Shown here: in pieces, positions 1 through 54,038 of the stretch
Numbering within the stretch: position 1 is the first letter of the stretch
Layout of the letters: each line of letters begins with the position of its first letter
Source of the DNA: an uncultured Ruminococcus sp.
GTDB lineage: Bacteria > Bacillota > Clostridia > Oscillospirales > Ruminococcaceae
Direction of reading: 5' to 3'
NCBI RefSeq assembly: GCF_902762735.1
Contig: NZ_CACWPP010000018.1
Location: 1-54,038 of the forward strand
Length of the DNA stretch: 54,038 nt
Program-made: the position numbers and the translations under genes
Notes under the pieces: generated by a model
Database searches by the model: none
Seen by the model: only the letters and a program-made list of their open reading frames with translations
What the model was told of the DNA's origin: nothing

Positions 1-13
1 TCGACCATGAATA

Positions 14-256
14 ATGATTAGTGGCTCATTATTTTTTTATCAAAACTGGCTCACTTTTTTATTAGCGCTGTGGCTCAGTTTTTTATTGACAAAGGCAATA
101 AGACAGATGCGCCGCAAGATACTGGTCGAGGGCGTAGAGACCGAGCATCAGCTGCAAATACTCCGCGATATGGGCGTAGATTACGCACAAGGCTACCTCT
201 TCTCCCGCCCCATCTCAAAGCGCGATCTCATCGAGCTTCTCGAAAAAAAAGCGTAA
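14..256 (+). pseudogene. C-terminal remnant of an EAL-domain (c-di-GMP phosphodiesterase) protein
   Basis: The last ~48 residues match the end of an EAL phosphodiesterase domain: the ILVEGVETEHQ strand with its conserved E-G-V-E-T-E, then DYAQGYLFSRPIS. The catalytic N-terminal part is absent. All three forward frames are closed by stop codons within the first ~21 bases, so this tail is cut off from any upstream body. The ~30 residues before the EAL segment are hydrophobic and encoded by three degenerate copies of a ~24-base repeat starting TGGCTCA. I read it as a decayed gene end; no enzyme activity is expected. A sequencing frameshift just before the window is the alternative. Confidence 0.6.
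22..95. repeat. three degenerate ~24-bp direct repeats (TGGCTCA + T-tract)
   Basis: TGGCTCA followed by a T-rich run recurs at about 22, 47 and 71. The copies lie directly upstream of the EAL remnant and encode the odd hydrophobic stretch fused to it. Confidence 0.6.
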
Positions 257-264
257 AGCAAAAC

Positions 265-304
265 AAAGCACCCGTCCCCGATTTCAGGGAACAGGTGCTT
301 TTTT
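265..304 (+). terminator. hairpin terminator after the EAL remnant
   Basis: AAAGCACC (265-272) pairs with GGTGCTTT (294-301) and is followed by a T run. An internal CCCC/GGG pair strengthens the stem. Its right half (CAGGGAACAGGTGC plus T tract) recurs near 526-550. Confidence 0.6.
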
Positions 305-310
305 ATTGTC

Positions 311-408
311 TCCCAATTTTGATGTGTATTGCTGATGATACAAAATGGCTGTTTTTTCGTATTGTTCCCCCGCCTTCGGCGGGGGAACAATACACAACCA
401 AATTGGGA
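311..408. mobile_element. Family A miniature inverted-repeat element, copy A1
   Basis: A 98-bp imperfect palindrome. Its left end TCCCAATTTTGATGTG pairs with its right end CACAACCAAATTGGGA, and the centre is a perfect GC hairpin (CCCCCGCC-TTC-GGCGGGGG). It is flanked by the 10-bp direct repeat TTTTATTGTC at 301-310 and 409-418, a probable target-site duplication. It has no coding capacity. The remaining 419-577 holds another hairpin (TTTCTTTCCC/GGGAAAGAAA near 458-480) and a second copy of the CAGGGAACAGGTGC terminator arm. Confidence 0.75.
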
Positions 409-577
409 TTTTATTGTCGGTACAAAAACTTATGCCCATATCCTGCCATATATTTCTTTCCCAAAAAGCAGGGGAAAGAAAAAGCAGGTATAAAGCCGCA
501 AAACACCAGTCCCCCAAAAAATTCAGGGAACAGGTGCTTTTTTATTGTCGGCAAACGATTCTTCCGACCATGCCAAC

Positions 578-610
578 AATTATGAATTATGAATTATGAA
601 TTATGAATTA
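578..610. repeat. (ATTATGA)n heptamer tract at the ABC-F stop codon
   Basis: About four and a half copies of ATTATGA. The TAA stop of the minus-strand ABC-F gene (608-610) is its last triplet. The outer flank reads CCATGCCAACA, similar to the flanks of the other tracts in this window. Confidence 0.85.
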
Positions 611-2548
611 ATCCGAAAGCTCCGCCCACTCGTCCATCATCTCGTCAAGTTCGGTGCGCTTTGCTTCCAGCTGATTGCACTTCTCGGTCATCAGACCGTA
701 ATTCGCCGCCACTTCGGGGTCAGCTATCTCGTTTTCAAGGTTGAAAATGTCCACCTCAGCCTGCTCGATAAGTCCTTCCAGCTCCCTGACCCTCGCGCGG
801 CGCTTCGCATCAAGAGCGCGTTGTTCTTTGCTGCGGTAGCTTATCTCCTTTTGCTCACGCTTGTCCTGCTCAGCCTGAATGCGGCGCTGTTCTGCCGCCT
901 GCTCTGCCGCTTTCGCGCCCGCCGCACTGACGGCTTCCGCGTAAGCATCAAAGTTGCCCTCATAACAGTTGACTTCATCAGCCTTGACCTCGATTATGCG
1001 GTCAGCCACCTTGTTTATCAGGTATCTGTCATGGGAGACCAGTATGATAGTCCCCTCAAACTCAGCCAGCACATCTTCCAGAACTTCTTTGGTGTTCAGG
1101 TCGAGATGGTTTGTCGGCTCATCGAGGATAAGTACGTTGCCGCGAGTGTTCGCCATTATCGCAAAGCACAGCTTTGCACGCTCGCCGCCGCTCAGTACCG
1201 AAACAGGCTTGAAAACGTCCTCGCCCGTCAGCAGTACCGCCCCCAGAGCCTTTCGCGCCTCAGCAGGTGTCATGCCGGGGAAACGGTCTGTCAGCTCATC
1301 TATGACAGTGCTGCCCATGTGCAGTATGTTGTGTTCCTGTTCAAAGTAGGAGATCTTCACATTTCCGCCCCACACTATGTTGCCGCGCTCGTGCGGGATA
1401 ATGCCCTGTATCAGCTTGAGTATCGAGGTCTTGCCGATGCCGTTCGCTCCGATTATGGCGGCATGCTCACCCCGCCTGATGTGCAGGTCAAGGCTGTTTA
1501 TCAGCGTCTTTCGGCTCTCGCCCTCGCCCACGACCAGCGGGCAGTCTATCACTTTAACTATGTCCTTAGTCGGCTCGATGTCGTATTCCAGCTTTATCTT
1601 CGGCGGACGGGTGAACATCAGCGGCTTGTCGATGCGCTCTATCCTGTCCAGCATGTGCTGACGCGATTTCGCCATCTTCGCAGTTGAAGCCCTCGTCTTG
1701 TTGCGGACGATGTAATCCTCCAGCTTCTTTATCTCCTCCTGCTGAGCCTCCCACTCTTTCAGCTGACGCTCCGCGTTGTGCTTTTTCTGCACCACATAAG
1801 CGGAATACCCGCCCTTGTAGGAGGTCAGCCGCCCCTGTTCTATCTCGCATATGCGCGAACATACCTTGTTCAGGAAGTACCTGTCGTGCGAAACTATCAG
1901 TATCGAACCCTTGTAGCTTTTGAGATAATCTTCCAGCCACATCAGTGTCGTGAAGTCAAGATGGTTGGTCGGCTCGTCCAGTATCAGCAGGTCGGGGCAT
2001 TCAAGCAGCAGCTTTGCCAGCGCCAGACGTGTCTTTTCGCCGCCCGAAAGCGATGATATGACCCTGTCGCGCGGCACATCGCCAAAGCCCATGCCGTTCA
2101 GGATGCGGCTGATGTTCACGTCGATGCGGTAGCCGTCATTCGCTTCAAAATATGCCGAAAGTTCGGCATACTCCCCGCTGACGACTTCCAGCTCGCCCCC
2201 CGTCAGATGTGTCATCTGCTGTTCAAGCTCGTCCATTCGCTTTCGTGCGGTTATCAATTTGTCGAAGGCCTTGTGCAGTTCCTCGTCAATGGTCGAACTG
2301 CTCTCCAGGCCGCTGTTCTGCCGCAGAAAACCGATGGTGCAGTTTGATGAGACTTCCACCGAACCCAGCCCGTCATCGGTCTTGTCATAGCCCATATCGC
2401 CCATAAGTATGTTCAGCAGTGTTGACTTGCCGCACCCGTTGACACCGATAAGTCCCACAGCTTCGTGATCCTCTATCACGAGATTTATGTCTTTCAGCAG
2501 CGGCTCGCCGTTAAAATATTTATACAGATGCTCAATTTTTACCAGCAT
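608..2548 (-). CDS. ABC-F family ATPase (YdiF/Uup-like)
   Basis: A soluble protein of 646 residues with two ABC cassettes and no membrane segments, the layout of ABC-F proteins, which act on ribosomes rather than as transporters. Cassette 1 has Walker A GVNGCGKST near residues 35-43, an LSGGEKTRLALAKLLL signature and LLILDEPTNHLD. Cassette 2 has GANGIGKTS, VLSGGERAKL and VLILDEPTNHLD. The linker between them (about 250-320) is charged and helical, as expected of the P-site tRNA interaction motif, and the C terminus (about 550-646) looks like a coiled coil. Start: AGGAG lies just before the ATG. It is the last gene of the speE-exonuclease-speB run, 54 bases after speB. Its stop codon is inside a heptamer repeat. 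Housekeeping translation factor versus antibiotic protection cannot be decided from sequence. Confidence 0.93.
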   Translation of the reverse strand: MLVKIEHLYKYFNGEPLLKDINLVIEDHEAVGLIGVNGCGKSTLLNILMGDMGYDKTDDGLGSVEVSSNCTIGFLRQNSGLESSSTIDEELHKAFDKLITARKRMDELEQQMTHLTGGELEVVSGEYAELSAYFEANDGYRIDVNISRILNGMGFGDVPRDRVISSLSGGEKTRLALAKLLLECPDLLILDEPTNHLDFTTLMWLEDYLKSYKGSILIVSHDRYFLNKVCSRICEIEQGRLTSYKGGYSAYVVQKKHNAERQLKEWEAQQEEIKKLEDYIVRNKTRASTAKMAKSRQHMLDRIERIDKPLMFTRPPKIKLEYDIEPTKDIVKVIDCPLVVGEGESRKTLINSLDLHIRRGEHAAIIGANGIGKTSILKLIQGIIPHERGNIVWGGNVKISYFEQEHNILHMGSTVIDELTDRFPGMTPAEARKALGAVLLTGEDVFKPVSVLSGGERAKLCFAIMANTRGNVLILDEPTNHLDLNTKEVLEDVLAEFEGTIILVSHDRYLINKVADRIIEVKADEVNCYEGNFDAYAEAVSAAGAKAAEQAAEQRRIQAEQDKREQKEISYRSKEQRALDAKRRARVRELEGLIEQAEVDIFNLENEIADPEVAANYGLMTEKCNQLEAKRTELDEMMDEWAELSD

Positions 2549-2602
2549 AAAAAACTCCTATACCAAATTTGCGCCGCACTTCGGCGCGGGGCATCAGCCC
2601 TG

Positions 2603-3457
2603 TTATTTGCAGAACCTCAGCAGCATCTCGCGCATCAGCTTGCATGCAAGGGCAGTGCTTCTGCCGCTGTGATCGTAAGCGGGCGAAAGCTCGTTCATGT
2701 CAAAGGCAACAATGTTCAGGTCTGACAGCACTTCGATGGCATCGAGAAGCTCGTCAAAATGCACTCCGCCTGCCTCAGGTGTGCCTGTTCCCGGAAATTC
2801 AGACGGGTCAAGCACATCGAGGTCGAGTGTGAAATAAACAGGTGCCGCGCCGATATAGCCCACAGCTTCATTTATTGTGCGGAAGTCGAACAGGTTCATC
2901 GAGGTGTGCTGTTCCATCATAAAATCAACTTCGCTCTTGTCAGCGCTCCTGATACCGAACTGGAATATCCTTCCGTCGCCCAGCAGGTCGTGACAGCGGC
3001 GCATAACGCAGGCGTGGCTCAGCTTTACCCCGAGATATTCATCTCTCAGGTCAGCATGGGCATCGAACTGTATAACATGCAGGTCGGGATACTTTTCAGC
3101 CGCCGCACGCACAGCGCCCAGCGTCACCAGATGTTCGCCGCCTATCATGCAGGGTATCTTGCCGTCTGCGAGTATGGTGGCAGTCCTCTCCTGAATGTCC
3201 GAAAGAGCCTTGTTCGGCGAACCGAAAGGCAGTTCAAGGTCGCCGCTGTCGAACACCTTTATGTCCAGCAGGTCTTTCATCTGGTACAGCGAGAAAGTTT
3301 CTATCCCGAAACTCTCGCTCCTCATCGCCTGACTCGCGAACCTCGTACCGGGTCTGAAAGATGTGGTGCTGTCAAACGGCGCACCGAACATTACTATCTT
3401 TGCCTCGTCATACTCGCAGTCACAGCCTATAAAAGTGGAAATATTCTTCTCTAACAT
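2603..3457 (-). CDS. speB: agmatinase / ureohydrolase (SpeB)
   Basis: Ureohydrolase of 284 residues that hydrolyses agmatine to putrescine and urea with two Mn ions. The metal ligands are visible: GGEH (~106-109), DAHADLRDEY (~132-141) and DLDVLDP (~212-218). I chose the ATG at 3457 because a GGAGG sits six bases upstream; an ATG 12 bases earlier overlaps that ribosome site and is unlikely to be used. It lies next to speE on the same strand, so both steps to spermidine are encoded together. Arginase or formimidoylglutamase are alternatives within the family, but the speE neighbour favours agmatinase. Confidence 0.9.
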   Translation of the reverse strand: MLEKNISTFIGCDCEYDEAKIVMFGAPFDSTTSFRPGTRFASQAMRSESFGIETFSLYQMKDLLDIKVFDSGDLELPFGSPNKALSDIQERTATILADGKIPCMIGGEHLVTLGAVRAAAEKYPDLHVIQFDAHADLRDEYLGVKLSHACVMRRCHDLLGDGRIFQFGIRSADKSEVDFMMEQHTSMNLFDFRTINEAVGYIGAAPVYFTLDLDVLDPSEFPGTGTPEAGGVHFDELLDAIEVLSDLNIVAFDMNELSPAYDHSGRSTALACKLMREMLLRFCK

Positions 3458-3480
3458 AAAAACCTCCATACAACTTTTTT

Positions 3481-4659
3481 CTAAAGAATACGGTTCATAA
3501 CATGATTATAATATGTATCGTTATTTTCTTTGCATACCTGATATTCACTTACAATATAATCTGTGAATTCATATAGCTGATTTGGATACTCAATAAAAAG
3601 ACGAGTAATTAACCCTTCAGATCTAGAAGCAATAGTGTGATGAATACTTGTACTATATTTCTTTTTGAATGTATTGAAGTCAATATCAATAAGCCAATAC
3701 TTTAATTTGCCTTTTCTTTTAAAACGCAACATCTGATAATATCCAAAATTTATGTCTACATAATTTTTACCAACTGAAACCTTTAATAATGTCGTATCAT
3801 AATTTTTTTCATTTAGAATAGTACACACGGTCTTAAATATAGCATTATCGAAATCTGATAATTGATAATCATTTTTATGTTCAACGGTATATTGATCAAA
3901 ACAATACTTGTATAAAAAACTTGTAACCTGACAGTCGCTTATCGAATCATGTGAGGAATAATCTAAATTAAAATACTCTTTTATTACTGATAATTTGTGA
4001 TTGACTAACTGAGGCAAATATTTTTGGGCAAGTTTAACAGTATCAATAGTTTCATTAAAGAGTCTTTCATACCCATTTTCAAATAATGCGGTTTGAATAA
4101 AAATCATATCAAATCTTCTATTATGAGCAATCAATGGTAAATCACCAATAAACTTTGTGAATAAAGGGAGAACTTCAGAAATACTAGGAGCATCAGAAAG
4201 CATTTGATCAGTAATGCCAGTAAGATCAGTTATGGATAATGGAATTTTATATGGAATATTAACAAAACTGTGAAATCTTTCCTTTTCAACATGATCAATA
4301 TACTTGATAGCACCAATTTCAATAATGTCACAGAAATCAAACTCTAAACCAGTTGTTTCTAAATCAAAAACAACATAATTCGATGGCATTATGCCGCATC
4401 TATTAAAGACGTGAATAACTGTAGGATATCGTTTATAAGATGTACTATTTGAATCTTTTTCTGTAATTGAATCAATGACCCGAAATAAATCATCAAGCAA
4501 CTCACTTTGATGTTCTTTCTCCCATTCAGTCAAAAACTGCCCATTTTCATTTATTTTTTGAACATCTTTGTTTTCAACTAAATCGATTCCATTTTTATCA
4601 ACATCATCAGTTGTTATTATTTTATTATAGTTAGATTTACAAGATTGATTATTACTCAC
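3481..4659 (-). CDS. DnaQ-like DEDDh 3'-5' exonuclease, AT-rich insertion
   Basis: 392 residues. The central domain (about 95-255) is a DEDDh exonuclease: motif I FDLETTGLE (D99, E101), motif II AHNRRFD (D184), motif III HDSISD (H237, D242). All five catalytic residues are present. The first ~90 residues are Asn/Asp/Lys-rich and look disordered. The C-terminal ~140 residues (FGYYQMLRFKRKGKLKYWLIDID segment split here as FGYYQMLRF and KLKYWLIDID) match nothing I know. Base composition is strikingly different: one sampled 60-base line has 19 G/C, against 28 in the adjacent speE. Codon use is AT-rich throughout, and the gene splits the speE-speB pair, so recent horizontal arrival is likely. A free-standing DEDDh nuclease with an unknown C-terminal domain could belong to defence or repair; the role is unknown. 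Confidence 0.85.
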   Translation of the reverse strand: MSNNQSCKSNYNKIITTDDVDKNGIDLVENKDVQKINENGQFLTEWEKEHQSELLDDLFRVIDSITEKDSNSTSYKRYPTVIHVFNRCGIMPSNYVVFDLETTGLEFDFCDIIEIGAIKYIDHVEKERFHSFVNIPYKIPLSITDLTGITDQMLSDAPSISEVLPLFTKFIGDLPLIAHNRRFDMIFIQTALFENGYERLFNETIDTVKLAQKYLPQLVNHKLSVIKEYFNLDYSSHDSISDCQVTSFLYKYCFDQYTVEHKNDYQLSDFDNAIFKTVCTILNEKNYDTTLLKVSVGKNYVDINFGYYQMLRFKRKGKLKYWLIDIDFNTFKKKYSTSIHHTIASRSEGLITRLFIEYPNQLYEFTDYIVSEYQVCKENNDTYYNHVMNRIL

Positions 4660-4721
4660 TAAAATCCCTCCTTATTTGATGATTAAGACCAAACAAATAC
4701 TAAAAAATATATTATTTATCC

Positions 4722-5570
4722 CTACGAATTTTCCAGTATCTCCAGCACATAGTTCGGCAGAGCGAAACAGCCCTTGTGCAGTTCGGTGTTGTAGTAGCGC
4801 GTCTTTATGCCCAGCGCATTCCAGCGGTCTGCTTTCAGGTCATAGACAGGGTGCAGATTCTTCGATGCAAAACCGAACAGCCAGTGCCCCGACGGATATG
4901 TGGGTATATGCGCCTGATACACCATCGTCACAGGGAAGCTGGCACCGATGCGCTTGTGAGTGCGTTTCACCATGTCCACATAGCTGTCGTAGTAAGTGCT
5001 TTCGTGCTGGTTTATCAGTATGCCGCTGTCTGTCAGCGCTTTGAAGCAGTTGCCGTAAAATTCCTTCGTGAACAGCCCCTCACCCGGTCCGAACGGGTCG
5101 GTGGAGTCAACAATTATCAGGTCATACTCGTTCTGCTTTCTGCGCACGTATTTCAGACCGTCCTCAAAAAACAGGTGAACTCTCGGGTCATCGAACCTGC
5201 ATGCAGTCTGCGGCAGAAATTCCTTGCAGACCTGCACCACCTGTTCGTCTATCTCGACCATATCAATATTTTCGACCGACTGATACCTGGTCAGTTCCCG
5301 CACAGTGCCTCCGTCACCCGCGCCGATGACCAGCACGTTCTTTATGTCAGGGTTGACCGCCATCGGCACAGCCGTGACCATCTCATGGTAGATATATTCG
5401 TCCTTTTCGGTCAGCATGATGAAGCCGTCAAGCACCAGCACCCGCCCGAATTCGTAGGTGTCGAACACATCTATCTCCTGATAATAGCTTTTGCCCGAAT
5501 AGAGCTGTTTCTTCACTTTTATTGTGAAATTAACATCATCAGTATGCTTTTCTGTAAACCAAAGATCCAT
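4722..5570 (-). CDS. speE: polyamine aminopropyltransferase (spermidine synthase)
   Basis: 282 residues, the usual length for SpeE. It transfers aminopropyl from decarboxylated S-adenosylmethionine to putrescine. Visible features are the N-terminal beta region (YQEIDVFDTYEFGRVLVLDG), the nucleotide-binding GAGDGGTVRE (~83-92), the acidic VEIDEQ (~105-110) and the catalytic gate region DSTDPFGPGEGLF (~155-167). AGAGGATTAAA precedes the ATG. It is the first polyamine gene of the run, separated from speB by the AT-rich exonuclease gene. Confidence 0.95.
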   Translation of the reverse strand: MDLWFTEKHTDDVNFTIKVKKQLYSGKSYYQEIDVFDTYEFGRVLVLDGFIMLTEKDEYIYHEMVTAVPMAVNPDIKNVLVIGAGDGGTVRELTRYQSVENIDMVEIDEQVVQVCKEFLPQTACRFDDPRVHLFFEDGLKYVRRKQNEYDLIIVDSTDPFGPGEGLFTKEFYGNCFKALTDSGILINQHESTYYDSYVDMVKRTHKRIGASFPVTMVYQAHIPTYPSGHWLFGFASKNLHPVYDLKADRWNALGIKTRYYNTELHKGCFALPNYVLEILENS

Positions 5571-5610
5571 TTTAATCCTCTCTTTTTCTGTTTATTTCAG
5601 ACGATTACGG

Positions 5611-6147
5611 TCAATAGGTGCGATAGCCTATCACCGCGTAGTATCCGCCGTCATTTTTTCCGAAGCCGATGCAGTAGTCATACAACCCGTCGTTTTTGCC
5701 TTTTAATTTCAGGTCGTAAATTTCGGTGAAGTCATGTCCTGCACCCACATCGTCAGCTACATAGGCAAGCCAGTCCAAAGACTCTCCCGTTGGGGGCGAA
5801 ATTTCGCACTCTCCCGCAGGATAAGCCTTTTCAAGGAATTTCTGCGGGTCATCTATGCCGCTCACCCAAAACCGCACATAACTGTCCAGCCATGTGCTAC
5901 AAATGAACCGCTCTGCCGTCACATCATCGGGCAGTTCCATATCAAGTATGCGTTCGGCATAGCTGATGCGTTCATCGTCAAATTTGTCCCAGTCCTTGTG
6001 ATACTGCCGCCTTGCCGAGATCATTGAATAGAAAATCAACCCAAAAAACAGCACGACCGCCACGATAAACGCCGTCAGACAGCCCCGCAGTTTCTTCCAT
6101 TTTGGTCTGTAATAATTGGGTCTGCCCAAATTTTCATTCATTTCCAT
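5611..6147 (-). CDS. membrane-anchored protein of unknown function, paralogue of its neighbour
   Basis: 178 residues from the ATG at 6147, which has AGGTGG five bases upstream; an in-frame GTG at 6156 is the alternative. One membrane segment (GCLTAFIVAVVLFFGLIFYSM, the N-terminal third) leaves a ~130-residue outer domain. The motif DPQKFLEKAYPAGECE resembles PPQKFMEDCFDGKYE of the upstream protein, and both end in a Tyr/Gly-rich strand, so the two are diverged paralogues. The start abuts the neighbour's stop codon, so the pair is probably translationally coupled. I do not recognise the family. Confidence 0.75.
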   Translation of the reverse strand: MEMNENLGRPNYYRPKWKKLRGCLTAFIVAVVLFFGLIFYSMISARRQYHKDWDKFDDERISYAERILDMELPDDVTAERFICSTWLDSYVRFWVSGIDDPQKFLEKAYPAGECEISPPTGESLDWLAYVADDVGAGHDFTEIYDLKLKGKNDGLYDYCIGFGKNDGGYYAVIGYRTY

Positions 6148-6156
6148 ATCAGCCAC

Positions 6157-6663
6157 CTAATTCTTAGATGCGAACAGCTTTGCCTTAAAACCGCCGCCGT
6201 CCCTGTAAAATGCCGCATAATAGCAGTCGAACCGCTTCACACCGCCGCTGTTTACGTACTCGCATCGGAATATCTCTTCCGCACTTTCGGGCTTTTCGCC
6301 GTCATGATCGAGATCGTAACTGCCGCTCAGCGCACTCACATCGACAGTTTCATATTTTCCGTCAAAACAGTCCTCCATGAACTTCTGCGGCGGTTCGGTA
6401 TCCCTCAGCCAAAGCTGATAGCAGTAGTCGCCTGCCGCGTGACTGACTGTCAATTTTTCAGGCGATGAACTTCCTCCAAGCGTGATGCCCATTTCGTCTT
6501 TCAGCCTATTTATCTCGCTGTCACCGAAGTTTGTGTATTCGCGGTAAGCGTCCCGCAAAGTGAACGCCGCCACGATATTCGCCCCGACCACAAACAGCAC
6601 CGCCGCCGCTGTCAAACCGACTGCGGCTGTTATGATCGGCTTTTTGTATCTCTTCAGTATCAT
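6157..6663 (-). CDS. membrane-anchored protein of unknown function, paralogue pair
   Basis: 168 residues from the ATG at 6663, chosen because GGAG lies seven bases upstream; an ATG five codons earlier overlaps that site. A short basic N terminus (MILKRYKKP) leads into a membrane segment (IITAAVGLTAAAVLFVVGANIV), then an extracytoplasmic domain with PPQKFMEDCF and a C-terminal DCYYAAFYRDGGGF strand. Architecture and the QKF(L/M)E motif are shared with the downstream gene. It lies between lacZ and speE on the same strand. Function unknown. Confidence 0.75.
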   Translation of the reverse strand: MILKRYKKPIITAAVGLTAAAVLFVVGANIVAAFTLRDAYREYTNFGDSEINRLKDEMGITLGGSSSPEKLTVSHAAGDYCYQLWLRDTEPPQKFMEDCFDGKYETVDVSALSGSYDLDHDGEKPESAEEIFRCEYVNSGGVKRFDCYYAAFYRDGGGFKAKLFASKN

Positions 6664-6696
6664 CGTTATCTCCTGCATTTTTTGTTTAATATATTT

Positions 6697-9645
<2,949 letters not shown>

Positions 9646-9660
9646 TTATTGTTATCTTTT

Positions 9661-9689
9661 ATCATACCATATTTAAGAACGTTTTTCAA
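9661..9689 (-). promoter_or_regulatory. sigma-A promoter of lacZ
   Basis: On the minus strand, TTGAAA (9684-9689), a 17-base spacer, then TATGAT (9661-9666), 40 bases before the lacZ start. Confidence 0.75.
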
Positions 9690-9978
9690 TACAGAATATT
9701 CACTTCTTTTTTAACAATATGAACTTTTTGCATTTGCGCAGGCATCGCGTGACTGCTTTTGCGCGTCACAAAAGGGAGATGTTTTCAAACAGCATGGTGT
9801 GCGGGTGCGGCGTGCCGCTTATCAGCTTTGAAGTTCTGACGCAGCGGGTCCGTATTTCTCTTTTTATGGGCTGCCTCCCCTCCCACCCACCCACAAAACC
9901 CCGCGCCTTGGACCATCGCAAATCTCAGCATTCTCCGACCCATGCCAAAAATTATGAATAAAAATGAATATTCCGAAT

Positions 9979-10138
9979 TGTGGTTATCCCGCTGACACAC
10001 CACAAAAACAGCGGCTATACAGAACTTAGGGGTCTTGGCGTATATCTTTCCCCCGCCGCAGGCGGGGGAAAAATATACAACGCTCAATTATCCTTTTGTT
10101 TACCGCATTTTTAGTTGGTGTGCTAAAGGGATAACCAC
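9979..10138 (+). mobile_element. Family B miniature element, copy B1
   Basis: A 160-bp element. Left end GTGGTTATCCC..GACACACC and right end GGTGTGCTAAAGGGATAACCAC are inverted repeats, and the centre is the hairpin TTTCCCCCGCC-GCA-GGCGGGGGAAA. It is flanked by the 19-bp direct repeat AAAAATGAATATTCCGAAT (9960-9978 and 10139-10157). The rest of the 9690-9959 gap has no gene I can support; CCATGCCAAAAATTATGAAT near 9940 resembles the flank and start of the heptamer tracts. Confidence 0.85.
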
Positions 10139-10144
10139 AAAAAT

Positions 10145-10173
10145 GAATATTCCGAATAAAGCACTCATATTAT
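10145..10173 (+). promoter_or_regulatory. possible sigma-E (sporulation) promoter of the sipL-like gene
   Basis: GAATATT (10145-10151), 14 bases, then CATATTAT (10166-10173), close to the mother-cell sigma-E pattern. The putative -35 lies inside the right copy of the B1 flanking repeat, so insertion of B1 would have left it intact. Confidence 0.35.
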
Positions 10174-10214
10174 TACTTAGCAGACCCTATTACAAGAAAC
10201 AGGAGGTATGTATA

Positions 10215-11750
10215 ATGTTGAACGAATTGAAACTCACGACCGATACAGTCTGCGTGACGGAAAAACTGCTGGATACCACTGAGGAACTCCCGCTGGAAAG
10301 GGACTTTGTACTGCCCGATTATTTCCCCGATGTTTTCCGCATACTGAGGTGTACAGTCGAACCGCGTCTGACTGCCCAGACAGTCACCGCCGATAAGCTG
10401 ACTTTTGAACTTACAGCCGTTATCCGCGTGCTTTACCTGACTGAGGGCAGCCGCCGCATCAACTGCGCCGAACAGGACGTTGAACTATCCCGCACAGTCG
10501 AACTATCAGCCGACTGCCCCGCCCCCGAAGTCAGCATCGAACTCACCGCAAGAGGTGTCAGCTGCCGCGCTAAAGGCAGCCGCCGCATAGCAGTCCGCGG
10601 AACTGTCTGTGCGGCACTGAAAGTCTGCTGTACCCGCGAAAAAACAGTGCTGACAGGCGGCGCAGGCTGCGGCATTCAGCTGAGAAAACAGACCGTCACC
10701 TGCCCCGTCAGACGGCTTACCGCTTCAAAGCGCATAACCGTTATCCAGCAAACATCTCTGCCCGAAGATAAACCCGCAGTAGGCACTGTGCTGAGAACAG
10801 GCTGTGTCATCTCCCGCAGTGAGTGCAGAACTGTGGCGGGCAAACTTGCTGTCAAGGGCGAAGCCGAACTGGAAGTGCTTTACGCCTGCATCGACAAAAC
10901 AGGCGAGGACTGTGTCCAAACACTGAAATTCACCCTGCCTTTCAGCCAGATAATCGACATGGAGGGCGTTGATGACAGCTTCAGGGTCAGCGCTGAGGTC
11001 ACGCCTGCGGGGTGCAGCCTTATGGCAGGCAGCGGCGAGGAAAAGACAGCCGAATGGGAACTGACGCTGAATGTGTTCTGCACCGCCGAAAAAACAGGTA
11101 CTTCTGTCTATGTGACCGATGCTTTCTCCACCGAATACGAGTGCTTCCCCGATGACATAGCCGAGATACCCGCAGGTCAGGCAGACAGCAACACCCTTTC
11201 AGCCAACGCCGAATGCGCCCTTACAGCACCCGACGGTACAGTGGGAATGGTCTGCGACTGTTCAGCCGAATGCGGCAGACCCACCATCAGAAAAGAGGAC
11301 GGCAAATACCTGCTGACAGGCAGTGTGACCTGCGCAGTCATGGGCGAGGGCAGTGAGGGCGGCATCTTCTGCACTGAGGGTCAGTGCGCCTACGAAGCCG
11401 AACTCCCCGCCGCCGACAGCAGTGTGCTGACCGAAGCGAACGCCGCAGTCACAGGCTGTTCCTACTATCTCGGCGAGGGCGGAAGCATTCGCGTGCGTGC
11501 AGATGTTCGCATCTGCTGTAAAACCGTCAGCGGCGGTAATGTGAAGCTGGTCAGCAGTATAAAAATGGACGAAGAAAAGCCCGCCTGCCGCGACAACAGC
11601 TGTGCAATAAGGCTGTGCCGCTGCATCGGCGGCGAGGACATATGGGACATAGCCAAACGCACCCGCACCTCAGTCGAAGCCATCTTAGAGGACAACGAAC
11701 TTGACAGCGACACCACCCCCGCAGGAATGATAGTGATTCGCAATGTTTAA
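10215..11750 (+). CDS. sipL: SipL-like spore morphogenesis protein (DUF3794/SPOCS + LysM)
   Basis: 511 residues. The N terminus (LPLERDFVLPDYFPDVFRILR) is the hallmark of DUF3794/SPOCS proteins. Repeated beta domains follow, two with paired Cys-rich strands, and the last ~48 residues are a LysM domain (EDIWDIAKRTRTSVEAILEDNEL..GMIVIRNV). In Clostridioides difficile, SipL has this plan and binds SpoIVA at the forespore surface through its LysM domain. Here spoIVA is the next gene on the same strand, which fits that partnership. AGGAGG lies eight bases before the ATG at 10215; longer upstream ATG options run through the B1 element and are rejected. The stop codon starts a heptamer tract. Cys content is unusually high. 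Confidence 0.88.
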   Translation: MLNELKLTTDTVCVTEKLLDTTEELPLERDFVLPDYFPDVFRILRCTVEPRLTAQTVTADKLTFELTAVIRVLYLTEGSRRINCAEQDVELSRTVELSADCPAPEVSIELTARGVSCRAKGSRRIAVRGTVCAALKVCCTREKTVLTGGAGCGIQLRKQTVTCPVRRLTASKRITVIQQTSLPEDKPAVGTVLRTGCVISRSECRTVAGKLAVKGEAELEVLYACIDKTGEDCVQTLKFTLPFSQIIDMEGVDDSFRVSAEVTPAGCSLMAGSGEEKTAEWELTLNVFCTAEKTGTSVYVTDAFSTEYECFPDDIAEIPAGQADSNTLSANAECALTAPDGTVGMVCDCSAECGRPTIRKEDGKYLLTGSVTCAVMGEGSEGGIFCTEGQCAYEAELPAADSSVLTEANAAVTGCSYYLGEGGSIRVRADVRICCKTVSGGNVKLVSSIKMDEEKPACRDNSCAIRLCRCIGGEDIWDIAKRTRTSVEAILEDNELDSDTTPAGMIVIRNV

Positions 11751-11780
11751 TTCATAATTCATAATTCATAATTCATAATT
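11748..11780. repeat. (TCATAAT)n heptamer tract at the sipL stop codon
   Basis: The TAA stop (11748-11750) is the first triplet of the tract, which ends AATTATTGACATGG. This is the same orientation relative to the gene as the other tracts. Confidence 0.85.
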
Positions 11781-11789
11781 ATTGACATG

Positions 11790-12478
11790 GACGAAAGTTC
11801 CGCGATTTAATGTAGGGCGGGGGCGTATGCGACTGCGTCGGCATAACTCCCGCCGTTTTGACCCGCAACCACAAGCAAAAACAACAAACAAAAACAACAT
11901 ACCCACGCAAAGCAAAGAGGGCATAACAAAGTTCAGCCCCATGCCAAAGAGCGCAACATCAGCAAAGCTGATGTTTGGAGTATTGGGGTAATGTTGACTG
12001 CGTCGAACGTGGTCAGCCCCCATTAAAATATGGCGAAAGTTCCGCGATTTAATGTAGGGCGGGGGCTTGCTCCCGCCGTTTTGACCCGCAGCCACAAGCA
12101 AAAACAACAAACAAAAACAACATACCCACGCAAAGCAAGGAGGGCATAACAAAGCTCTGCCCCCATTTAAAATAGGGCGAAAAATCGGCAAAATAAAAGG
12201 TGGGGGCAAGCCCCCACCCTACACCGATGTTTTCAAAAATAATCATTTCGCCCGCAACGACAATTCAAAATAACAAGCAAAACAACAACATACCCACGCA
12301 AAGCAAAGAGGGCATAACAAAGCTCTGCCCATGCCAAAGAGCGACCCGCGCCCCGTTATCGCGAGAGTGAACAAAACGACCCGTAGGGGCGTTTTGCGAA
12401 CGAAGCGATAACCCTCCGGGCGCGGCGGAGCGTGGGGGCATGGGGGCGAGTCAGCCCCCATTCAAGATAGGTGATTTT
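11790..12478. repeat. Family D repeat block before spoIVA
   Basis: No gene. A ~150-bp unit recurs at about 11790-11940 and 12030-12175, with a degenerate third copy at 12240-12330. Each copy has GTAGGGCGGGGG...CCCGCCGTTTTGACCCGC (absent from copy 3), a CAA-rich stretch, ACATACCCACGCAAAGCAA, GAGGGCATAACAAAG and a closing CAGCCCCCATT. A GC hairpin (GGTGGGGGCAAGCCCCCACC, 12200-12219) lies between copies. The closing CAGCCCCCATTCAAGATAGG at 12455-12475 runs straight into the spoIVA ribosome site. Short GC-rich relatives occur near 14037 and 44278. Confidence 0.7.
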
Positions 12479-13951
12479 ATGAGTGATATTTATGGTGAGA
12501 TAGCCCGTAGGACGGGCGGAGATATTTACATCGGTGTGGCAGGTCCTGTGCGCACAGGTAAATCAACGTTTATAAAGAGGTTCATGGAACAGCTGGTGAT
12601 ACCAAATATCGGCAGTGAGTACAGGCGCGAACGTGCGCAGGACGAACTCCCGCAGTCGGCAGGCGGCAGGACGATAATGACCACCGAACCGAAATTCATA
12701 CCCGAAGAAGCCGTCAGCATAACGCTGGACGGCGGCGCACAGTTCTCGGTAAGGCTGATAGACTGTGTGGGGTATATAATACCGTCAGCACAGGGGTATA
12801 TAGAGGAGGAAGCCCCCCGCATGGTGATGACCCCCTGGTTCGACAGCGAGATACCGTTCAATATGGCGGCGGAAGTCGGTACAAGAAAGGTCATAACCGA
12901 GCATTCGACGATAGGGCTGGTGATAACCACAGACGGTTCTTTTACAGACCTGCCTCGCGATGAGTACGAGGAAGCGGAAGAAAGGGTCATAAACGAGCTG
13001 AAAGCCATTGATAAGCCGTTTGTGGTGCTTCTGAACACGGCTGAACCCAGATCTCCCCGCACTAAGGAGATGTGCGCCGCGCTGACCGAAAAATACGGCA
13101 CTGAGGTAATGCCCGTAAACTGCCTTGAACTGGACGAAGAGGACATCAAGGGCATCATGGCGAATGTGCTGTACTCTTTCCCCGTGAGGGAGATAGGCAT
13201 AGCCATGCCCGAATGGGTCAATACGCTGGGCAAGGGTCACTGGCTGAAAGAATCGGTGTTCAGCCACATACGCGAAGCCGCAGAGGGCGTGCAGACCCTG
13301 CGGCAGATAGCGGGCTGTGCCGAAGTGATAGGCGCATGCGAGTATGTGGAAAGGTGTACCGTGAGGAACATCGACGCGGGAAACGGTTCTGCGGTGATAG
13401 AAGCACAGCTTTACAGCGAGCTTTTCTACCGTGTGATAGGCGAAGCGACAGGTCTTGAGATAAAGGGCGAGAACGATCTTATGCCGCGTATACTGGAACT
13501 TGTGGAGATACGCCGAAAGTTCACCAAATACCGCGATGCCATCGCGCAGATGGAAAGCACGGGCTACGGCATAGTGATGCCCGAACTTTCGGAACTGAGT
13601 CTGGAAGAACCCGAGATAATCAGGCAGGGCGGCAAATACGGCATACGCCTTAAAGCACAAGCGCCCGCCATACATCTTGTCAGAACAGAGATAAACACCG
13701 AAGTCGCGCCCATAGTCGGAAGTGAAAAGCAGTCGGAAGAACTGGTGATGTATATGATGAGCGATTTCGAGAACAGTCCCGACAAGATATGGGAGTCCAA
13801 CATTTTCGGCAAATCCCTGCACGAACTTGTCAGCGAGGGGCTTTACACCAAGCTGTCAAAGCTGCCCGACGATGCCCGCATGCGCCTGAAAGAGACCATC
13901 GAGCGCATGATAAACGAGGGCTGTTCGGGGCTGATATGCCTTATCCTGTGA
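12479..13951 (+). CDS. spoIVA: stage IV sporulation protein A (spore coat ATPase)
   Basis: 490 residues, against 492 for Bacillus subtilis SpoIVA, and colinear with it. It is the ATP-driven polymer that forms the basement layer of the spore coat on the outer forespore membrane. The N-terminal GTPase-like domain has Walker A GPVRTGKST (22-30), the GRTIMTTEPKFIPEEAV switch region and LIDCVGY. The C terminus (residues ~400-490) carries the conserved SDFENSPDKIWESNIFGKSL and ends GCSGLICLIL, the membrane-anchoring tail. AGGTG precedes the ATG at 12479. Its partner sipL is directly upstream. Its presence argues that this lineage can sporulate or did recently. Confidence 0.97.
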   Translation: MSDIYGEIARRTGGDIYIGVAGPVRTGKSTFIKRFMEQLVIPNIGSEYRRERAQDELPQSAGGRTIMTTEPKFIPEEAVSITLDGGAQFSVRLIDCVGYIIPSAQGYIEEEAPRMVMTPWFDSEIPFNMAAEVGTRKVITEHSTIGLVITTDGSFTDLPRDEYEEAEERVINELKAIDKPFVVLLNTAEPRSPRTKEMCAALTEKYGTEVMPVNCLELDEEDIKGIMANVLYSFPVREIGIAMPEWVNTLGKGHWLKESVFSHIREAAEGVQTLRQIAGCAEVIGACEYVERCTVRNIDAGNGSAVIEAQLYSELFYRVIGEATGLEIKGENDLMPRILELVEIRRKFTKYRDAIAQMESTGYGIVMPELSELSLEEPEIIRQGGKYGIRLKAQAPAIHLVRTEINTEVAPIVGSEKQSEELVMYMMSDFENSPDKIWESNIFGKSLHELVSEGLYTKLSKLPDDARMRLKETIERMINEGCSGLICLIL

Positions 13952-14036
13952 TGGCTGAAAGCAGTTATCTGCATTTTAAATACTGCCGCATTCGGGCGGG
14001 GGATAACTCTCCGCCCCCATGCGCAGAAGAATATGT

Positions 14037-14062
14037 ACGGCGGGGGTCGCCCGCCGTTTTTC
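14037..14062 (+). terminator. terminator after spoIVA
   Basis: ACGGCGGG (14037-14044), five-base loop, CCCGCCGT (14050-14057), then a short T run. Confidence 0.6.
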
Positions 14063-14078
14063 TGACTTGCCGCTAAGT

Positions 14079-14204
14079 TCAGCTGCAGCCGCAGCCGTTG
14101 TTGCAGCCACAGCCGCAGTTGTTGCCGCCGCAGCAGCCGCAGCCTGCCATGCCGATGATGAGGATGAGAATGATTATCCACCAGTAGTTTGATCCGAAGT
14201 TCAT
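14079..14204 (-). CDS. 41-residue Cys/Gly-rich membrane peptide, candidate spore protein
   Basis: A small ORF. AAAGGAGAAAATACT precedes ATG at 14204 and the frame closes at TGA 14079-14081. The protein starts MNFGSNYWW, has a membrane stretch (IIILILIIGMAG) and ends in a tail of Gly-Cys and Asn repeats (10 Cys in the last 20 residues). Such hydrophobic-then-GC-rich peptides resemble small spore-coat or YjcZ-like proteins; that likeness is by pattern only. It lies convergent to spoIVA, which supports a sporulation link. A tail this rich in Cys could bind metal or cross-link. A possible sigma-K promoter lies 50 bases upstream. Confidence 0.7.
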   Translation of the reverse strand: MNFGSNYWWIIILILIIGMAGCGCCGGNNCGCGCNNGCGCS

Positions 14205-14254
14205 AGTATTTTCTCCTTTTGGGTCTTATTTAAGGCTTCGTGAGCCTTATGGTA

Positions 14255-14282
14255 TATATTATGTGCATCGTAAAAAAGTGTG
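14255..14282 (-). promoter_or_regulatory. possible sigma-K promoter of the Cys-rich peptide
   Basis: On the minus strand, CAC (14280-14282), 16 bases, then CATAATATA (14255-14263), fitting the late mother-cell pattern AC-N16-CATANNNTA. The pattern is short, so chance is possible. The rest of 14283-14548 has no convincing gene; GTGTGTCGGCGTGATAACCAC near 14422-14442 looks like a stray Family B end. Confidence 0.35.
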
Positions 14283-14548
14283 ACAGCGCGGCAGGAAGTT
14301 TTTTTGACTATCCGTTTGGCACACCGCCCAAAAGATACCTTTATAACGAGGAAAAAACTGAGTTGATGTTATCTTTTCCCCGCAGGCTGTATTCAGAGCC
14401 CGATATAACATCGCAGATCTTGGTGTGTCGGCGTGATAACCACATATTTTTTTGACTGATGCGCATGCATGTTCACAAGACATATTCGGCGCGGCGGCTG
14501 AATAGCTTTTGTATCACGGGCGATACTTTCATCGGAGGTGCTTTTGAT

Positions 14549-16825
14549 ATGGAAAGACAAACAGATATATACAAGCAGACTATCCGCAGTGCCGCAGGGC
14601 TGGCGGGGCAGATGGGGCACACCTATCTGGGTACGGAACATCTCCTGCTGGCGCTGACAGGGTGCGGCGGCGCGGCAGAAGCTGTTCTCTCACGGTACGG
14701 TGTGACTTATGAAAAAGTGTCTGATGAGATAGAAGAACTCATCGGCAGAGGTACGCCCTGCATGACAACTGAAAGTGCGCGTACACCCAACGTAAGGACT
14801 GTGCTTGATACGGCACAGCGGCTGGGCGGCATGAGCGTTGGCAGTGAGCATATCCTTGCGGGTCTGCTGAGATGCGATGACTGCTGTGCGTTGCAGATAC
14901 TGAAACGCCTGCATACAGATGTGCGCAGAATGTCGGCAGACTGCCTTTCGGGGACGCGCCGCGACCTCCGACCGCTGCCGCGCCTTAAAACACTGCCAAA
15001 GTTCGGCAGGGAACTGACCGACCCGACGGTCTGCCTTAGCTTTGACCCGCTGATAGGCAGGGACAGGGAACTTGAAAGGGTCATGGAGATCCTTTGCAGG
15101 CGCACCAAGAACGATCCCTGTCTTGTGGGCGAAGCGGGCGTTGGCAAGACAGCAGTAGTCGAGGGTCTGGCAGTGAAGATAGTTTCGGGCAGTGTACCCG
15201 CGCCGCTGGCTGACAGACGGATCTTCGCCCTTGACCTGACACTTCTGCTGGCAGGCGCAAAATATCGCGGCGACTTTGAAGAACGCCTGAAAGCCTGCCT
15301 TGACGAAGCCGAACAGACAGGCGGGTGCATACTGTTTATAGATGAGATACACAACATCATGGGCGCAGGCGCGGCTGAGGGTGCGATAGATGCGGCAAAT
15401 ATCCTGAAACCGGGTCTGGCGCGGGGGAAGATACAGGTCATCGGCGCGACAACTTTTGAGGAATACCGCCGCACCATCGAGCGGGACGCGGCTATGGACA
15501 GACGTTTCAGCAAAGTCGTGATAGAAGAACCCGACGAGGACAGCACGTTCGATATGCTGAGGGGGCTGAGGGGCAGGCTGGAGGAGTTTCATGGGGTCAG
15601 CATAAATGATGACGTTTGCAGGTATGCAGTCACCCTCAGCGGGCGCTATATGCGGCAGAAACATTTCCCCGACAAAGCCATCGACCTGCTTGATGAAGCA
15701 TGCAGTGCCCGCAAGCTGGCGGCAGGTAAGAAAGAGGGTCTTGACCGCGCATTTGAGCGCTATATCACAGGCAAAGCCGACAGGAGCGAATACCTCGATG
15801 CAGTGGCGAAAGCACGTCAGCTGACGGTGCTGGACCGTGCCACCCTCGAACAGGTGGCGGGCAGGTGTACAGGGCTGAAATGTGCGGCGGCAGACGATGA
15901 AGAGCGCAGACGGCTGACAGGTCTTGAAAAGCGGCTCAATGGCAAGGTCATAGGGCAGGAGAAGGCAGTGTCGGCAGTGGCGGGGGCTGTAAGGCGGCGC
16001 AGGCTGGGTCTCGGGCGCGGCAGGAGACCTGTGGGCAGTTTCGTATTTGCGGGCAGCGCAGGCGTTGGCAAGACCATGCTGGCGCGTGAACTTGCGGGTC
16101 AGCTTTACGGCGAGGACTGCCTTATCAGGCTGGATATGAGCGAGTATATGGAGCCGCACAGCGTATCGAAACTGCTTGGCGCACCTGCGGGCTATGTGGG
16201 CTGTGAGGACGGCGGCAGACTGATAGAGCTTATTCGCCGCAAGCCTGCTGGCGTACTGCTCTTTGACGAGATAGAGAAAGCCCACCGCGACATTTTCGGC
16301 ATACTTCTCCAGATGCTGGAAGAGGGGGTGGTGACTGACAGTCTCGGCAGACGTGCAGACCTCAGCGAAATGACCGTCATACTCACCACCAATGCTGGGG
16401 CGGCAGACTTAGCCGCACAGAAAACAGCAGGCTTCGGCGAGCGGGAGAAAAGTCTGCAAAGCGAGATGGAAAAAGCGGTGCGGCAGGTACTCGCACCCGA
16501 GCTTATCAGCCGCATCGACAAAGTGATAGTGTTTGAGCCGCTCTCGCGCGACAGCCTTCGCCTTATAGCCGAGCGGGAGTTTGAAAAACTGCGCGAAAGG
16601 GTGGGAAAAATGGGTCATATCCTTGCAGTATCGCCCGAATGTGCTGAATTTGCGGCTGACATGTGCTTTGAGGATAAAAGTTCGGCACGCGGTATAAGGC
16701 GCTTTGCCGAGCAGGAAGCTGAGGACATCGTGTGTGACAGCATTCTCGCAGGCTGCGGTCGGGAGATCAGCCTGTGCATAAGAAATAAGCGGCTGGCGGC
16801 AGAAGAGATGGTCAGACAGAAATAG
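14549..16825 (+). CDS. ClpC/ClpA-like AAA+ unfoldase
   Basis: 758 residues from the ATG at 14549, which has GGAGGTG eight bases upstream; 30 extra in-frame codons before it are not supported. There are two Clp-N repeats (TYLGTEHLLLALTG and MSVGSEHILAGLLR). AAA domain 1 has GEAGVGKT (~195-202) and LFIDEIHNIMGAG. AAA domain 2 has GSAGVGKT (~502-509), FDEIEKAHRDIF and RID. A loop with AGFGE near 645 matches the place and type of the ClpP-binding loop. The middle region is short with no Cys-rich UVR motif, unlike housekeeping ClpC, so this is a divergent paralogue. It probably feeds proteins to ClpP. Its place beside spoIVA and a spore-like peptide suggests, but does not show, a developmental role. 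Confidence 0.85.
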   Translation: MERQTDIYKQTIRSAAGLAGQMGHTYLGTEHLLLALTGCGGAAEAVLSRYGVTYEKVSDEIEELIGRGTPCMTTESARTPNVRTVLDTAQRLGGMSVGSEHILAGLLRCDDCCALQILKRLHTDVRRMSADCLSGTRRDLRPLPRLKTLPKFGRELTDPTVCLSFDPLIGRDRELERVMEILCRRTKNDPCLVGEAGVGKTAVVEGLAVKIVSGSVPAPLADRRIFALDLTLLLAGAKYRGDFEERLKACLDEAEQTGGCILFIDEIHNIMGAGAAEGAIDAANILKPGLARGKIQVIGATTFEEYRRTIERDAAMDRRFSKVVIEEPDEDSTFDMLRGLRGRLEEFHGVSINDDVCRYAVTLSGRYMRQKHFPDKAIDLLDEACSARKLAAGKKEGLDRAFERYITGKADRSEYLDAVAKARQLTVLDRATLEQVAGRCTGLKCAAADDEERRRLTGLEKRLNGKVIGQEKAVSAVAGAVRRRRLGLGRGRRPVGSFVFAGSAGVGKTMLARELAGQLYGEDCLIRLDMSEYMEPHSVSKLLGAPAGYVGCEDGGRLIELIRRKPAGVLLFDEIEKAHRDIFGILLQMLEEGVVTDSLGRRADLSEMTVILTTNAGAADLAAQKTAGFGEREKSLQSEMEKAVRQVLAPELISRIDKVIVFEPLSRDSLRLIAEREFEKLRERVGKMGHILAVSPECAEFAADMCFEDKSSARGIRRFAEQEAEDIVCDSILAGCGREISLCIRNKRLAAEEMVRQK

Positions 16826-16942
16826 CCCGCCTTACAGCAGGGAAGTCTTTAGCGGGGGCTGTCAGGAAAAAACGGAGCGTTATGATATTGTGAATTAATG
16901 CGGGACGCAAAATAATTATAATGAAGTTTTTGCAATTACGTC

Positions 16943-16971
16943 TTGCAATTTGGCAGAAAATATGGTATGAT
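16943..16971 (+). promoter_or_regulatory. sigma-A promoter of carB
   Basis: TTGCAA (16943-16948), 17-base spacer, TATGAT (16966-16971), about 60 bases before the carB start. No PyrR-type attenuator hairpin is evident in the short leader. Confidence 0.75.
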
Positions 16972-17032
16972 ATACGTTAAGGGATTTTTTTAGAAATTTT
17001 ACGCACAGCTGTGCGGGATAGGAGATTCTAGT

Positions 17033-20000
17033 ATGCCAAAGAAACAGGACATCAACAAGATAATGATAATCGGTTCGGGCCCTATAATCATCGGTCAGGC
17101 GTGTGAGTTCGACTACTCGGGCACTCAGGCTTGCAAGGCGCTGAGAAACCTGGGTTATGAGATAGTACTCGTAAACTCGAACCCCGCTACCATAATGACA
17201 GACCCCGATGTGGCTGATATAACCTATATCGAGCCGCTGAACCTTGACAGGCTCACCCAGATAATCGAAAAGGAGCGCCCCGATGCTCTGCTGCCCAATC
17301 TCGGCGGTCAGTCGGGTCTTAACCTCTGCTCTGAGCTTGACAAGGCAGGCGTGCTGAAAAAGTACGGCGTGCAGGTCATCGGCGTTCAGGTAGATGCCAT
17401 CGAGCGCGGCGAGGACAGGATAGAGTTCAAGAACGCCATGAAAGAGCTGGGCATCAGCATGCCGAAGAGCCAGGTTGCTTACTCGGTAGATGAAGCTGTA
17501 AAGATCGCGGAAGAGCTGAAATATCCTGTCGTTCTCAGACCTGCCTATACTATGGGCGGCGCAGGCGGCGGCATGGTATATAATGTTGACGAGCTGAAAG
17601 TGGTCTGCGCAAGAGGCTTGCAGGCTTCGCTGGTAGGTCAGGTACTTGTTGAAGAGTGCATCTTCGGCTGGGAAGAGCTGGAGCTGGAAGTTGTAAGAGA
17701 TGCTAATAACAACAAGATAACTGTCTGCTTCATCGAGAATATCGACCCCATCGGCGTTCACACAGGTGACTCCTTCTGTTCCGCACCGATGCTGACTATC
17801 CCCGAAGATGTTCAGAAAGAACTCCAGGAGATGTCTTACAGGATAATCGAATCCATCGAAGTTATCGGCGGCTGTAACTGCCAGTTCGCAAGAAACCCCG
17901 AGGACGGCAGGATAGTCGTTATCGAGATAAACCCCAGAACTTCACGTTCTTCTGCACTGGCTTCAAAGGCAACAGGCTTCCCGATAGCACTGGTATCTGC
18001 TATGCTGGCATGCGGTCTTACACTTGATGAGATACCCTGTGGCAAGTACGGCACACTTGATAAGTATGTTCCCGACGGCGACTATGTAGTTATAAAATTT
18101 GCAAGATGGGCTTTTGAAAAATTCAAGGGCGCTGAGGATAAGCTGGGCACACAGATGCGCGCTGTCGGTGAGGTAATGAGCATCGGCAAGACCTACAAGG
18201 AGGCTTTCCAGAAAGCTATCAGAAGCCTTGAAACAGGCAGATACGGTCTCGGCTTTGCAAAGAATTTCCATGACCTCAGCAAGGAAGAGCTGCTGGACAA
18301 GCTGCGTTTCCCCACCAGCGAAAGACAGTTCGTTATCTACGAGGCTCTGCGCAAGGGCGCTACCATCGAGGAGATACACGAGCTGACCAAGATAAAGCAC
18401 TGGTTCTTAGAGCAGATGAAGGAACTGGTGGACGAGGAAGAGGCTCTGCTGGCTAAGAAGGGCGCTGTTCCCGAGAAGGACGTGCTGAAACAGGCTAAGC
18501 TGGACGGTTTCTCCGACAGATACCTGTCATCTCTGCTGGAAGTTACCGAAGAGGAGATAAGAAATGCCCGCATCGGCTTCGGCATCAAGGAAGCGTGGGA
18601 GGGCGTTCACGTAAGCGGTACAGAGAATGCGGCTTACTATTACAGCACTTACCACCTCGATGAGGACAACAGCCCCGTCAATACCGACAAGCCCAAGATA
18701 ATGATACTGGGCGGCGGTCCTAACCGTATCGGTCAGGGTATCGAGTTTGACTACTGCTGCGTTCATGCGGCACTGGCTCTCAAAAAGCTGGGCTTTGAGT
18801 CGATAATCGTAAACTGCAACCCCGAAACTGTTTCTACCGACTACGATACTTCCGATAAGCTGTATTTCGAGCCTCTGACGCTGGAAGATGTTCTGTCTAT
18901 CCACGAGAAGGAGAAGCCTGTGGGCGTTATCGCACAGTTCGGCGGTCAGACTCCTCTGAACCTGGCTAACGACCTGAAGAAGTACGGCGTAAATATACTG
19001 GGTACTACTCCCGAAACTATCGACCTCGCTGAGGACAGAGACCACTTCCGCGCTATGATGGACAAGCTGGGCATACCGATGCCTGAGGCAGGCATGGCTG
19101 TCAATGTTGATGAAGCCCTCGCTATCGCCAACAAGATAGGCTATCCCGTAATGGTAAGACCTTCCTACGTTCTGGGCGGACGCGGCATGGAGATAGTTCA
19201 CGATGATGAGATGATGAAAGTGTACATGTCTGCTGCGGTAGGCGTTACACCTGACAGACCTATACTGATAGACAGATTTCTCAACCACGCTACCGAGTGC
19301 GAGGCTGACGCTATCTCCGACGGCGAGCATTGTTTCGTTCCCGCTGTTATGGAGCATATCGAGCTTGCGGGCGTTCATTCGGGCGACTCTGCCTGCATAT
19401 TGCCTTCCAAGAACCTCAGCCCCGAGATAGTTGCTACCATCAAGGAATATACCAAGAAGATAGCTGTCGAGATGAATGTCAAGGGTCTGATGAACATGCA
19501 GTACGCTATTGAGGGCGACACTGTTTACGTGCTGGAGGCTAACCCCCGCGCATCGAGAACAGTTCCGCTGGTATCTAAGGTATGCTCGATAAACATGGTA
19601 AAGATAGCTACCGAGATAATTACCGCTCCTCTGACAGGCAATCCTTCGCCGGTACCTTCCCTTAAGGATAAGAAGATAGGTCACTACGGCGTTAAGGAAG
19701 CTGTGTTCCCGTTCAACATGTTCCCCGAAGTTGACCCCGTTCTCGGACCTGAGATGAGATCCACAGGCGAAGTTCTGGGCATCTCCCCCAGCTTCGGTGA
19801 GGCTTACTATAAGGCTCAGGAAGCTACCCAGACCAGACTGCCCAGCGAGGGCACTGTCCTGCTGAGCGTTTGCGACCGTGATAAGCCCGAACTGGAAGAG
19901 ATAGCTAGGGCATTCAACGAGCTGGGCTTCCGTATACTGGCAACAGGCAAGAGCTATGAGCTGATAAAGAACGCAGGCATTCCCGCCGAGAAGATATTCA

Positions 20001-20257
20001 AGCTGTATGAGGGCAGACCCAACATCGCCGATCAGATCGCTAACGGCGAGATACAGCTGATAATCAACACTCCCGCAGGCAAGACCAGCGTTCACGATGA
20101 CAGCTACATCAGAAAGGCTGCCATCAAGCACCGCATACCTTACATCACCACTATGGCGGCGGCTAAGGCAAGCGCTGAGGGCATCAAGGCTATCAAGCAG
20201 AACACTCACTTCGGTGTTAAATCGCTTCAGGCTCACCACGCTGACATTTCTGAATAA
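17033..20257 (+). CDS. carB: carbamoyl-phosphate synthase large subunit
   Basis: 1074 residues, full length for CarB. It has the duplicated ATP-grasp carboxyphosphate and carbamoyl-phosphate domains, each opening with a matching nucleotide-fold motif (IGSGPIIIGQACEFDYSG and LGGGPNRIGQGIEFDYCC), and a C-terminal MGS-like allosteric domain (from about residue 935, SVCDRDKPELEEIARAFNEL). It makes carbamoyl phosphate for pyrimidines and arginine with the CarA glutaminase subunit. GGAG sits upstream of the ATG. carA is not adjacent, which is unusual, as the two normally form an operon. Codon use favours GCT/GTT more than its neighbours, as expected of a strongly expressed gene. Confidence 0.98.
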   Translation: MPKKQDINKIMIIGSGPIIIGQACEFDYSGTQACKALRNLGYEIVLVNSNPATIMTDPDVADITYIEPLNLDRLTQIIEKERPDALLPNLGGQSGLNLCSELDKAGVLKKYGVQVIGVQVDAIERGEDRIEFKNAMKELGISMPKSQVAYSVDEAVKIAEELKYPVVLRPAYTMGGAGGGMVYNVDELKVVCARGLQASLVGQVLVEECIFGWEELELEVVRDANNNKITVCFIENIDPIGVHTGDSFCSAPMLTIPEDVQKELQEMSYRIIESIEVIGGCNCQFARNPEDGRIVVIEINPRTSRSSALASKATGFPIALVSAMLACGLTLDEIPCGKYGTLDKYVPDGDYVVIKFARWAFEKFKGAEDKLGTQMRAVGEVMSIGKTYKEAFQKAIRSLETGRYGLGFAKNFHDLSKEELLDKLRFPTSERQFVIYEALRKGATIEEIHELTKIKHWFLEQMKELVDEEEALLAKKGAVPEKDVLKQAKLDGFSDRYLSSLLEVTEEEIRNARIGFGIKEAWEGVHVSGTENAAYYYSTYHLDEDNSPVNTDKPKIMILGGGPNRIGQGIEFDYCCVHAALALKKLGFESIIVNCNPETVSTDYDTSDKLYFEPLTLEDVLSIHEKEKPVGVIAQFGGQTPLNLANDLKKYGVNILGTTPETIDLAEDRDHFRAMMDKLGIPMPEAGMAVNVDEALAIANKIGYPVMVRPSYVLGGRGMEIVHDDEMMKVYMSAAVGVTPDRPILIDRFLNHATECEADAISDGEHCFVPAVMEHIELAGVHSGDSACILPSKNLSPEIVATIKEYTKKIAVEMNVKGLMNMQYAIEGDTVYVLEANPRASRTVPLVSKVCSINMVKIATEIITAPLTGNPSPVPSLKDKKIGHYGVKEAVFPFNMFPEVDPVLGPEMRSTGEVLGISPSFGEAYYKAQEATQTRLPSEGTVLLSVCDRDKPELEEIARAFNELGFRILATGKSYELIKNAGIPAEKIFKLYEGRPNIADQIANGEIQLIINTPAGKTSVHDDSYIRKAAIKHRIPYITTMAAAKASAEGIKAIKQNTHFGVKSLQAHHADISE

Positions 20258-20281
20258 TACCGCATACAATTGAAATTTTTT

Positions 20282-20317
20282 GCACCCGTTCTCACAGGAG
20301 AACGGGTGCTTTTTTTG
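20282..20317 (+). terminator. carB terminator
   Basis: A perfect 12-bp stem, GCACCCGTTCTC (20282-20293) and GAGAACGGGTGC (20298-20309), ACAG loop, then eight T. Confidence 0.95.
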
Positions 20318-20333
20318 TAGAATTGCGAATAAA

Positions 20334-20363
20334 AAAGGTGGGAAAATGCTCCCACCTTTTTTA
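20334..20363. terminator. second, bidirectional hairpin
   Basis: AAAAAAGGTGGGA and TCCCACCTTTTTT form a stem with A and T runs on both sides, so it could stop transcripts from carB and from the opposing metal operon. A degraded Family A-like sequence (TGTATATTGCTGAGATAC, 20390-20450) follows. Confidence 0.8.
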
Positions 20364-20458
20364 TATGATAATTTGACTGTATATTGCTGAGATACATAAT
20401 GGCTGTTCTTTCGTATTGGGATATATCTTTAAAACAACAATACAATATCCCATGTCAA

Positions 20459-20491
20459 TAATTATGAATTATGAATTATGAATTATGAATT
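20459..20491. repeat. (ATTATGA)n heptamer tract at the P-type ATPase stop codon
   Basis: The tract contains the TAA stop of the minus-strand ATPase gene (20476-20478) and encodes its last residues, H-N-S. CCATGTCAATA lies at the outer edge and TTGACATGG at the inner edge. Confidence 0.85.
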
Positions 20492-22332
20492 GACATGGCT
20501 CTCATGGCGTTGAGGATAGCTATGACCGACACGCCCACATCTGCAAAGACCGCCAGCCACATGTTGGCTATGCCCAGCGCACCCAGTACCAGCACCAGCG
20601 CTTTCACGCCAAGCGCGAACACAATGTTCTCGTGTACTATCCGCACCGTCTTGCGGGCTATACGCATCGCAAGGGAGATCTTTGCGGGGTCGTCGTCCAT
20701 CAGCACTATGTCTGCCGCTTCTATCGCCGCATCACTGCCCATACTGCCCATAGCTATGCCCACATCTGCGCGGGAAAGCACAGGCGCATCATTTATGCCG
20801 TCCCCGACAAACACCAGCGTCGAATTTGGCGCTTTCTTTTCAAGAAGTTCTTCCACCTTCGACACCTTGTCAGCAGGCAGAAGTTCCGCGCAAACGGTGT
20901 CTATCCCCAGTTCGTCCGCGACTGCATCTGCGGTTGACTTCGCATCGCCTGTCAGCATGACTGTCTGCTTTACGCCGTTCTCTTTAAGACTGCGTATCGC
21001 TTCTGCGGAAGTTTCCTTCACCTTGTCGGATATAACGATATGCCCCGCATATCCGCCGTCTGCCGCAACGTGTACCATAGTGCCGCGACAGTCGCATTCG
21101 GGAACGGCTACTTTTTGGTCAGCCATCAGCTTTTTGTTGCCCGCATAGACTTCTCTGCCGTCTATCACAGCCTTTATGCCGTGCCCCGAGATCTCTTCAT
21201 CGGAAGTTATGCGCGAACGGTCTACCTCCTTGCCGAACTTTGCACATACCGACCTCGCTATCGGGTGGTCGGAATAGCTTTCCGCATGGGCGGCAAGGTC
21301 GAGAAGCGCATCATCAGCCATCGAGTGAGAGTGTATCTTCGTCACCTCGAAACTGCCTTTTGTCAGCGTGCCTGTCTTGTCGAAAACAACGGTCTCAGCG
21401 GAGGCAAGGGCTTCCAGATAATTTCCGCCCTTGACCAGTATGCCGCGCTTGCTTGCACCGCCGATACCGCCGAAAAAGCTCAGCGGCACAGAAATGACCA
21501 GCGCACACGGACAGCTGATAACTAAGAATATCAGCGCACGGTGTATCCACATGCCCCAGTTTCCGCCCGTTATCAGCGGCGGAAGCACTGCCAGCGCCAG
21601 CGCCGCGAACACCACAGACGGTGTGTAGTAGCGGGCAAATCTTGTGATGAAGTTCTCTGCCTTAGCCTTTTTGCTGGCAGAATTTTCGACCAGTTCCAGT
21701 ATCTTAGTAACGGTCGAATCCTCATACTCTTTAGTTACCCTTACTTTAAGCAGACCGCCCTGATTGATACAGCCGCTCACAACTTCGTCGCCCACGCCTA
21801 TCTCGCGGGGAAGGCTCTCACCCGTCAGCGCGGAAGTGTCCACCGAAGAACTTCCCTCGATAACAACGCCGTCCAGCGGTATCTTCTCGCCGGGCTTTAT
21901 GACGATGATGCTGTCCAATTCGACCTCTTCGGGAGCGACTTCTTCCAGCTGACCGTCACGCTCTAAATTGGCGTATTCGGGGCAGATGTCCATGAGGTCG
22001 CTTATCGACTGCCTTGACTTACCCACCGCAACGCCCTGAAACAGTTCGCCTATCTGGTAGAAAAGCATTACCGATGCGGCTTCGGGGTATTCGCCCACGA
22101 AAAGTGCGCCGACAGTCGCCACGCACATCAAAAAATTCTCGTCAAATACCTGACCGTGAATGATGCCGCGAACAGCTTTCCACAAAACGTCCCAGCCAAT
22201 GACAAAATATGGGACGAGAAAGGCTATCAGACGGGGAATGCTTTTTTCCTCAAATGGCAGAAGCGCCGCCGCTATCAGCAGTACCCCCGCCGCGATTATT
22301 CTTATAAGAGTATTTTTCTGCTTGCGAGTCAT
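20476..22332 (-). CDS. P1B-type heavy-metal ATPase (CadA/ZntA-like)
   Basis: 618 residues. An exporter of divalent metal such as Zn, Cd or Pb. It has the TGES actuator loop, the CPC metal site in a membrane helix (ISCPCALV, ~274), the phosphorylated Asp in DKTGTLTKG (~315), the HP motif of the N domain (SDHPIARSV) and GDGINDAPVL. The final helix has the LGIANMWLAVFADVGVSV pattern of zinc/cadmium pumps. The usual N-terminal HMA domain is missing and is encoded as a separate gene just upstream. Last gene of the arsR operon. Its C-terminal I-H-N-S is produced by the heptamer repeat at the stop codon. Confidence 0.94.
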   Translation of the reverse strand: MTRKQKNTLIRIIAAGVLLIAAALLPFEEKSIPRLIAFLVPYFVIGWDVLWKAVRGIIHGQVFDENFLMCVATVGALFVGEYPEAASVMLFYQIGELFQGVAVGKSRQSISDLMDICPEYANLERDGQLEEVAPEEVELDSIIVIKPGEKIPLDGVVIEGSSSVDTSALTGESLPREIGVGDEVVSGCINQGGLLKVRVTKEYEDSTVTKILELVENSASKKAKAENFITRFARYYTPSVVFAALALAVLPPLITGGNWGMWIHRALIFLVISCPCALVISVPLSFFGGIGGASKRGILVKGGNYLEALASAETVVFDKTGTLTKGSFEVTKIHSHSMADDALLDLAAHAESYSDHPIARSVCAKFGKEVDRSRITSDEEISGHGIKAVIDGREVYAGNKKLMADQKVAVPECDCRGTMVHVAADGGYAGHIVISDKVKETSAEAIRSLKENGVKQTVMLTGDAKSTADAVADELGIDTVCAELLPADKVSKVEELLEKKAPNSTLVFVGDGINDAPVLSRADVGIAMGSMGSDAAIEAADIVLMDDDPAKISLAMRIARKTVRIVHENIVFALGVKALVLVLGALGIANMWLAVFADVGVSVIAILNAMRAMSIHNS

Positions 22333-22363
22333 AATGACCCTCCTTAGTAGCTTTGCCTGTCAG

Positions 22364-22488
22364 TCCCCCGCAAAAACACGGGGGAACAGGCATGTATATA
22401 ATGGTGAAGTGGTATCTCTTTTCTTTTGTTTTACGATTTTTCTGTGACCTGATGCCTTATTTCCCCACCGATAAAGGCGGGGAAATAA
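22364..22488. other. two intercistronic hairpins between the HMA and ATPase genes
   Basis: TCCCCCG (22364-22370) with CGGGGGA (22379-22385), and TTATTTCCCC (22458-22467) with GGGGAAATAA (22479-22488). They lie inside the operon and may protect or partly terminate the message. Confidence 0.55.
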
Positions 22489-22509
22489 AACCATCAGCTG
22501 TCTTTTTTA

Positions 22510-22731
22510 TCAGAGAACTATCTGGCAGTCAGGCTCAACTTTTTTGCAGAGTTTTACCACCTTTTCCATCAGTGCGTCCATATCGGTGCCGTCAGGTGCT
22601 TTGATGGTCATTTTCTGTGTCAGGAAACTAACAGTGCAGTCCTCTACCTCAGGCAGCTCCTTGATGCCGTTCTCCATTTTTGCCGCGCAGTTAGCGCAGT
22701 CCAGGTCGATGAGTTTGTAAACCTTTTTCAT
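22510..22731 (-). CDS. stand-alone HMA metal-binding protein
   Basis: A 73-residue ferredoxin-like heavy-metal-associated domain with the metal motif DCANCAAKM (CxxC at residues ~12-15). It probably binds the operon's metal and passes it to the ATPase, replacing the N-terminal HMA domain that pump lacks. The upstream gap (22732-22816) holds another hairpin (GCACTCCCGC / CGGGGAATGC). Confidence 0.9.
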   Translation of the reverse strand: MKKVYKLIDLDCANCAAKMENGIKELPEVEDCTVSFLTQKMTIKAPDGTDMDALMEKVVKLCKKVEPDCQIVL

Positions 22732-22816
22732 AATAAGTTTTTCCTTTCATATGTTTATATTTTATGCACTCCCGCACAGGGCGGGGAATGCATTTTCGGC
22801 TTGATCGTAAACCGTA

Positions 22817-23320
22817 CTATAAAATACCCAGCTGCCTGAGTATCGCGGCTGTTTCGGCGGCGCTTTTGTGGTGAATGCCCGTGCCGCCCGCTTTATTCCA
22901 GCGGTCGATGGTCGAGCGCAGGTCATCTATCAGCACATAGCCCGCGCCTTTGCAGAAGTTGACTTTTTCGGCTTTATCCACAGTGTTCACCTTTATATCG
23001 GGGCTGAACAGATCGTGCATCCAGCGCACTTTATCCTCAGCCGAGTCAGGCATATTTTTGTCGGGCTTTGGTATGCCTGTGAGTATCTCACAGCGGTCGC
23101 CGTACTTTTTATACACCTCGTTGAACAGCGCATCAGCGCCTTCCATTATGTCGAGGGTGTAATAATAATGCGGCACAGCGCTGACAGTCTGCCAGAGAAG
23201 TTTATCGTATTCGGGATCTCGGTTTTCCTGCGGCTGAGGTGTCAGCCCCAATTTGCGCACAGCGCCGTCAAAGTCTGCCAGAACGCCGTCCATATCGAAA
23301 TATATCCTGCTGACTTCCAT
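22817..23320 (-). CDS. HAD phosphatase, 5'(3')-deoxyribonucleotidase-like
   Basis: 167 residues. Motif I DMDGVLADFD places the nucleophile and acid/base Asp at residues 9 and 11. Motif II is ILTGIP (~100), and VLIDDLRSTIDRWNKAGG supplies motif IV and matches the NT5C family, which dephosphorylates deoxynucleotides. It begins five bases after the methyltransferase stop codon and belongs to the metal operon by position, although nothing in it suggests metal resistance. Confidence 0.8.
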   Translation of the reverse strand: MEVSRIYFDMDGVLADFDGAVRKLGLTPQPQENRDPEYDKLLWQTVSAVPHYYYTLDIMEGADALFNEVYKKYGDRCEILTGIPKPDKNMPDSAEDKVRWMHDLFSPDIKVNTVDKAEKVNFCKGAGYVLIDDLRSTIDRWNKAGGTGIHHKSAAETAAILRQLGIL

Positions 23321-23324
23321 TTCA

Positions 23325-23927
23325 TCACTCCTTAGTTATCACAGCGACAGCGCAGGGCATTCTGCCGCTGACCACATCGAACTGCACATCTCTGTACCCG
23401 CCGTCAGCAAAGAAGCGCTTGTAGCTTTCAAGGTCGAACTGCCTTTTGAAGTCAGCGCCCAAAATATCGAACACCTTAGCCAGAAAGCCGCTGCTGCCGC
23501 CGCTGAGATTTATATAGGTGGGTATTATGACTTTTCCGCCCTTTTTGCAGACCCTCATCAACTCATCAAGGGCTTTGTAAGGGTCGTCCAGCAGGTGAAT
23601 GACGTTGCCTGCCACCACTTTGTCAAAGGCTTCATCTCTGCACCTCAGTGCCGTTATATCCGCTCTGCAAAGCCTTACATTGTCAAACTGCCTTGTGTTC
23701 TTCCGACACTTTCTCAGCATTCCCACCGAAAAATCAGTAGCGCGAACCGTTCTGCCTGCCGCCGCCAGGTGTACGGTTATCGAACCTGTCCCGCAGGCAC
23801 ATTCAAGCACATCATCGCGGGGACAGACTTCCTGCGCGACCCTTTTGCCTGTGTTGTCGTAGACTTTGCGGTTTACCAGCCGTTCAACAAGATCATAACC
23901 GACTGACACTATATCCCAGAATGACAT
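23325..23927 (-). CDS. class I SAM-dependent methyltransferase
   Basis: 200 residues. Motif I VLECACGTGSI (~41-51) binds SAM, ATDFSVGML is motif II, and VVAGNVIHLLDDPYKALDELMRV is the UbiE-like motif III region. A Cys replaces the usual G or D in motif I. Co-transcription with arsR (18-base gap) recalls operons where a methyltransferase modifies a toxic metal or metalloid, but without a substrate motif this is a guess. Cytoplasmic. Confidence 0.82.
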   Translation of the reverse strand: MSFWDIVSVGYDLVERLVNRKVYDNTGKRVAQEVCPRDDVLECACGTGSITVHLAAAGRTVRATDFSVGMLRKCRKNTRQFDNVRLCRADITALRCRDEAFDKVVAGNVIHLLDDPYKALDELMRVCKKGGKVIIPTYINLSGGSSGFLAKVFDILGADFKRQFDLESYKRFFADGGYRDVQFDVVSGRMPCAVAVITKE

Positions 23928-23945
23928 GTTATCTCCTCCCGTAAG

Positions 23946-24299
23946 CTATTCAAGTATATGTTCCATACCCAGCGCCAGAATGCTTCGCACATGGTCATCA
24001 GCCAGCGAGTAGAACATTATCTTGCCGTCACGCCTAAAGCGAACCAGTTTGTTGTTTTTCAGCACCCTCAGCTGATGGGAACATGCAGTGGGTGTCAGCC
24101 CCAGCAGCAGTGCAAGGTCGCCGACGCACATCTCTTTTTCAAGCAGTGCATGGAGAATGCGTATCCTTGTGCTGTCCCCGAAAACCTTGAACAGTTCAGC
24201 CAGATCGTAAAGCTGTTCATCGGGAGGGGTCTCTCTTTCTATCCTGTCTATATCTTCCTGCGAAAGCGCCAGAAACTCGGGCTTTTTGGCTTCTGACAT
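23946..24299 (-). CDS. ArsR/SmtB-family metal-sensing repressor
   Basis: 117 residues from ATG 24299, preceded by AAGGAAG at good spacing; an upstream in-frame ATG at 24332 is not supported by a ribosome site. Winged helix-turn-helix with recognition helix TPTACSHQLRVLKNNKLV. The C-terminal helix keeps the alpha-5 zinc site of SmtB/CzrA: Asp, His two residues on (DDHV), His eleven later (MEH) and Glu three after that. Metal binding should release it from DNA. A perfect TGAATA-TC-TATTCA operator lies next to the promoter upstream, so it very likely represses its own operon. Confidence 0.93.
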   Translation of the reverse strand: MSEAKKPEFLALSQEDIDRIERETPPDEQLYDLAELFKVFGDSTRIRILHALLEKEMCVGDLALLLGLTPTACSHQLRVLKNNKLVRFRRDGKIMFYSLADDHVRSILALGMEHILE

Positions 24300-24353
24300 G
24301 TTTGCACTTCCTTTCTTGTTTTCAGTCATCATTCATTTGTTCATTCTATCACT

Positions 24354-24397
24354 TGAATATCTATTCATATGTTACCATATAAATCCGTATTTGTCAA
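24354..24397 (-). promoter_or_regulatory. metal operon promoter with SmtB-type operator
   Basis: On the minus strand, TTGACA (24392-24397), 17-base spacer, TAACAT (24369-24374). Immediately downstream, TGAATA (24354-24359) and TATTCA (24362-24367) form an inverted repeat with a two-base centre, the usual ArsR/SmtB box. A bound repressor would cover the start site. ATGAACAAATGAAT near 24331-24345 may be a weaker second site. Confidence 0.85.
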
Positions 24398-24450
24398 GGG
24401 GGTGAAAAGAGTTTTTTTGAATGTCCTGAAATTTAACATATTATTCACAT

Positions 24451-24549
24451 CTCCCGATTTTGATGTGTATTGCTGATGATACAAAGTGGCTGTTCTTTCG
24501 TGTTGTTCCCCCTTCTTCGGCGGGGGAACAATACACAGCCAAATTGGGA
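24451..24549. mobile_element. Family A miniature element, copy A2
   Basis: About 99 bp, nearly identical to A1 (TGATGTGTATTGCTGATGAT, GC apex CCCCC..TTCTTCGGCGGGGG, right end CAGCCAAATTGGGA). Flanked by the 9-bp direct repeat TATTCACAT (24442-24450 and 24550-24558). It lies 54 bases upstream of the arsR -35. Confidence 0.75.
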
Positions 24550-24617
24550 TATTCACATTATCGGTGAGCCTTTAAGTGCAAAACAGGAGGGCTTAGCGCT
24601 GTTTATCAATTTACATT

Positions 24618-24792
24618 GTGGTTATCCCTTTAGCACACCAATATCTGATAGCCGTAATTCAGCGTTCTTGGCAAGGGGCGACCAAACCCCAAACCTTCTA
24701 CACTTACGTAGGGGAGGGGCTATGTGGCACACCGATCTACCACATCTGCTCTGTTTGCCTGCAAAAATGTGGTGTGCTAAAGAGATAGTCAT
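24618..24792. mobile_element. Family B element, divergent copy B2
   Basis: The ends are Family B (GTGGTTATCCCTTTAGCACACC and GGTGTGCTAAAGAGATAGTC), but the interior is unrelated to the other copies and lacks the GC apex. Flanked by the 10-bp direct repeat AATTTACATT (24608-24617 and 24793-24802). It is the last element before the phage-like operon. Confidence 0.8.
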
Positions 24793-24898
24793 AATTTACA
24801 TTTACAGACGAATTCTTAGTTTATGCTGAACAGTTTTGTCGGGGTCATTTCATGCAAGTTTCTGTTTTATTATTTATTTTAGAAATATTTTATTAATT

Positions 24899-24918
24899 GT
24901 TGTACAAAAACGTGCAAC
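24899..24918. promoter_or_regulatory. inverted repeat upstream of the phage-like operon
   Basis: GTTGTAC (24899-24905), six bases, GTGCAAC (24912-24918), six of seven positions paired, in an AT-rich region 86 bases before the first gene. A possible operator; no confident -35/-10 pair is evident. Confidence 0.35.
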
Positions 24919-25004
24919 TTTTGGGGTAAAAGCGGCTGTTAGTGAAAGGACTTCTGCAAAGAACAAACGCGGAGTACCTGAAAAACAGAATGGAGTGATG
25001 TGAC

Positions 25005-25502
25005 ATGAAGATCTCACCGAGAGCATTTGCAAAGATGTTCGTGAGGACGCGCAACGGTTCGGAAACGGCAGTAAGGCTTGGGGCTGAACCCGCTGAGGCG
25101 AAGCAGATAGAAGCCGATCTGCTGGCGAGTGCGGCAGTCAAGCGGGAGATAAACAAGCTGGACAGCGAGGACACACAGACCCTCTGCTATGTAAAGACGG
25201 GGCTTTCGCGGCTGGCGTTCGGCAGTATCAACGAGGCTGCGGCGCTGGTCTTTGCAGAAGAACTGACGCGGGAAGAGGTGCTTAGGGCAGACCTTTTCAA
25301 TGTGGCAGAGATAAAGCGCGTCAAGGGCGGGGGAGTCGAGATGAAGTTCTTTGACAGGCAGAAAGCCCTTGAAAAGCTGGTGGAACTTGACCCCGAGCTG
25401 AAAGAAGTTTCGGCGGCGCAGGAATTTCTTGACGCGGTGTACAGCGGTTCGCAGGAGATAAGCGATGTGGCTGAAAAAACGGGCGGTGAGCGCGATGGCT
25501 GA
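25005..25502 (+). CDS. phage terminase small subunit-like protein
   Basis: 165 residues. The N-terminal segment (SPRAFAKMFVRTRNGSETAVRLG) is a DNA-binding helical region, followed by charged helices, as in terminase small subunits that recognise packaging sites. GGAG precedes the ATG. The large subunit follows and overlaps its 3' end, the usual phage order. G+C and codon use match the surrounding host genes. First gene of an apparently single operon that runs to 32559. Confidence 0.75.
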   Translation: MKISPRAFAKMFVRTRNGSETAVRLGAEPAEAKQIEADLLASAAVKREINKLDSEDTQTLCYVKTGLSRLAFGSINEAAALVFAEELTREEVLRADLFNVAEIKRVKGGGVEMKFFDRQKALEKLVELDPELKEVSAAQEFLDAVYSGSQEISDVAEKTGGERDG

Positions 25503-26754
25503 TGAAAAGCGCGGCGGGCTGACCTTTTCGGAAAAGCAGAAATTCCTCTTCCGCTGGTGGAGCAACGCGAAATATCGCGGCTATGACGGCATCATCTGTG
25601 ACGGGGCGGTGAGGTCGGGCAAGACAAGCTGTATGTCGCTGAGTTTTCTGATGTGGTCGATGGGGCGGTTCGACAAGAGGAATTTCGGGCTGTGCGGCAA
25701 AACGATAGTCAGCCTGCGGAGAAATCTGCTGACTGAACTGCTGAAGTGGGCTGAAAAGCTGGGTTTCACGGTGACGGAGAACCTGTCTAAAAACTACATG
25801 GACGTGGACTTCGGCGGCAGGCGCAACAGGTACTATCTGTTCGGCGGCAAGGACGAGGGTTCGGCATCGCTGATACAGGGTGTGACGCTGGCGGGGGTGC
25901 TGATGGACGAAACGGCGCTGATGCCGCGAAGTTTTGTGGAGCAGGCGGTGGCGAGATGCTCGGTGACGGGTTCAAAGCTGTGGTTCAACTGTAACCCCGA
26001 CAATCCTTACCACTGGTTCAAGCGGGAATGGATAGACAAGGCGGACAGCAAAAATCTGCTGTATGTACACTTTGAACTGAGCGACAACCCATCGCTGAGC
26101 GAAGCAGTGATAAAGCGATATGAAAGGCTTTACACGGGAGCGTTCTATGAGAGGTTCGTGCTTGGCAGGTGGAGCGCGGCTGAGGGGCTTGTCTACCCGA
26201 TGTTTGATGAGCGCAAGTATGTCTGCAAGGAACTTCCGCAGGACTGCGAAATGTTCGCGGTGAGCTGTGACTACGGCACAGTCAACCCGAGCAGTTTCGG
26301 GCTGTGGGGGCAAAGCGGCGGCATATGGTACAGGCTGGCTGAATACTACTACGACTCGGCAAGAGAGGGAAGCAGGCGCACCGATGAAGAGCATTACGCC
26401 GCCCTCGAAGAGCTGGCAGGCGGCAGAGAGATAAGCTATGTGGTGTGCGACCCATCGGCGGCATCGTTCATACAGTGCATAAAGCGGCACGGCAAGTTTC
26501 GGGTGATACAGGCGAAGAACGACGTTATATCGGGCATACGCCGCACGCAGGACTTCATACGCGGCGGCGGGCTGAGGATAGGTGCTGACTGCACCGACAT
26601 ACTGCGGGAGTTCACCCTTTACCGCTGGGACGAGGGCGCAGGCAGGGATTGCCCCGTAAAAGAGTTTGACCATGCGATGGACGACATGCGCTATTTCGTA
26701 TGCTCGCTGGAGGACGGCGGCGGAGAAGTCGGGTTTGCGGCTATATCGGTCTGA
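25465..26754 (+). CDS. terL: phage terminase large subunit
   Basis: 429 residues. The packaging motor: an ATPase with Walker A-like GAVRSGKTS (~46-54) and Walker B GVLMDETAL, then an RNase H-fold nuclease with acidic residues in SCDYGTVNPSS, CDPSAASF and DHAMDDMRYF. All motifs are present, so it looks functional. AGGAG lies before the ATG at 25465, overlapping terS by 38 bases; an ATG ten codons later (25495) is the alternative. It packages DNA into the procapsid through the portal encoded next. Confidence 0.92.
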   Translation: MWLKKRAVSAMADEKRGGLTFSEKQKFLFRWWSNAKYRGYDGIICDGAVRSGKTSCMSLSFLMWSMGRFDKRNFGLCGKTIVSLRRNLLTELLKWAEKLGFTVTENLSKNYMDVDFGGRRNRYYLFGGKDEGSASLIQGVTLAGVLMDETALMPRSFVEQAVARCSVTGSKLWFNCNPDNPYHWFKREWIDKADSKNLLYVHFELSDNPSLSEAVIKRYERLYTGAFYERFVLGRWSAAEGLVYPMFDERKYVCKELPQDCEMFAVSCDYGTVNPSSFGLWGQSGGIWYRLAEYYYDSAREGSRRTDEEHYAALEELAGGREISYVVCDPSAASFIQCIKRHGKFRVIQAKNDVISGIRRTQDFIRGGGLRIGADCTDILREFTLYRWDEGAGRDCPVKEFDHAMDDMRYFVCSLEDGGGEVGFAAISV

Positions 26755-26826
26755 AAAGCTGTGGGCGGCGGGCGGGAAGTGCAGAATAAAGTGAGGAGCA
26801 GAAAAAGTGAAAGGAGTGGTCTTTGA

Positions 26827-27996
26827 TTGAGATTATTCGGACGAAAGGAAACGGAAGAGAAGTCCTGCAAGCGGCAGTGCTTTTCGGCTGAGGCGGGTGA
26901 CAGCATGTTCAGGCTGGCGGCAGACGACACGGCGCTTGAGGGCGGCATTTACGACAGTCTGAGAGCGACTGTGCCTGTCATAGACGCATGTTTCGGAAAG
27001 ATAATCAGGCTGGTGGGGGATTTCAAGGTCAGACCCCGCGATGAAAGGTTCAGTGAAGAGCTGGAAAAGTTCTGTAATGAAGTGACAGTCGGGGTATCGG
27101 GCAGGTCGCTGAACACCTTTGCCGACATGTACCTTGACAGTCTGCTGACCTACGGCAGGGCTGTGGGCAGGATAGTCACCGACAGGGAAACGCAGACGGT
27201 GCGGGGGCTTGTGGTGGGTGACAGCAGTATGTTCCGCGTAAGACAGGGGAGAGGTGAACTGGACAGGGAGTTCTTCTTTTACGGCAGCGGCAGAGAGATA
27301 AAGATAGCCGAGCCTGATAAGCTGATATACACGGCGCTGAACCCCAGTCCCAAGCACCCTGACGGCGTATCCATACTCAGGGGACTGCCTGCCATGAGCG
27401 GCATACTGATGCGCATATACCAGTGCATCGGGCAGAACTTTGACAGGGTGGGAAATGTCAGGTATGCGGTGACTTACAAGCCTTCGGAGGACGGCACTGA
27501 CAAGAGATTTGCGCGTGAGCGTGCGCAGGAGATAGCATCGGCATGGGCTGACGGCATGCAGAGTGCGCGAAACGGCATCGTGAAGGACTTCATAACGGTG
27601 GGCGATGTGGACATAAGGGTGATAGGCGCGGAAAATCAGCTTATCGACACGGAAGTGCCTGTCAGACAGATACTTGAACAGCTGATAGCAAAGCTGTCAG
27701 TGCCGCCGTTCCTGCTGGGGCTGAACTGGTCTACCACCGAGCGCATGAGCAGTCAGCAGGCGGACATACTGACAAGCGAACTGGAGTATTACAGGCGTTT
27801 GCTTGAACCTGTGATAAAGGAGATCTGCGTTGCGTTCCTGAGAAGCTGCGGCACTGAATGCGGTGTCGATGTGGAATGGGGGAACATAAACCTTCAGGAC
27901 GAGGAAGCGCTGGCGAGGTCGCGGCTGTACAATGCGCAGGCGAAGAAGCTGGAGCTTGAAAATGAAGAAAACGAGAAAGGGAGGAACACAGATTGA
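26827..27996 (+). CDS. phage portal protein
   Basis: 389 residues starting at a TTG, with AAAGGAG about ten bases upstream. The TDRETQTVRGLVV, KLIYTALNPSPKHPDGVSILRG segment (split KLIYTALNP, PDGVSILRG) and the SVPPFLLGLNWSTTERMSSQ region are typical of portal proteins, the dodecameric ring through which DNA enters the head. The acidic C terminus (KKLELENEENEKGRNTD) is also typical. It overlaps the next start by four bases, so the two are coupled. Confidence 0.87.
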   Translation: MRLFGRKETEEKSCKRQCFSAEAGDSMFRLAADDTALEGGIYDSLRATVPVIDACFGKIIRLVGDFKVRPRDERFSEELEKFCNEVTVGVSGRSLNTFADMYLDSLLTYGRAVGRIVTDRETQTVRGLVVGDSSMFRVRQGRGELDREFFFYGSGREIKIAEPDKLIYTALNPSPKHPDGVSILRGLPAMSGILMRIYQCIGQNFDRVGNVRYAVTYKPSEDGTDKRFARERAQEIASAWADGMQSARNGIVKDFITVGDVDIRVIGAENQLIDTEVPVRQILEQLIAKLSVPPFLLGLNWSTTERMSSQQADILTSELEYYRRLLEPVIKEICVAFLRSCGTECGVDVEWGNINLQDEEALARSRLYNAQAKKLELENEENEKGRNTD

Positions 27997-28838
27997 GCGA
28001 AAAGACAGTCATCACAGCGGAGGTGCTGGATAAGATAAACGTACACTCGGTAAAGGCGCTGACAGCGGAACAGGTGTACTGTTTCAGCGTACTGCTGTGC
28101 GATAACGACATCGACCGTGACAACGAGAGGTTCTCGGAGGAGGCTCTGGGTGTGCTGGCAAAGCTGTTCGTGGGCAGGACGGGCATATTCGACCACGACT
28201 GCAAAAGCAGCGGTCAGACGGCTAGGATATACGACACGGAAGTTGTGGCTCACCCTGACAGAAAGACGGCTGACGGCAGAGAATACAAGGCGCTGATGGG
28301 TCACGCCTACATGGTCAGGACAGATGACAATAAATCGCTGATAGCGGAGATAGACGGCGGCATCAAGAAAGAGGTGTCGGTGGGCTGTTCGGTGAAGAAG
28401 CGGGTATGTTCAGTGTGCGGCGCTGACGGTACAAAGGGCGGCTGTGCCCATGTAAAGGGACGGTATTACGGCGGAAAGCTCTGCTATGTGACACTGGAAG
28501 AGCCTGTGGACGCCTACGAGTGGAGCTTTGTGGCTGTGCCTGCCCAGAGGGCGGCGGGTGTCACGAAAGTCTACGGTGAGCGCGAATATGACGGCGAACT
28601 TGAAAAGCTCAGGGGCTTGCAGGAGAGGTTCTGCGAGGAACTGAGGGCTGACATAATCAGGCTGAAAGGCTTTGTCAGCACAGAGATCGGCGATGACAGC
28701 GAACTTGATGTTTTCGGGCTGATGGAGCTTAAAAAGAAGCTGGAGCGTCAGCTGAGAGCGGAAGCGGCAGTCGGCAGAAGTACAGGTGTGCTGACTGAGG
28801 ACAGCGACTGCGGCGGAACGGAGATGTTCAAGGTCTGA
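27993..28838 (+). CDS. probable prohead protease/scaffold-like protein
   Basis: 281 residues, TTG start overlapping the portal stop. Its place between portal and capsid is that of the prohead protease. Residues ~30-60 (DIDRDNERFSEEAL..GIFDHDCKS) supply a candidate catalytic His, and KKEVSVGCSVKK a candidate Ser; EWSFVAVPAQRAAGV is a common end strand of these proteases. A four-Cys/His patch (CSVCGADGTKGGCAH) is inserted, which is odd for the family and may bind zinc. The C-terminal ~80 residues are charged and helical, and may be scaffold. 28839-29026 contains no gene I can support. Confidence 0.65.
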   Translation: MSEKTVITAEVLDKINVHSVKALTAEQVYCFSVLLCDNDIDRDNERFSEEALGVLAKLFVGRTGIFDHDCKSSGQTARIYDTEVVAHPDRKTADGREYKALMGHAYMVRTDDNKSLIAEIDGGIKKEVSVGCSVKKRVCSVCGADGTKGGCAHVKGRYYGGKLCYVTLEEPVDAYEWSFVAVPAQRAAGVTKVYGEREYDGELEKLRGLQERFCEELRADIIRLKGFVSTEIGDDSELDVFGLMELKKKLERQLRAEAAVGRSTGVLTEDSDCGGTEMFKV

Positions 28839-29026
28839 CGGGCTTGGTCGGCTGACGGGTCAGACAAAGCCGAAAAAGCGCCTTGCCGAAAGCGGGACTG
28901 ATGGTCTTTTGGGGCATAGAGCGGCTTATGGCGCGATAAAACGGCAGGAAAAAAACAAGCGCACAGCAAAGTCTGCCGCGGCGGTGCGTGAATAAAGATG
29001 AGCGGCAGAGAATTTCGGAGGTTTAT

Positions 29027-29992
29027 ATGTACGATAATATCAGACTTGACAAGGCACTTTACAACATCACAGGCAAGAGCTTCACACAGGCACTCACCGA
29101 ACTTGACCCCGATGAAAGCTACAAGGACACCGAGCTGAGGGGTCTGGACGCTTTCGAGAGACAGCTCAAGCGCTTCGGCATAAAGGTCTGCGGCGCTGAC
29201 AGTGACAGGGTGGAGAAGTTCTTCGTTACCGCGCAGTCCGCGGTGCTGTTCCCCGAGTATGTGAGAAGAATGATAAAGAAAGGCATCGACAAGGTGTGCA
29301 TAGCAGATGCGGTCTGCGGTGCGGTATCTAAGACAGATGCGCTGGATTACAGGGGCTTCTCGGTGGTCAGCGAGTCAGGCTCTACGGCAGAGCAGGGCGG
29401 CGAACTGCCCGAAACTGTGGTGAAGCTGAGCGCAGCAGCCAGCGACCTGAAAAAGTTCGCGAGACTGCTCAGCTGTTCCTACGAGGCGGTGAGAAAACAG
29501 CGTCTTGAGGCATTCGGCATAGTGCTGAGAGAGCTGGGCGCTTTAGTGGGCAGGGGCATCAACACTTACATCTGCACAGAGCTTGCAGAAGGTGTAACGC
29601 CCTCTTCCATAGCGGGTGACAGCATCACTTATGCAGACCTTGCAAAGTTCTGGAGCGATATGGGCGACCATGACATGGATATTATGATATGCAGTCCTGT
29701 GGCGATGGCAGAGATACTGGCACTGCCCGAGATGAAGTTCTGTGTCAGCGACTACATGAAAAACGGCAGGATAAGCACTCCCTACGGCGTGACACTGGTG
29801 AAGTGTGCGCAGATGGACAGCGGCGCGATACTGGGCATCGACAGCACAGCGGCGGCAGAGCTTATCCTGGGCAGTGATGTGACGGTCGATCACGACAGAC
29901 TGCTCAGCACACAGATGAACGAGATCAGCTGTTCGGTATTGCTGGGCATCTCTAAGGTGACAGACGGCGCGGCAGCAGTGCTGGAGATATAA
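29027..29992 (+). CDS. phage major capsid protein, HK97-like
   Basis: 321 residues from ATG 29027, which has GGAGG five bases upstream. Position after the protease and the pattern of a helical N-terminal region, then PEYVRRMIKKGI, a long alpha segment (SCSYEAVRKQRLEAFGIVLRELG) and DIMICSPVAMAEILALPEM followed by YGVTLVKC fit HK97-fold capsid proteins. Codon use shows the strong-expression bias expected of a capsid gene. I infer it forms the shell; no sequence search was possible. Confidence 0.8.
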   Translation: MYDNIRLDKALYNITGKSFTQALTELDPDESYKDTELRGLDAFERQLKRFGIKVCGADSDRVEKFFVTAQSAVLFPEYVRRMIKKGIDKVCIADAVCGAVSKTDALDYRGFSVVSESGSTAEQGGELPETVVKLSAAASDLKKFARLLSCSYEAVRKQRLEAFGIVLRELGALVGRGINTYICTELAEGVTPSSIAGDSITYADLAKFWSDMGDHDMDIMICSPVAMAEILALPEMKFCVSDYMKNGRISTPYGVTLVKCAQMDSGAILGIDSTAAAELILGSDVTVDHDRLLSTQMNEISCSVLLGISKVTDGAAAVLEI

Positions 29993-30060
29993 CATCACAG
30001 GAAAAAATGGGGCGGCAGAGCGCCGCTCCTGCCCTGCGGGGCATAGAGAGGAGGAACGGG

Positions 30061-30426
30061 ATGATGGAATTTGAAAGGGTACTGCTCTGCTTTCAGCAGC
30101 TGAGCGGGTGCAGGGCTGAAAAGCTGGAAGAAGTGACAGCGCTGGTCATGTCAGCCATGAAGTCGCTGGAAAGGGAGATAGACCCTGTGAAAATGCGCGA
30201 GTCGGCTGTGCCTGCCTGCGAATATGCGGCGGCATGCATGGCGGTGTACGATTATGTATGCCGTGAAGCAGGGCGCGAGCAGATGGCTGTGACAGCGGGC
30301 GGAACTGCTGACAACAGCGGAGACTTCAGCCACAGGATAAAGGGCGCGGCTGAACTTAAAAGGGAAGCCGTGCGCAGGATAGAATGGCTGATGCCCGAAG
30401 GCGTGTTCTTGTTTGAGACTATGTGA
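30061..30426 (+). CDS. head-tail connector-like protein
   Basis: 121 residues, mostly alpha-helical. GGAGGAACGGG precedes ATG 30061. Size, helical content and the slot directly after the capsid gene match head-completion or connector proteins (HK97 gp6-like), but sequence alone is not diagnostic. Confidence 0.55.
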   Translation: MMEFERVLLCFQQLSGCRAEKLEEVTALVMSAMKSLEREIDPVKMRESAVPACEYAAACMAVYDYVCREAGREQMAVTAGGTADNSGDFSHRIKGAAELKREAVRRIEWLMPEGVFLFETM

Positions 30427-30435
30427 GGTGAGTTT

Positions 30436-30867
30436 ATGGCGTATGAGGAGAGCAACAGTCTTGACCTGGACAAGATAAAGGCAAAACTGGCTGAAGTGCT
30501 GGAAAATGCGGGCTTTTCGGCTTTTGAAGAGTATACAGACTTTGACAGCCGAAAGGCTGAGGGCTGTATCGCCGTTTGTTCGGTAAAAGGCGTTAAGATA
30601 AAACAGGCAGGACGCAGGATAAGCACGGGCGAAAGGTCTTTCAGGGGCGAGATAGTTTTTCTGGTAAGGCTGATGGGGCATTACGGCAGTTTCGATGACT
30701 ATGCTGAGTTCGATGACAGATGCTTCACCGCCTGTGCAGACCTTGCCTGCGTGCGCGACTACGGCAGATGCGCGGTGGAACTTGGCGCGGCAAAAAGCGA
30801 CATGCAGCAGCGCAGGCTGGTCAGGGAAGCTGAGGCTGTTTTCAGGGTGTGCATGAAACAGGTCTGA
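30436..30867 (+). CDS. phage head-tail joining or minor capsid-like protein
   Basis: 143 residues, starting ten bases after the connector. An alpha/beta protein with FRGEIVFLVRLMGHYG in the middle and a helical C terminus. Its position (second after the capsid gene) suggests a tail-terminator or joining role; no motif proves it. Confidence 0.5.
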   Translation: MAYEESNSLDLDKIKAKLAEVLENAGFSAFEEYTDFDSRKAEGCIAVCSVKGVKIKQAGRRISTGERSFRGEIVFLVRLMGHYGSFDDYAEFDDRCFTACADLACVRDYGRCAVELGAAKSDMQQRRLVREAEAVFRVCMKQV

Positions 30868-30883
30868 ACAGGGAGGTGCAGAG

Positions 30884-31249
30884 ATGAGTTTAAAGATATG
30901 TTACGAGATACGTCATGCGCTCGTGGTCAACAACGACCCTGTATACCCCGAAGCCATCAGTTTTGTGCGGCGCGACACCTGTTATGAGATAGAGAAAGTC
31001 GGCGGCGGTATCGACCTGCGCACTAACGGCTCGAAAGGGCTGGAGATCATCGCGTCAGGCAGATACACCGCCGAAGAAAAGGTGAGCCTGCTGGCGTTTA
31101 TCAGTAATTTTGCATCTGATGCGCAGGCTGTGATAGCAGACGGCGTGAACTACGGTCCTATGATAATGCTTGAGGGCACGCTGAAAGACGAAGCAGGCGG
31201 TGTGGGCGGCATGTTCAGCATAAGGCTGGGCGGCTATGAGTTGTTATGA
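30884..31249 (+). CDS. small structural-type protein in the phage-like operon, function unknown
   Basis: 121 residues, beta-rich (MSLKICYEIRHALVV..MFSIRLGGYELL). GGAGGTGCAG precedes the ATG. In a full tailed phage the tail tube and tape measure genes would occupy this place; this protein is too short for a tape measure and has no recognised tail-tube motif. Confidence 0.5.
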   Translation: MSLKICYEIRHALVVNNDPVYPEAISFVRRDTCYEIEKVGGGIDLRTNGSKGLEIIASGRYTAEEKVSLLAFISNFASDAQAVIADGVNYGPMIMLEGTLKDEAGGVGGMFSIRLGGYELL

Positions 31250-31273
31250 GTTGTAGAAAGGAGACGTTGCGGC

Positions 31274-32230
31274 ATGCTTTTCAGTTTACAGCTGTTTATC
31301 AGAAGAGACGGCAGAACATTTGTTGAGATACTGGATAACTGCCTTGAATTCAGCTTTGAAAAGGCGCTGTATGTGCCGTATAATGAGTTTCGCGGGGTGT
31401 TTTATGAAGATGGTGCGCCCACATTCACGGCAGGGGAGATAATAAAGGTCATGGTGACTGCCGATGCAGTGCCGTTTCACGAGGGAATGCCCGATGAGGT
31501 CAGCGTGGAGCGGCGCGGGAGCGGGTATCGCGTCAGGGTAAAGTCAAGGAGCTACACGCTCCTGCTGGCGCAGAACCAGCCGTACCCGCGCATAAACACC
31601 AATGTCACGCTAAGGAGCCTGTGTGAGGCAAATCTGACCTGTTCGGAGATAAGCTATGAGAACCCCACGCCGACAGTGGGCAACATTTACGTCAACGAGG
31701 GTTCAACAGTGTGGGAAGCGGCAGTCGCATACTGCATAAAGGCGAGCGGCAATTATCCGTTTATCAGGGGTTCAAACATCGTAAGGATGACTGCGTCAAA
31801 TGCGGCAGTCATTGATTACAGCGGCGAGAATATCACTGCGCAGACGTGCAGTGTGGCGACAGGTGCGCTGCTTTCGGACGTTTATATGAAAGAACTTGGC
31901 GACACTTACCCCTTTGAAGCACACGATACCTCAGCGGCAGACATGAAGATAGTCAGGGCAAGGTATTATCCGCTGGACATGCAGTGGCTGTACGACCCGC
32001 AGGTGGGCTTGCAGCACAAGCTGGACTATTCCAACAAAGCAGTCAGGACAGTGGGCATGACCTATGAGGGCTGGAAGTCTGAGGAACTGATGGACATAGC
32101 ATCAGGCGGCGGTGACATCTCGGGCAAGAGGATAAACCGCATAAGGACAGTGGGCAGCAAGCGCGGGGTATTCACGACAGTAACAGCCTATATAGACAGA
32201 TATGGGCAGAGACAGGAGGGTACGAAATGA
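31274..32230 (+). CDS. baseplate hub-like protein (phage late control/Mu gpP type)
   Basis: 318 residues. YRVRVKSRSYTLLLAQNQPY followed by VNEGSTVWEAAVAYCIKASG and a strand-rich region resembles the hub proteins of contractile tails (T4 gp27/Mu gpP), where a short LysM-like segment follows the first beta domain. The match is by pattern and I hold it loosely. Its stop overlaps the next start (ATGA). Confidence 0.5.
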   Translation: MLFSLQLFIRRDGRTFVEILDNCLEFSFEKALYVPYNEFRGVFYEDGAPTFTAGEIIKVMVTADAVPFHEGMPDEVSVERRGSGYRVRVKSRSYTLLLAQNQPYPRINTNVTLRSLCEANLTCSEISYENPTPTVGNIYVNEGSTVWEAAVAYCIKASGNYPFIRGSNIVRMTASNAAVIDYSGENITAQTCSVATGALLSDVYMKELGDTYPFEAHDTSAADMKIVRARYYPLDMQWLYDPQVGLQHKLDYSNKAVRTVGMTYEGWKSEELMDIASGGGDISGKRINRIRTVGSKRGVFTTVTAYIDRYGQRQEGTK

Positions 32231-32559
32231 TAATCAAGATAAGTGAGAGCGGCAAAGTCAGTCTGCCTGCGGGAAATGTGCTGGGTTACGAAGGTGAACA
32301 TATGCTGAGACAGCACAGGGTATTCCACCCGAATATAGAAAACGCCATGTTCACCATGATGCTTCTTTATGAGGACGGCACAAGAAAAAGCGTGACGATA
32401 AATGACGGCATAATGGTCGTCACCCGCACGCATCTCCCCGCTGAGGGGATAGTAAAGGCGCAGTTCAATGCATCAAGAAATTCAGGCAGTGAGGTAAGAA
32501 CTTTCAGGTCTGAGATATTTGCAGTAAAGATAATGCCGTCGGTAGACACCGAATCATAA
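32227..32559 (+). CDS. small terminal protein of the phage-like operon, baseplate-upper N-domain-like
   Basis: 110 residues, all beta (MIIKISESGKVSLPAGNVLG; AMFTMMLLYEDGTRKSVTIN). The short strands with a D-G turn recall the N-terminal domain of receptor-binding/baseplate-upper proteins of Firmicute phages, but no receptor-binding part follows. Translationally coupled to the hub-like gene; last gene before the terminator. Confidence 0.5.
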   Translation: MIIKISESGKVSLPAGNVLGYEGEHMLRQHRVFHPNIENAMFTMMLLYEDGTRKSVTINDGIMVVTRTHLPAEGIVKAQFNASRNSGSEVRTFRSEIFAVKIMPSVDTES

Positions 32560-32564
32560 AAATA

Positions 32565-32604
32565 CCCGTCCTTTTCCTATCTGCGGAAAGGGGCGGGCTT
32601 TTTG
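32565..32604 (+). terminator. terminator of the phage-like operon
   Basis: CCCGTCCTTTTCC pairs with GGAAAGGGGCGGG (32585-32597, with mismatches) and is followed by CTTTTTG, a few bases after the last gene. Confidence 0.75.
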
Positions 32605-32617
32605 CTTATTTACTTTT

Positions 32618-32741
32618 GTGACTATGCCTTTAGCACACCAACTAAAAATGCGGTAAACAAAAGGATAATTGAGCGCCATACGCCAAGAACCTTAATTTCT
32701 GTATAGCCGCTATTTTTGTGGTGTGTCAGCAGGATAACCAC
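32618..32741 (-). mobile_element. Family B element, short copy B3
   Basis: Inverted relative to B1. It keeps both ends (GACTATGCCTTTAGCACACC and GTGTGTCAGCAGGATAACCAC) but lacks the GC apex. Flanked by ATTTACTTTT (32608-32617 and 32742-32751). The right flanking copy contains the stop codon of the next minus-strand gene (32744-32746). Confidence 0.8.
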
Positions 32742-32743
32742 AT

Positions 32744-33271
32744 TTACTTTTTAAGGAAAGGCTGATACCGAAACTGATCGTACCAGACGTTCATAAAACT
32801 TTCGGTGCTTTCGTAATCATCTTTCAGAAAATAATCGTCCTCATCAAAGCAGTCATCTTCATCAAGCACCGTAAGCGCATTAGACTTTATCTCGATGGCG
32901 AGTACAGGCTTTGGTGCAGCAGCGGCGCACATGTCATACCCGCGTTCAAAGAAGCTGATACAAGTGCTGACATTGCTGACATCGGCAAGTGCGAACACCG
33001 CATCATCGCCTGTGACATCTCTTCCTTCGGGTCTGCCTTCGTATTCGCCTGTGGGCGGATAGATGTTATACTGTTCGATTGCGGCGCAGTAAGTGCCGCC
33101 CATATCGAAACTCACAGCGGTGTGTGCGTCCATCAGGGTGACTATCAGGTATCTGCCTGTTTCGCGGTGAAACTTTGCAAGCCCCTCTTTTGTGAACTCA
33201 GTGGCTCGCACATATTCCTCCGTCACACTGTCCGCATACTTTATATAAGGGTCAAGCTGACCTATCAGCAT
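32744..33271 (-). CDS. protein of unknown function in the sortase cluster
   Basis: 175 residues, no signal or membrane segment. The C-terminal third is very acidic (DEDDCFDEDDYFLKDDYES). I see no known motif. It follows the His/Asp-tailed membrane protein by 20 bases and is the last gene of the sortase cluster. Its stop codon lies in the B3 target-site repeat, so the element inserted at the very end of the gene. Confidence 0.65.
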   Translation of the reverse strand: MLIGQLDPYIKYADSVTEEYVRATEFTKEGLAKFHRETGRYLIVTLMDAHTAVSFDMGGTYCAAIEQYNIYPPTGEYEGRPEGRDVTGDDAVFALADVSNVSTCISFFERGYDMCAAAAPKPVLAIEIKSNALTVLDEDDCFDEDDYFLKDDYESTESFMNVWYDQFRYQPFLKK

Positions 33272-33291
33272 TCAGATGCACCTCAATTTCG

Positions 33292-34221
33292 TCAATCATC
33301 GTCATCTTCATCAGCATCATCATCGTGGTGATGGTGGTGCTTAGCATCCCTCACGCGGAAAATGTGGATTATCTGTGCGAAAACGATCAGCACCAGTCCC
33401 AGCGCGAAGAGTATGCAGTTGACCAGTATTATCCTGTCCATAACGCCGTAGATAGAACCGGTTATTGCATAGTAAACGCTTTCGTCCTGCATGAACAGTC
33501 CATCAAAATACCCTGTATATCTGCAATACACAGAGGGTATCAGCAGCAGTGCCGAGCTTACGAACATTACAACGCCGATCCAGTACGGCAGGTCAAACGG
33601 GTGATGCCTGTCAATGTATACCATTATGCCGAGCAGTATCAGCAGAACAGCAGAACAGCCTATCAGTATATTGTTCACTTGCGGCACGACTCTGCGTGAC
33701 AGAGAAGTTATACTGCTGTCAGCCAGCTTCTGCGCCATCATAATATCAAAGCTGGCCTCTACCTTTTTTTCGGCGACATTTAGGGTGTTGTCGATGAAAG
33801 TGTAGTATTCAGCGTCCTTGACGATATTGTTAGCTTCTGAATACTTTTCGATATAATCGGTAACATCAGTTTCAAACTGAGTGTAATCGTATTTGACTTC
33901 GGGCTTTTTGGTGGAATTGCCGAAAATATAGTCAAACGAAGCCTTAGTCAGCCGTTTGGCAGTGACCGAAACCGTGTTTTCATCGAGGCTTTTAGTATAT
34001 ACCTCTTTTGGGATAGCCGTAGGTATGGAAAACTGCCTGAAATAGGTATCTATCTCGTTATACAGCGCTTTATCCGCGCCGCTGTTGCTGATCGACCATA
34101 CGTAATAATCTGTGTTGAAAACCATAGTCTGACAGAAAGCCAGCAGTTCTGTCAGCAGCATGAATATCGCGGCAAAGATGGTCAGTATCAGCATTGGGGT
34201 GTAGTGATATAATTTCTTCAT
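33292..34221 (-). CDS. four-helix membrane protein with His/Asp-rich tail
   Basis: 309 residues. One N-terminal helix (TPMLILTIFAAIFMLLTELL), a ~150-residue extracytoplasmic domain, three more helices (VNNILIGCSAVLLILLGIMV; YWIGVVMFVSSALLLIPSVY; ILVNCILFALGLVLIVFAQI), then a cytoplasmic tail of five His and a run of Asp/Glu (HHHHHDDDADEDDDD) that would bind divalent metal. The layout recalls DUF1461-type membrane proteins, which I cannot confirm. Its start overlaps the sortase stop (ATGA), so it is co-translated with the sortase and may assist surface-protein assembly. Confidence 0.75.
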   Translation of the reverse strand: MKKLYHYTPMLILTIFAAIFMLLTELLAFCQTMVFNTDYYVWSISNSGADKALYNEIDTYFRQFSIPTAIPKEVYTKSLDENTVSVTAKRLTKASFDYIFGNSTKKPEVKYDYTQFETDVTDYIEKYSEANNIVKDAEYYTFIDNTLNVAEKKVEASFDIMMAQKLADSSITSLSRRVVPQVNNILIGCSAVLLILLGIMVYIDRHHPFDLPYWIGVVMFVSSALLLIPSVYCRYTGYFDGLFMQDESVYYAITGSIYGVMDRIILVNCILFALGLVLIVFAQIIHIFRVRDAKHHHHHDDDADEDDDD

Positions 34222-34970
34222 TCCTCAGTCTTGACCTCTTTCCATTCGATGTCCTCCAGCTTGCAGATTATGGCAAGCCTGTATTCCGACATACCCAGCT
34301 TACCATTGTTCCAGCAGGTGTACATGGTCAGCCTGTCATCATCGGTGGGGTAAACGTAGGTGTAGTCCTTTTCGTGGAAAACCACTCTGTCATTGACGAT
34401 ATAGGTGCATTTGCAGTAAACTGTTTCCAGTGTGACAATATCGCCTATCTCGCATTTGGGCAGGTTATAGAAATCCTTGTGATTGTGACCTGCTATGACC
34501 ACGTTGCCGGGTCTGCCGATGTACACCGAACCGTTGTACCAGCCTGCGCCATACTCCAGCACATCATTTGCAGTGCCGCTGTACACGGGTATATCCTTCA
34601 TGCCTGCGGCTTCACAGTTGATGGTAGCGTAAAAATCGCCGTAATAAGGGTAGACGATGGTGTGCTTTTCCTGCTTGCCGTTTACCTCGACTTCGATCTC
34701 CTTGATCTGGTCGGGTGCATCATCGTCCTTGTACTTGTTTAGTGTACGCAGATTTCTTACCTCCATAGGTGTTGCGCCGAAGGCAACATCGAGGTAAGGT
34801 TTGTATTCTTTATAGGGCTTATGCAGAACAAGCACCGCCAGACTGCACAAAACTATCAATACCAAAAAAGGTGTGAGAACATAAGTGAATGTCCTCAACA
34901 CCTTAGATGACGAAGTTCCATGCTTATGAGTGTGCTCGCCCGAACCCTTAGAGGAAAAGGCTTTACTCAT
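34218..34970 (-). CDS. sortase (transpeptidase)
   Basis: 250 residues. A His-containing cytoplasmic N terminus, one membrane helix (FTYVLTPFLVLIVLCSLAVLVL) and a sortase beta-barrel with the catalytic triad His (VIAGHNHKDF), Cys (LTMYTCWNNG) and Arg (SEYRLAIIC). It cuts a sorting signal and joins the protein to the cell wall or to another subunit. Its class is not certain; the adjacent upstream gene carries a VADTG-type C-terminal signal and is the likely substrate. About 30 bases separate the two. Confidence 0.9.
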   Translation of the reverse strand: MSKAFSSKGSGEHTHKHGTSSSKVLRTFTYVLTPFLVLIVLCSLAVLVLHKPYKEYKPYLDVAFGATPMEVRNLRTLNKYKDDDAPDQIKEIEVEVNGKQEKHTIVYPYYGDFYATINCEAAGMKDIPVYSGTANDVLEYGAGWYNGSVYIGRPGNVVIAGHNHKDFYNLPKCEIGDIVTLETVYCKCTYIVNDRVVFHEKDYTYVYPTDDDRLTMYTCWNNGKLGMSEYRLAIICKLEDIEWKEVKTEE

Positions 34971-34999
34971 AAAATATCCACTCCGAAAAAAGTTTTAGA

Positions 35000-35665
35000 T
35001 CAAGCTCTGTTCTTCTTAGCCATTACAACAACGCCCAGACCTGCTGCTGCCAGAGCAACTGCTGCAACTGCTGCTGCGGTGTTAGAAGTCTCAGCCTCAG
35101 CACCTGTATCAGCTACGGGATTATCACTCTTGGTGGTAGTGCCGCCTGCTGCCTTAGAAGAAGAGCTGCTGTCCTTCTTGCTGGAGCTGTTGGAGTTGTT
35201 GCTGGAATCACCGCTGTGCTTATGCTCAGCAGCTACTGCATAATGAGCCTTATCAACGTTGGTGATGGTAACAACAACGTCATATCTCTTACCGAGAGCG
35301 ATCAGGTCATCACAGATAGCCTTCTTCTCATCTTCAGTCCAGTTCTTGCCGACAGCGATCTTATCAGCCTCAGTCAGCTCAGCAGGGGTCTTGTCGATGA
35401 CCTGCTTAGCGCCGCCCTTGCAATAAGGAGCAACATAAGTGTCTCTGATATTGTTCAGATCAGCTATCATCTCATCATACTGAGCGCTGGTGAAGCAGTC
35501 CTTGTGTACCTGCAGGAAGTTATCCAGCTCCTGTACGTTGTTGGACTGTACGCCTGCTTCCTTAGCTGCCTTTACAGCATCCTCATAGGTTGTAGCATAT
35601 GCAGCGATGGACATAGTAGCTGCCATTACTGCTGCTGCTGCGATCGCGGAAATTTTCTTAATCAT
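35000..35665 (-). CDS. secreted surface protein with sorting signal, likely sortase substrate
   Basis: 221 residues from ATG 35665 (GGAGGAAAAAGAA upstream; an ATG seven codons earlier overlaps the ribosome site). Signal peptide MIKKISAIAAAAVMAATMSI..AYA. The mature domain is helical, with a Cys pair (HKDCF, APYCKGG), then a Ser/Asn/Lys linker and the tail NPVADTG, a hydrophobic helix (AAVAAVALAAAGLGVVVM) and AKKNRA. That is the complete cell-wall sorting layout, with VADTG in place of LPXTG, close to the LAXTG class-E type. The helical domain has no family I recognise. Confidence 0.88.
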   Translation of the reverse strand: MIKKISAIAAAAVMAATMSIAAYATTYEDAVKAAKEAGVQSNNVQELDNFLQVHKDCFTSAQYDEMIADLNNIRDTYVAPYCKGGAKQVIDKTPAELTEADKIAVGKNWTEDEKKAICDDLIALGKRYDVVVTITNVDKAHYAVAAEHKHSGDSSNNSNSSSKKDSSSSSKAAGGTTTKSDNPVADTGAEAETSNTAAAVAAVALAAAGLGVVVMAKKNRA

Positions 35666-35697
35666 TTCTTTTTCCTCCAAACTCAAAAACGTGATTT

Positions 35698-35723
35698 AAG
35701 CAGTTGACATACTTCAACTACTT
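35698..35723. promoter_or_regulatory. 10-bp inverted repeat, possible operator of the sortase cluster
   Basis: AAGCAGTTGA (35698-35707), six bases, TCAACTACTT (35714-35723), nine of ten positions paired. It lies between the promoter and the ribosome site. Confidence 0.5.
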
Positions 35724-35734
35724 TGACATAAATT

Positions 35735-35763
35735 ATAATACCACAAAACCATTCAGATTTCAA
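35735..35763 (-). promoter_or_regulatory. sigma-A promoter of the sortase cluster
   Basis: Minus strand TTGAAA (35758-35763), 17-base spacer, TATTAT (35735-35740). Confidence 0.65.
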
Positions 35764-35855
35764 GTGGTTAAATACAACTTTGGTTATTTTGTACAAATAT
35801 TTTAATTTAATTGTGCATAAGTGTTAATAGGGTACAATTTTCGCTTTTTTTGATG

Positions 35856-35962
35856 TGGTTATCCCGCTGACACACCACAGAAACAGCGGCTATACAGAAC
35901 TTAGGGTTCTTGGCGTATATCTTTCCCCCGCCGAAGGCGGGGGAAAGATAGGGATAGTCATA
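35856..35962 (+). mobile_element. Family B element, right-deleted copy B4
   Basis: Left half and GC apex as in B1, then directly GGGATAGTCAT; the CTCAATTATCCTTTTG segment is missing. Flanked by TTTTTTGATG (35846-35855 and 35963-35972). Confidence 0.8.
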
Positions 35963-35984
35963 TTTTTTGATGCACTTACCCGTG

Positions 35985-37481
35985 TCATATACCGAATGAG
36001 AACGGTGCGAGCGGTATGCCGTTTTTGCCGAAAACAGTCACTTCTCCGTAGTTCACCCACTGGTATCTCACGGCTTTGGGCTGAGGGACTTTCTCAGACG
36101 AGACAAAGGCTTTCCCGCCGCCCAGCGATGCGTCTGCGGGGTAGAACACTCCGTCCTCACCCGCTGTCTCAAAGCCTGTTATTTCGCCTTTCACCCTGAA
36201 ACCGTCATCGGCATACAGGAAGCCTATCTCAGCCCTGCCGTCCCTGAATATGCAGTTTTCCGCTATCGGACCGAATGCGCTGACATTTCTGCCGTAGACC
36301 AGCTTTTCAGCCTGCAAACAAAGCCTTTCGCCCACAGGCAGCTTGTCTTTCGGGTGTATCTCGTTGAACTCGCCGCAGTCCAGTATAACTGCGATGCCCG
36401 TGTTTTTGACAGTCCGCCACGCTTTCATCTGTGCATCGCGTATCTTGCACCAGTGCTTGTAGTCGGGGTCGGCGGCGTACTTGAACATGGGCAGCTGTAC
36501 CATTATAAAAGGCAGTGTGTCATCGCCCCAGACGCTTCTCCACTTGCCGATAAGTGCGGTCAGCAGTCGGTAATAGCTGTCGGGCTTGTGGTCGTCGGAC
36601 TCGCCCTGATAGTAGAGAAAACCCTGTATCGTGTATGGGCAGACCCGCATGACCATATTCTCGAACATGTTTGTGGGTCTGAAGGGGTTGAACTCGTTCA
36701 GCGGACCGGGCCACTGATTTTTTCCAAGACGCTTCTCTATCTCGCCCCACTCTATTCCGGGTTCTTCTTTCATCAGCTGAGCCGACTTCTCGTTCCACTC
36801 GTCATTTGCCTTGACGTAGGCATCATATTCCGCTTTCTGTTCGTCAAGGGACTTGCCCGCGATCTTCGCGTCATACTCCTCTATATAGGAACTTATCTGC
36901 CTGTCATTTTCAAGAGTTTCCCTGTCCACCCAGCAGCTTGCGGAAGTCCCGCCCCAGTTGCAGCCTATCAGCCCGACAGTCACGCCCAGTTCCTTAGCCA
37001 GCTTCATGCCGAAGTGGAAGCCCACAGCGCTCCAAGCCTTTGAACTTTCGCTCCCCGCCCTTGACCAGCCGCTGTTTGCGCCCATTTTCTCGGCTTCTTC
37101 TGCGGTGGCGACTTTCGGGGTGTAGTAGTATCTGACGGGTGTTTCCTCAGTCAGTTCTGCTAAATATTTCGCGCCGTCTTTTGCGTTCTGCAATTCAAGT
37201 TCCATATTGGACTGACCGCCCAGAAACCAGACTTCGCCCACTGCCACATCGTTGAAAGTCACGGTATTCGTGCCATCTGTCACGGTGAGGGTAAGCCCCT
37301 CTGCGGCGGACATGGGGGGCAGCACACAGCGCCACTTGCCGTCCCTGACGGTGCATGCCGCCTTGTTTGCGCCTATCTCCGCAGTGATAACAGTGCCATC
37401 ATCGCCTTTACCGAAGATGTTTACAGCCTTGCCGCGCTGCAAGACCATTCTGTCTGAAAACATCTGTGAACATGAAAACAT
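35985..37481 (-). CDS. SASA-family carbohydrate esterase (sialate O-acetylesterase-like)
   Basis: 498 residues from ATG 37481 with GGAGG upstream; the frame's first codon (TTG, 37496) lies in the ribosome site. The SGNH-type esterase core shows block I GEVWFLGGQSNMELE (Ser nucleophile), a Gly in GLIGCNWGGTSA, YYQGESD and the Asp/His motif NEIHPKDKLPVG. An N-terminal beta domain (FSDRMVLQRG..) is usual in this family. It removes acetyl groups from sugars; in a rumen bacterium xylan or other plant hemicellulose is a reasonable target, but none is shown. No signal peptide is seen. Confidence 0.9.
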   Translation of the reverse strand: MFSCSQMFSDRMVLQRGKAVNIFGKGDDGTVITAEIGANKAACTVRDGKWRCVLPPMSAAEGLTLTVTDGTNTVTFNDVAVGEVWFLGGQSNMELELQNAKDGAKYLAELTEETPVRYYYTPKVATAEEAEKMGANSGWSRAGSESSKAWSAVGFHFGMKLAKELGVTVGLIGCNWGGTSASCWVDRETLENDRQISSYIEEYDAKIAGKSLDEQKAEYDAYVKANDEWNEKSAQLMKEEPGIEWGEIEKRLGKNQWPGPLNEFNPFRPTNMFENMVMRVCPYTIQGFLYYQGESDDHKPDSYYRLLTALIGKWRSVWGDDTLPFIMVQLPMFKYAADPDYKHWCKIRDAQMKAWRTVKNTGIAVILDCGEFNEIHPKDKLPVGERLCLQAEKLVYGRNVSAFGPIAENCIFRDGRAEIGFLYADDGFRVKGEITGFETAGEDGVFYPADASLGGGKAFVSSEKVPQPKAVRYQWVNYGEVTVFGKNGIPLAPFSFGI

Positions 37482-37527
37482 TTTTAACTCCTCCAAATAG
37501 TACCCGTTTTATCCATATTTATTATAT

Positions 37528-37687
37528 GTGGTTATCCCGCTGACACACCACAAAAACAGCGGCTATACAGAATTTAAGGTTCTTGGCATATATCTTTCCC
37601 CCGCCGCAGGCGGGGGAAAGATATACAAAGCTCAATTATCCTTTTGTTCACGGCATTTTTAGTTGGTGTGCTAAAGGGATAGTCATA
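37528..37687 (+). mobile_element. Family B element, full copy B5
   Basis: 160 bp, nearly identical to B1, but ending GGGATAGTCAT rather than GGGATAACCAC. Flanked by TTATTATAT (37519-37527 and 37688-37696). Confidence 0.85.
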
Positions 37688-37719
37688 TTATTATATCAGC
37701 CAAATTATCAGCCTGACGA

Positions 37720-37833
37720 TCAGATATACCGCCTGATACAGCGCCTAGTACAAGCTAACAGCAGCCACAAAACATAGTATATCAGAGATACCCGAAATAT
37801 CCATGTAAATATCAGCCCGATGATGTGCAGCAT
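37720..37833 (-). CDS. 37-residue hydrophobic peptide, possible remnant
   Basis: GGGAGGTGCTGCC precedes ATG 37833; the frame closes at 37720-37722. The product is one hydrophobic stretch (LIYYVLWLLLACT). Another frame of the same DNA reads LYQAVYLIVRLIIW, like LYQVIYLITCGMIKL at the end of the upstream gene, so the stretch may be a broken duplicate of that gene rather than a true peptide. Confidence 0.3.
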   Translation of the reverse strand: MLHIIGLIFTWIFRVSLIYYVLWLLLACTRRCIRRYI

Positions 37834-37854
37834 GGCAGCACCTCCCAAAACGAG

Positions 37855-38148
37855 TCAGCTGTGTCTGATGCGTTTTTTCAGCTTTATCATGCCGCAAGTT
37901 ATCAGATAGATGACCTGATACAGCGGGACGAACCATGCGTATGTAAATGTAAAAAATATACCCACGCCTATCCCCGATGAAAAGCCGTCAAAACCGAAGT
38001 CTTTTTCGCCGCTGCTGAGTGCAGGTGCGACCCAGCCCGAATCTATGCCCGTAATAGCACACTTCACGCCAAACAGTATCCAGACAAGGTAATAACACAG
38101 TGTCAGCAGGAATATCACCTTGAAAACTATCGCTATATTGATCTTCAT
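37855..38148 (-). CDS. small membrane protein of unknown function
   Basis: 97 residues from the ATG at 38148, eight bases after GAGGG. Two membrane segments (AIVFKVIFLLTLCYYLVWIL and VGIFFTFTYAWFVPLYQVIY) enclose a Gly/Asp-rich loop (GEKDFGFDGFSSGIG). No family recognised. A partial duplicate lies just downstream. Confidence 0.65.
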   Translation of the reverse strand: MKINIAIVFKVIFLLTLCYYLVWILFGVKCAITGIDSGWVAPALSSGEKDFGFDGFSSGIGVGIFFTFTYAWFVPLYQVIYLITCGMIKLKKRIRHS

Positions 38149-38349
38149 TGTCATTCCCTCTTTTGCTGTGGAAATCATTTTTCTTTCTTCTGATTTTACC
38201 ACAACACAGCATTTTTGTCAACAAAAAAGCAGGCAGAAAAAATTTCCTGCCCGCAAAATTTCCATATATTCGCCTAAAGCCAAGCCCTCACCAATAATTA
38301 CGAATTATAACTATGCCATATATTCAGCAGAAAACTCAGCCTCACACAT

Positions 38350-38382
38350 AATTATGAATTATGAATTATGAATTATGAATTA
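38350..38382. repeat. (ATTATGA)n heptamer tract next to the galE stop codon
   Basis: The tract adjoins the TGA of galE (38383-38385). Unlike the others, the outer flank is CTCACACATA rather than CCATGYCAATA. Confidence 0.85.
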
Positions 38383-39393
38383 TCAAAGCCCATTTGGGTT
38401 GTTTTTGATGAAGTTCCAGCTGCTTGCTGTCATTTCGTCAAGGGTCAGCTTAGCTTCCCAGCCAAAGACTCTCTTTGCCTTGTCGGGGTTCGCGTAGCAG
38501 GTGGCAATATCACCTGCGCGGCGGGGCATCACCTTGTAGGGGAGTTCCTTGCCGCAAGCCTTTTCAAAGCTGTGCAGTACATCGTAAACGGAAGAACCCT
38601 TGCCTGTACCCAGATTTACCGCGTCACAGCCCTTGTTCTCCAGCACGTATTTAAGCGCACACAGATGACCCTTAGCCAGATCGACAACGTGGATATAATC
38701 GCGCACACCTGTGCCGTCGGGGGTGTCGTAGTCGTCACCGAAAATGCCCAGCCTTTCCAGCTTGCCCACAGCCACCTGACAGATGTACGGCAGCAGATTG
38801 TTTGGTATGCCGTTGGGGTCTTCACCGATAAGACCGCTTTCATGTGCGCCGATGGGGTTGAAGTACCTCAGCAGTGATACCGACCATTCGGGGTCTGAAA
38901 CGCAGACATCTCTGAGTATCTGCTCTATCATCACCTTAGTGTAGCCGTAAGGATTTGTGGCAGAAGTCGGCATATCCTCCGTGTAGGGGGCTTTGTTGAC
39001 AGGACCGTAAACAGTCGCAGAAGAGGAGAAAACCATCTTCTTGACACCTGCATTGCGCATCGCCTGTATCAGCAGAAGTGTGCCCGTGATGTTGTTGTGG
39101 TAATACTCAACAGGCTTCTGCACGCTTTCGCCAACGGCTTTAAGACCTGCAAAGTGTATCACGGCATCTATCTTGTTTTCCTCAAATATCCTCTCCATAG
39201 CCGAAAGATCAAGCATGTCAGCTTCATAAAAGCCGAATTCCTTGCCTGTGATCTGCCTTATCCTGTTCAGCGCTTCGGGTTTTGAGTTTGAAAAGTTATC
39301 CATGATGACCACATCATAGCCTGCATTCAGCAGTTCAACAACAGTGTGGCTGCCGATAAATCCCGCGCCGCCTGTGACCAGTATCATTGACAT
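38383..39393 (-). CDS. galE: UDP-glucose 4-epimerase
   Basis: 336 residues from ATG 39393 (GGAGGTACGCTT upstream; the frame runs 18 codons further without a ribosome site). Extended SDR fold: NAD-binding VTGGAGFIGSH, catalytic Ser/Tyr/Lys in SSSATVYG and NPYGYTKVMIEQ, then NPIGAHESGLIGEDPNGIPNNL (split NPIGAHESG, NNLLPYICQVAVG), all typical of GalE. It interconverts UDP-glucose and UDP-galactose for galactose use and for cell-surface glycans; TagB/F-like genes lie upstream. A good promoter precedes it. Confidence 0.97.
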   Translation of the reverse strand: MSMILVTGGAGFIGSHTVVELLNAGYDVVIMDNFSNSKPEALNRIRQITGKEFGFYEADMLDLSAMERIFEENKIDAVIHFAGLKAVGESVQKPVEYYHNNITGTLLLIQAMRNAGVKKMVFSSSATVYGPVNKAPYTEDMPTSATNPYGYTKVMIEQILRDVCVSDPEWSVSLLRYFNPIGAHESGLIGEDPNGIPNNLLPYICQVAVGKLERLGIFGDDYDTPDGTGVRDYIHVVDLAKGHLCALKYVLENKGCDAVNLGTGKGSSVYDVLHSFEKACGKELPYKVMPRRAGDIATCYANPDKAKRVFGWEAKLTLDEMTASSWNFIKNNPNGL

Positions 39394-39435
39394 AAGCGTA
39401 CCTCCATACCAAAGAAATAACAATGTTGTAACCTT

Positions 39436-39463
39436 ATTATACCACATTATTTGGATATTTCAA
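39436..39463 (-). promoter_or_regulatory. sigma-A promoter of galE
   Basis: Minus strand TTGAAA (39458-39463), 16-base spacer, TATAAT (39436-39441). Confidence 0.7.
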
Positions 39464-39519
39464 TTGACAAATCCGCTAAAATTACATTTTGTTCATTTTG
39501 CTGACCCGTCATGCAAAAA

Positions 39520-39880
39520 TTCTTTTCAGCACTTTCGCCCTCACGGCTTGTCAAGTCCTTCGGGAATGCCTTATCACAGCTTTTCACTCAGCGCTTTTTC
39601 AATTTCCTCTGCTTTGTCTGATATTATCAGCACATCAAAACCGCCTGTTTTCAGCACTTTCACCCTCACGGCTTGTCAGGTTCTTCGGGAATGCCTTATC
39701 ACAGCTTTTCACTCAGCGCTTTTTCAATCCCCTCTGCTTTGTCTGATATTATCAGCACATCAAAACCGCCTGTTTTCATCAGCGCTTTTTCAATCCCCTC
39801 TGCTTTGTCTGATATTATCAGCACATCAAAACCGCCTGTTTTCAGCACTTTCGCCTTTCCCAGCTTGTCAAGTTCTTCGG
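39520..39880. repeat. nested tandem repeats at the 3' end of the DUF4358 gene
   Basis: A ~64-bp unit (encoding KTGGFDVLIISDKAEGIEKAL) occurs twice in frame (39713-39840) and once more beyond the stop (about 39580-39650). A longer ~133-bp unit (TTCAGCACTTTC..CTTCGGGAATGCC..) is repeated at about 39525 and 39658. Confidence 0.85.
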
Positions 39881-40253
39881 GACGGTAATCGCGAAAAGTC
39901 GAAGTGCGGCTTTCGAGACGGTCTTTCATTATCTGCTGACCGTCAACGCCGTCAGCAAATTTTATCACCGAGATCTCATCTGCATAGCCGCCCTCAGTGT
40001 TGTACATTATGCCGCCGTCAAGTATATCTGCGCTTTCAACCGAAAACAGCTTGCCCGCACTGCTGTCGAATTTTTCGTCGCCTGCCATTATGATACCGTC
40101 CAGCTTTTCATCGCTTATGCCGTCCAGCAGGTCAGCCGCTGTGACTTCTGCCGCCGCAGTGTCGGCTGAACTTTCGCTGACCGCGCCGCTGCCGCACCCG
40201 CCCAGAAGCAGTGCCGCCGCCAGCAGGAGAGCCGTCCTAATCTTCATCTTCAT
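39699..40253 (-). CDS. DUF4358-type lipoprotein with C-terminal repeat expansion
   Basis: 184 residues from ATG 40253 (GAGGTGG upstream). Lipoprotein signal with lipobox LLLGGC. The domain (ADEISVIKFADGVDGQQIMKDRLESR segment, shown as ADEISVIKFADG and DRLESRTSTFRDYRPEEL) resembles DUF4358 proteins, small secreted proteins of unknown role in Firmicutes. The end is two in-frame copies of KTGGFDVLIISDKAEGIEKAL. The start overlaps the end of the 880-residue gene upstream by 17 bases, so it is probably translated with it. The out-of-frame third repeat beyond the stop suggests the tail is still changing. Confidence 0.8.
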   Translation of the reverse strand: MKMKIRTALLLAAALLLGGCGSGAVSESSADTAAAEVTAADLLDGISDEKLDGIIMAGDEKFDSSAGKLFSVESADILDGGIMYNTEGGYADEISVIKFADGVDGQQIMKDRLESRTSTFRDYRPEELDKLGKAKVLKTGGFDVLIISDKAEGIEKALMKTGGFDVLIISDKAEGIEKALSEKL

Positions 40254-42879
40254 AACTGTCTGCCACCTCAAAATCTTCATAGCTGTCTATCTCGCCGTTT
40301 TCGCAGAGCCATGTAATTATCTCATTATATATCTCACGTTTATATCCGAGTTCTGCCCTGCCGAAGAACTCGTCTGCCGCGCGTGTCTTTTCTTCCGACT
40401 GATGAACGCCGTCCTTGAGATGACCGCACAGCAGGTCTGCCAGCCTGTATGCACTTTCCGCCCGCTCCCCGAAGTCATATCCGCCCTCGCCGCCGAAATA
40501 TATCAGCGGTTTTCGCATAATGCCTGCGGAGATCTCTTCACCGTTGTCGGTGACTATGAGCGCGGCGCGGCTTTTCAGTTCGTCCTCGTCAACATCATCT
40601 GTCAGCACCGTTATCCTGTCATGTTTCGGCAGATCTTCGGCATCTTCATTTTTAACGCCGCCAAGCGCTACGGTGAGGGTGTATCCGCTGTCTGTCAGCG
40701 CATCGGTGAACCTCCTGTTTTCAAGCAGTGTCCTGATATTTCTGAAAAATTCGGTATCTTTGAAGTCTGCATTATCCTCAGCCTTATAGTGCGCCAGCAT
40801 CAGCAGAAGTTTTTCTTCGCCCGATGTGTCCTTTATCCCGTCATAGCAGGTAAGACCCGTCAGCCGCAGTATATCGGTGTTATCGTAGCCGTATTCGGGC
40901 TTTTTAAGCTCGTCCGTATATTTTTTCGTGCCGCAGAAGTACAGCCGCACATTGTCGCAGAGACGGTTGTTCTCGCTTACGGCAGGCATGTCATCGGGTG
41001 AATTCTGAAGCATTATGACATTCATTCGGCTGCATCTGCCCAGCGTGCCTTGCGCCTCTGTCATACAGCAGAAGTTCGTCCTGTCAGCGCGGGGTCTTGT
41101 GGTGATATAGACCTGTGCGTTCAGGAAAAGCAGTTTGTGCAGGAAACTGTCTGTGTAGAGGGGCTTGTAGCCGTCTTTTATAAGGCGTTCTGCGGCGGGG
41201 CTTTCCCTTTCGGTGAGGTAATAGCAGTAGATCTCATCGTGGCGGGTCATGGCATAGCGGAACATGTCCTCTGCCGCGCCGCCGCCAATTTCGGGGTCAT
41301 CGGCGAATATCCAGATCTTTCTGCCCTCAGCCCAGCGGTGAGCGATCCTGTCTCCTGTGCGCAGAAAAAACGGTACGCCCCTTTCAGCAGACCTGCTGAC
41401 CGCCTTGCCGAAGCGCCTGCGCTGTTCGCTGATCGTCATGGGCTGAGTGACCAGTCTGCCGCCCTCAGAGGTGATGCAGATGTCATTTGTGAGCCTTATG
41501 AAGCTGTCATACCTGTCATCAAGCAGTTTTGCCGACTGCTGACCCGAACAGCGCTGTTTTATCTCGTAGCGGCAGCCTTTGAACAGCAGGAAAAATCTCA
41601 GTTCAGCGCGGGTGCCGCTCAGCGGGAATGTCAGGTGGAAACTCTTTTCCACGCTTATCTCCCTGCCGAAAAAGAAGTGTTTCACGAATTTGCTGTCATA
41701 GGTGATGGTGTATTCTTTGCCCGCGTATTCGGCTATCAGCTTTGTGCGGCGATGATTGAAAATATCATCGAACCTGCCGTCTATCTCCGTCATATCTTTG
41801 CGGTGGTTTATCAGGTCTATCCTGATCTCCGCAGCGGTGCTGTCAGCTATCACGATGTCTTTCTGCACCGCGAACAGCTTATCGCGGGAGTAGCTAAGGT
41901 CGGTGTAATAGTCCTCACGCCCGTGTTTCAGCCCTAAAATAATGCGTTTGTCGCTGACGGTGCAGTGTGGCAGGTCATCTGCGTAGATGCCGCAAAGCAC
42001 CTTGTCCTCAACGGGTGCGAGGGCTTTTGTCAGGGTCTTTATGACAGTTTCGCGCTCATTTTCGGGGAAGTTTGTCAGCAGTCTGCCGTAGTCTATGCGG
42101 CGCAGGACTTCTGTGGCGGCATAGTGCTGTAAAAACAGCGGCAGTCTGCCGTCCTTGCCCTTGCATTTTTCCTCTGTGGGAAGAATGCAGTTCTCAAATA
42201 TCGCGGTATGCCATTTTGCGGTCATGGCATCGGGCGGGAAAGACTCGGCATCTGCATAATTTTTATTGCAGTCTGCCTGCAGGACTTTCAGCGTGCTGTC
42301 ATACCATATCCTACGGCAGTCGTTCAGCATAGCGAGCATATTTTTCTGCTCTGCGAAAGTGCCTGCTTCTGTTTCAAAGGGGTGTTCTGCCAGATAGGAA
42401 GTCCTTGCGCAAACGCCCTCCAGACTGTCGGGAAAAGCGCAGAATACCTTATCGAGATCAAGTATCCCTTTTTGAAGTGTGAGTTCGCGTTTCAGCTGTT
42501 CTTTATTGGCGGCTAAACGTCTGCCGCAGGCGAAATTCAGCTCTTTATCGTCGTCCAGTGCCGCAGTCAGGCGGGGGAAGTATGACGGGTCAGCCTTAGC
42601 GCCTGCCCGCATGACAGTGCAGTACTCGGCGTTTGAGAACCTGACGAAAGTGTTCAGCAGTTCGGCTTCGCTTTTTTCGCCTACATTTATGAAAGCGGTC
42701 ATGCCGTAGGCGGCAGACCTTTCGAGGTAGAGTTTTTTCCTGTCCTCTTCGTTGAAGTCGCCCGCGATTATCAGGAATATATCTTTGGTCAGTTCGCCCG
42801 ACTGTGATGCGATGTTCTCCACCGTTTCCAGTGCCACGCGGTCTGAACTGCCCGTTATCAGAAGTACCGAGAGCTTCAT
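40237..42879 (-). CDS. large TagF-like protein with altered catalytic motif
   Basis: 880 residues. The N-terminal part (~1-250) looks like a GT-A glycosyltransferase (MKLSVLLITGSSDRVALETV). The last ~350 residues follow the CDP-glycerol glycerophosphotransferase fold (GRKIWIFADDPEIGGGAAEDMFRY.., VYITTRPRADRTNF). The Q-H-G/W-H-G motif that carries the catalytic His in TagB/TagF appears here as MLQNSPDD, and the distal VTDNGEEISAGIMRKPLIYF lacks the usual YSS. It may be inactive or use another substrate. One base separates it from the stop of the TagB/F gene upstream. A wall-polymer role is likely from context. Confidence 0.7.
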   Translation of the reverse strand: MKLSVLLITGSSDRVALETVENIASQSGELTKDIFLIIAGDFNEEDRKKLYLERSAAYGMTAFINVGEKSEAELLNTFVRFSNAEYCTVMRAGAKADPSYFPRLTAALDDDKELNFACGRRLAANKEQLKRELTLQKGILDLDKVFCAFPDSLEGVCARTSYLAEHPFETEAGTFAEQKNMLAMLNDCRRIWYDSTLKVLQADCNKNYADAESFPPDAMTAKWHTAIFENCILPTEEKCKGKDGRLPLFLQHYAATEVLRRIDYGRLLTNFPENERETVIKTLTKALAPVEDKVLCGIYADDLPHCTVSDKRIILGLKHGREDYYTDLSYSRDKLFAVQKDIVIADSTAAEIRIDLINHRKDMTEIDGRFDDIFNHRRTKLIAEYAGKEYTITYDSKFVKHFFFGREISVEKSFHLTFPLSGTRAELRFFLLFKGCRYEIKQRCSGQQSAKLLDDRYDSFIRLTNDICITSEGGRLVTQPMTISEQRRRFGKAVSRSAERGVPFFLRTGDRIAHRWAEGRKIWIFADDPEIGGGAAEDMFRYAMTRHDEIYCYYLTERESPAAERLIKDGYKPLYTDSFLHKLLFLNAQVYITTRPRADRTNFCCMTEAQGTLGRCSRMNVIMLQNSPDDMPAVSENNRLCDNVRLYFCGTKKYTDELKKPEYGYDNTDILRLTGLTCYDGIKDTSGEEKLLLMLAHYKAEDNADFKDTEFFRNIRTLLENRRFTDALTDSGYTLTVALGGVKNEDAEDLPKHDRITVLTDDVDEDELKSRAALIVTDNGEEISAGIMRKPLIYFGGEGGYDFGERAESAYRLADLLCGHLKDGVHQSEEKTRAADEFFGRAELGYKREIYNEIITWLCENGEIDSYEDFEVADSYEDED

Positions 42880-42880
42880 A

Positions 42881-43987
42881 TCAGCGCTCCTTTCTGCCGA
42901 ATATCTCGTTTATTATCCTGTCGGTGGCGTGACCGTCACAGGCTGACATGTGGTATTCTGCGCAGGCTTCGAGGTCAGCGGTACTGCGGCAGAGGAGTTC
43001 CTGTTCGACTGCTTCTGCCAGTTCGTCGGCGGTCTGCGCAACGGTGGTGGGGAAGCTGAAATAGTCCACATAGAAGCCGCGCTGTGTATCGAACTCGCGC
43101 AGGTCGGGCGCGAAGAATACGAAAGGCTTTTTGTAGAGAAGCCAGTCGAACACCACGCTGGAATAGTCTGTCACGAGTATGTCAGCGACGGCGAAAAGCC
43201 TTTCAGTGGGGAAGCCGTCATCCTGCTGCATATGGGGGTGCAGTTTTTTTATCAGATACCAGCCCCGCGCCCTGCATACCTGTTCGATGATCTCCTCACC
43301 GACAACGAAGGGTTCTGCGGCGTTGCCGCGAAAAGTGGGTGCCCACAGCACGACAGTCCTGCCTGCCGCATCGGGGTGTGCTTTGAAAAATTTTTCGCGG
43401 CAGAGTTCGTTGTATTTTTTGCTGTAATAGATGTCAGTTCGGCTGACACCCAGCGCTTTGACGTTTTCGCGTTTCTGGTGCATCGAGTCAGCCATGATGG
43501 GGGCAACGCATTCAGCGCTGACAGTCCAGAGGTCATAGCCGCCGAAAACTTCTCCCTTATAGAAAGCGGGCACGCAGTCTTTTGAATCATACCCTGCTTT
43601 TTTCAGCAGTCCGCAGGAGTGCCACAGCTGTGTGACGAAAGTTTCCCTGCGTTTTTTACAGCTTGACACAGGCAGGAAAGTATCGCAGATAAAGACATAT
43701 TCCGCCCTGCCGAAAGCTGTCATAAAGTCGAGTATGAACCGCGCCATTTGCAGTTTGCCGCATTTTGAGAAGTCGAGGTAGAATTCCTTGATGTGCATGT
43801 TGCCCATTTTCGCGACTTTTTTGCGCATCACCCGCATACTGAAAGGGCAGTCATTGTGGTGTGCATCAGCGAACAGCACCAGTCCTTTTTCTATCTTTCC
43901 CCGTGAATTCAAGAAGTATATGAACGGCAGCAGGCAATTTTGCAGCAGCATTTTCGCCAGCTGTCTGATCTTCAGCTTTATGCTCAT
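42881..43987 (-). CDS. CDP-glycerol glycerophosphotransferase family protein (TagB/TagF-like)
   Basis: 368 residues. Short basic N terminus with a hydrophobic stretch (LLPFIYFLN) for membrane association, then the GT-B-like core: QLWHSCG with the catalytic His, KALGVSRTD, VLWAPTFRG, KLHPHM with the second His, and TDYSSVVFDWLLYKKPFVFF. All family landmarks are intact, in contrast to its downstream neighbour. It should add polyol-phosphate units to teichoic-acid-like wall or capsule polymers on the inner membrane face. No CDP-glycerol synthesis gene is nearby. Confidence 0.9.
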   Translation of the reverse strand: MSIKLKIRQLAKMLLQNCLLPFIYFLNSRGKIEKGLVLFADAHHNDCPFSMRVMRKKVAKMGNMHIKEFYLDFSKCGKLQMARFILDFMTAFGRAEYVFICDTFLPVSSCKKRRETFVTQLWHSCGLLKKAGYDSKDCVPAFYKGEVFGGYDLWTVSAECVAPIMADSMHQKRENVKALGVSRTDIYYSKKYNELCREKFFKAHPDAAGRTVVLWAPTFRGNAAEPFVVGEEIIEQVCRARGWYLIKKLHPHMQQDDGFPTERLFAVADILVTDYSSVVFDWLLYKKPFVFFAPDLREFDTQRGFYVDYFSFPTTVAQTADELAEAVEQELLCRSTADLEACAEYHMSACDGHATDRIINEIFGRKER

Positions 43988-44585
43988 TTTCCGACCTCCG
44001 TGATCTTACTGTATTTGGATACAAATACCCATTCTATATAGTATAGCACATTATACGGAGTTTTGTCAATCTTTTAACATAAAGCGCAGTCAGCTCGCCA
44101 CGCCGCGCGGGTCGGTTGTTCTTATACTTTGGAGTGCTGACCGCCCGCCGAAAACGCTAACGCTGTTCGGCTATCAGACGCGGGCAATTCGCGCCCGCAC
44201 ACGGGGAGCGCTTTTTGCGGGAAATGAGTACGCTCATTTCTTTGCGAATTGCCCGCTTGGGGGTCTGCACTATCTATGTGTAGGGCGGGGGCGCGTGCGA
44301 CCGTGTCGGCGTGACTCCCGCCGTGTTACACCGCCCTTTACATGCTTTTTTCGATGGTTTTGACCTCCTATCGTCTTGCACCTTGTTTTCCAAACTTGTT
44401 TTGTTTGTCGCGTTGCTTTCTGCTTCCCCGATTGAGGGGCGCTGCCCCTCAAACTCCCCGCCACCCTTTCGCGAAAGGGTGGACGGAAAGCTCAACTCGC
44501 GCATAGCTTTGTGTTCTTTCGCGGCTTTGTTTGGTGGCTCAGTCAGCACTTTTTCCGCTAAAACGGCTCGCTATCGTCCATGCCA
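43988..44585. other. structured intergenic region
   Basis: No gene I can support. A long inverted repeat, GCGGGCAATTCGC near 44172-44184 with GCGAATTGCCCGC near 44243-44255, encloses a smaller hairpin (GAAATGAG-TACG-CTCATTTC). GTAGGGCGGGGGCG..CTCCCGCCG at 44280-44322 is a Family D-like core. Weak open frames here have no ribosome sites. Confidence 0.5.
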
Positions 44586-44700
44586 ATAATTATGAATTAT
44601 GAATTAATAATTTGGCGGCTCAGTCAGCACTTTTTTCGCTGAAACGTCTCGCTATCGTCCATGCCAATAATTATGAATTATGAATTATGAATTATGAATT
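44533..44700. repeat. tandem duplication carrying two heptamer tracts
   Basis: A ~82-bp unit (GGCTCAGTCAGCACTTTTT..GCTCGCTATCGTCCATGCCAATA + heptamers) occurs twice in tandem, at about 44533-44610 and 44615-44700. The second tract (44668-44700) contains the stop codon of cwlD. Confidence 0.8.
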
Positions 44701-45406
44701 CCAAAACCCCCGTCATTATGGTGAAAGAGACTTTGCGGCGGTATTCTTCGGTTTCCAGCTTTGCCGCTTCTTCGGGATTTGAAAGGAAACCGCATTCTAT
44801 CATAACGGCAGGTGTCTCGGTTTTGTCAAGGAGATACAGTTCGTCATCAACAGGCTTCGTCTCACGCTCGTTATCGGGCTGTAAAAGCGAAACAAACTGC
44901 TTCTGCATAGCCCCCGCTAAACGCTCACCCTCGCTGTTGCGCCGCGAATAGAACATCTGCGCCCCGCTGAACCTGCTGTCAGTGAACTGGTTCTGGTGTA
45001 TCGAAAGCGCAATATCTTTTGAACTGTCAAACATCGCAAGGCGGTTCTTCATATCAGATTGTTTCTGCTTTGAAAGCCCCTCTATGCCCTCATCGTATAT
45101 GGAGCGGTCGTCCTCGCGGGTCATTTTCACATCGAAACCCATTATATTCAGCATCTCACGCTCAGTCAGCGCTATGTCGAGGTTTATGCCCTTTTCGGCA
45201 GTGCCGTCAACGGATATGCACCCGCCGTCCATGCCGCCGTGACCCGCATCAAGCACCACCTGCGGGCGCTCTGCAACAGGAGCAGAAACTGCGGCGGCAA
45301 TATGTTCCTGCGCTTTTTTGCCTGCCGCATCTCCCGCCCAGACAAAGCCTGTCAGCAGTGCGAAAGCCCCGCAGCAGGCGAGTATCTTCTTGGCTTTAGT
45401 GTTCAT
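44678..45406 (-). CDS. cwlD: CwlD-like N-acetylmuramoyl-L-alanine amidase
   Basis: 242 residues. N-terminal membrane anchor (ILACCGAFALLTGFVW), then an amidase_3 domain: DAGHGGMDGG (Zn His), INLDIALTERE (Zn Glu region), ALSIHQNQ (Zn His) and VMIECGFLSN (catalytic Glu). CwlD removes peptides from muramic acid so that spore-cortex muramic lactam can form, and the ~240-residue anchored layout fits it better than secreted autolysins. AGGAGG precedes the ATG. spoIVA and sipL elsewhere in the window support a sporulation reading. The last residues (I-H-N-S) come from the heptamer tract. Confidence 0.85.
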   Translation of the reverse strand: MNTKAKKILACCGAFALLTGFVWAGDAAGKKAQEHIAAAVSAPVAERPQVVLDAGHGGMDGGCISVDGTAEKGINLDIALTEREMLNIMGFDVKMTREDDRSIYDEGIEGLSKQKQSDMKNRLAMFDSSKDIALSIHQNQFTDSRFSGAQMFYSRRNSEGERLAGAMQKQFVSLLQPDNERETKPVDDELYLLDKTETPAVMIECGFLSNPEEAAKLETEEYRRKVSFTIMTGVLEFIIHNS

Positions 45407-45470
45407 ATCATGTACCTCCTGTTAAAAATGTCTGGTAAATGATATGCGCTTGTCCTGCCGTGTATGCAAA

Positions 45471-45502
45471 AAAGCAGAGCCGTCAGCTGACAGCCCTGCT
45501 TT
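45471..45502 (-). terminator. terminator of the DUF212 gene
   Basis: On the minus strand, AAAGCAGGGC..GTCAGCTGAC..GCTCTGCTTTTTT forms a stem with an internal perfect palindrome and a T run. Confidence 0.75.
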
Positions 45503-45505
45503 GGT

Positions 45506-45967
45506 TCATATAAAGAAATTGTACGCGATGATCGCATTTATGATGCCCAGCATCACGCCCGCAAACACCTGCGCGGGGGTGTGCCCCACAAACTCTTTCA
45601 GCTTGACTTCGGGCAGTTTTTTTGAGGTGAAAAGCTCCAAAGTCTTGACTATCTCGTTAAGCACCGTTGACTGCTTGCCTGTTTCCAGTCTAACGCCCTT
45701 AGCATCGTGGCACACCACCACCGCCACTATGCCCGCGATGGCAAATTCCACCGAGTCAAGCCCCTTTACAAGCCCTATACATACCGCCAGCGATGTGACA
45801 GTAGCCGAATGACCGCTGGGCATTCCTCCGTCACCGAAAAGTCTGGTAATATCCGGTTTTTTGTTGACTATGGCGTGTATTATGGTTTTCAGCACCTGCG
45901 CCTCCGCCCACGATGTCAGTGCAGTTATCACATATACATTTGAGATCAGGTCGGACAGATATTTCAT
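45506..45967 (-). CDS. divergent PAP2 family protein (DUF212, YuiD-like)
   Basis: 153 residues, a polytopic membrane protein. MPSGHSATVTSLAV and a following CHDAKGVRLETGKQSTVLNE carry the conserved DUF212 residues, with a C-terminal GHTPAQVFAG. The family is related to phosphatidic-acid phosphatases, but its substrate is not known. It is divided from cwlD by a terminator and is probably its own transcript. Confidence 0.92.
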   Translation of the reverse strand: MKYLSDLISNVYVITALTSWAEAQVLKTIIHAIVNKKPDITRLFGDGGMPSGHSATVTSLAVCIGLVKGLDSVEFAIAGIVAVVVCHDAKGVRLETGKQSTVLNEIVKTLELFTSKKLPEVKLKEFVGHTPAQVFAGVMLGIINAIIAYNFFI

Positions 45968-45985
45968 GGTTTATCATTCCTTTTT

Positions 45986-46144
45986 GTGGTCATCCCGCTG
46001 ACACACCACAAAAACAGCGGCTATACAGAACTTAAGGTTCTTGGCAAATATCTTTCCCCCGCCGCAGGCGGGGGAAAAATATTGGGCGCTCAATTATCCT
46101 TTTGTTCACCGCATTTTTAGTCGGTGTGCTAAAGGGATAGTCAT
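45986..46144 (+). mobile_element. Family B element, full copy B6
   Basis: 159 bp, as B5, beginning GTGGTCATCCC. Flanked by ATTCCTTTTT (45976-45985 and 46145-46154). A fragment of another copy (GGTCATCCCTGCTGATACACCAC, here 46157-46179 in part) follows at once. Confidence 0.85.
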
Positions 46145-46154
46145 ATTCCTTTTT

Positions 46155-46215
46155 TTGGTCATCCCTGCTGATACACCACGCAAATCGTGGTAAAGACAGC
46201 GGGAAAGCAATACGC
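46155..46215 (+). mobile_element. Family B fragment
   Basis: GGTCATCCCTGCTGATACAC matches the left end of B6, then a private hairpin (CCACGCAAATCGTGG) follows and the rest is lost. The remaining 46216-46294 has no gene. Confidence 0.6.
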
Positions 46216-46294
46216 GAGCGTATCGGCATCTTGTTATTTATCACGAATTAGCCCGCCCTCTCCCGCATCGTCGGGGAAAGGGCGAGCTTATCGG

Positions 46295-47737
46295 TCATGT
46301 CTCAACAGGCTCAAATTCAATTCTTATCTTGGGGAGCTTTTCGATAGTCTGATAGCTGTTGAACATGCCGTCCTCTATCGAAAGATCGTTCTCACCGTCG
46401 GCAGGAGGTGCGAAAATGCGCAGTGTCAGGTCTGCCGCGCCGTTGAGCGGCTTCTCGTAGAAAGCGCTCATCAGGTCGATGACCTTAGCTTTGGGCGACT
46501 TGTAGAACCACTTGCCGTTTATCTCCATCATCAGGTTGCTCTCGTCATCGAAAGTGACTTCGCAGAAGTGCGGGTCACTGTCAAAGTGCAGTGGTATCTC
46601 CAGACCCTCAGCGTCCTCAGAACTGCCCCAGCGCAGCTTTGCAGGGAATGAAACTTCGCCGCCCTTAGTCATTTCGGGTTTGAAGAAGTCGTCATGGAGT
46701 ATCTCCTTGTAGGTCTGCAAAACGGGCTGTTCGATGCCAACGTTCTGATTGTTGGGATCTTCTATCTCAAGCCCCAGTCTGCCCCTGTCGCGGAACTGGT
46801 AGAAAGTGAAGCCGCTGAACCATTCTTCGGGATCGGCTTTGAGCATATCGCAGAAGCCCTTCACCATAACAGCCTGGTCGTAAGCGCCTGTAACGTCGCC
46901 GTCTGCATTGAACTCGCTCATCACCATCGGCTTGCTTTCGCCGCCGTTTATGACTTTGAAGCGGTCATAGCTCATTTTAGTGAGCTTATAGGTGTTCTCA
47001 ACGGTATCGCGCTTGAAAGTCCTGTTCTCGGAAGTTTTCAGCGCCACATCAAAAGGCCAGCCCCAGTGCAGAGCCATATACTTGTCCACAGACCATATAT
47101 CGGTCTCTTTTACAGCCTGCGAAAACTCTTTTTCCATGATTATCTCGGTGGCGTTTGGGTCTTCTATGCCGCCGATGCAGAGTATTGTCTGCACATTAGG
47201 TGCTTTCTCGTGAAGTATCTTGTTGAAGCGGCAGTAGAAATCCGCCACGCCCTGATATGTAGCCCTCTTGGTAAAGCTGAACCAGTTGCCCGTAGCTTCG
47301 TGGTTGACACGCAGGAAAACTCTGCCGAATGTGCGCAGATCCTCAGCTATGGCGATAAGCTGTTCATCGGAAACGTTGGGGTCGATGGTGAGAGTCAGCG
47401 TAACGTCCTGACCGTGCCTTCTGACATCGCGCATGCAGGTGAAAGGCTCACCGTTCCTGTCGCCTTCCAGTCCGCCCTTGTAAGTGAAATAGTCATCGTA
47501 AGGATAATCCCACTGGAACTTAACGTCAGCGTCCTTCATCACCTCAGAGATCCTGCCTGGAAATTCCTTATCCAGCGGATAGTAGCAGTACATCAGGCTG
47601 ATGCTTCTGTGCGGTCTGCCCAGCTTGTGCAGGATATAGTCCTGATCCACATACTCACCGCGCTCAGAGCCGTCCCCCAGATCGAGAGCGCACTTTGCCT
47701 TGCCCATGTGTACCGAATAAACCTTGTATTCGCTCAT
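46295..47737 (-). CDS. GH26-like glycoside hydrolase
   Basis: 480 residues. The TIM-barrel part (~1-350) has LRVNHEATGNWF with a candidate acid/base Glu (~146), matching the FRPLHEMNGDWFWW landmark of GH26, and KPMVMSEFNADGD with a candidate nucleophile Glu (~275). WSVDKYMALHWGWPF and FTFYQFRDRGRLGLEI complete the barrel. A ~130-residue beta domain follows (EIPLHFDSDPHFCEVTFDDE part). It lacks a signal peptide, so it is intracellular. It may act on mannan or another beta-glycan; substrate unknown. GGAGGTA precedes the ATG. Confidence 0.75.
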   Translation of the reverse strand: MSEYKVYSVHMGKAKCALDLGDGSERGEYVDQDYILHKLGRPHRSISLMYCYYPLDKEFPGRISEVMKDADVKFQWDYPYDDYFTYKGGLEGDRNGEPFTCMRDVRRHGQDVTLTLTIDPNVSDEQLIAIAEDLRTFGRVFLRVNHEATGNWFSFTKRATYQGVADFYCRFNKILHEKAPNVQTILCIGGIEDPNATEIIMEKEFSQAVKETDIWSVDKYMALHWGWPFDVALKTSENRTFKRDTVENTYKLTKMSYDRFKVINGGESKPMVMSEFNADGDVTGAYDQAVMVKGFCDMLKADPEEWFSGFTFYQFRDRGRLGLEIEDPNNQNVGIEQPVLQTYKEILHDDFFKPEMTKGGEVSFPAKLRWGSSEDAEGLEIPLHFDSDPHFCEVTFDDESNLMMEINGKWFYKSPKAKVIDLMSAFYEKPLNGAADLTLRIFAPPADGENDLSIEDGMFNSYQTIEKLPKIRIEFEPVET

Positions 47738-47868
47738 AAAATACCTCCATTTTTACCTTTATCTATCCCTATAAGACAGCTCAGCGCCGCACATACGAAC
47801 ATGTACGACCCCAGCGTATTGTATCTGTCAGATTATCATTGTCTGCGGCTGTCCTGCTGACAAACCGT

Positions 47869-48285
47869 GCCAAACACCCTTTAAGCAGGCATTGACAGCA
47901 TTCCCATCATCACCGCAGGCGTGTGACTGTCATTCACTTAGGCGCAAATATCGAAGCCCATATCCCGCCTGTTGCCAAACACCCTTTAAGCAGGCATTGA
48001 CAGCATTCCCATCATCACCGCGACCGTCAGACTGTCATTCACTTCGGCGATAATATCGAAAACCATATCCCGCCTGTTGCCAAACACCCTTTAAGCAGGC
48101 ATTGACATCATTCCCATCATCACCGCAGGCGTGTGACTGTCATTCACTTCGGCGCAAATATCGAAGCATATCCCGCCTGTTGCCAAACACCCTTTAAGCA
48201 GGCATTGACAGCATTCCTATCATCACCGCAGTCGTGTGACTGTCATTCACTTCGGCACAAATATCGAAAAACATATCCCGCCCCG
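47869..48285. repeat. four-copy ~105-bp tandem array
   Basis: Units begin GCCAAACACCCTTTAAGCAG at 47869, 47974, 48079 and 48182 (periods 105, 105 and 103) and end CATATCCCGCCTGTT. Differences are few and scattered. No coding capacity on either strand beyond short chance frames. It fills most of the gap between the GH26-like and serine-hydrolase genes. Confidence 0.9.
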
Positions 48286-48329
48286 TTCGTGTATCAGTGT
48301 CAATACACATCAGACCCGTATATCGGGAG

Positions 48330-49475
48330 CTATGCATTTTTTTCGGCGGGAGCATCTTCTGTCGGACTTTCAGGCGCTATCAGTGAATTTATATCATCAC
48401 ACACCAGCGCGATGTCCTTGAACACCTGACAGCTCTCGTCGGTCTCGGGTGTCTGCTCGGTATAGATGCACAGCACGAAAGGCGACTCGGCATAGACTAT
48501 CGCGCAGTCGCTGAAAGCATTTTCGGTGTAGTCAGTGCCGAACTTTTGTGCAACGGGATATTTTTCGCCCAGCGCCTTACCTATCTGAATATTCAGCTTA
48601 GCGTTGCACATAAGGTCTATTAGCCATTTTCCTGTTTTGTTCTTTTCGGCGAACTCATAAATATCCACATAGCATTTGGTCATATCCTCGGGTGTGCAGT
48701 AGGTGAATATCCATTCACCGTTGTAACCGAGAGTGAAATTCGCGCCTATCTCATACTGATTGCGGTTGAATTCGTCTGTGCCGAAAGTACGGCAGAGAAG
48801 CTGATAGGCAGTGTTGTCGCTTTCCAGGATAGTGTATTCTATCAGTTCTTTAGCGGTATACTCCTTGCCGTAGTCCTCACCTGCAAGTGTACCGTCATCG
48901 CCCTCCCACTTGCTGTCAAGGGTTATTTTTTTATCCGTGTCGATCTCCTCAGCGAGCAGAGACTTTACGAACGGTGCTTTTATGGTCGAGCAGGTCATAA
49001 ACTGATCGTACTGGTGATAGCCTATCACAGCGCCCGTGCTGATATTCCTGTATTCAAACCCCAGCGGAAAATCTGCGTCACTGCATATCTCCTGAAGCCT
49101 GTCAAAGCATTTTGCAAGCTCTTCATTTGAATACACCATTTCAAAGTCACTGATATTAAAGCTGTAACTGTTGCCGATGTTGAAATACTCGGCATTTCTC
49201 TGTTCAACAGCTTTAGTGATCTCCTTATTTTCGACGACTTCATCAAACACCTGCGAAGACGCATCTTCAAGCAGCGGCGAAAGCGCCGATGAAGATCCTT
49301 CGGAGGTGCTGTTTTTATCGGCTGAACTGCTATTATCGGACGGCAATATTTGCAGTGCGGAAGAATCGTCCTTTCGTCTGATCGAACCTGCTTCCGCCTT
49401 GCTTCCGCAGCTGCACAAAAGGCATGCTGCCGCCATCAGAAGCGCAGTGATACCTGCGTATGTTTTTTTACCCAT
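48330..49475 (-). CDS. serine-hydrolase lipoprotein (class A beta-lactamase-like)
   Basis: 381 residues. Lipoprotein signal ending LLCSC, a Ser/Asp-rich linker (~30-75), then a penicillin-recognising fold: STIKAP (SxxK, Ser ~162), ESDNTAYQ (SDN) and QKFGTD in the KTG position. Class A enzymes need a Glu166-type residue for lactam hydrolysis, and I cannot place one with confidence, so it may be a wall-active hydrolase or regulator rather than a resistance enzyme. It lies on the outer membrane face. Confidence 0.85.
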   Translation of the reverse strand: MGKKTYAGITALLMAAACLLCSCGSKAEAGSIRRKDDSSALQILPSDNSSSADKNSTSEGSSSALSPLLEDASSQVFDEVVENKEITKAVEQRNAEYFNIGNSYSFNISDFEMVYSNEELAKCFDRLQEICSDADFPLGFEYRNISTGAVIGYHQYDQFMTCSTIKAPFVKSLLAEEIDTDKKITLDSKWEGDDGTLAGEDYGKEYTAKELIEYTILESDNTAYQLLCRTFGTDEFNRNQYEIGANFTLGYNGEWIFTYCTPEDMTKCYVDIYEFAEKNKTGKWLIDLMCNAKLNIQIGKALGEKYPVAQKFGTDYTENAFSDCAIVYAESPFVLCIYTEQTPETDESCQVFKDIALVCDDINSLIAPESPTEDAPAEKNA

Positions 49476-49646
49476 ATTTATCTGACCTCATTGTGATCGT
49501 ATACGGCAGATCCTCCGCCGTAAGGCTCACCCTCACCGTACCCTGCGCTGACCACCACGAAAGTGCAGGGTATAATACCATTACATTCTAACATATTTCC
49601 TTCTAAAAGTCAACAGAATTCCTTGATTTTCCGTAAAAAACAACAC

Positions 49647-49675
49647 TTGACAAACTTCGTGAAATAGTATAATAT
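49647..49675 (+). promoter_or_regulatory. sigma-A promoter of the HMA gene
   Basis: TTGACA (49647-49652), 17-base spacer, TAATAT (49670-49675); TATAAT overlaps it at shorter spacing. Confidence 0.75.
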
Positions 49676-49740
49676 AAATATATTGACCGCCGCTGTGAAT
49701 ATTCATGCACCGTGCGGCGTAATGGGACGGAGGTATAAAA

Positions 49741-49965
49741 ATGGTAAAGATGACACTGGGCGTTGAGGGCATGATGTGTCCCCACTGTGAAGCGCATGTA
49801 AATGAAGACATCAGCAAGGCATTCAAGGTAGAGTCTGTGGTAAGTGACCACAATGCAAACACTGCTGTTGTAGTTGCAGAAGCGGCTATATCTGAGGACG
49901 AGCTGAAAAAAGTCATTGACGAAGCGGGCTACAAGCTGGTATCCTACACCTGTGAGAACGTCTGA
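49741..49965 (+). CDS. HMA-domain metal-binding protein (CopZ-like)
   Basis: 74 residues. Metal loop GMMCPHCEAHV with CxxC (residues ~13-16) and the beta-alpha-beta fold of a copper chaperone. GGACGGAGG precedes the ATG. It is monocistronic with its own promoter and terminator; no pump adjoins it. The window's only metal ATPase has its own HMA protein with a different CANC motif. Confidence 0.92.
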   Translation: MVKMTLGVEGMMCPHCEAHVNEDISKAFKVESVVSDHNANTAVVVAEAAISEDELKKVIDEAGYKLVSYTCENV

Positions 49966-49984
49966 TATTATCGGAAAAAAGCGA

Positions 49985-50021
49985 ACGCCCCGACACGGCT
50001 GATGCAGTGTCGGGGCGTTTT
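49985..50021 (+). terminator. terminator of the HMA gene
   Basis: ACGCCCCGACAC (49985-49996) pairs exactly with GTGTCGGGGCGT (50007-50018), then TTTT. Confidence 0.92.
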
Positions 50022-50261
50022 GCGGTTATTTTTTGCGGGCTGTTCTCCGCGAGGGAGTGCGCCGCGCAGATCATCTTTGTGTGCATCTTGAACGCTTGGT
50101 GAAACTGCATTTGCGGGCTGGCAGTTCTCTTCTTTGGGGTGGCTGCCCGCCCACCCGCCCGCAGGGCATCGCACCTTGTACTTTGACATGCTGCCGCGTG
50201 GGAGCGCTGACCGCCGCTGCGGCGACGCATTCTATAATGCATGCTGAAAAATATGGAACGA

Positions 50262-51173
50262 CTACCAAGGTTTTACTGTGCCGACTATCTCACTGATATT
50301 GCTGATGCCCTTGTCCTCACAGAATTTCTGCATGCCCTCGATTATCTTCACAGGTGCAAACGGGTCGGCAAATATCGCCGCACCTACCTGCACAAGACTC
50401 GCACCTGCCAACATGATCTCTATCGCATCTTCCCATGTGGATACGCCGCCCATGCCGCAGACAGGTATATTGACAGCGTTTGCCACCTGCCATACCATTC
50501 GTACTGCCACAGGGAATACCGCAGGACCCGAAAGTCCGCCCACATTATTTCTGAGGATAGGTCTGCCTGTGTTGATGTCTATGCGCATGCCCAGCAGTGT
50601 ATTGATGAGCGATACCGCATCAGCGCCGTTCGCTTCAACGCTTTTGGCGATGTCGGTTATACTGGTGACATTCGGTGACAGCTTGACCATCACAGGCTTA
50701 TCGGAATTGTCCTTTACAGCCTTTGTTACCTGACCCGCGATAGTGCAGTCAGTACCGAAAGCCGCGCCGCCCTGTTTTACGTTGGGGCAGGAGATGTTCA
50801 GTTCTATCATGTCCACCGCACTGCCTTTAAGTTTAGCGGCGAGTTCGGCGCATTCTTCTATTGTCGAACCTGCTATGTTCGCGATTATGCGTGTGTCTTT
50901 TGTGACGAGGTTGGGCAGTTCGTATGAGAGGAACTTGTCAACGCCGCCGTTTTGCAGACCCACAGAATTCAGCATTCCTGAGGGTGTTTCTGCCACACGC
51001 GGCGCGGGATTGCCCTCGCGGCGGTGCAGTGTGGTGCCCTTTACCGATATGCCGCCCAGTGTCGAGAGGGGGTAAAGGCATTCATATTCTCTGCCGTAGC
51101 CGTATGTGCCGCTGGCAGGTACTATCGGGTTCTTGAAATCAACTCCGCAGAAGTTCACGTTTAATCTGTTCAT
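50262..51173 (-). CDS. pyrD: dihydroorotate dehydrogenase B, catalytic subunit
   Basis: 303 residues, the FMN-binding TIM barrel of class 1B enzymes: NPIVPASGTYGYGREY, KGTTLHRREGNPAPR, ELNISCPNVKQGG with the catalytic Cys, VMVKLSPNVT and GGLSGPAVFP, and the FMN phosphate loop GMGGVSTWEDAIEIMLAGAS (~235-255). It oxidises dihydroorotate to orotate and passes electrons through PyrK to NAD. Its start overlaps the pyrK stop by four bases, so the two subunits are coupled. Confidence 0.97.
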   Translation of the reverse strand: MNRLNVNFCGVDFKNPIVPASGTYGYGREYECLYPLSTLGGISVKGTTLHRREGNPAPRVAETPSGMLNSVGLQNGGVDKFLSYELPNLVTKDTRIIANIAGSTIEECAELAAKLKGSAVDMIELNISCPNVKQGGAAFGTDCTIAGQVTKAVKDNSDKPVMVKLSPNVTSITDIAKSVEANGADAVSLINTLLGMRIDINTGRPILRNNVGGLSGPAVFPVAVRMVWQVANAVNIPVCGMGGVSTWEDAIEIMLAGASLVQVGAAIFADPFAPVKIIEGMQKFCEDKGISNISEIVGTVKPW

Positions 51174-51937
51174 TCAAAAACCACCTCCTTGCTGTCAAAT
51201 ACAGGACCGTCTTTGCAGACATGCGAATGTATCTCCTTGCCGTCGCGGACTGTTCTGCAAGCGCACACAAGACATGCGCCCACGCCGCAAGCCATGCGCT
51301 GTTCAAGGCTTACCTGACATTCTATGCCGTTTTCTTCGGCTATCTTAGCCACGTTTCTGAGCATCACCATCGGACCGCAAGCCACGATAATATCGGGCTT
51401 GTCGGCGGCTATCTGTTCGGTCAGCGCATCAGTGACGAAGCCCTTTCTGCCTGCCGAACCGTCATCGGTGCAGAGTATCGCTTTGCCGCCTGCCGCCTGA
51501 AGGTCGTCCTGCAAAATGACAGTCGCCATGTTGCGGAAGCCGCTTATCGCCACAGCATTTTCGCCGTATGCTTTGGCTATGCCCACCATCGGCGGAACAC
51601 CTATGCCGCCGCCGACACAGACTATCTTTTTGCCCTCAAGCACTTTGAAACCCTTGCCCAGCGGTGCGATGATGTCGATAAGCTGACCCTTGCAGAGGTC
51701 TGCCAGCTTTTCCGTACCCTTGCCGCGTATCTCGAACACCAGTCTTATAGTGCCCTTAGCCTTGTCAATGTCGCATATCGAGATAGGTCTGCGCAGGAAG
51801 AAGCCTTCTGCCGCCACCTGAGCGAACTGCCCCGGCTGTGCAAGCTCCGCTATCTCGGGACATAGTATCTCCACATCGAAAATGCCCTTAGCGAGGTTCT
51901 TTTTCGACACTATCTGATATTTGCCTTGTTTGTACAT
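51170..51937 (-). CDS. pyrK: dihydroorotate dehydrogenase B, electron-transfer subunit
   Basis: 255 residues from ATG 51937 (the longer frame from 51997 encodes an unlikely hydrophobic lead). FAD domain with FFLRRPISICD, NAD domain with GGGIGVPPMV and CGPMVMLRNVAK, and the C-terminal [2Fe-2S] site MACGVGACLVCACRTV..HSHVCKDGPVF. It forms the heterotetramer with PyrD. A B-type enzyme fits an anaerobic Firmicute. The leader reads CAGCCCCCATTAAAA on the far side, like the ends of the Family D units. Confidence 0.97.
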   Translation of the reverse strand: MYKQGKYQIVSKKNLAKGIFDVEILCPEIAELAQPGQFAQVAAEGFFLRRPISICDIDKAKGTIRLVFEIRGKGTEKLADLCKGQLIDIIAPLGKGFKVLEGKKIVCVGGGIGVPPMVGIAKAYGENAVAISGFRNMATVILQDDLQAAGGKAILCTDDGSAGRKGFVTDALTEQIAADKPDIIVACGPMVMLRNVAKIAEENGIECQVSLEQRMACGVGACLVCACRTVRDGKEIHSHVCKDGPVFDSKEVVFE

Positions 51938-52038
51938 TCTATCAGCCCCCATTAAAATTATCATTACTATTATAAAACATATTGCGGCTGTTGTCAACCG
52001 TCTGACACAGCTTATCCAAAACGGCGGCAGGCAGATCT

Positions 52039-52500
52039 TTATTCGGTATAAACAGTGATGTTCTGCACATCGTTTTCAAGGTCATATGTGTAAAGTGCTA
52101 TCTTGTTTGAATTTACGTAGTGGGTAATAAAATCGTCCATCTTAAAATAACTTTTGTTTTCTTCAAAGTATATCGGCAGTTTGAAATCGGCAGTCATAAA
52201 CCATAATGCCACATATTTCGCACCGCTGTTTATTGCATCTTCCGTCACTTTGTTCTGTTCGATATGATCTTTTATCAATGTTTTTATCTCTTCCTGCGAT
52301 TTGGGGACATGCTGTATAAAATAATACCTGTCACAGCGCATATGGTCTCCGCTTTTAGAGAAAACGGCAGTTTTCGGTATCTCAAAAATGTTTTCTTTTG
52401 ACCTGTCATAGTGAACATGGTCATACAGCAGTAAAAATGCAAGTAAGGACAGTATAAATAACGTGCATGTGATAATTGCGAACTTCTTCTTTCTCTTCAT
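52039..52500 (-). CDS. membrane-anchored protein of unknown function
   Basis: 153 residues. Basic N terminus (MKRKKKF), one membrane helix (AIITCTLFILSLLAFLLLY), then an outer domain with a DHVHYD start and a single Cys (MRCDRYYF). No family recognised. It starts at an ATGA overlap with the short duplicated ORF upstream and is at the end of the alpha/beta-hydrolase operon. Confidence 0.7.
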   Translation of the reverse strand: MKRKKKFAIITCTLFILSLLAFLLLYDHVHYDRSKENIFEIPKTAVFSKSGDHMRCDRYYFIQHVPKSQEEIKTLIKDHIEQNKVTEDAINSGAKYVALWFMTADFKLPIYFEENKSYFKMDDFITHYVNSNKIALYTYDLENDVQNITVYTE

Positions 52501-52679
52501 CTTCCAGCCCCCGCACTTTCGTAAAAATCTTCGATGGTCTGCATAAGTTCGGTGTTGATGGAGTTAACTATCGTCCTGTCCATCTCGTTGGTCAGTTCAG
52601 CCGGTTTTTTATCACGTTCCTTGCCCTTGCAGTTCTCCATTATCACCTTTTTGCGTTCGCTGAACGGCATTCTCTTCAT
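52497..52679 (-). CDS. 60-residue ORF made by tandem duplication of the hydrolase 3' end
   Basis: From residue ~9 onward it is a near-copy of the hydrolase C terminus (MENCKGKERDKK..TIEDFYESAGAGR). The duplication unit is 179 bases. It includes the stop codon and the following start, so each copy ends in the same GGAAGATGAAGAGA junction and the ATGA coupling to the next gene is preserved. It begins MKR like the gene downstream. It has no ribosome site of its own other than through coupling, so whether it is a functional protein is open. Confidence 0.6.
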   Translation of the reverse strand: MKRMPFSERKKVIMENCKGKERDKKPAELTNEMDRTIVNSINTELMQTIEDFYESAGAGR

Positions 52680-53758
52680 CTTCCAGCCCCCGCACTTTCG
52701 TAAAAATCTTCGATGGTCTGCATAAGGTCGGTGTTGATGGTGTTAACTATCGTCCTGTCCATTTCAGCGGTCAGTTCAGCCAGTTTTTTATCACGTTCCT
52801 TGCCCTTATAGTTTTCCATTATCTCCTTTTTGCGGTCATTGAACGGCTTTTTGTACTCGTTGCATTCATCGCTGTTGAAGAACTTGTTGTGGTCGGCATT
52901 CTCGCCTGTCAGCGTGATAAACTGTGCATTGGGGTTGGTTATCTCGTCACGCTTTGAAACTATGCTGACTTCGCTGTACACCACAAAATTGTCGTTCTCA
53001 CCGTGTATCAGCAGGTTTGGTATGCCCGACTTGTTTATGCCGTCAACAGCGTTAAGGTCGGCATACTCTTTGAAAACCAGTTTATTATAGCCCCATACGA
53101 AAGGGTGAAAAACTATGGCGGCTTTGGTCTTCATGGTCTGTATCGTGCCGGCATCCAGCATTTCGAGCGGGTATGCGTAGCCCGACATTTCTGCGCTTGC
53201 CTTGATGTCGTGGTCAAAATTCTGTACTGCACTGACAGCGAAGCCGCCCCAGCTGTGTCCCAGCAGGTAAATATCAAGCCCTGCCAGGCGTGGGTCGTTC
53301 TCAGCAAATGTGAGGGCTTTGTCGAGGTCTATCACCGACTGCACCAGCCCCACAGTGCCTTTTCCCTCACTCCAGCCCGAACCTGTTGCATCGTAGGCGA
53401 ACAGTCTCCAGCCCTTTTCCACGAACCACATCAGCTGATTCATGTAGCTTTCATGCCCTGTCGAAATACCGTGTGCAAACACCAGCAGACCTTTCGGGCT
53501 TTCGTTTTCCATGCCGTAAATGAAGCCTTTCAGCGTGTTTTCGCCCGACTTGAATTCAACTTCTTCACGCGGGTGGAGTTTTTTCCAGTCGGGGTCATAG
53601 CGGTTGTACGGGTCGGAATCTTGGGCGGGGTAGTCACCTCTTCCGAAGATATTGTGCATGACCGTGACAGTCACCCCGCACATCGCCGCGAAAAGCAGTG
53701 CTATCACTGACAGCGATATGAACAGTGCATTTTTGTGACTGTGCTTTTTTCTGCTCAT
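52676..53758 (-). CDS. membrane-anchored alpha/beta hydrolase
   Basis: 360 residues from ATG 53758 (GAGGAG upstream; an ATG 13 codons earlier has no ribosome site). N-terminal helix (ALFISLSVIALLFAAMCGVTV) then a serine hydrolase with HGIS near the oxyanion site, the nucleophile elbow GHSWGG, NLLIHGENDNFV with the Asp region and a late His (ADHNKFF). The family hydrolyses esters or peptides at the cell surface; no substrate can be named. The last ~60 residues are helical and charged and are duplicated downstream as a separate ORF. Confidence 0.88.
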   Translation of the reverse strand: MSRKKHSHKNALFISLSVIALLFAAMCGVTVTVMHNIFGRGDYPAQDSDPYNRYDPDWKKLHPREEVEFKSGENTLKGFIYGMENESPKGLLVFAHGISTGHESYMNQLMWFVEKGWRLFAYDATGSGWSEGKGTVGLVQSVIDLDKALTFAENDPRLAGLDIYLLGHSWGGFAVSAVQNFDHDIKASAEMSGYAYPLEMLDAGTIQTMKTKAAIVFHPFVWGYNKLVFKEYADLNAVDGINKSGIPNLLIHGENDNFVVYSEVSIVSKRDEITNPNAQFITLTGENADHNKFFNSDECNEYKKPFNDRKKEIMENYKGKERDKKLAELTAEMDRTIVNTINTDLMQTIEDFYESAGAGR

Positions 53759-53770
53759 ATATTTCTCCTC

Positions 53771-53797
53771 ACTCCCAATTATGATGTGTATTGCCAA
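53771..53797. mobile_element. internally deleted Family A remnant
   Basis: TCCCAATTATGATGTGTATT is joined directly to GCCAAATTGA, that is, a left end fused to a right end with the interior lost. Confidence 0.45.
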
Positions 53798-53814
53798 ATT
53801 GATTTTTTCCCAAT

Positions 53815-53972
53815 ATAACTATCCCTTTAGCACACCAACTAAAAATGCGGTAAACAAAAGGATAATTGAGCGCCCCATATTTTTCCCCCGCCGCAGGCGG
53901 GGGAAAATATACGCCAAGAACTTTAAGTTTTGTATAGCCGCTGTTTTTGTGGTGTGTCAGCGGGATAACCAC
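53815..53972 (-). mobile_element. Family B element, full copy B7
   Basis: 158 bp, inverted relative to B1, with intact GC apex. Flanked by ATTGATTTTTTCCCAAT (53798-53814) and ATTGATTTTTTCCAAAT (53973-53989), 16 of 17 identical. Confidence 0.85.
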
Positions 53973-53982
53973 ATTGATTTTT

Positions 53983-54038
53983 TCCAAATTTTGATGTGTA
54001 TTGCTGATGATACAAAATAGCTTTTATTTCGTATTGTT
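53983..54038. mobile_element. Family A element, copy A4, cut by the window end
   Basis: CCAAATTTTGATGTGTATTG and CTGATGATACAAAAT match the left half of A1; the GC apex and right end lie beyond the window. Confidence 0.65.

Follow-up and report, generated by a model that had tools for sequence, protein, structure and literature searches.

The arrays of the heptamer AATTATG in this uncultured Ruminococcus sp. have their outer edge at a boundary of functional DNA, mostly a stop codon and sometimes an apparent terminator T-run or an apparent -35 box, and their inner side consists of fast-changing, recombining intergenic DNA. As judged from the sequence, the repeat to which the array belongs is one-sided and non-coding; the array forms its outer end, next to a conserved anchor, and the DNA further in is variable.

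The window, i.e. the whole analysed stretch of 54,038 nucleotides, contains 17 matches to two units (with at most one mismatch) versus 0 expected from 100 shuffles. All six tracts described in an earlier note on this DNA were recovered to within one or two bases, and five of them touch a stop codon as it had claimed. An array of 4.7 units (578..610, plus strand) holds at its outer end the stop (608-610) of the ABC-F gene (608-2548, minus strand), and the anchor CATGCCAAC is located on its inner side (569..577, plus). The stop of sipL, a plus-strand gene ending at 11750 (stop 11748-11750), is held by another array of 4.7 units (11748..11780, minus) with the anchor CATGTCAAT (11781..11789, minus). 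The same anchor (20451..20459, plus) accompanies the array at 20459..20491 (plus) that holds the stop of the P-type ATPase gene (stop 20476-20478; gene 20476-22332, minus). The array at 44668..44700 (plus), with the anchor CATGCCAAT (44660..44668, plus), holds the cwlD stop (44678-44680; gene 44678-45406, minus), while an inner array of 2.7 units (44586..44606, plus; anchor CATGCCAAT at 44579..44587, plus) lies within an 81-base tandem duplication adjoining cwlD and touches no stop. The sixth array (38350..38383, plus) shares a single base (38383) with the TGA stop of galE (38383-39447, minus) and is the one tract without the flank CATGYCAAY, which is present on the five others. The coding strand reads (TCATAAT)n, so that the orientation is fixed, and two unrelated proteins, the P-type ATPase and CwlD, both end in IHNS. 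The names galE and cwlD are putative and were taken from the earlier note; Pfam matches (ABC_tran/ABC_tran_Xtn, SipL, E1-E2 ATPase, NAD-dependent epimerase and Amidase_3) are consistent with the gene names. When the window and five repeat-rich loci were searched for RNA families, a single tRNA was detected and nothing else.

Three exact units were matched 158 times genome-wide (both strands, overlaps counted) versus 0 times for a reversed control pattern. The placement was analysed in 988 kb around the tracts, about a quarter of the genome, where AATTATG accounts for 154 of the 165 period-7 arrays. None of the 148 tracts in this sample lies more than 60 bases inside a gene. Among the 99 outermost tracts, 77 point toward the 3' end of a gene and 22 toward a 5' end. 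The array edge ranges from an overlap of 23 bases with the gene to position +5 past the stop in 66 of the 77 3'-facing tracts; a uniform placement in the 3'-side intergenic space would bring about 3% to positions 0 to 5. The stop itself is overlapped in 60 of these 77 tracts if degenerate units are counted as array and in 44 if they are not. On the inner side no gene comes closer than 56 bases to the tract (105 tracts with an inner-side gene in the stretch), and the 30 inner 3' ends all keep a distance of at least 88 bases. In this sample the enrichment at stop codons, for which the earlier note had proposed a scan beyond the window, is strong, and the orientation relative to the genes is non-random. 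According to a count by eye, 12 of the 77 neighbouring proteins end in IHNS. The genes at the stop junctions are of mixed function and share, by eye, no sequence apart from the stop itself.

The repeat appears to consist of a degenerate anchor of about 25 bases ending in CATGYCAAY, two to six heptamers and a terminal AATTA. TGYCAAY precedes the array in 98 of 130 arrays, and homology with another copy was found in the left flank of 118 and in the right flank of 66 of the 148 tracts. The inner DNA diverges widely between sister species. The same inner families recur beside unrelated genes, one of them, GGCGGCACGGCATTCTCCAATGCATGCCAAT, in several very similar copies that are also found at stops. 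The loose pattern used for counting inverted pairs gave 235 termini, from which 27 inside genes were dropped first; of the 137 array-bearing intergenic regions, eight have an outward-facing inverted pair as clean boundaries, 125 contain a single orientation and four are arranged otherwise. A plain two-ended MITE was considered and rejected, as these eight regions are the ones bounded by inverted arrays and terminal inverted repeats are not a general feature. Head-to-head fused anchors were observed in two cases (L079) and may represent end products of outward deletion.

In the sister genome, presumably that of Ruminococcus albus 8, 55 of 59 array edges are located at -28 to +5 of the stop, although many of these sites are shared by descent and the count is thus a non-independent sample. 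At 49 of 60 tract sites compared with the sister, the two genomes differ by more than 20 bases in the distance between the flanks, and at least one exact unit is retained in the compared gap at 43 of the 60. Among 25 orthologous pairs of arrays, nine have equal unit counts, 11 differ by 7 or 14 bases and five by other small amounts. Where the right flank could be aligned from its start (41 sites), 16 sister sites have no array of two exact units ending there, indicating that retention of the arrays is incomplete. One segment of 167 bases, enclosed by inverted arrays, was found in flipped orientation at 94% identity.

The comparison with two outgroups places the junction at the native stop, since the protein length is equal in 17 of 27 stop-touching genes; in the nearest outgroup 26 of the 27 are within -1 to +4 amino acids. 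The outgroup genes end at the starting point of the array, and for 24 of the 28 genes compared an array-like unit at the stop is absent from both outgroups. The exceptions are ruvB, for which the outgroups contain short arrays (about 1.7 and 2.7 units) and the present genome a longer one at the same stop, and three further genes with array-like units in an outgroup. The insertion aimed at gene 3' ends that the earlier note had suggested is therefore retained as a description, given the 24 of 28 genes. The replacement of an older stop by the array, which it had suggested as a point to check, applies to some genes (P-type ATPase, acn and a secA-like gene), in which the frame continues for one to four codons into the array, but not to the 17 of 27 that keep their protein length. 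As no clean empty site was found between close relatives, insertion is inferred from the outgroups (about 70-87% nucleotide identity). The inner end of the repeat is not sharply defined.

A minority of the arrays is located at other edges. Some adjoin -35-like boxes, picked as the best of many hexamers in a scan without control, and five of 11 exceptions lie, by eye, just past T-rich runs. A terminator-like hairpin was detected at 130 of 291 control gene ends of the genome, with a median start 35 bases after the stop, and in 23 of the 56 stop-touching ends examined; in the latter it is located beyond the array, and the array is thus probably transcribed. The copies adjoining promoters or terminators argue against selection for a translational backstop, one of the two readings offered in the earlier note, as the general cause: 22 of the 99 outermost arrays face 5' ends, several of them near a promoter-like site, and a few arrays lie beyond a terminator, where a ribosome needs no stop.

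We give an even chance to the explanation that a dispersed one-sided repeat was inserted and that small outward deletions then set its edge at the functional limit, which is mostly a stop codon. The repeat would have spread within one branch of the genus, through its intergenic DNA and for the most part before the split from the sister species, and the deletions following insertion would have moved the array edge outward. Since no reading frame passes through (TCATAAT)n without meeting a stop, a junction at the stop codon or shortly ahead of it would be harmless, and genes would come to end inside the array as a by-product. Slippage or unequal recombination may alter the unit number, and pairs of inverted arrays may allow the segment between them to flip.

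The sister genomes showed no case of outward deletion at an intermediate stage, and direct targeting of stops would look alike. An enzyme that places the repeat at stop codons or a few bases from them, always in one orientation and without later trimming, is a rather doubtful alternative. It would account for junctions at the native stop instead of throughout the spacer ahead of the terminator (control median 35 bases after the stop) and for the several copies of GGCGGCACGGCATTCTCCAATGCATGCCAAT at stops, but not for the 22 of 99 outermost arrays that point toward gene starts or the few beyond terminators, and the junction genes show by eye no common sequence other than the stop. Furthermore, we know of no enzyme for such a stop-codon-directed insertion. 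A function at the mRNA 3' end, either as a frame-independent stop or as a binding site in the 3' UTR, is unlikely to be the reason why the array persists. Such a function agrees with the constant orientation towards the gene, the presence of TAA in all frames and the hairpin beyond the probably transcribed array (where found, in the 23 of 56 ends), and translational regulation has been suggested for TAACTGA repeats in the available part of PMC4679880. However, a single unit would suffice as a backstop, arrays also occur by promoters and past terminators, the outgroup orthologues lack the array in 24 of 28 genes, the affected genes are of mixed function, and the anchor and inner repeats would be left unexplained.

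Birth in place, by slippage from TAAT-like sequence at stop codons, is very unlikely. Slippage is a published idea for heptamers (PMC4692102, available part), and the shorter outgroup arrays at the ruvB stop, the array-like units at three further genes and the labile unit number are in line with it. The TGYCAAY before 98 of 130 arrays and the inner families recurring at unrelated genes indicate, however, that the copies were dispersed and not separately born. Retroelement tails carry repeats at one end and have a variable other end, which would fit a telomerase-like or other reverse transcriptase adding heptamers at broken or copied ends, in our estimation the least probable origin. Some bacterial reverse transcriptases (DRT10) produce tandem-repeat cDNA from an RNA template, but the available part of PMC12632851 describes repeats of 9 nt in one system and of different length in others, and names none as an AATTATG heptamer. 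A search for RVT_1 gave 0 matches in the present genome (97% complete), whereas the control search matched 3 of 14 known genomes; a retroelement origin was hence rejected for this genome, provided that no diverged enzyme escaped the search.

Outside this genome, exact four-unit arrays were found in at least 117 stretches; the 80 matches listed include records named Bacteroidales, Nostoc, Microcystis, Lentisphaerae, Anaerolineae and others, and three of 297 sampled genomes of the own family contain arrays. Strong edge-hugging in all phyla was rejected: 36 of 76 arrays lie within five bases of a gene edge versus 37.8% (about 29) expected under a null of placement that allows a 25-base overlap; the Ruminococcus loci L184, L209 and L229 and arrays without both neighbours were omitted from the count. 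On the stop sides the other phyla show a modest excess (23 of 69 versus 14.8 expected). It seems questionable, and rather improbable, that one-sided elements with heptamer arrays are placed exactly at stops or the nearest functional edge in several phyla by an undescribed process, having overtaken the stops of a sizeable gene set in one Ruminococcus branch.

Heptamer arrays are recurrent in unrelated bacteria, and AATTATG offers a concrete handle on them, as its placement is exact to a few bases, fixed in orientation and readable against outgroups, and a common anchor is present. The anchor is a motif that a protein may bind, and the sites are overtaken gene ends, illustrating that short repeats can silently alter stop codons and C-termini.

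A literature search for the letters of the repeat, with most subscription journals outside its scope, gave no match. We regard the AATTATG repeat as a variant of an already published class of heptamer arrays: its units are head-to-tail, seven bases long and mostly intergenic, their number varies between close relatives in steps of 7 bases, and their occurrence is patchy across unrelated phyla. The phenomenon as such is not without precedent, since stop-overlapping heptamers are already described in other phyla, for Beggiatoaceae (PMC4679880) and for Xanthomonas and Nostoc (PMC4692102), as far as the available text of both papers goes. Similar to MITEs and REP/BIME elements, as known in general and from the available part of PMC4853749, the AATTATG repeat is short, non-coding, dispersed, intergenic and often located downstream of genes, but a clean outward-facing inverted pair bounds only eight of 137 regions. 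The TAACTGA heptamers of Beggiatoaceae, Cyanobacteria and Bacteroidetes (MacGregor 2015, PMC4679880, available part) are likewise intergenic 7-base direct repeats of few units with a patchy distribution across phyla, they provide stops in all frames in one orientation, and some sets overlap the stop of a gene. However, they are mostly situated just upstream of start codons, whereas AATTATG is found mostly on stops, has a unit that differs by a few bases and is joined to a conserved anchor and an inner repeat. The GGGAATC and GGGGA(C/T)T heptamers of Xanthomonas and Nostoc, according to the available part of PMC4692102, resemble AATTATG in being strand-specific and located on the coding strand no more than 50 bases from the stop, which they may overlap, in following a one-sided rule regardless of gene orientation, and in preferring about four units with lengths that differ between close relatives. 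In contrast to AATTATG they are G-rich and capable of forming G-quadruplexes, are generally not tied to mobile elements and, in that part of the text, are reported without an anchor or inner repeat; their surroundings are stable, whereas the inner DNA of the AATTATG repeat is highly variable.

All six tracts of the heptamer AATTATG that the earlier note had described in the window were found as described. Across the whole genome under study (G000; 4.06 Mb, 242 contigs) three exact units matched 86 times in forward and 72 times in reverse orientation, the three-unit reversed control pattern gave no match, and the anchor followed by an array, with one mismatch allowed, gave 135 matches. The position of tracts was analysed in 60 stretches fetched around listed tracts (988 kb including the window; 807 genes called by a purpose-built hexamer model), which hold 148 tracts of at least two units, interruptions of up to 12 bases being merged; further tracts lie outside this sample, and selecting stretches by tract is not expected to bias the position of tracts relative to genes.

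None of the 148 tracts in the 988 kb lay more than 60 bases within a gene. The outer side of the array, which ends in AATTA, faced a gene 3' end in 77 of the 99 outermost tracts and a 5' end in 22. With degenerate units counted as array, 60 of the 77 3'-facing tracts overlapped the stop codon and six began 0-5 bases past it, where uniform placement would put about 3%; four followed at 6-40 bases and seven at more than 40. Both the enrichment at stop codons and the non-random orientation suggested by the earlier note therefore hold in this sample. On the inner side, where the stretch included a gene for 105 tracts, the distance to it was never below 56 bases, and for the 30 gene 3' ends among them never below 88 bases.

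The 11 tracts located more than 5 bases beyond a stop were inspected by eye. Five directly follow a T-rich run, which in three cases belongs with a clear terminator hairpin; one is placed after another array which itself sits at the stop, two are separated from the stop by a hairpin or another repeat, one is a plain case at +6, and two are distant (288 and 515 bases). Seven of the 22 5'-facing tracts have a good sigma-70-like -35 box that starts no more than 16 bases from the array; judged by eye, this also applies to about five more if trailing degenerate units are counted, both counts being uncontrolled.

Since left flanks are homologous to another copy in 118 of 148 tracts (over about 20 to 600 bases) and right flanks in 66, often with copies in tandem, the element is a one-sided repeat. 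Its anchor is degenerate, with a consensus of roughly AAAACggcAtaCTttCGtcCATGYCAAY; of 130 cases that could be used, 98 have TGYCAAY immediately before the array, as do 68 of 90 in the sister-species genome G004. Within the inner DNA, whose coding content was judged by eye and from gene calls, lie nested repeats and hairpins as well as one or more further short elements that are polymorphic; a search for RNA families in six sources (the window and five repeat-rich loci) recognised none. At two places in stretch L079 (minus strand 4148, plus strand 6161) two anchors stand head to head, joined by one or two heptamers and nothing else. In contigs C151, C169, C171, C177 and C213 (stretches L081, L084, L085, L087 and L090) an array of one inner family lies some 110-150 bases from the contig's start or end, hence these breaks may conceal a longer repeat.

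Native stops were compared in outgroup loci retrieved from G002 and G003 with two chimeric queries. Usable matches were available for 28 genes, of which 27 are stop-touching; the genes were chosen by hand, 14 because they overlap an array and 14 for recognisable function. An array-like unit between 24 bases before and 45 after the stop was absent from both outgroups in 24 of the 28 genes and present in at least one in four, including ruvB and uvrA, so the repeat family predates the species. Relative to the nearest available outgroup, a choice favouring small values, three of the 27 proteins differed by +1, two by -1, two by +3 and one each by +2, +4 and -6 residues; CwlD falls short of one outgroup version by 8 residues and of the other by 1. 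In galE, the FtsW-like gene, acn and fum the outgroup gene ends at the same place or up to two codons away, followed by the outgroups' own spacer. Replacement of an older stop by the array, as considered earlier, fits the P-type ATPase, which ends in NAMRxM and then other residues in six relatives and in array-encoded residues in both sister genomes, but not the 17 of 27 proteins of unchanged length.

In G004, with genes called separately, 55 of 59 tracts facing 3' ends lie at -28 to +5 of the stop, although this is not an independent sample because many sites are common by descent. Both flanks of 60 of the 148 sites lie within fetched G004 stretches, which were mostly picked around G004 tracts and thus favour shared sites, some being members of one tandem cluster; the two genomes differ in flank-to-flank length by over 20 bases at 49 of these sites, and at 43 the compared gap still contains one or more exact units. 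The window's stop-touching sites carry an array or degenerate array in G004 in five of five cases. Where the right flank aligned from its start (41 sites), a G004 array of at least two exact units ends there in 25; nine of these pairs are equal in length, 11 differ by 7 or 14 bases and five by other small amounts. Both strands were compared for 29 inner segments. In one of these (L035 5740-5950 versus L152 9690-9930) 167 bases are inverted relative to both genes: the segment lies between two genes, contains two terminator-like hairpins, has inverted arrays on both sides and is flipped between the sister species. In a second case, L057 versus L148 (two rows), the inversion covers part of the segment.

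The window also contains another dispersed repeat, about 160 bases long (9976-10143, 37526-37687, 45984-46145 and 53814-53982), which is present in G004 too and is shared with genome G009 at 92-97% identity. An element of ~160 bases in L057, L062, L075 and L148 of G004 starts near TATGACTATCCCTTTAGCACACC and ends near GGGATAACCACA, in either orientation; at three compared sites one sister has it and the other does not, and it resembles an ordinary MITE. The window further has longer tandem repeats, with lengths of 105, 125 and 179 bases, at 47868-48282, 39523-39778 and 52491-52847, respectively.

Exact three-unit arrays occur in eight of 29 genus genomes, G000 included, in very unequal numbers. 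In a sample of 297 genomes across the family three have them, and two of these three belong to Ruminococcus. Among the matches listed, exact four-unit arrays were also found in several other phyla, where none of 98 lay deep within a gene and 23 of 69 lay at stop sides versus 14.8 expected from placement. Given this only modest excess, sharp stop placement is a trait of this Ruminococcus repeat family and not of the heptamer as such. Near the P-type ATPase stop of the relative G023 (L139) a different degenerate heptamer, AATAGTG, lies not far past the gene; it also occurs in L094.

Insertion directed to stops, akin to the earlier proposal of a process aimed at gene 3' ends, would account for the sharp outer edge. 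This edge could also result from later outward trimming that would stop at functional DNA, which we prefer because a single rule then covers stops, terminators and promoters; no intermediate stage was seen in the comparison of G000 with G004. Retention of the array as a translational backstop, also raised by the earlier note, would suit its supply of stops but is less likely, since a single unit would be enough and many arrays are located where no stop is required.

Stop supply is a consequence of the repeat sequence itself, as PMC4679880 already notes for TAACTGA repeats. G-rich heptamers, according to PMC4692102, also lie near stops strand-specifically despite a unit unrelated to AATTATG. 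This suggests that dissimilar heptamers obey a one-sided rule, which we regard as the most interesting lead.
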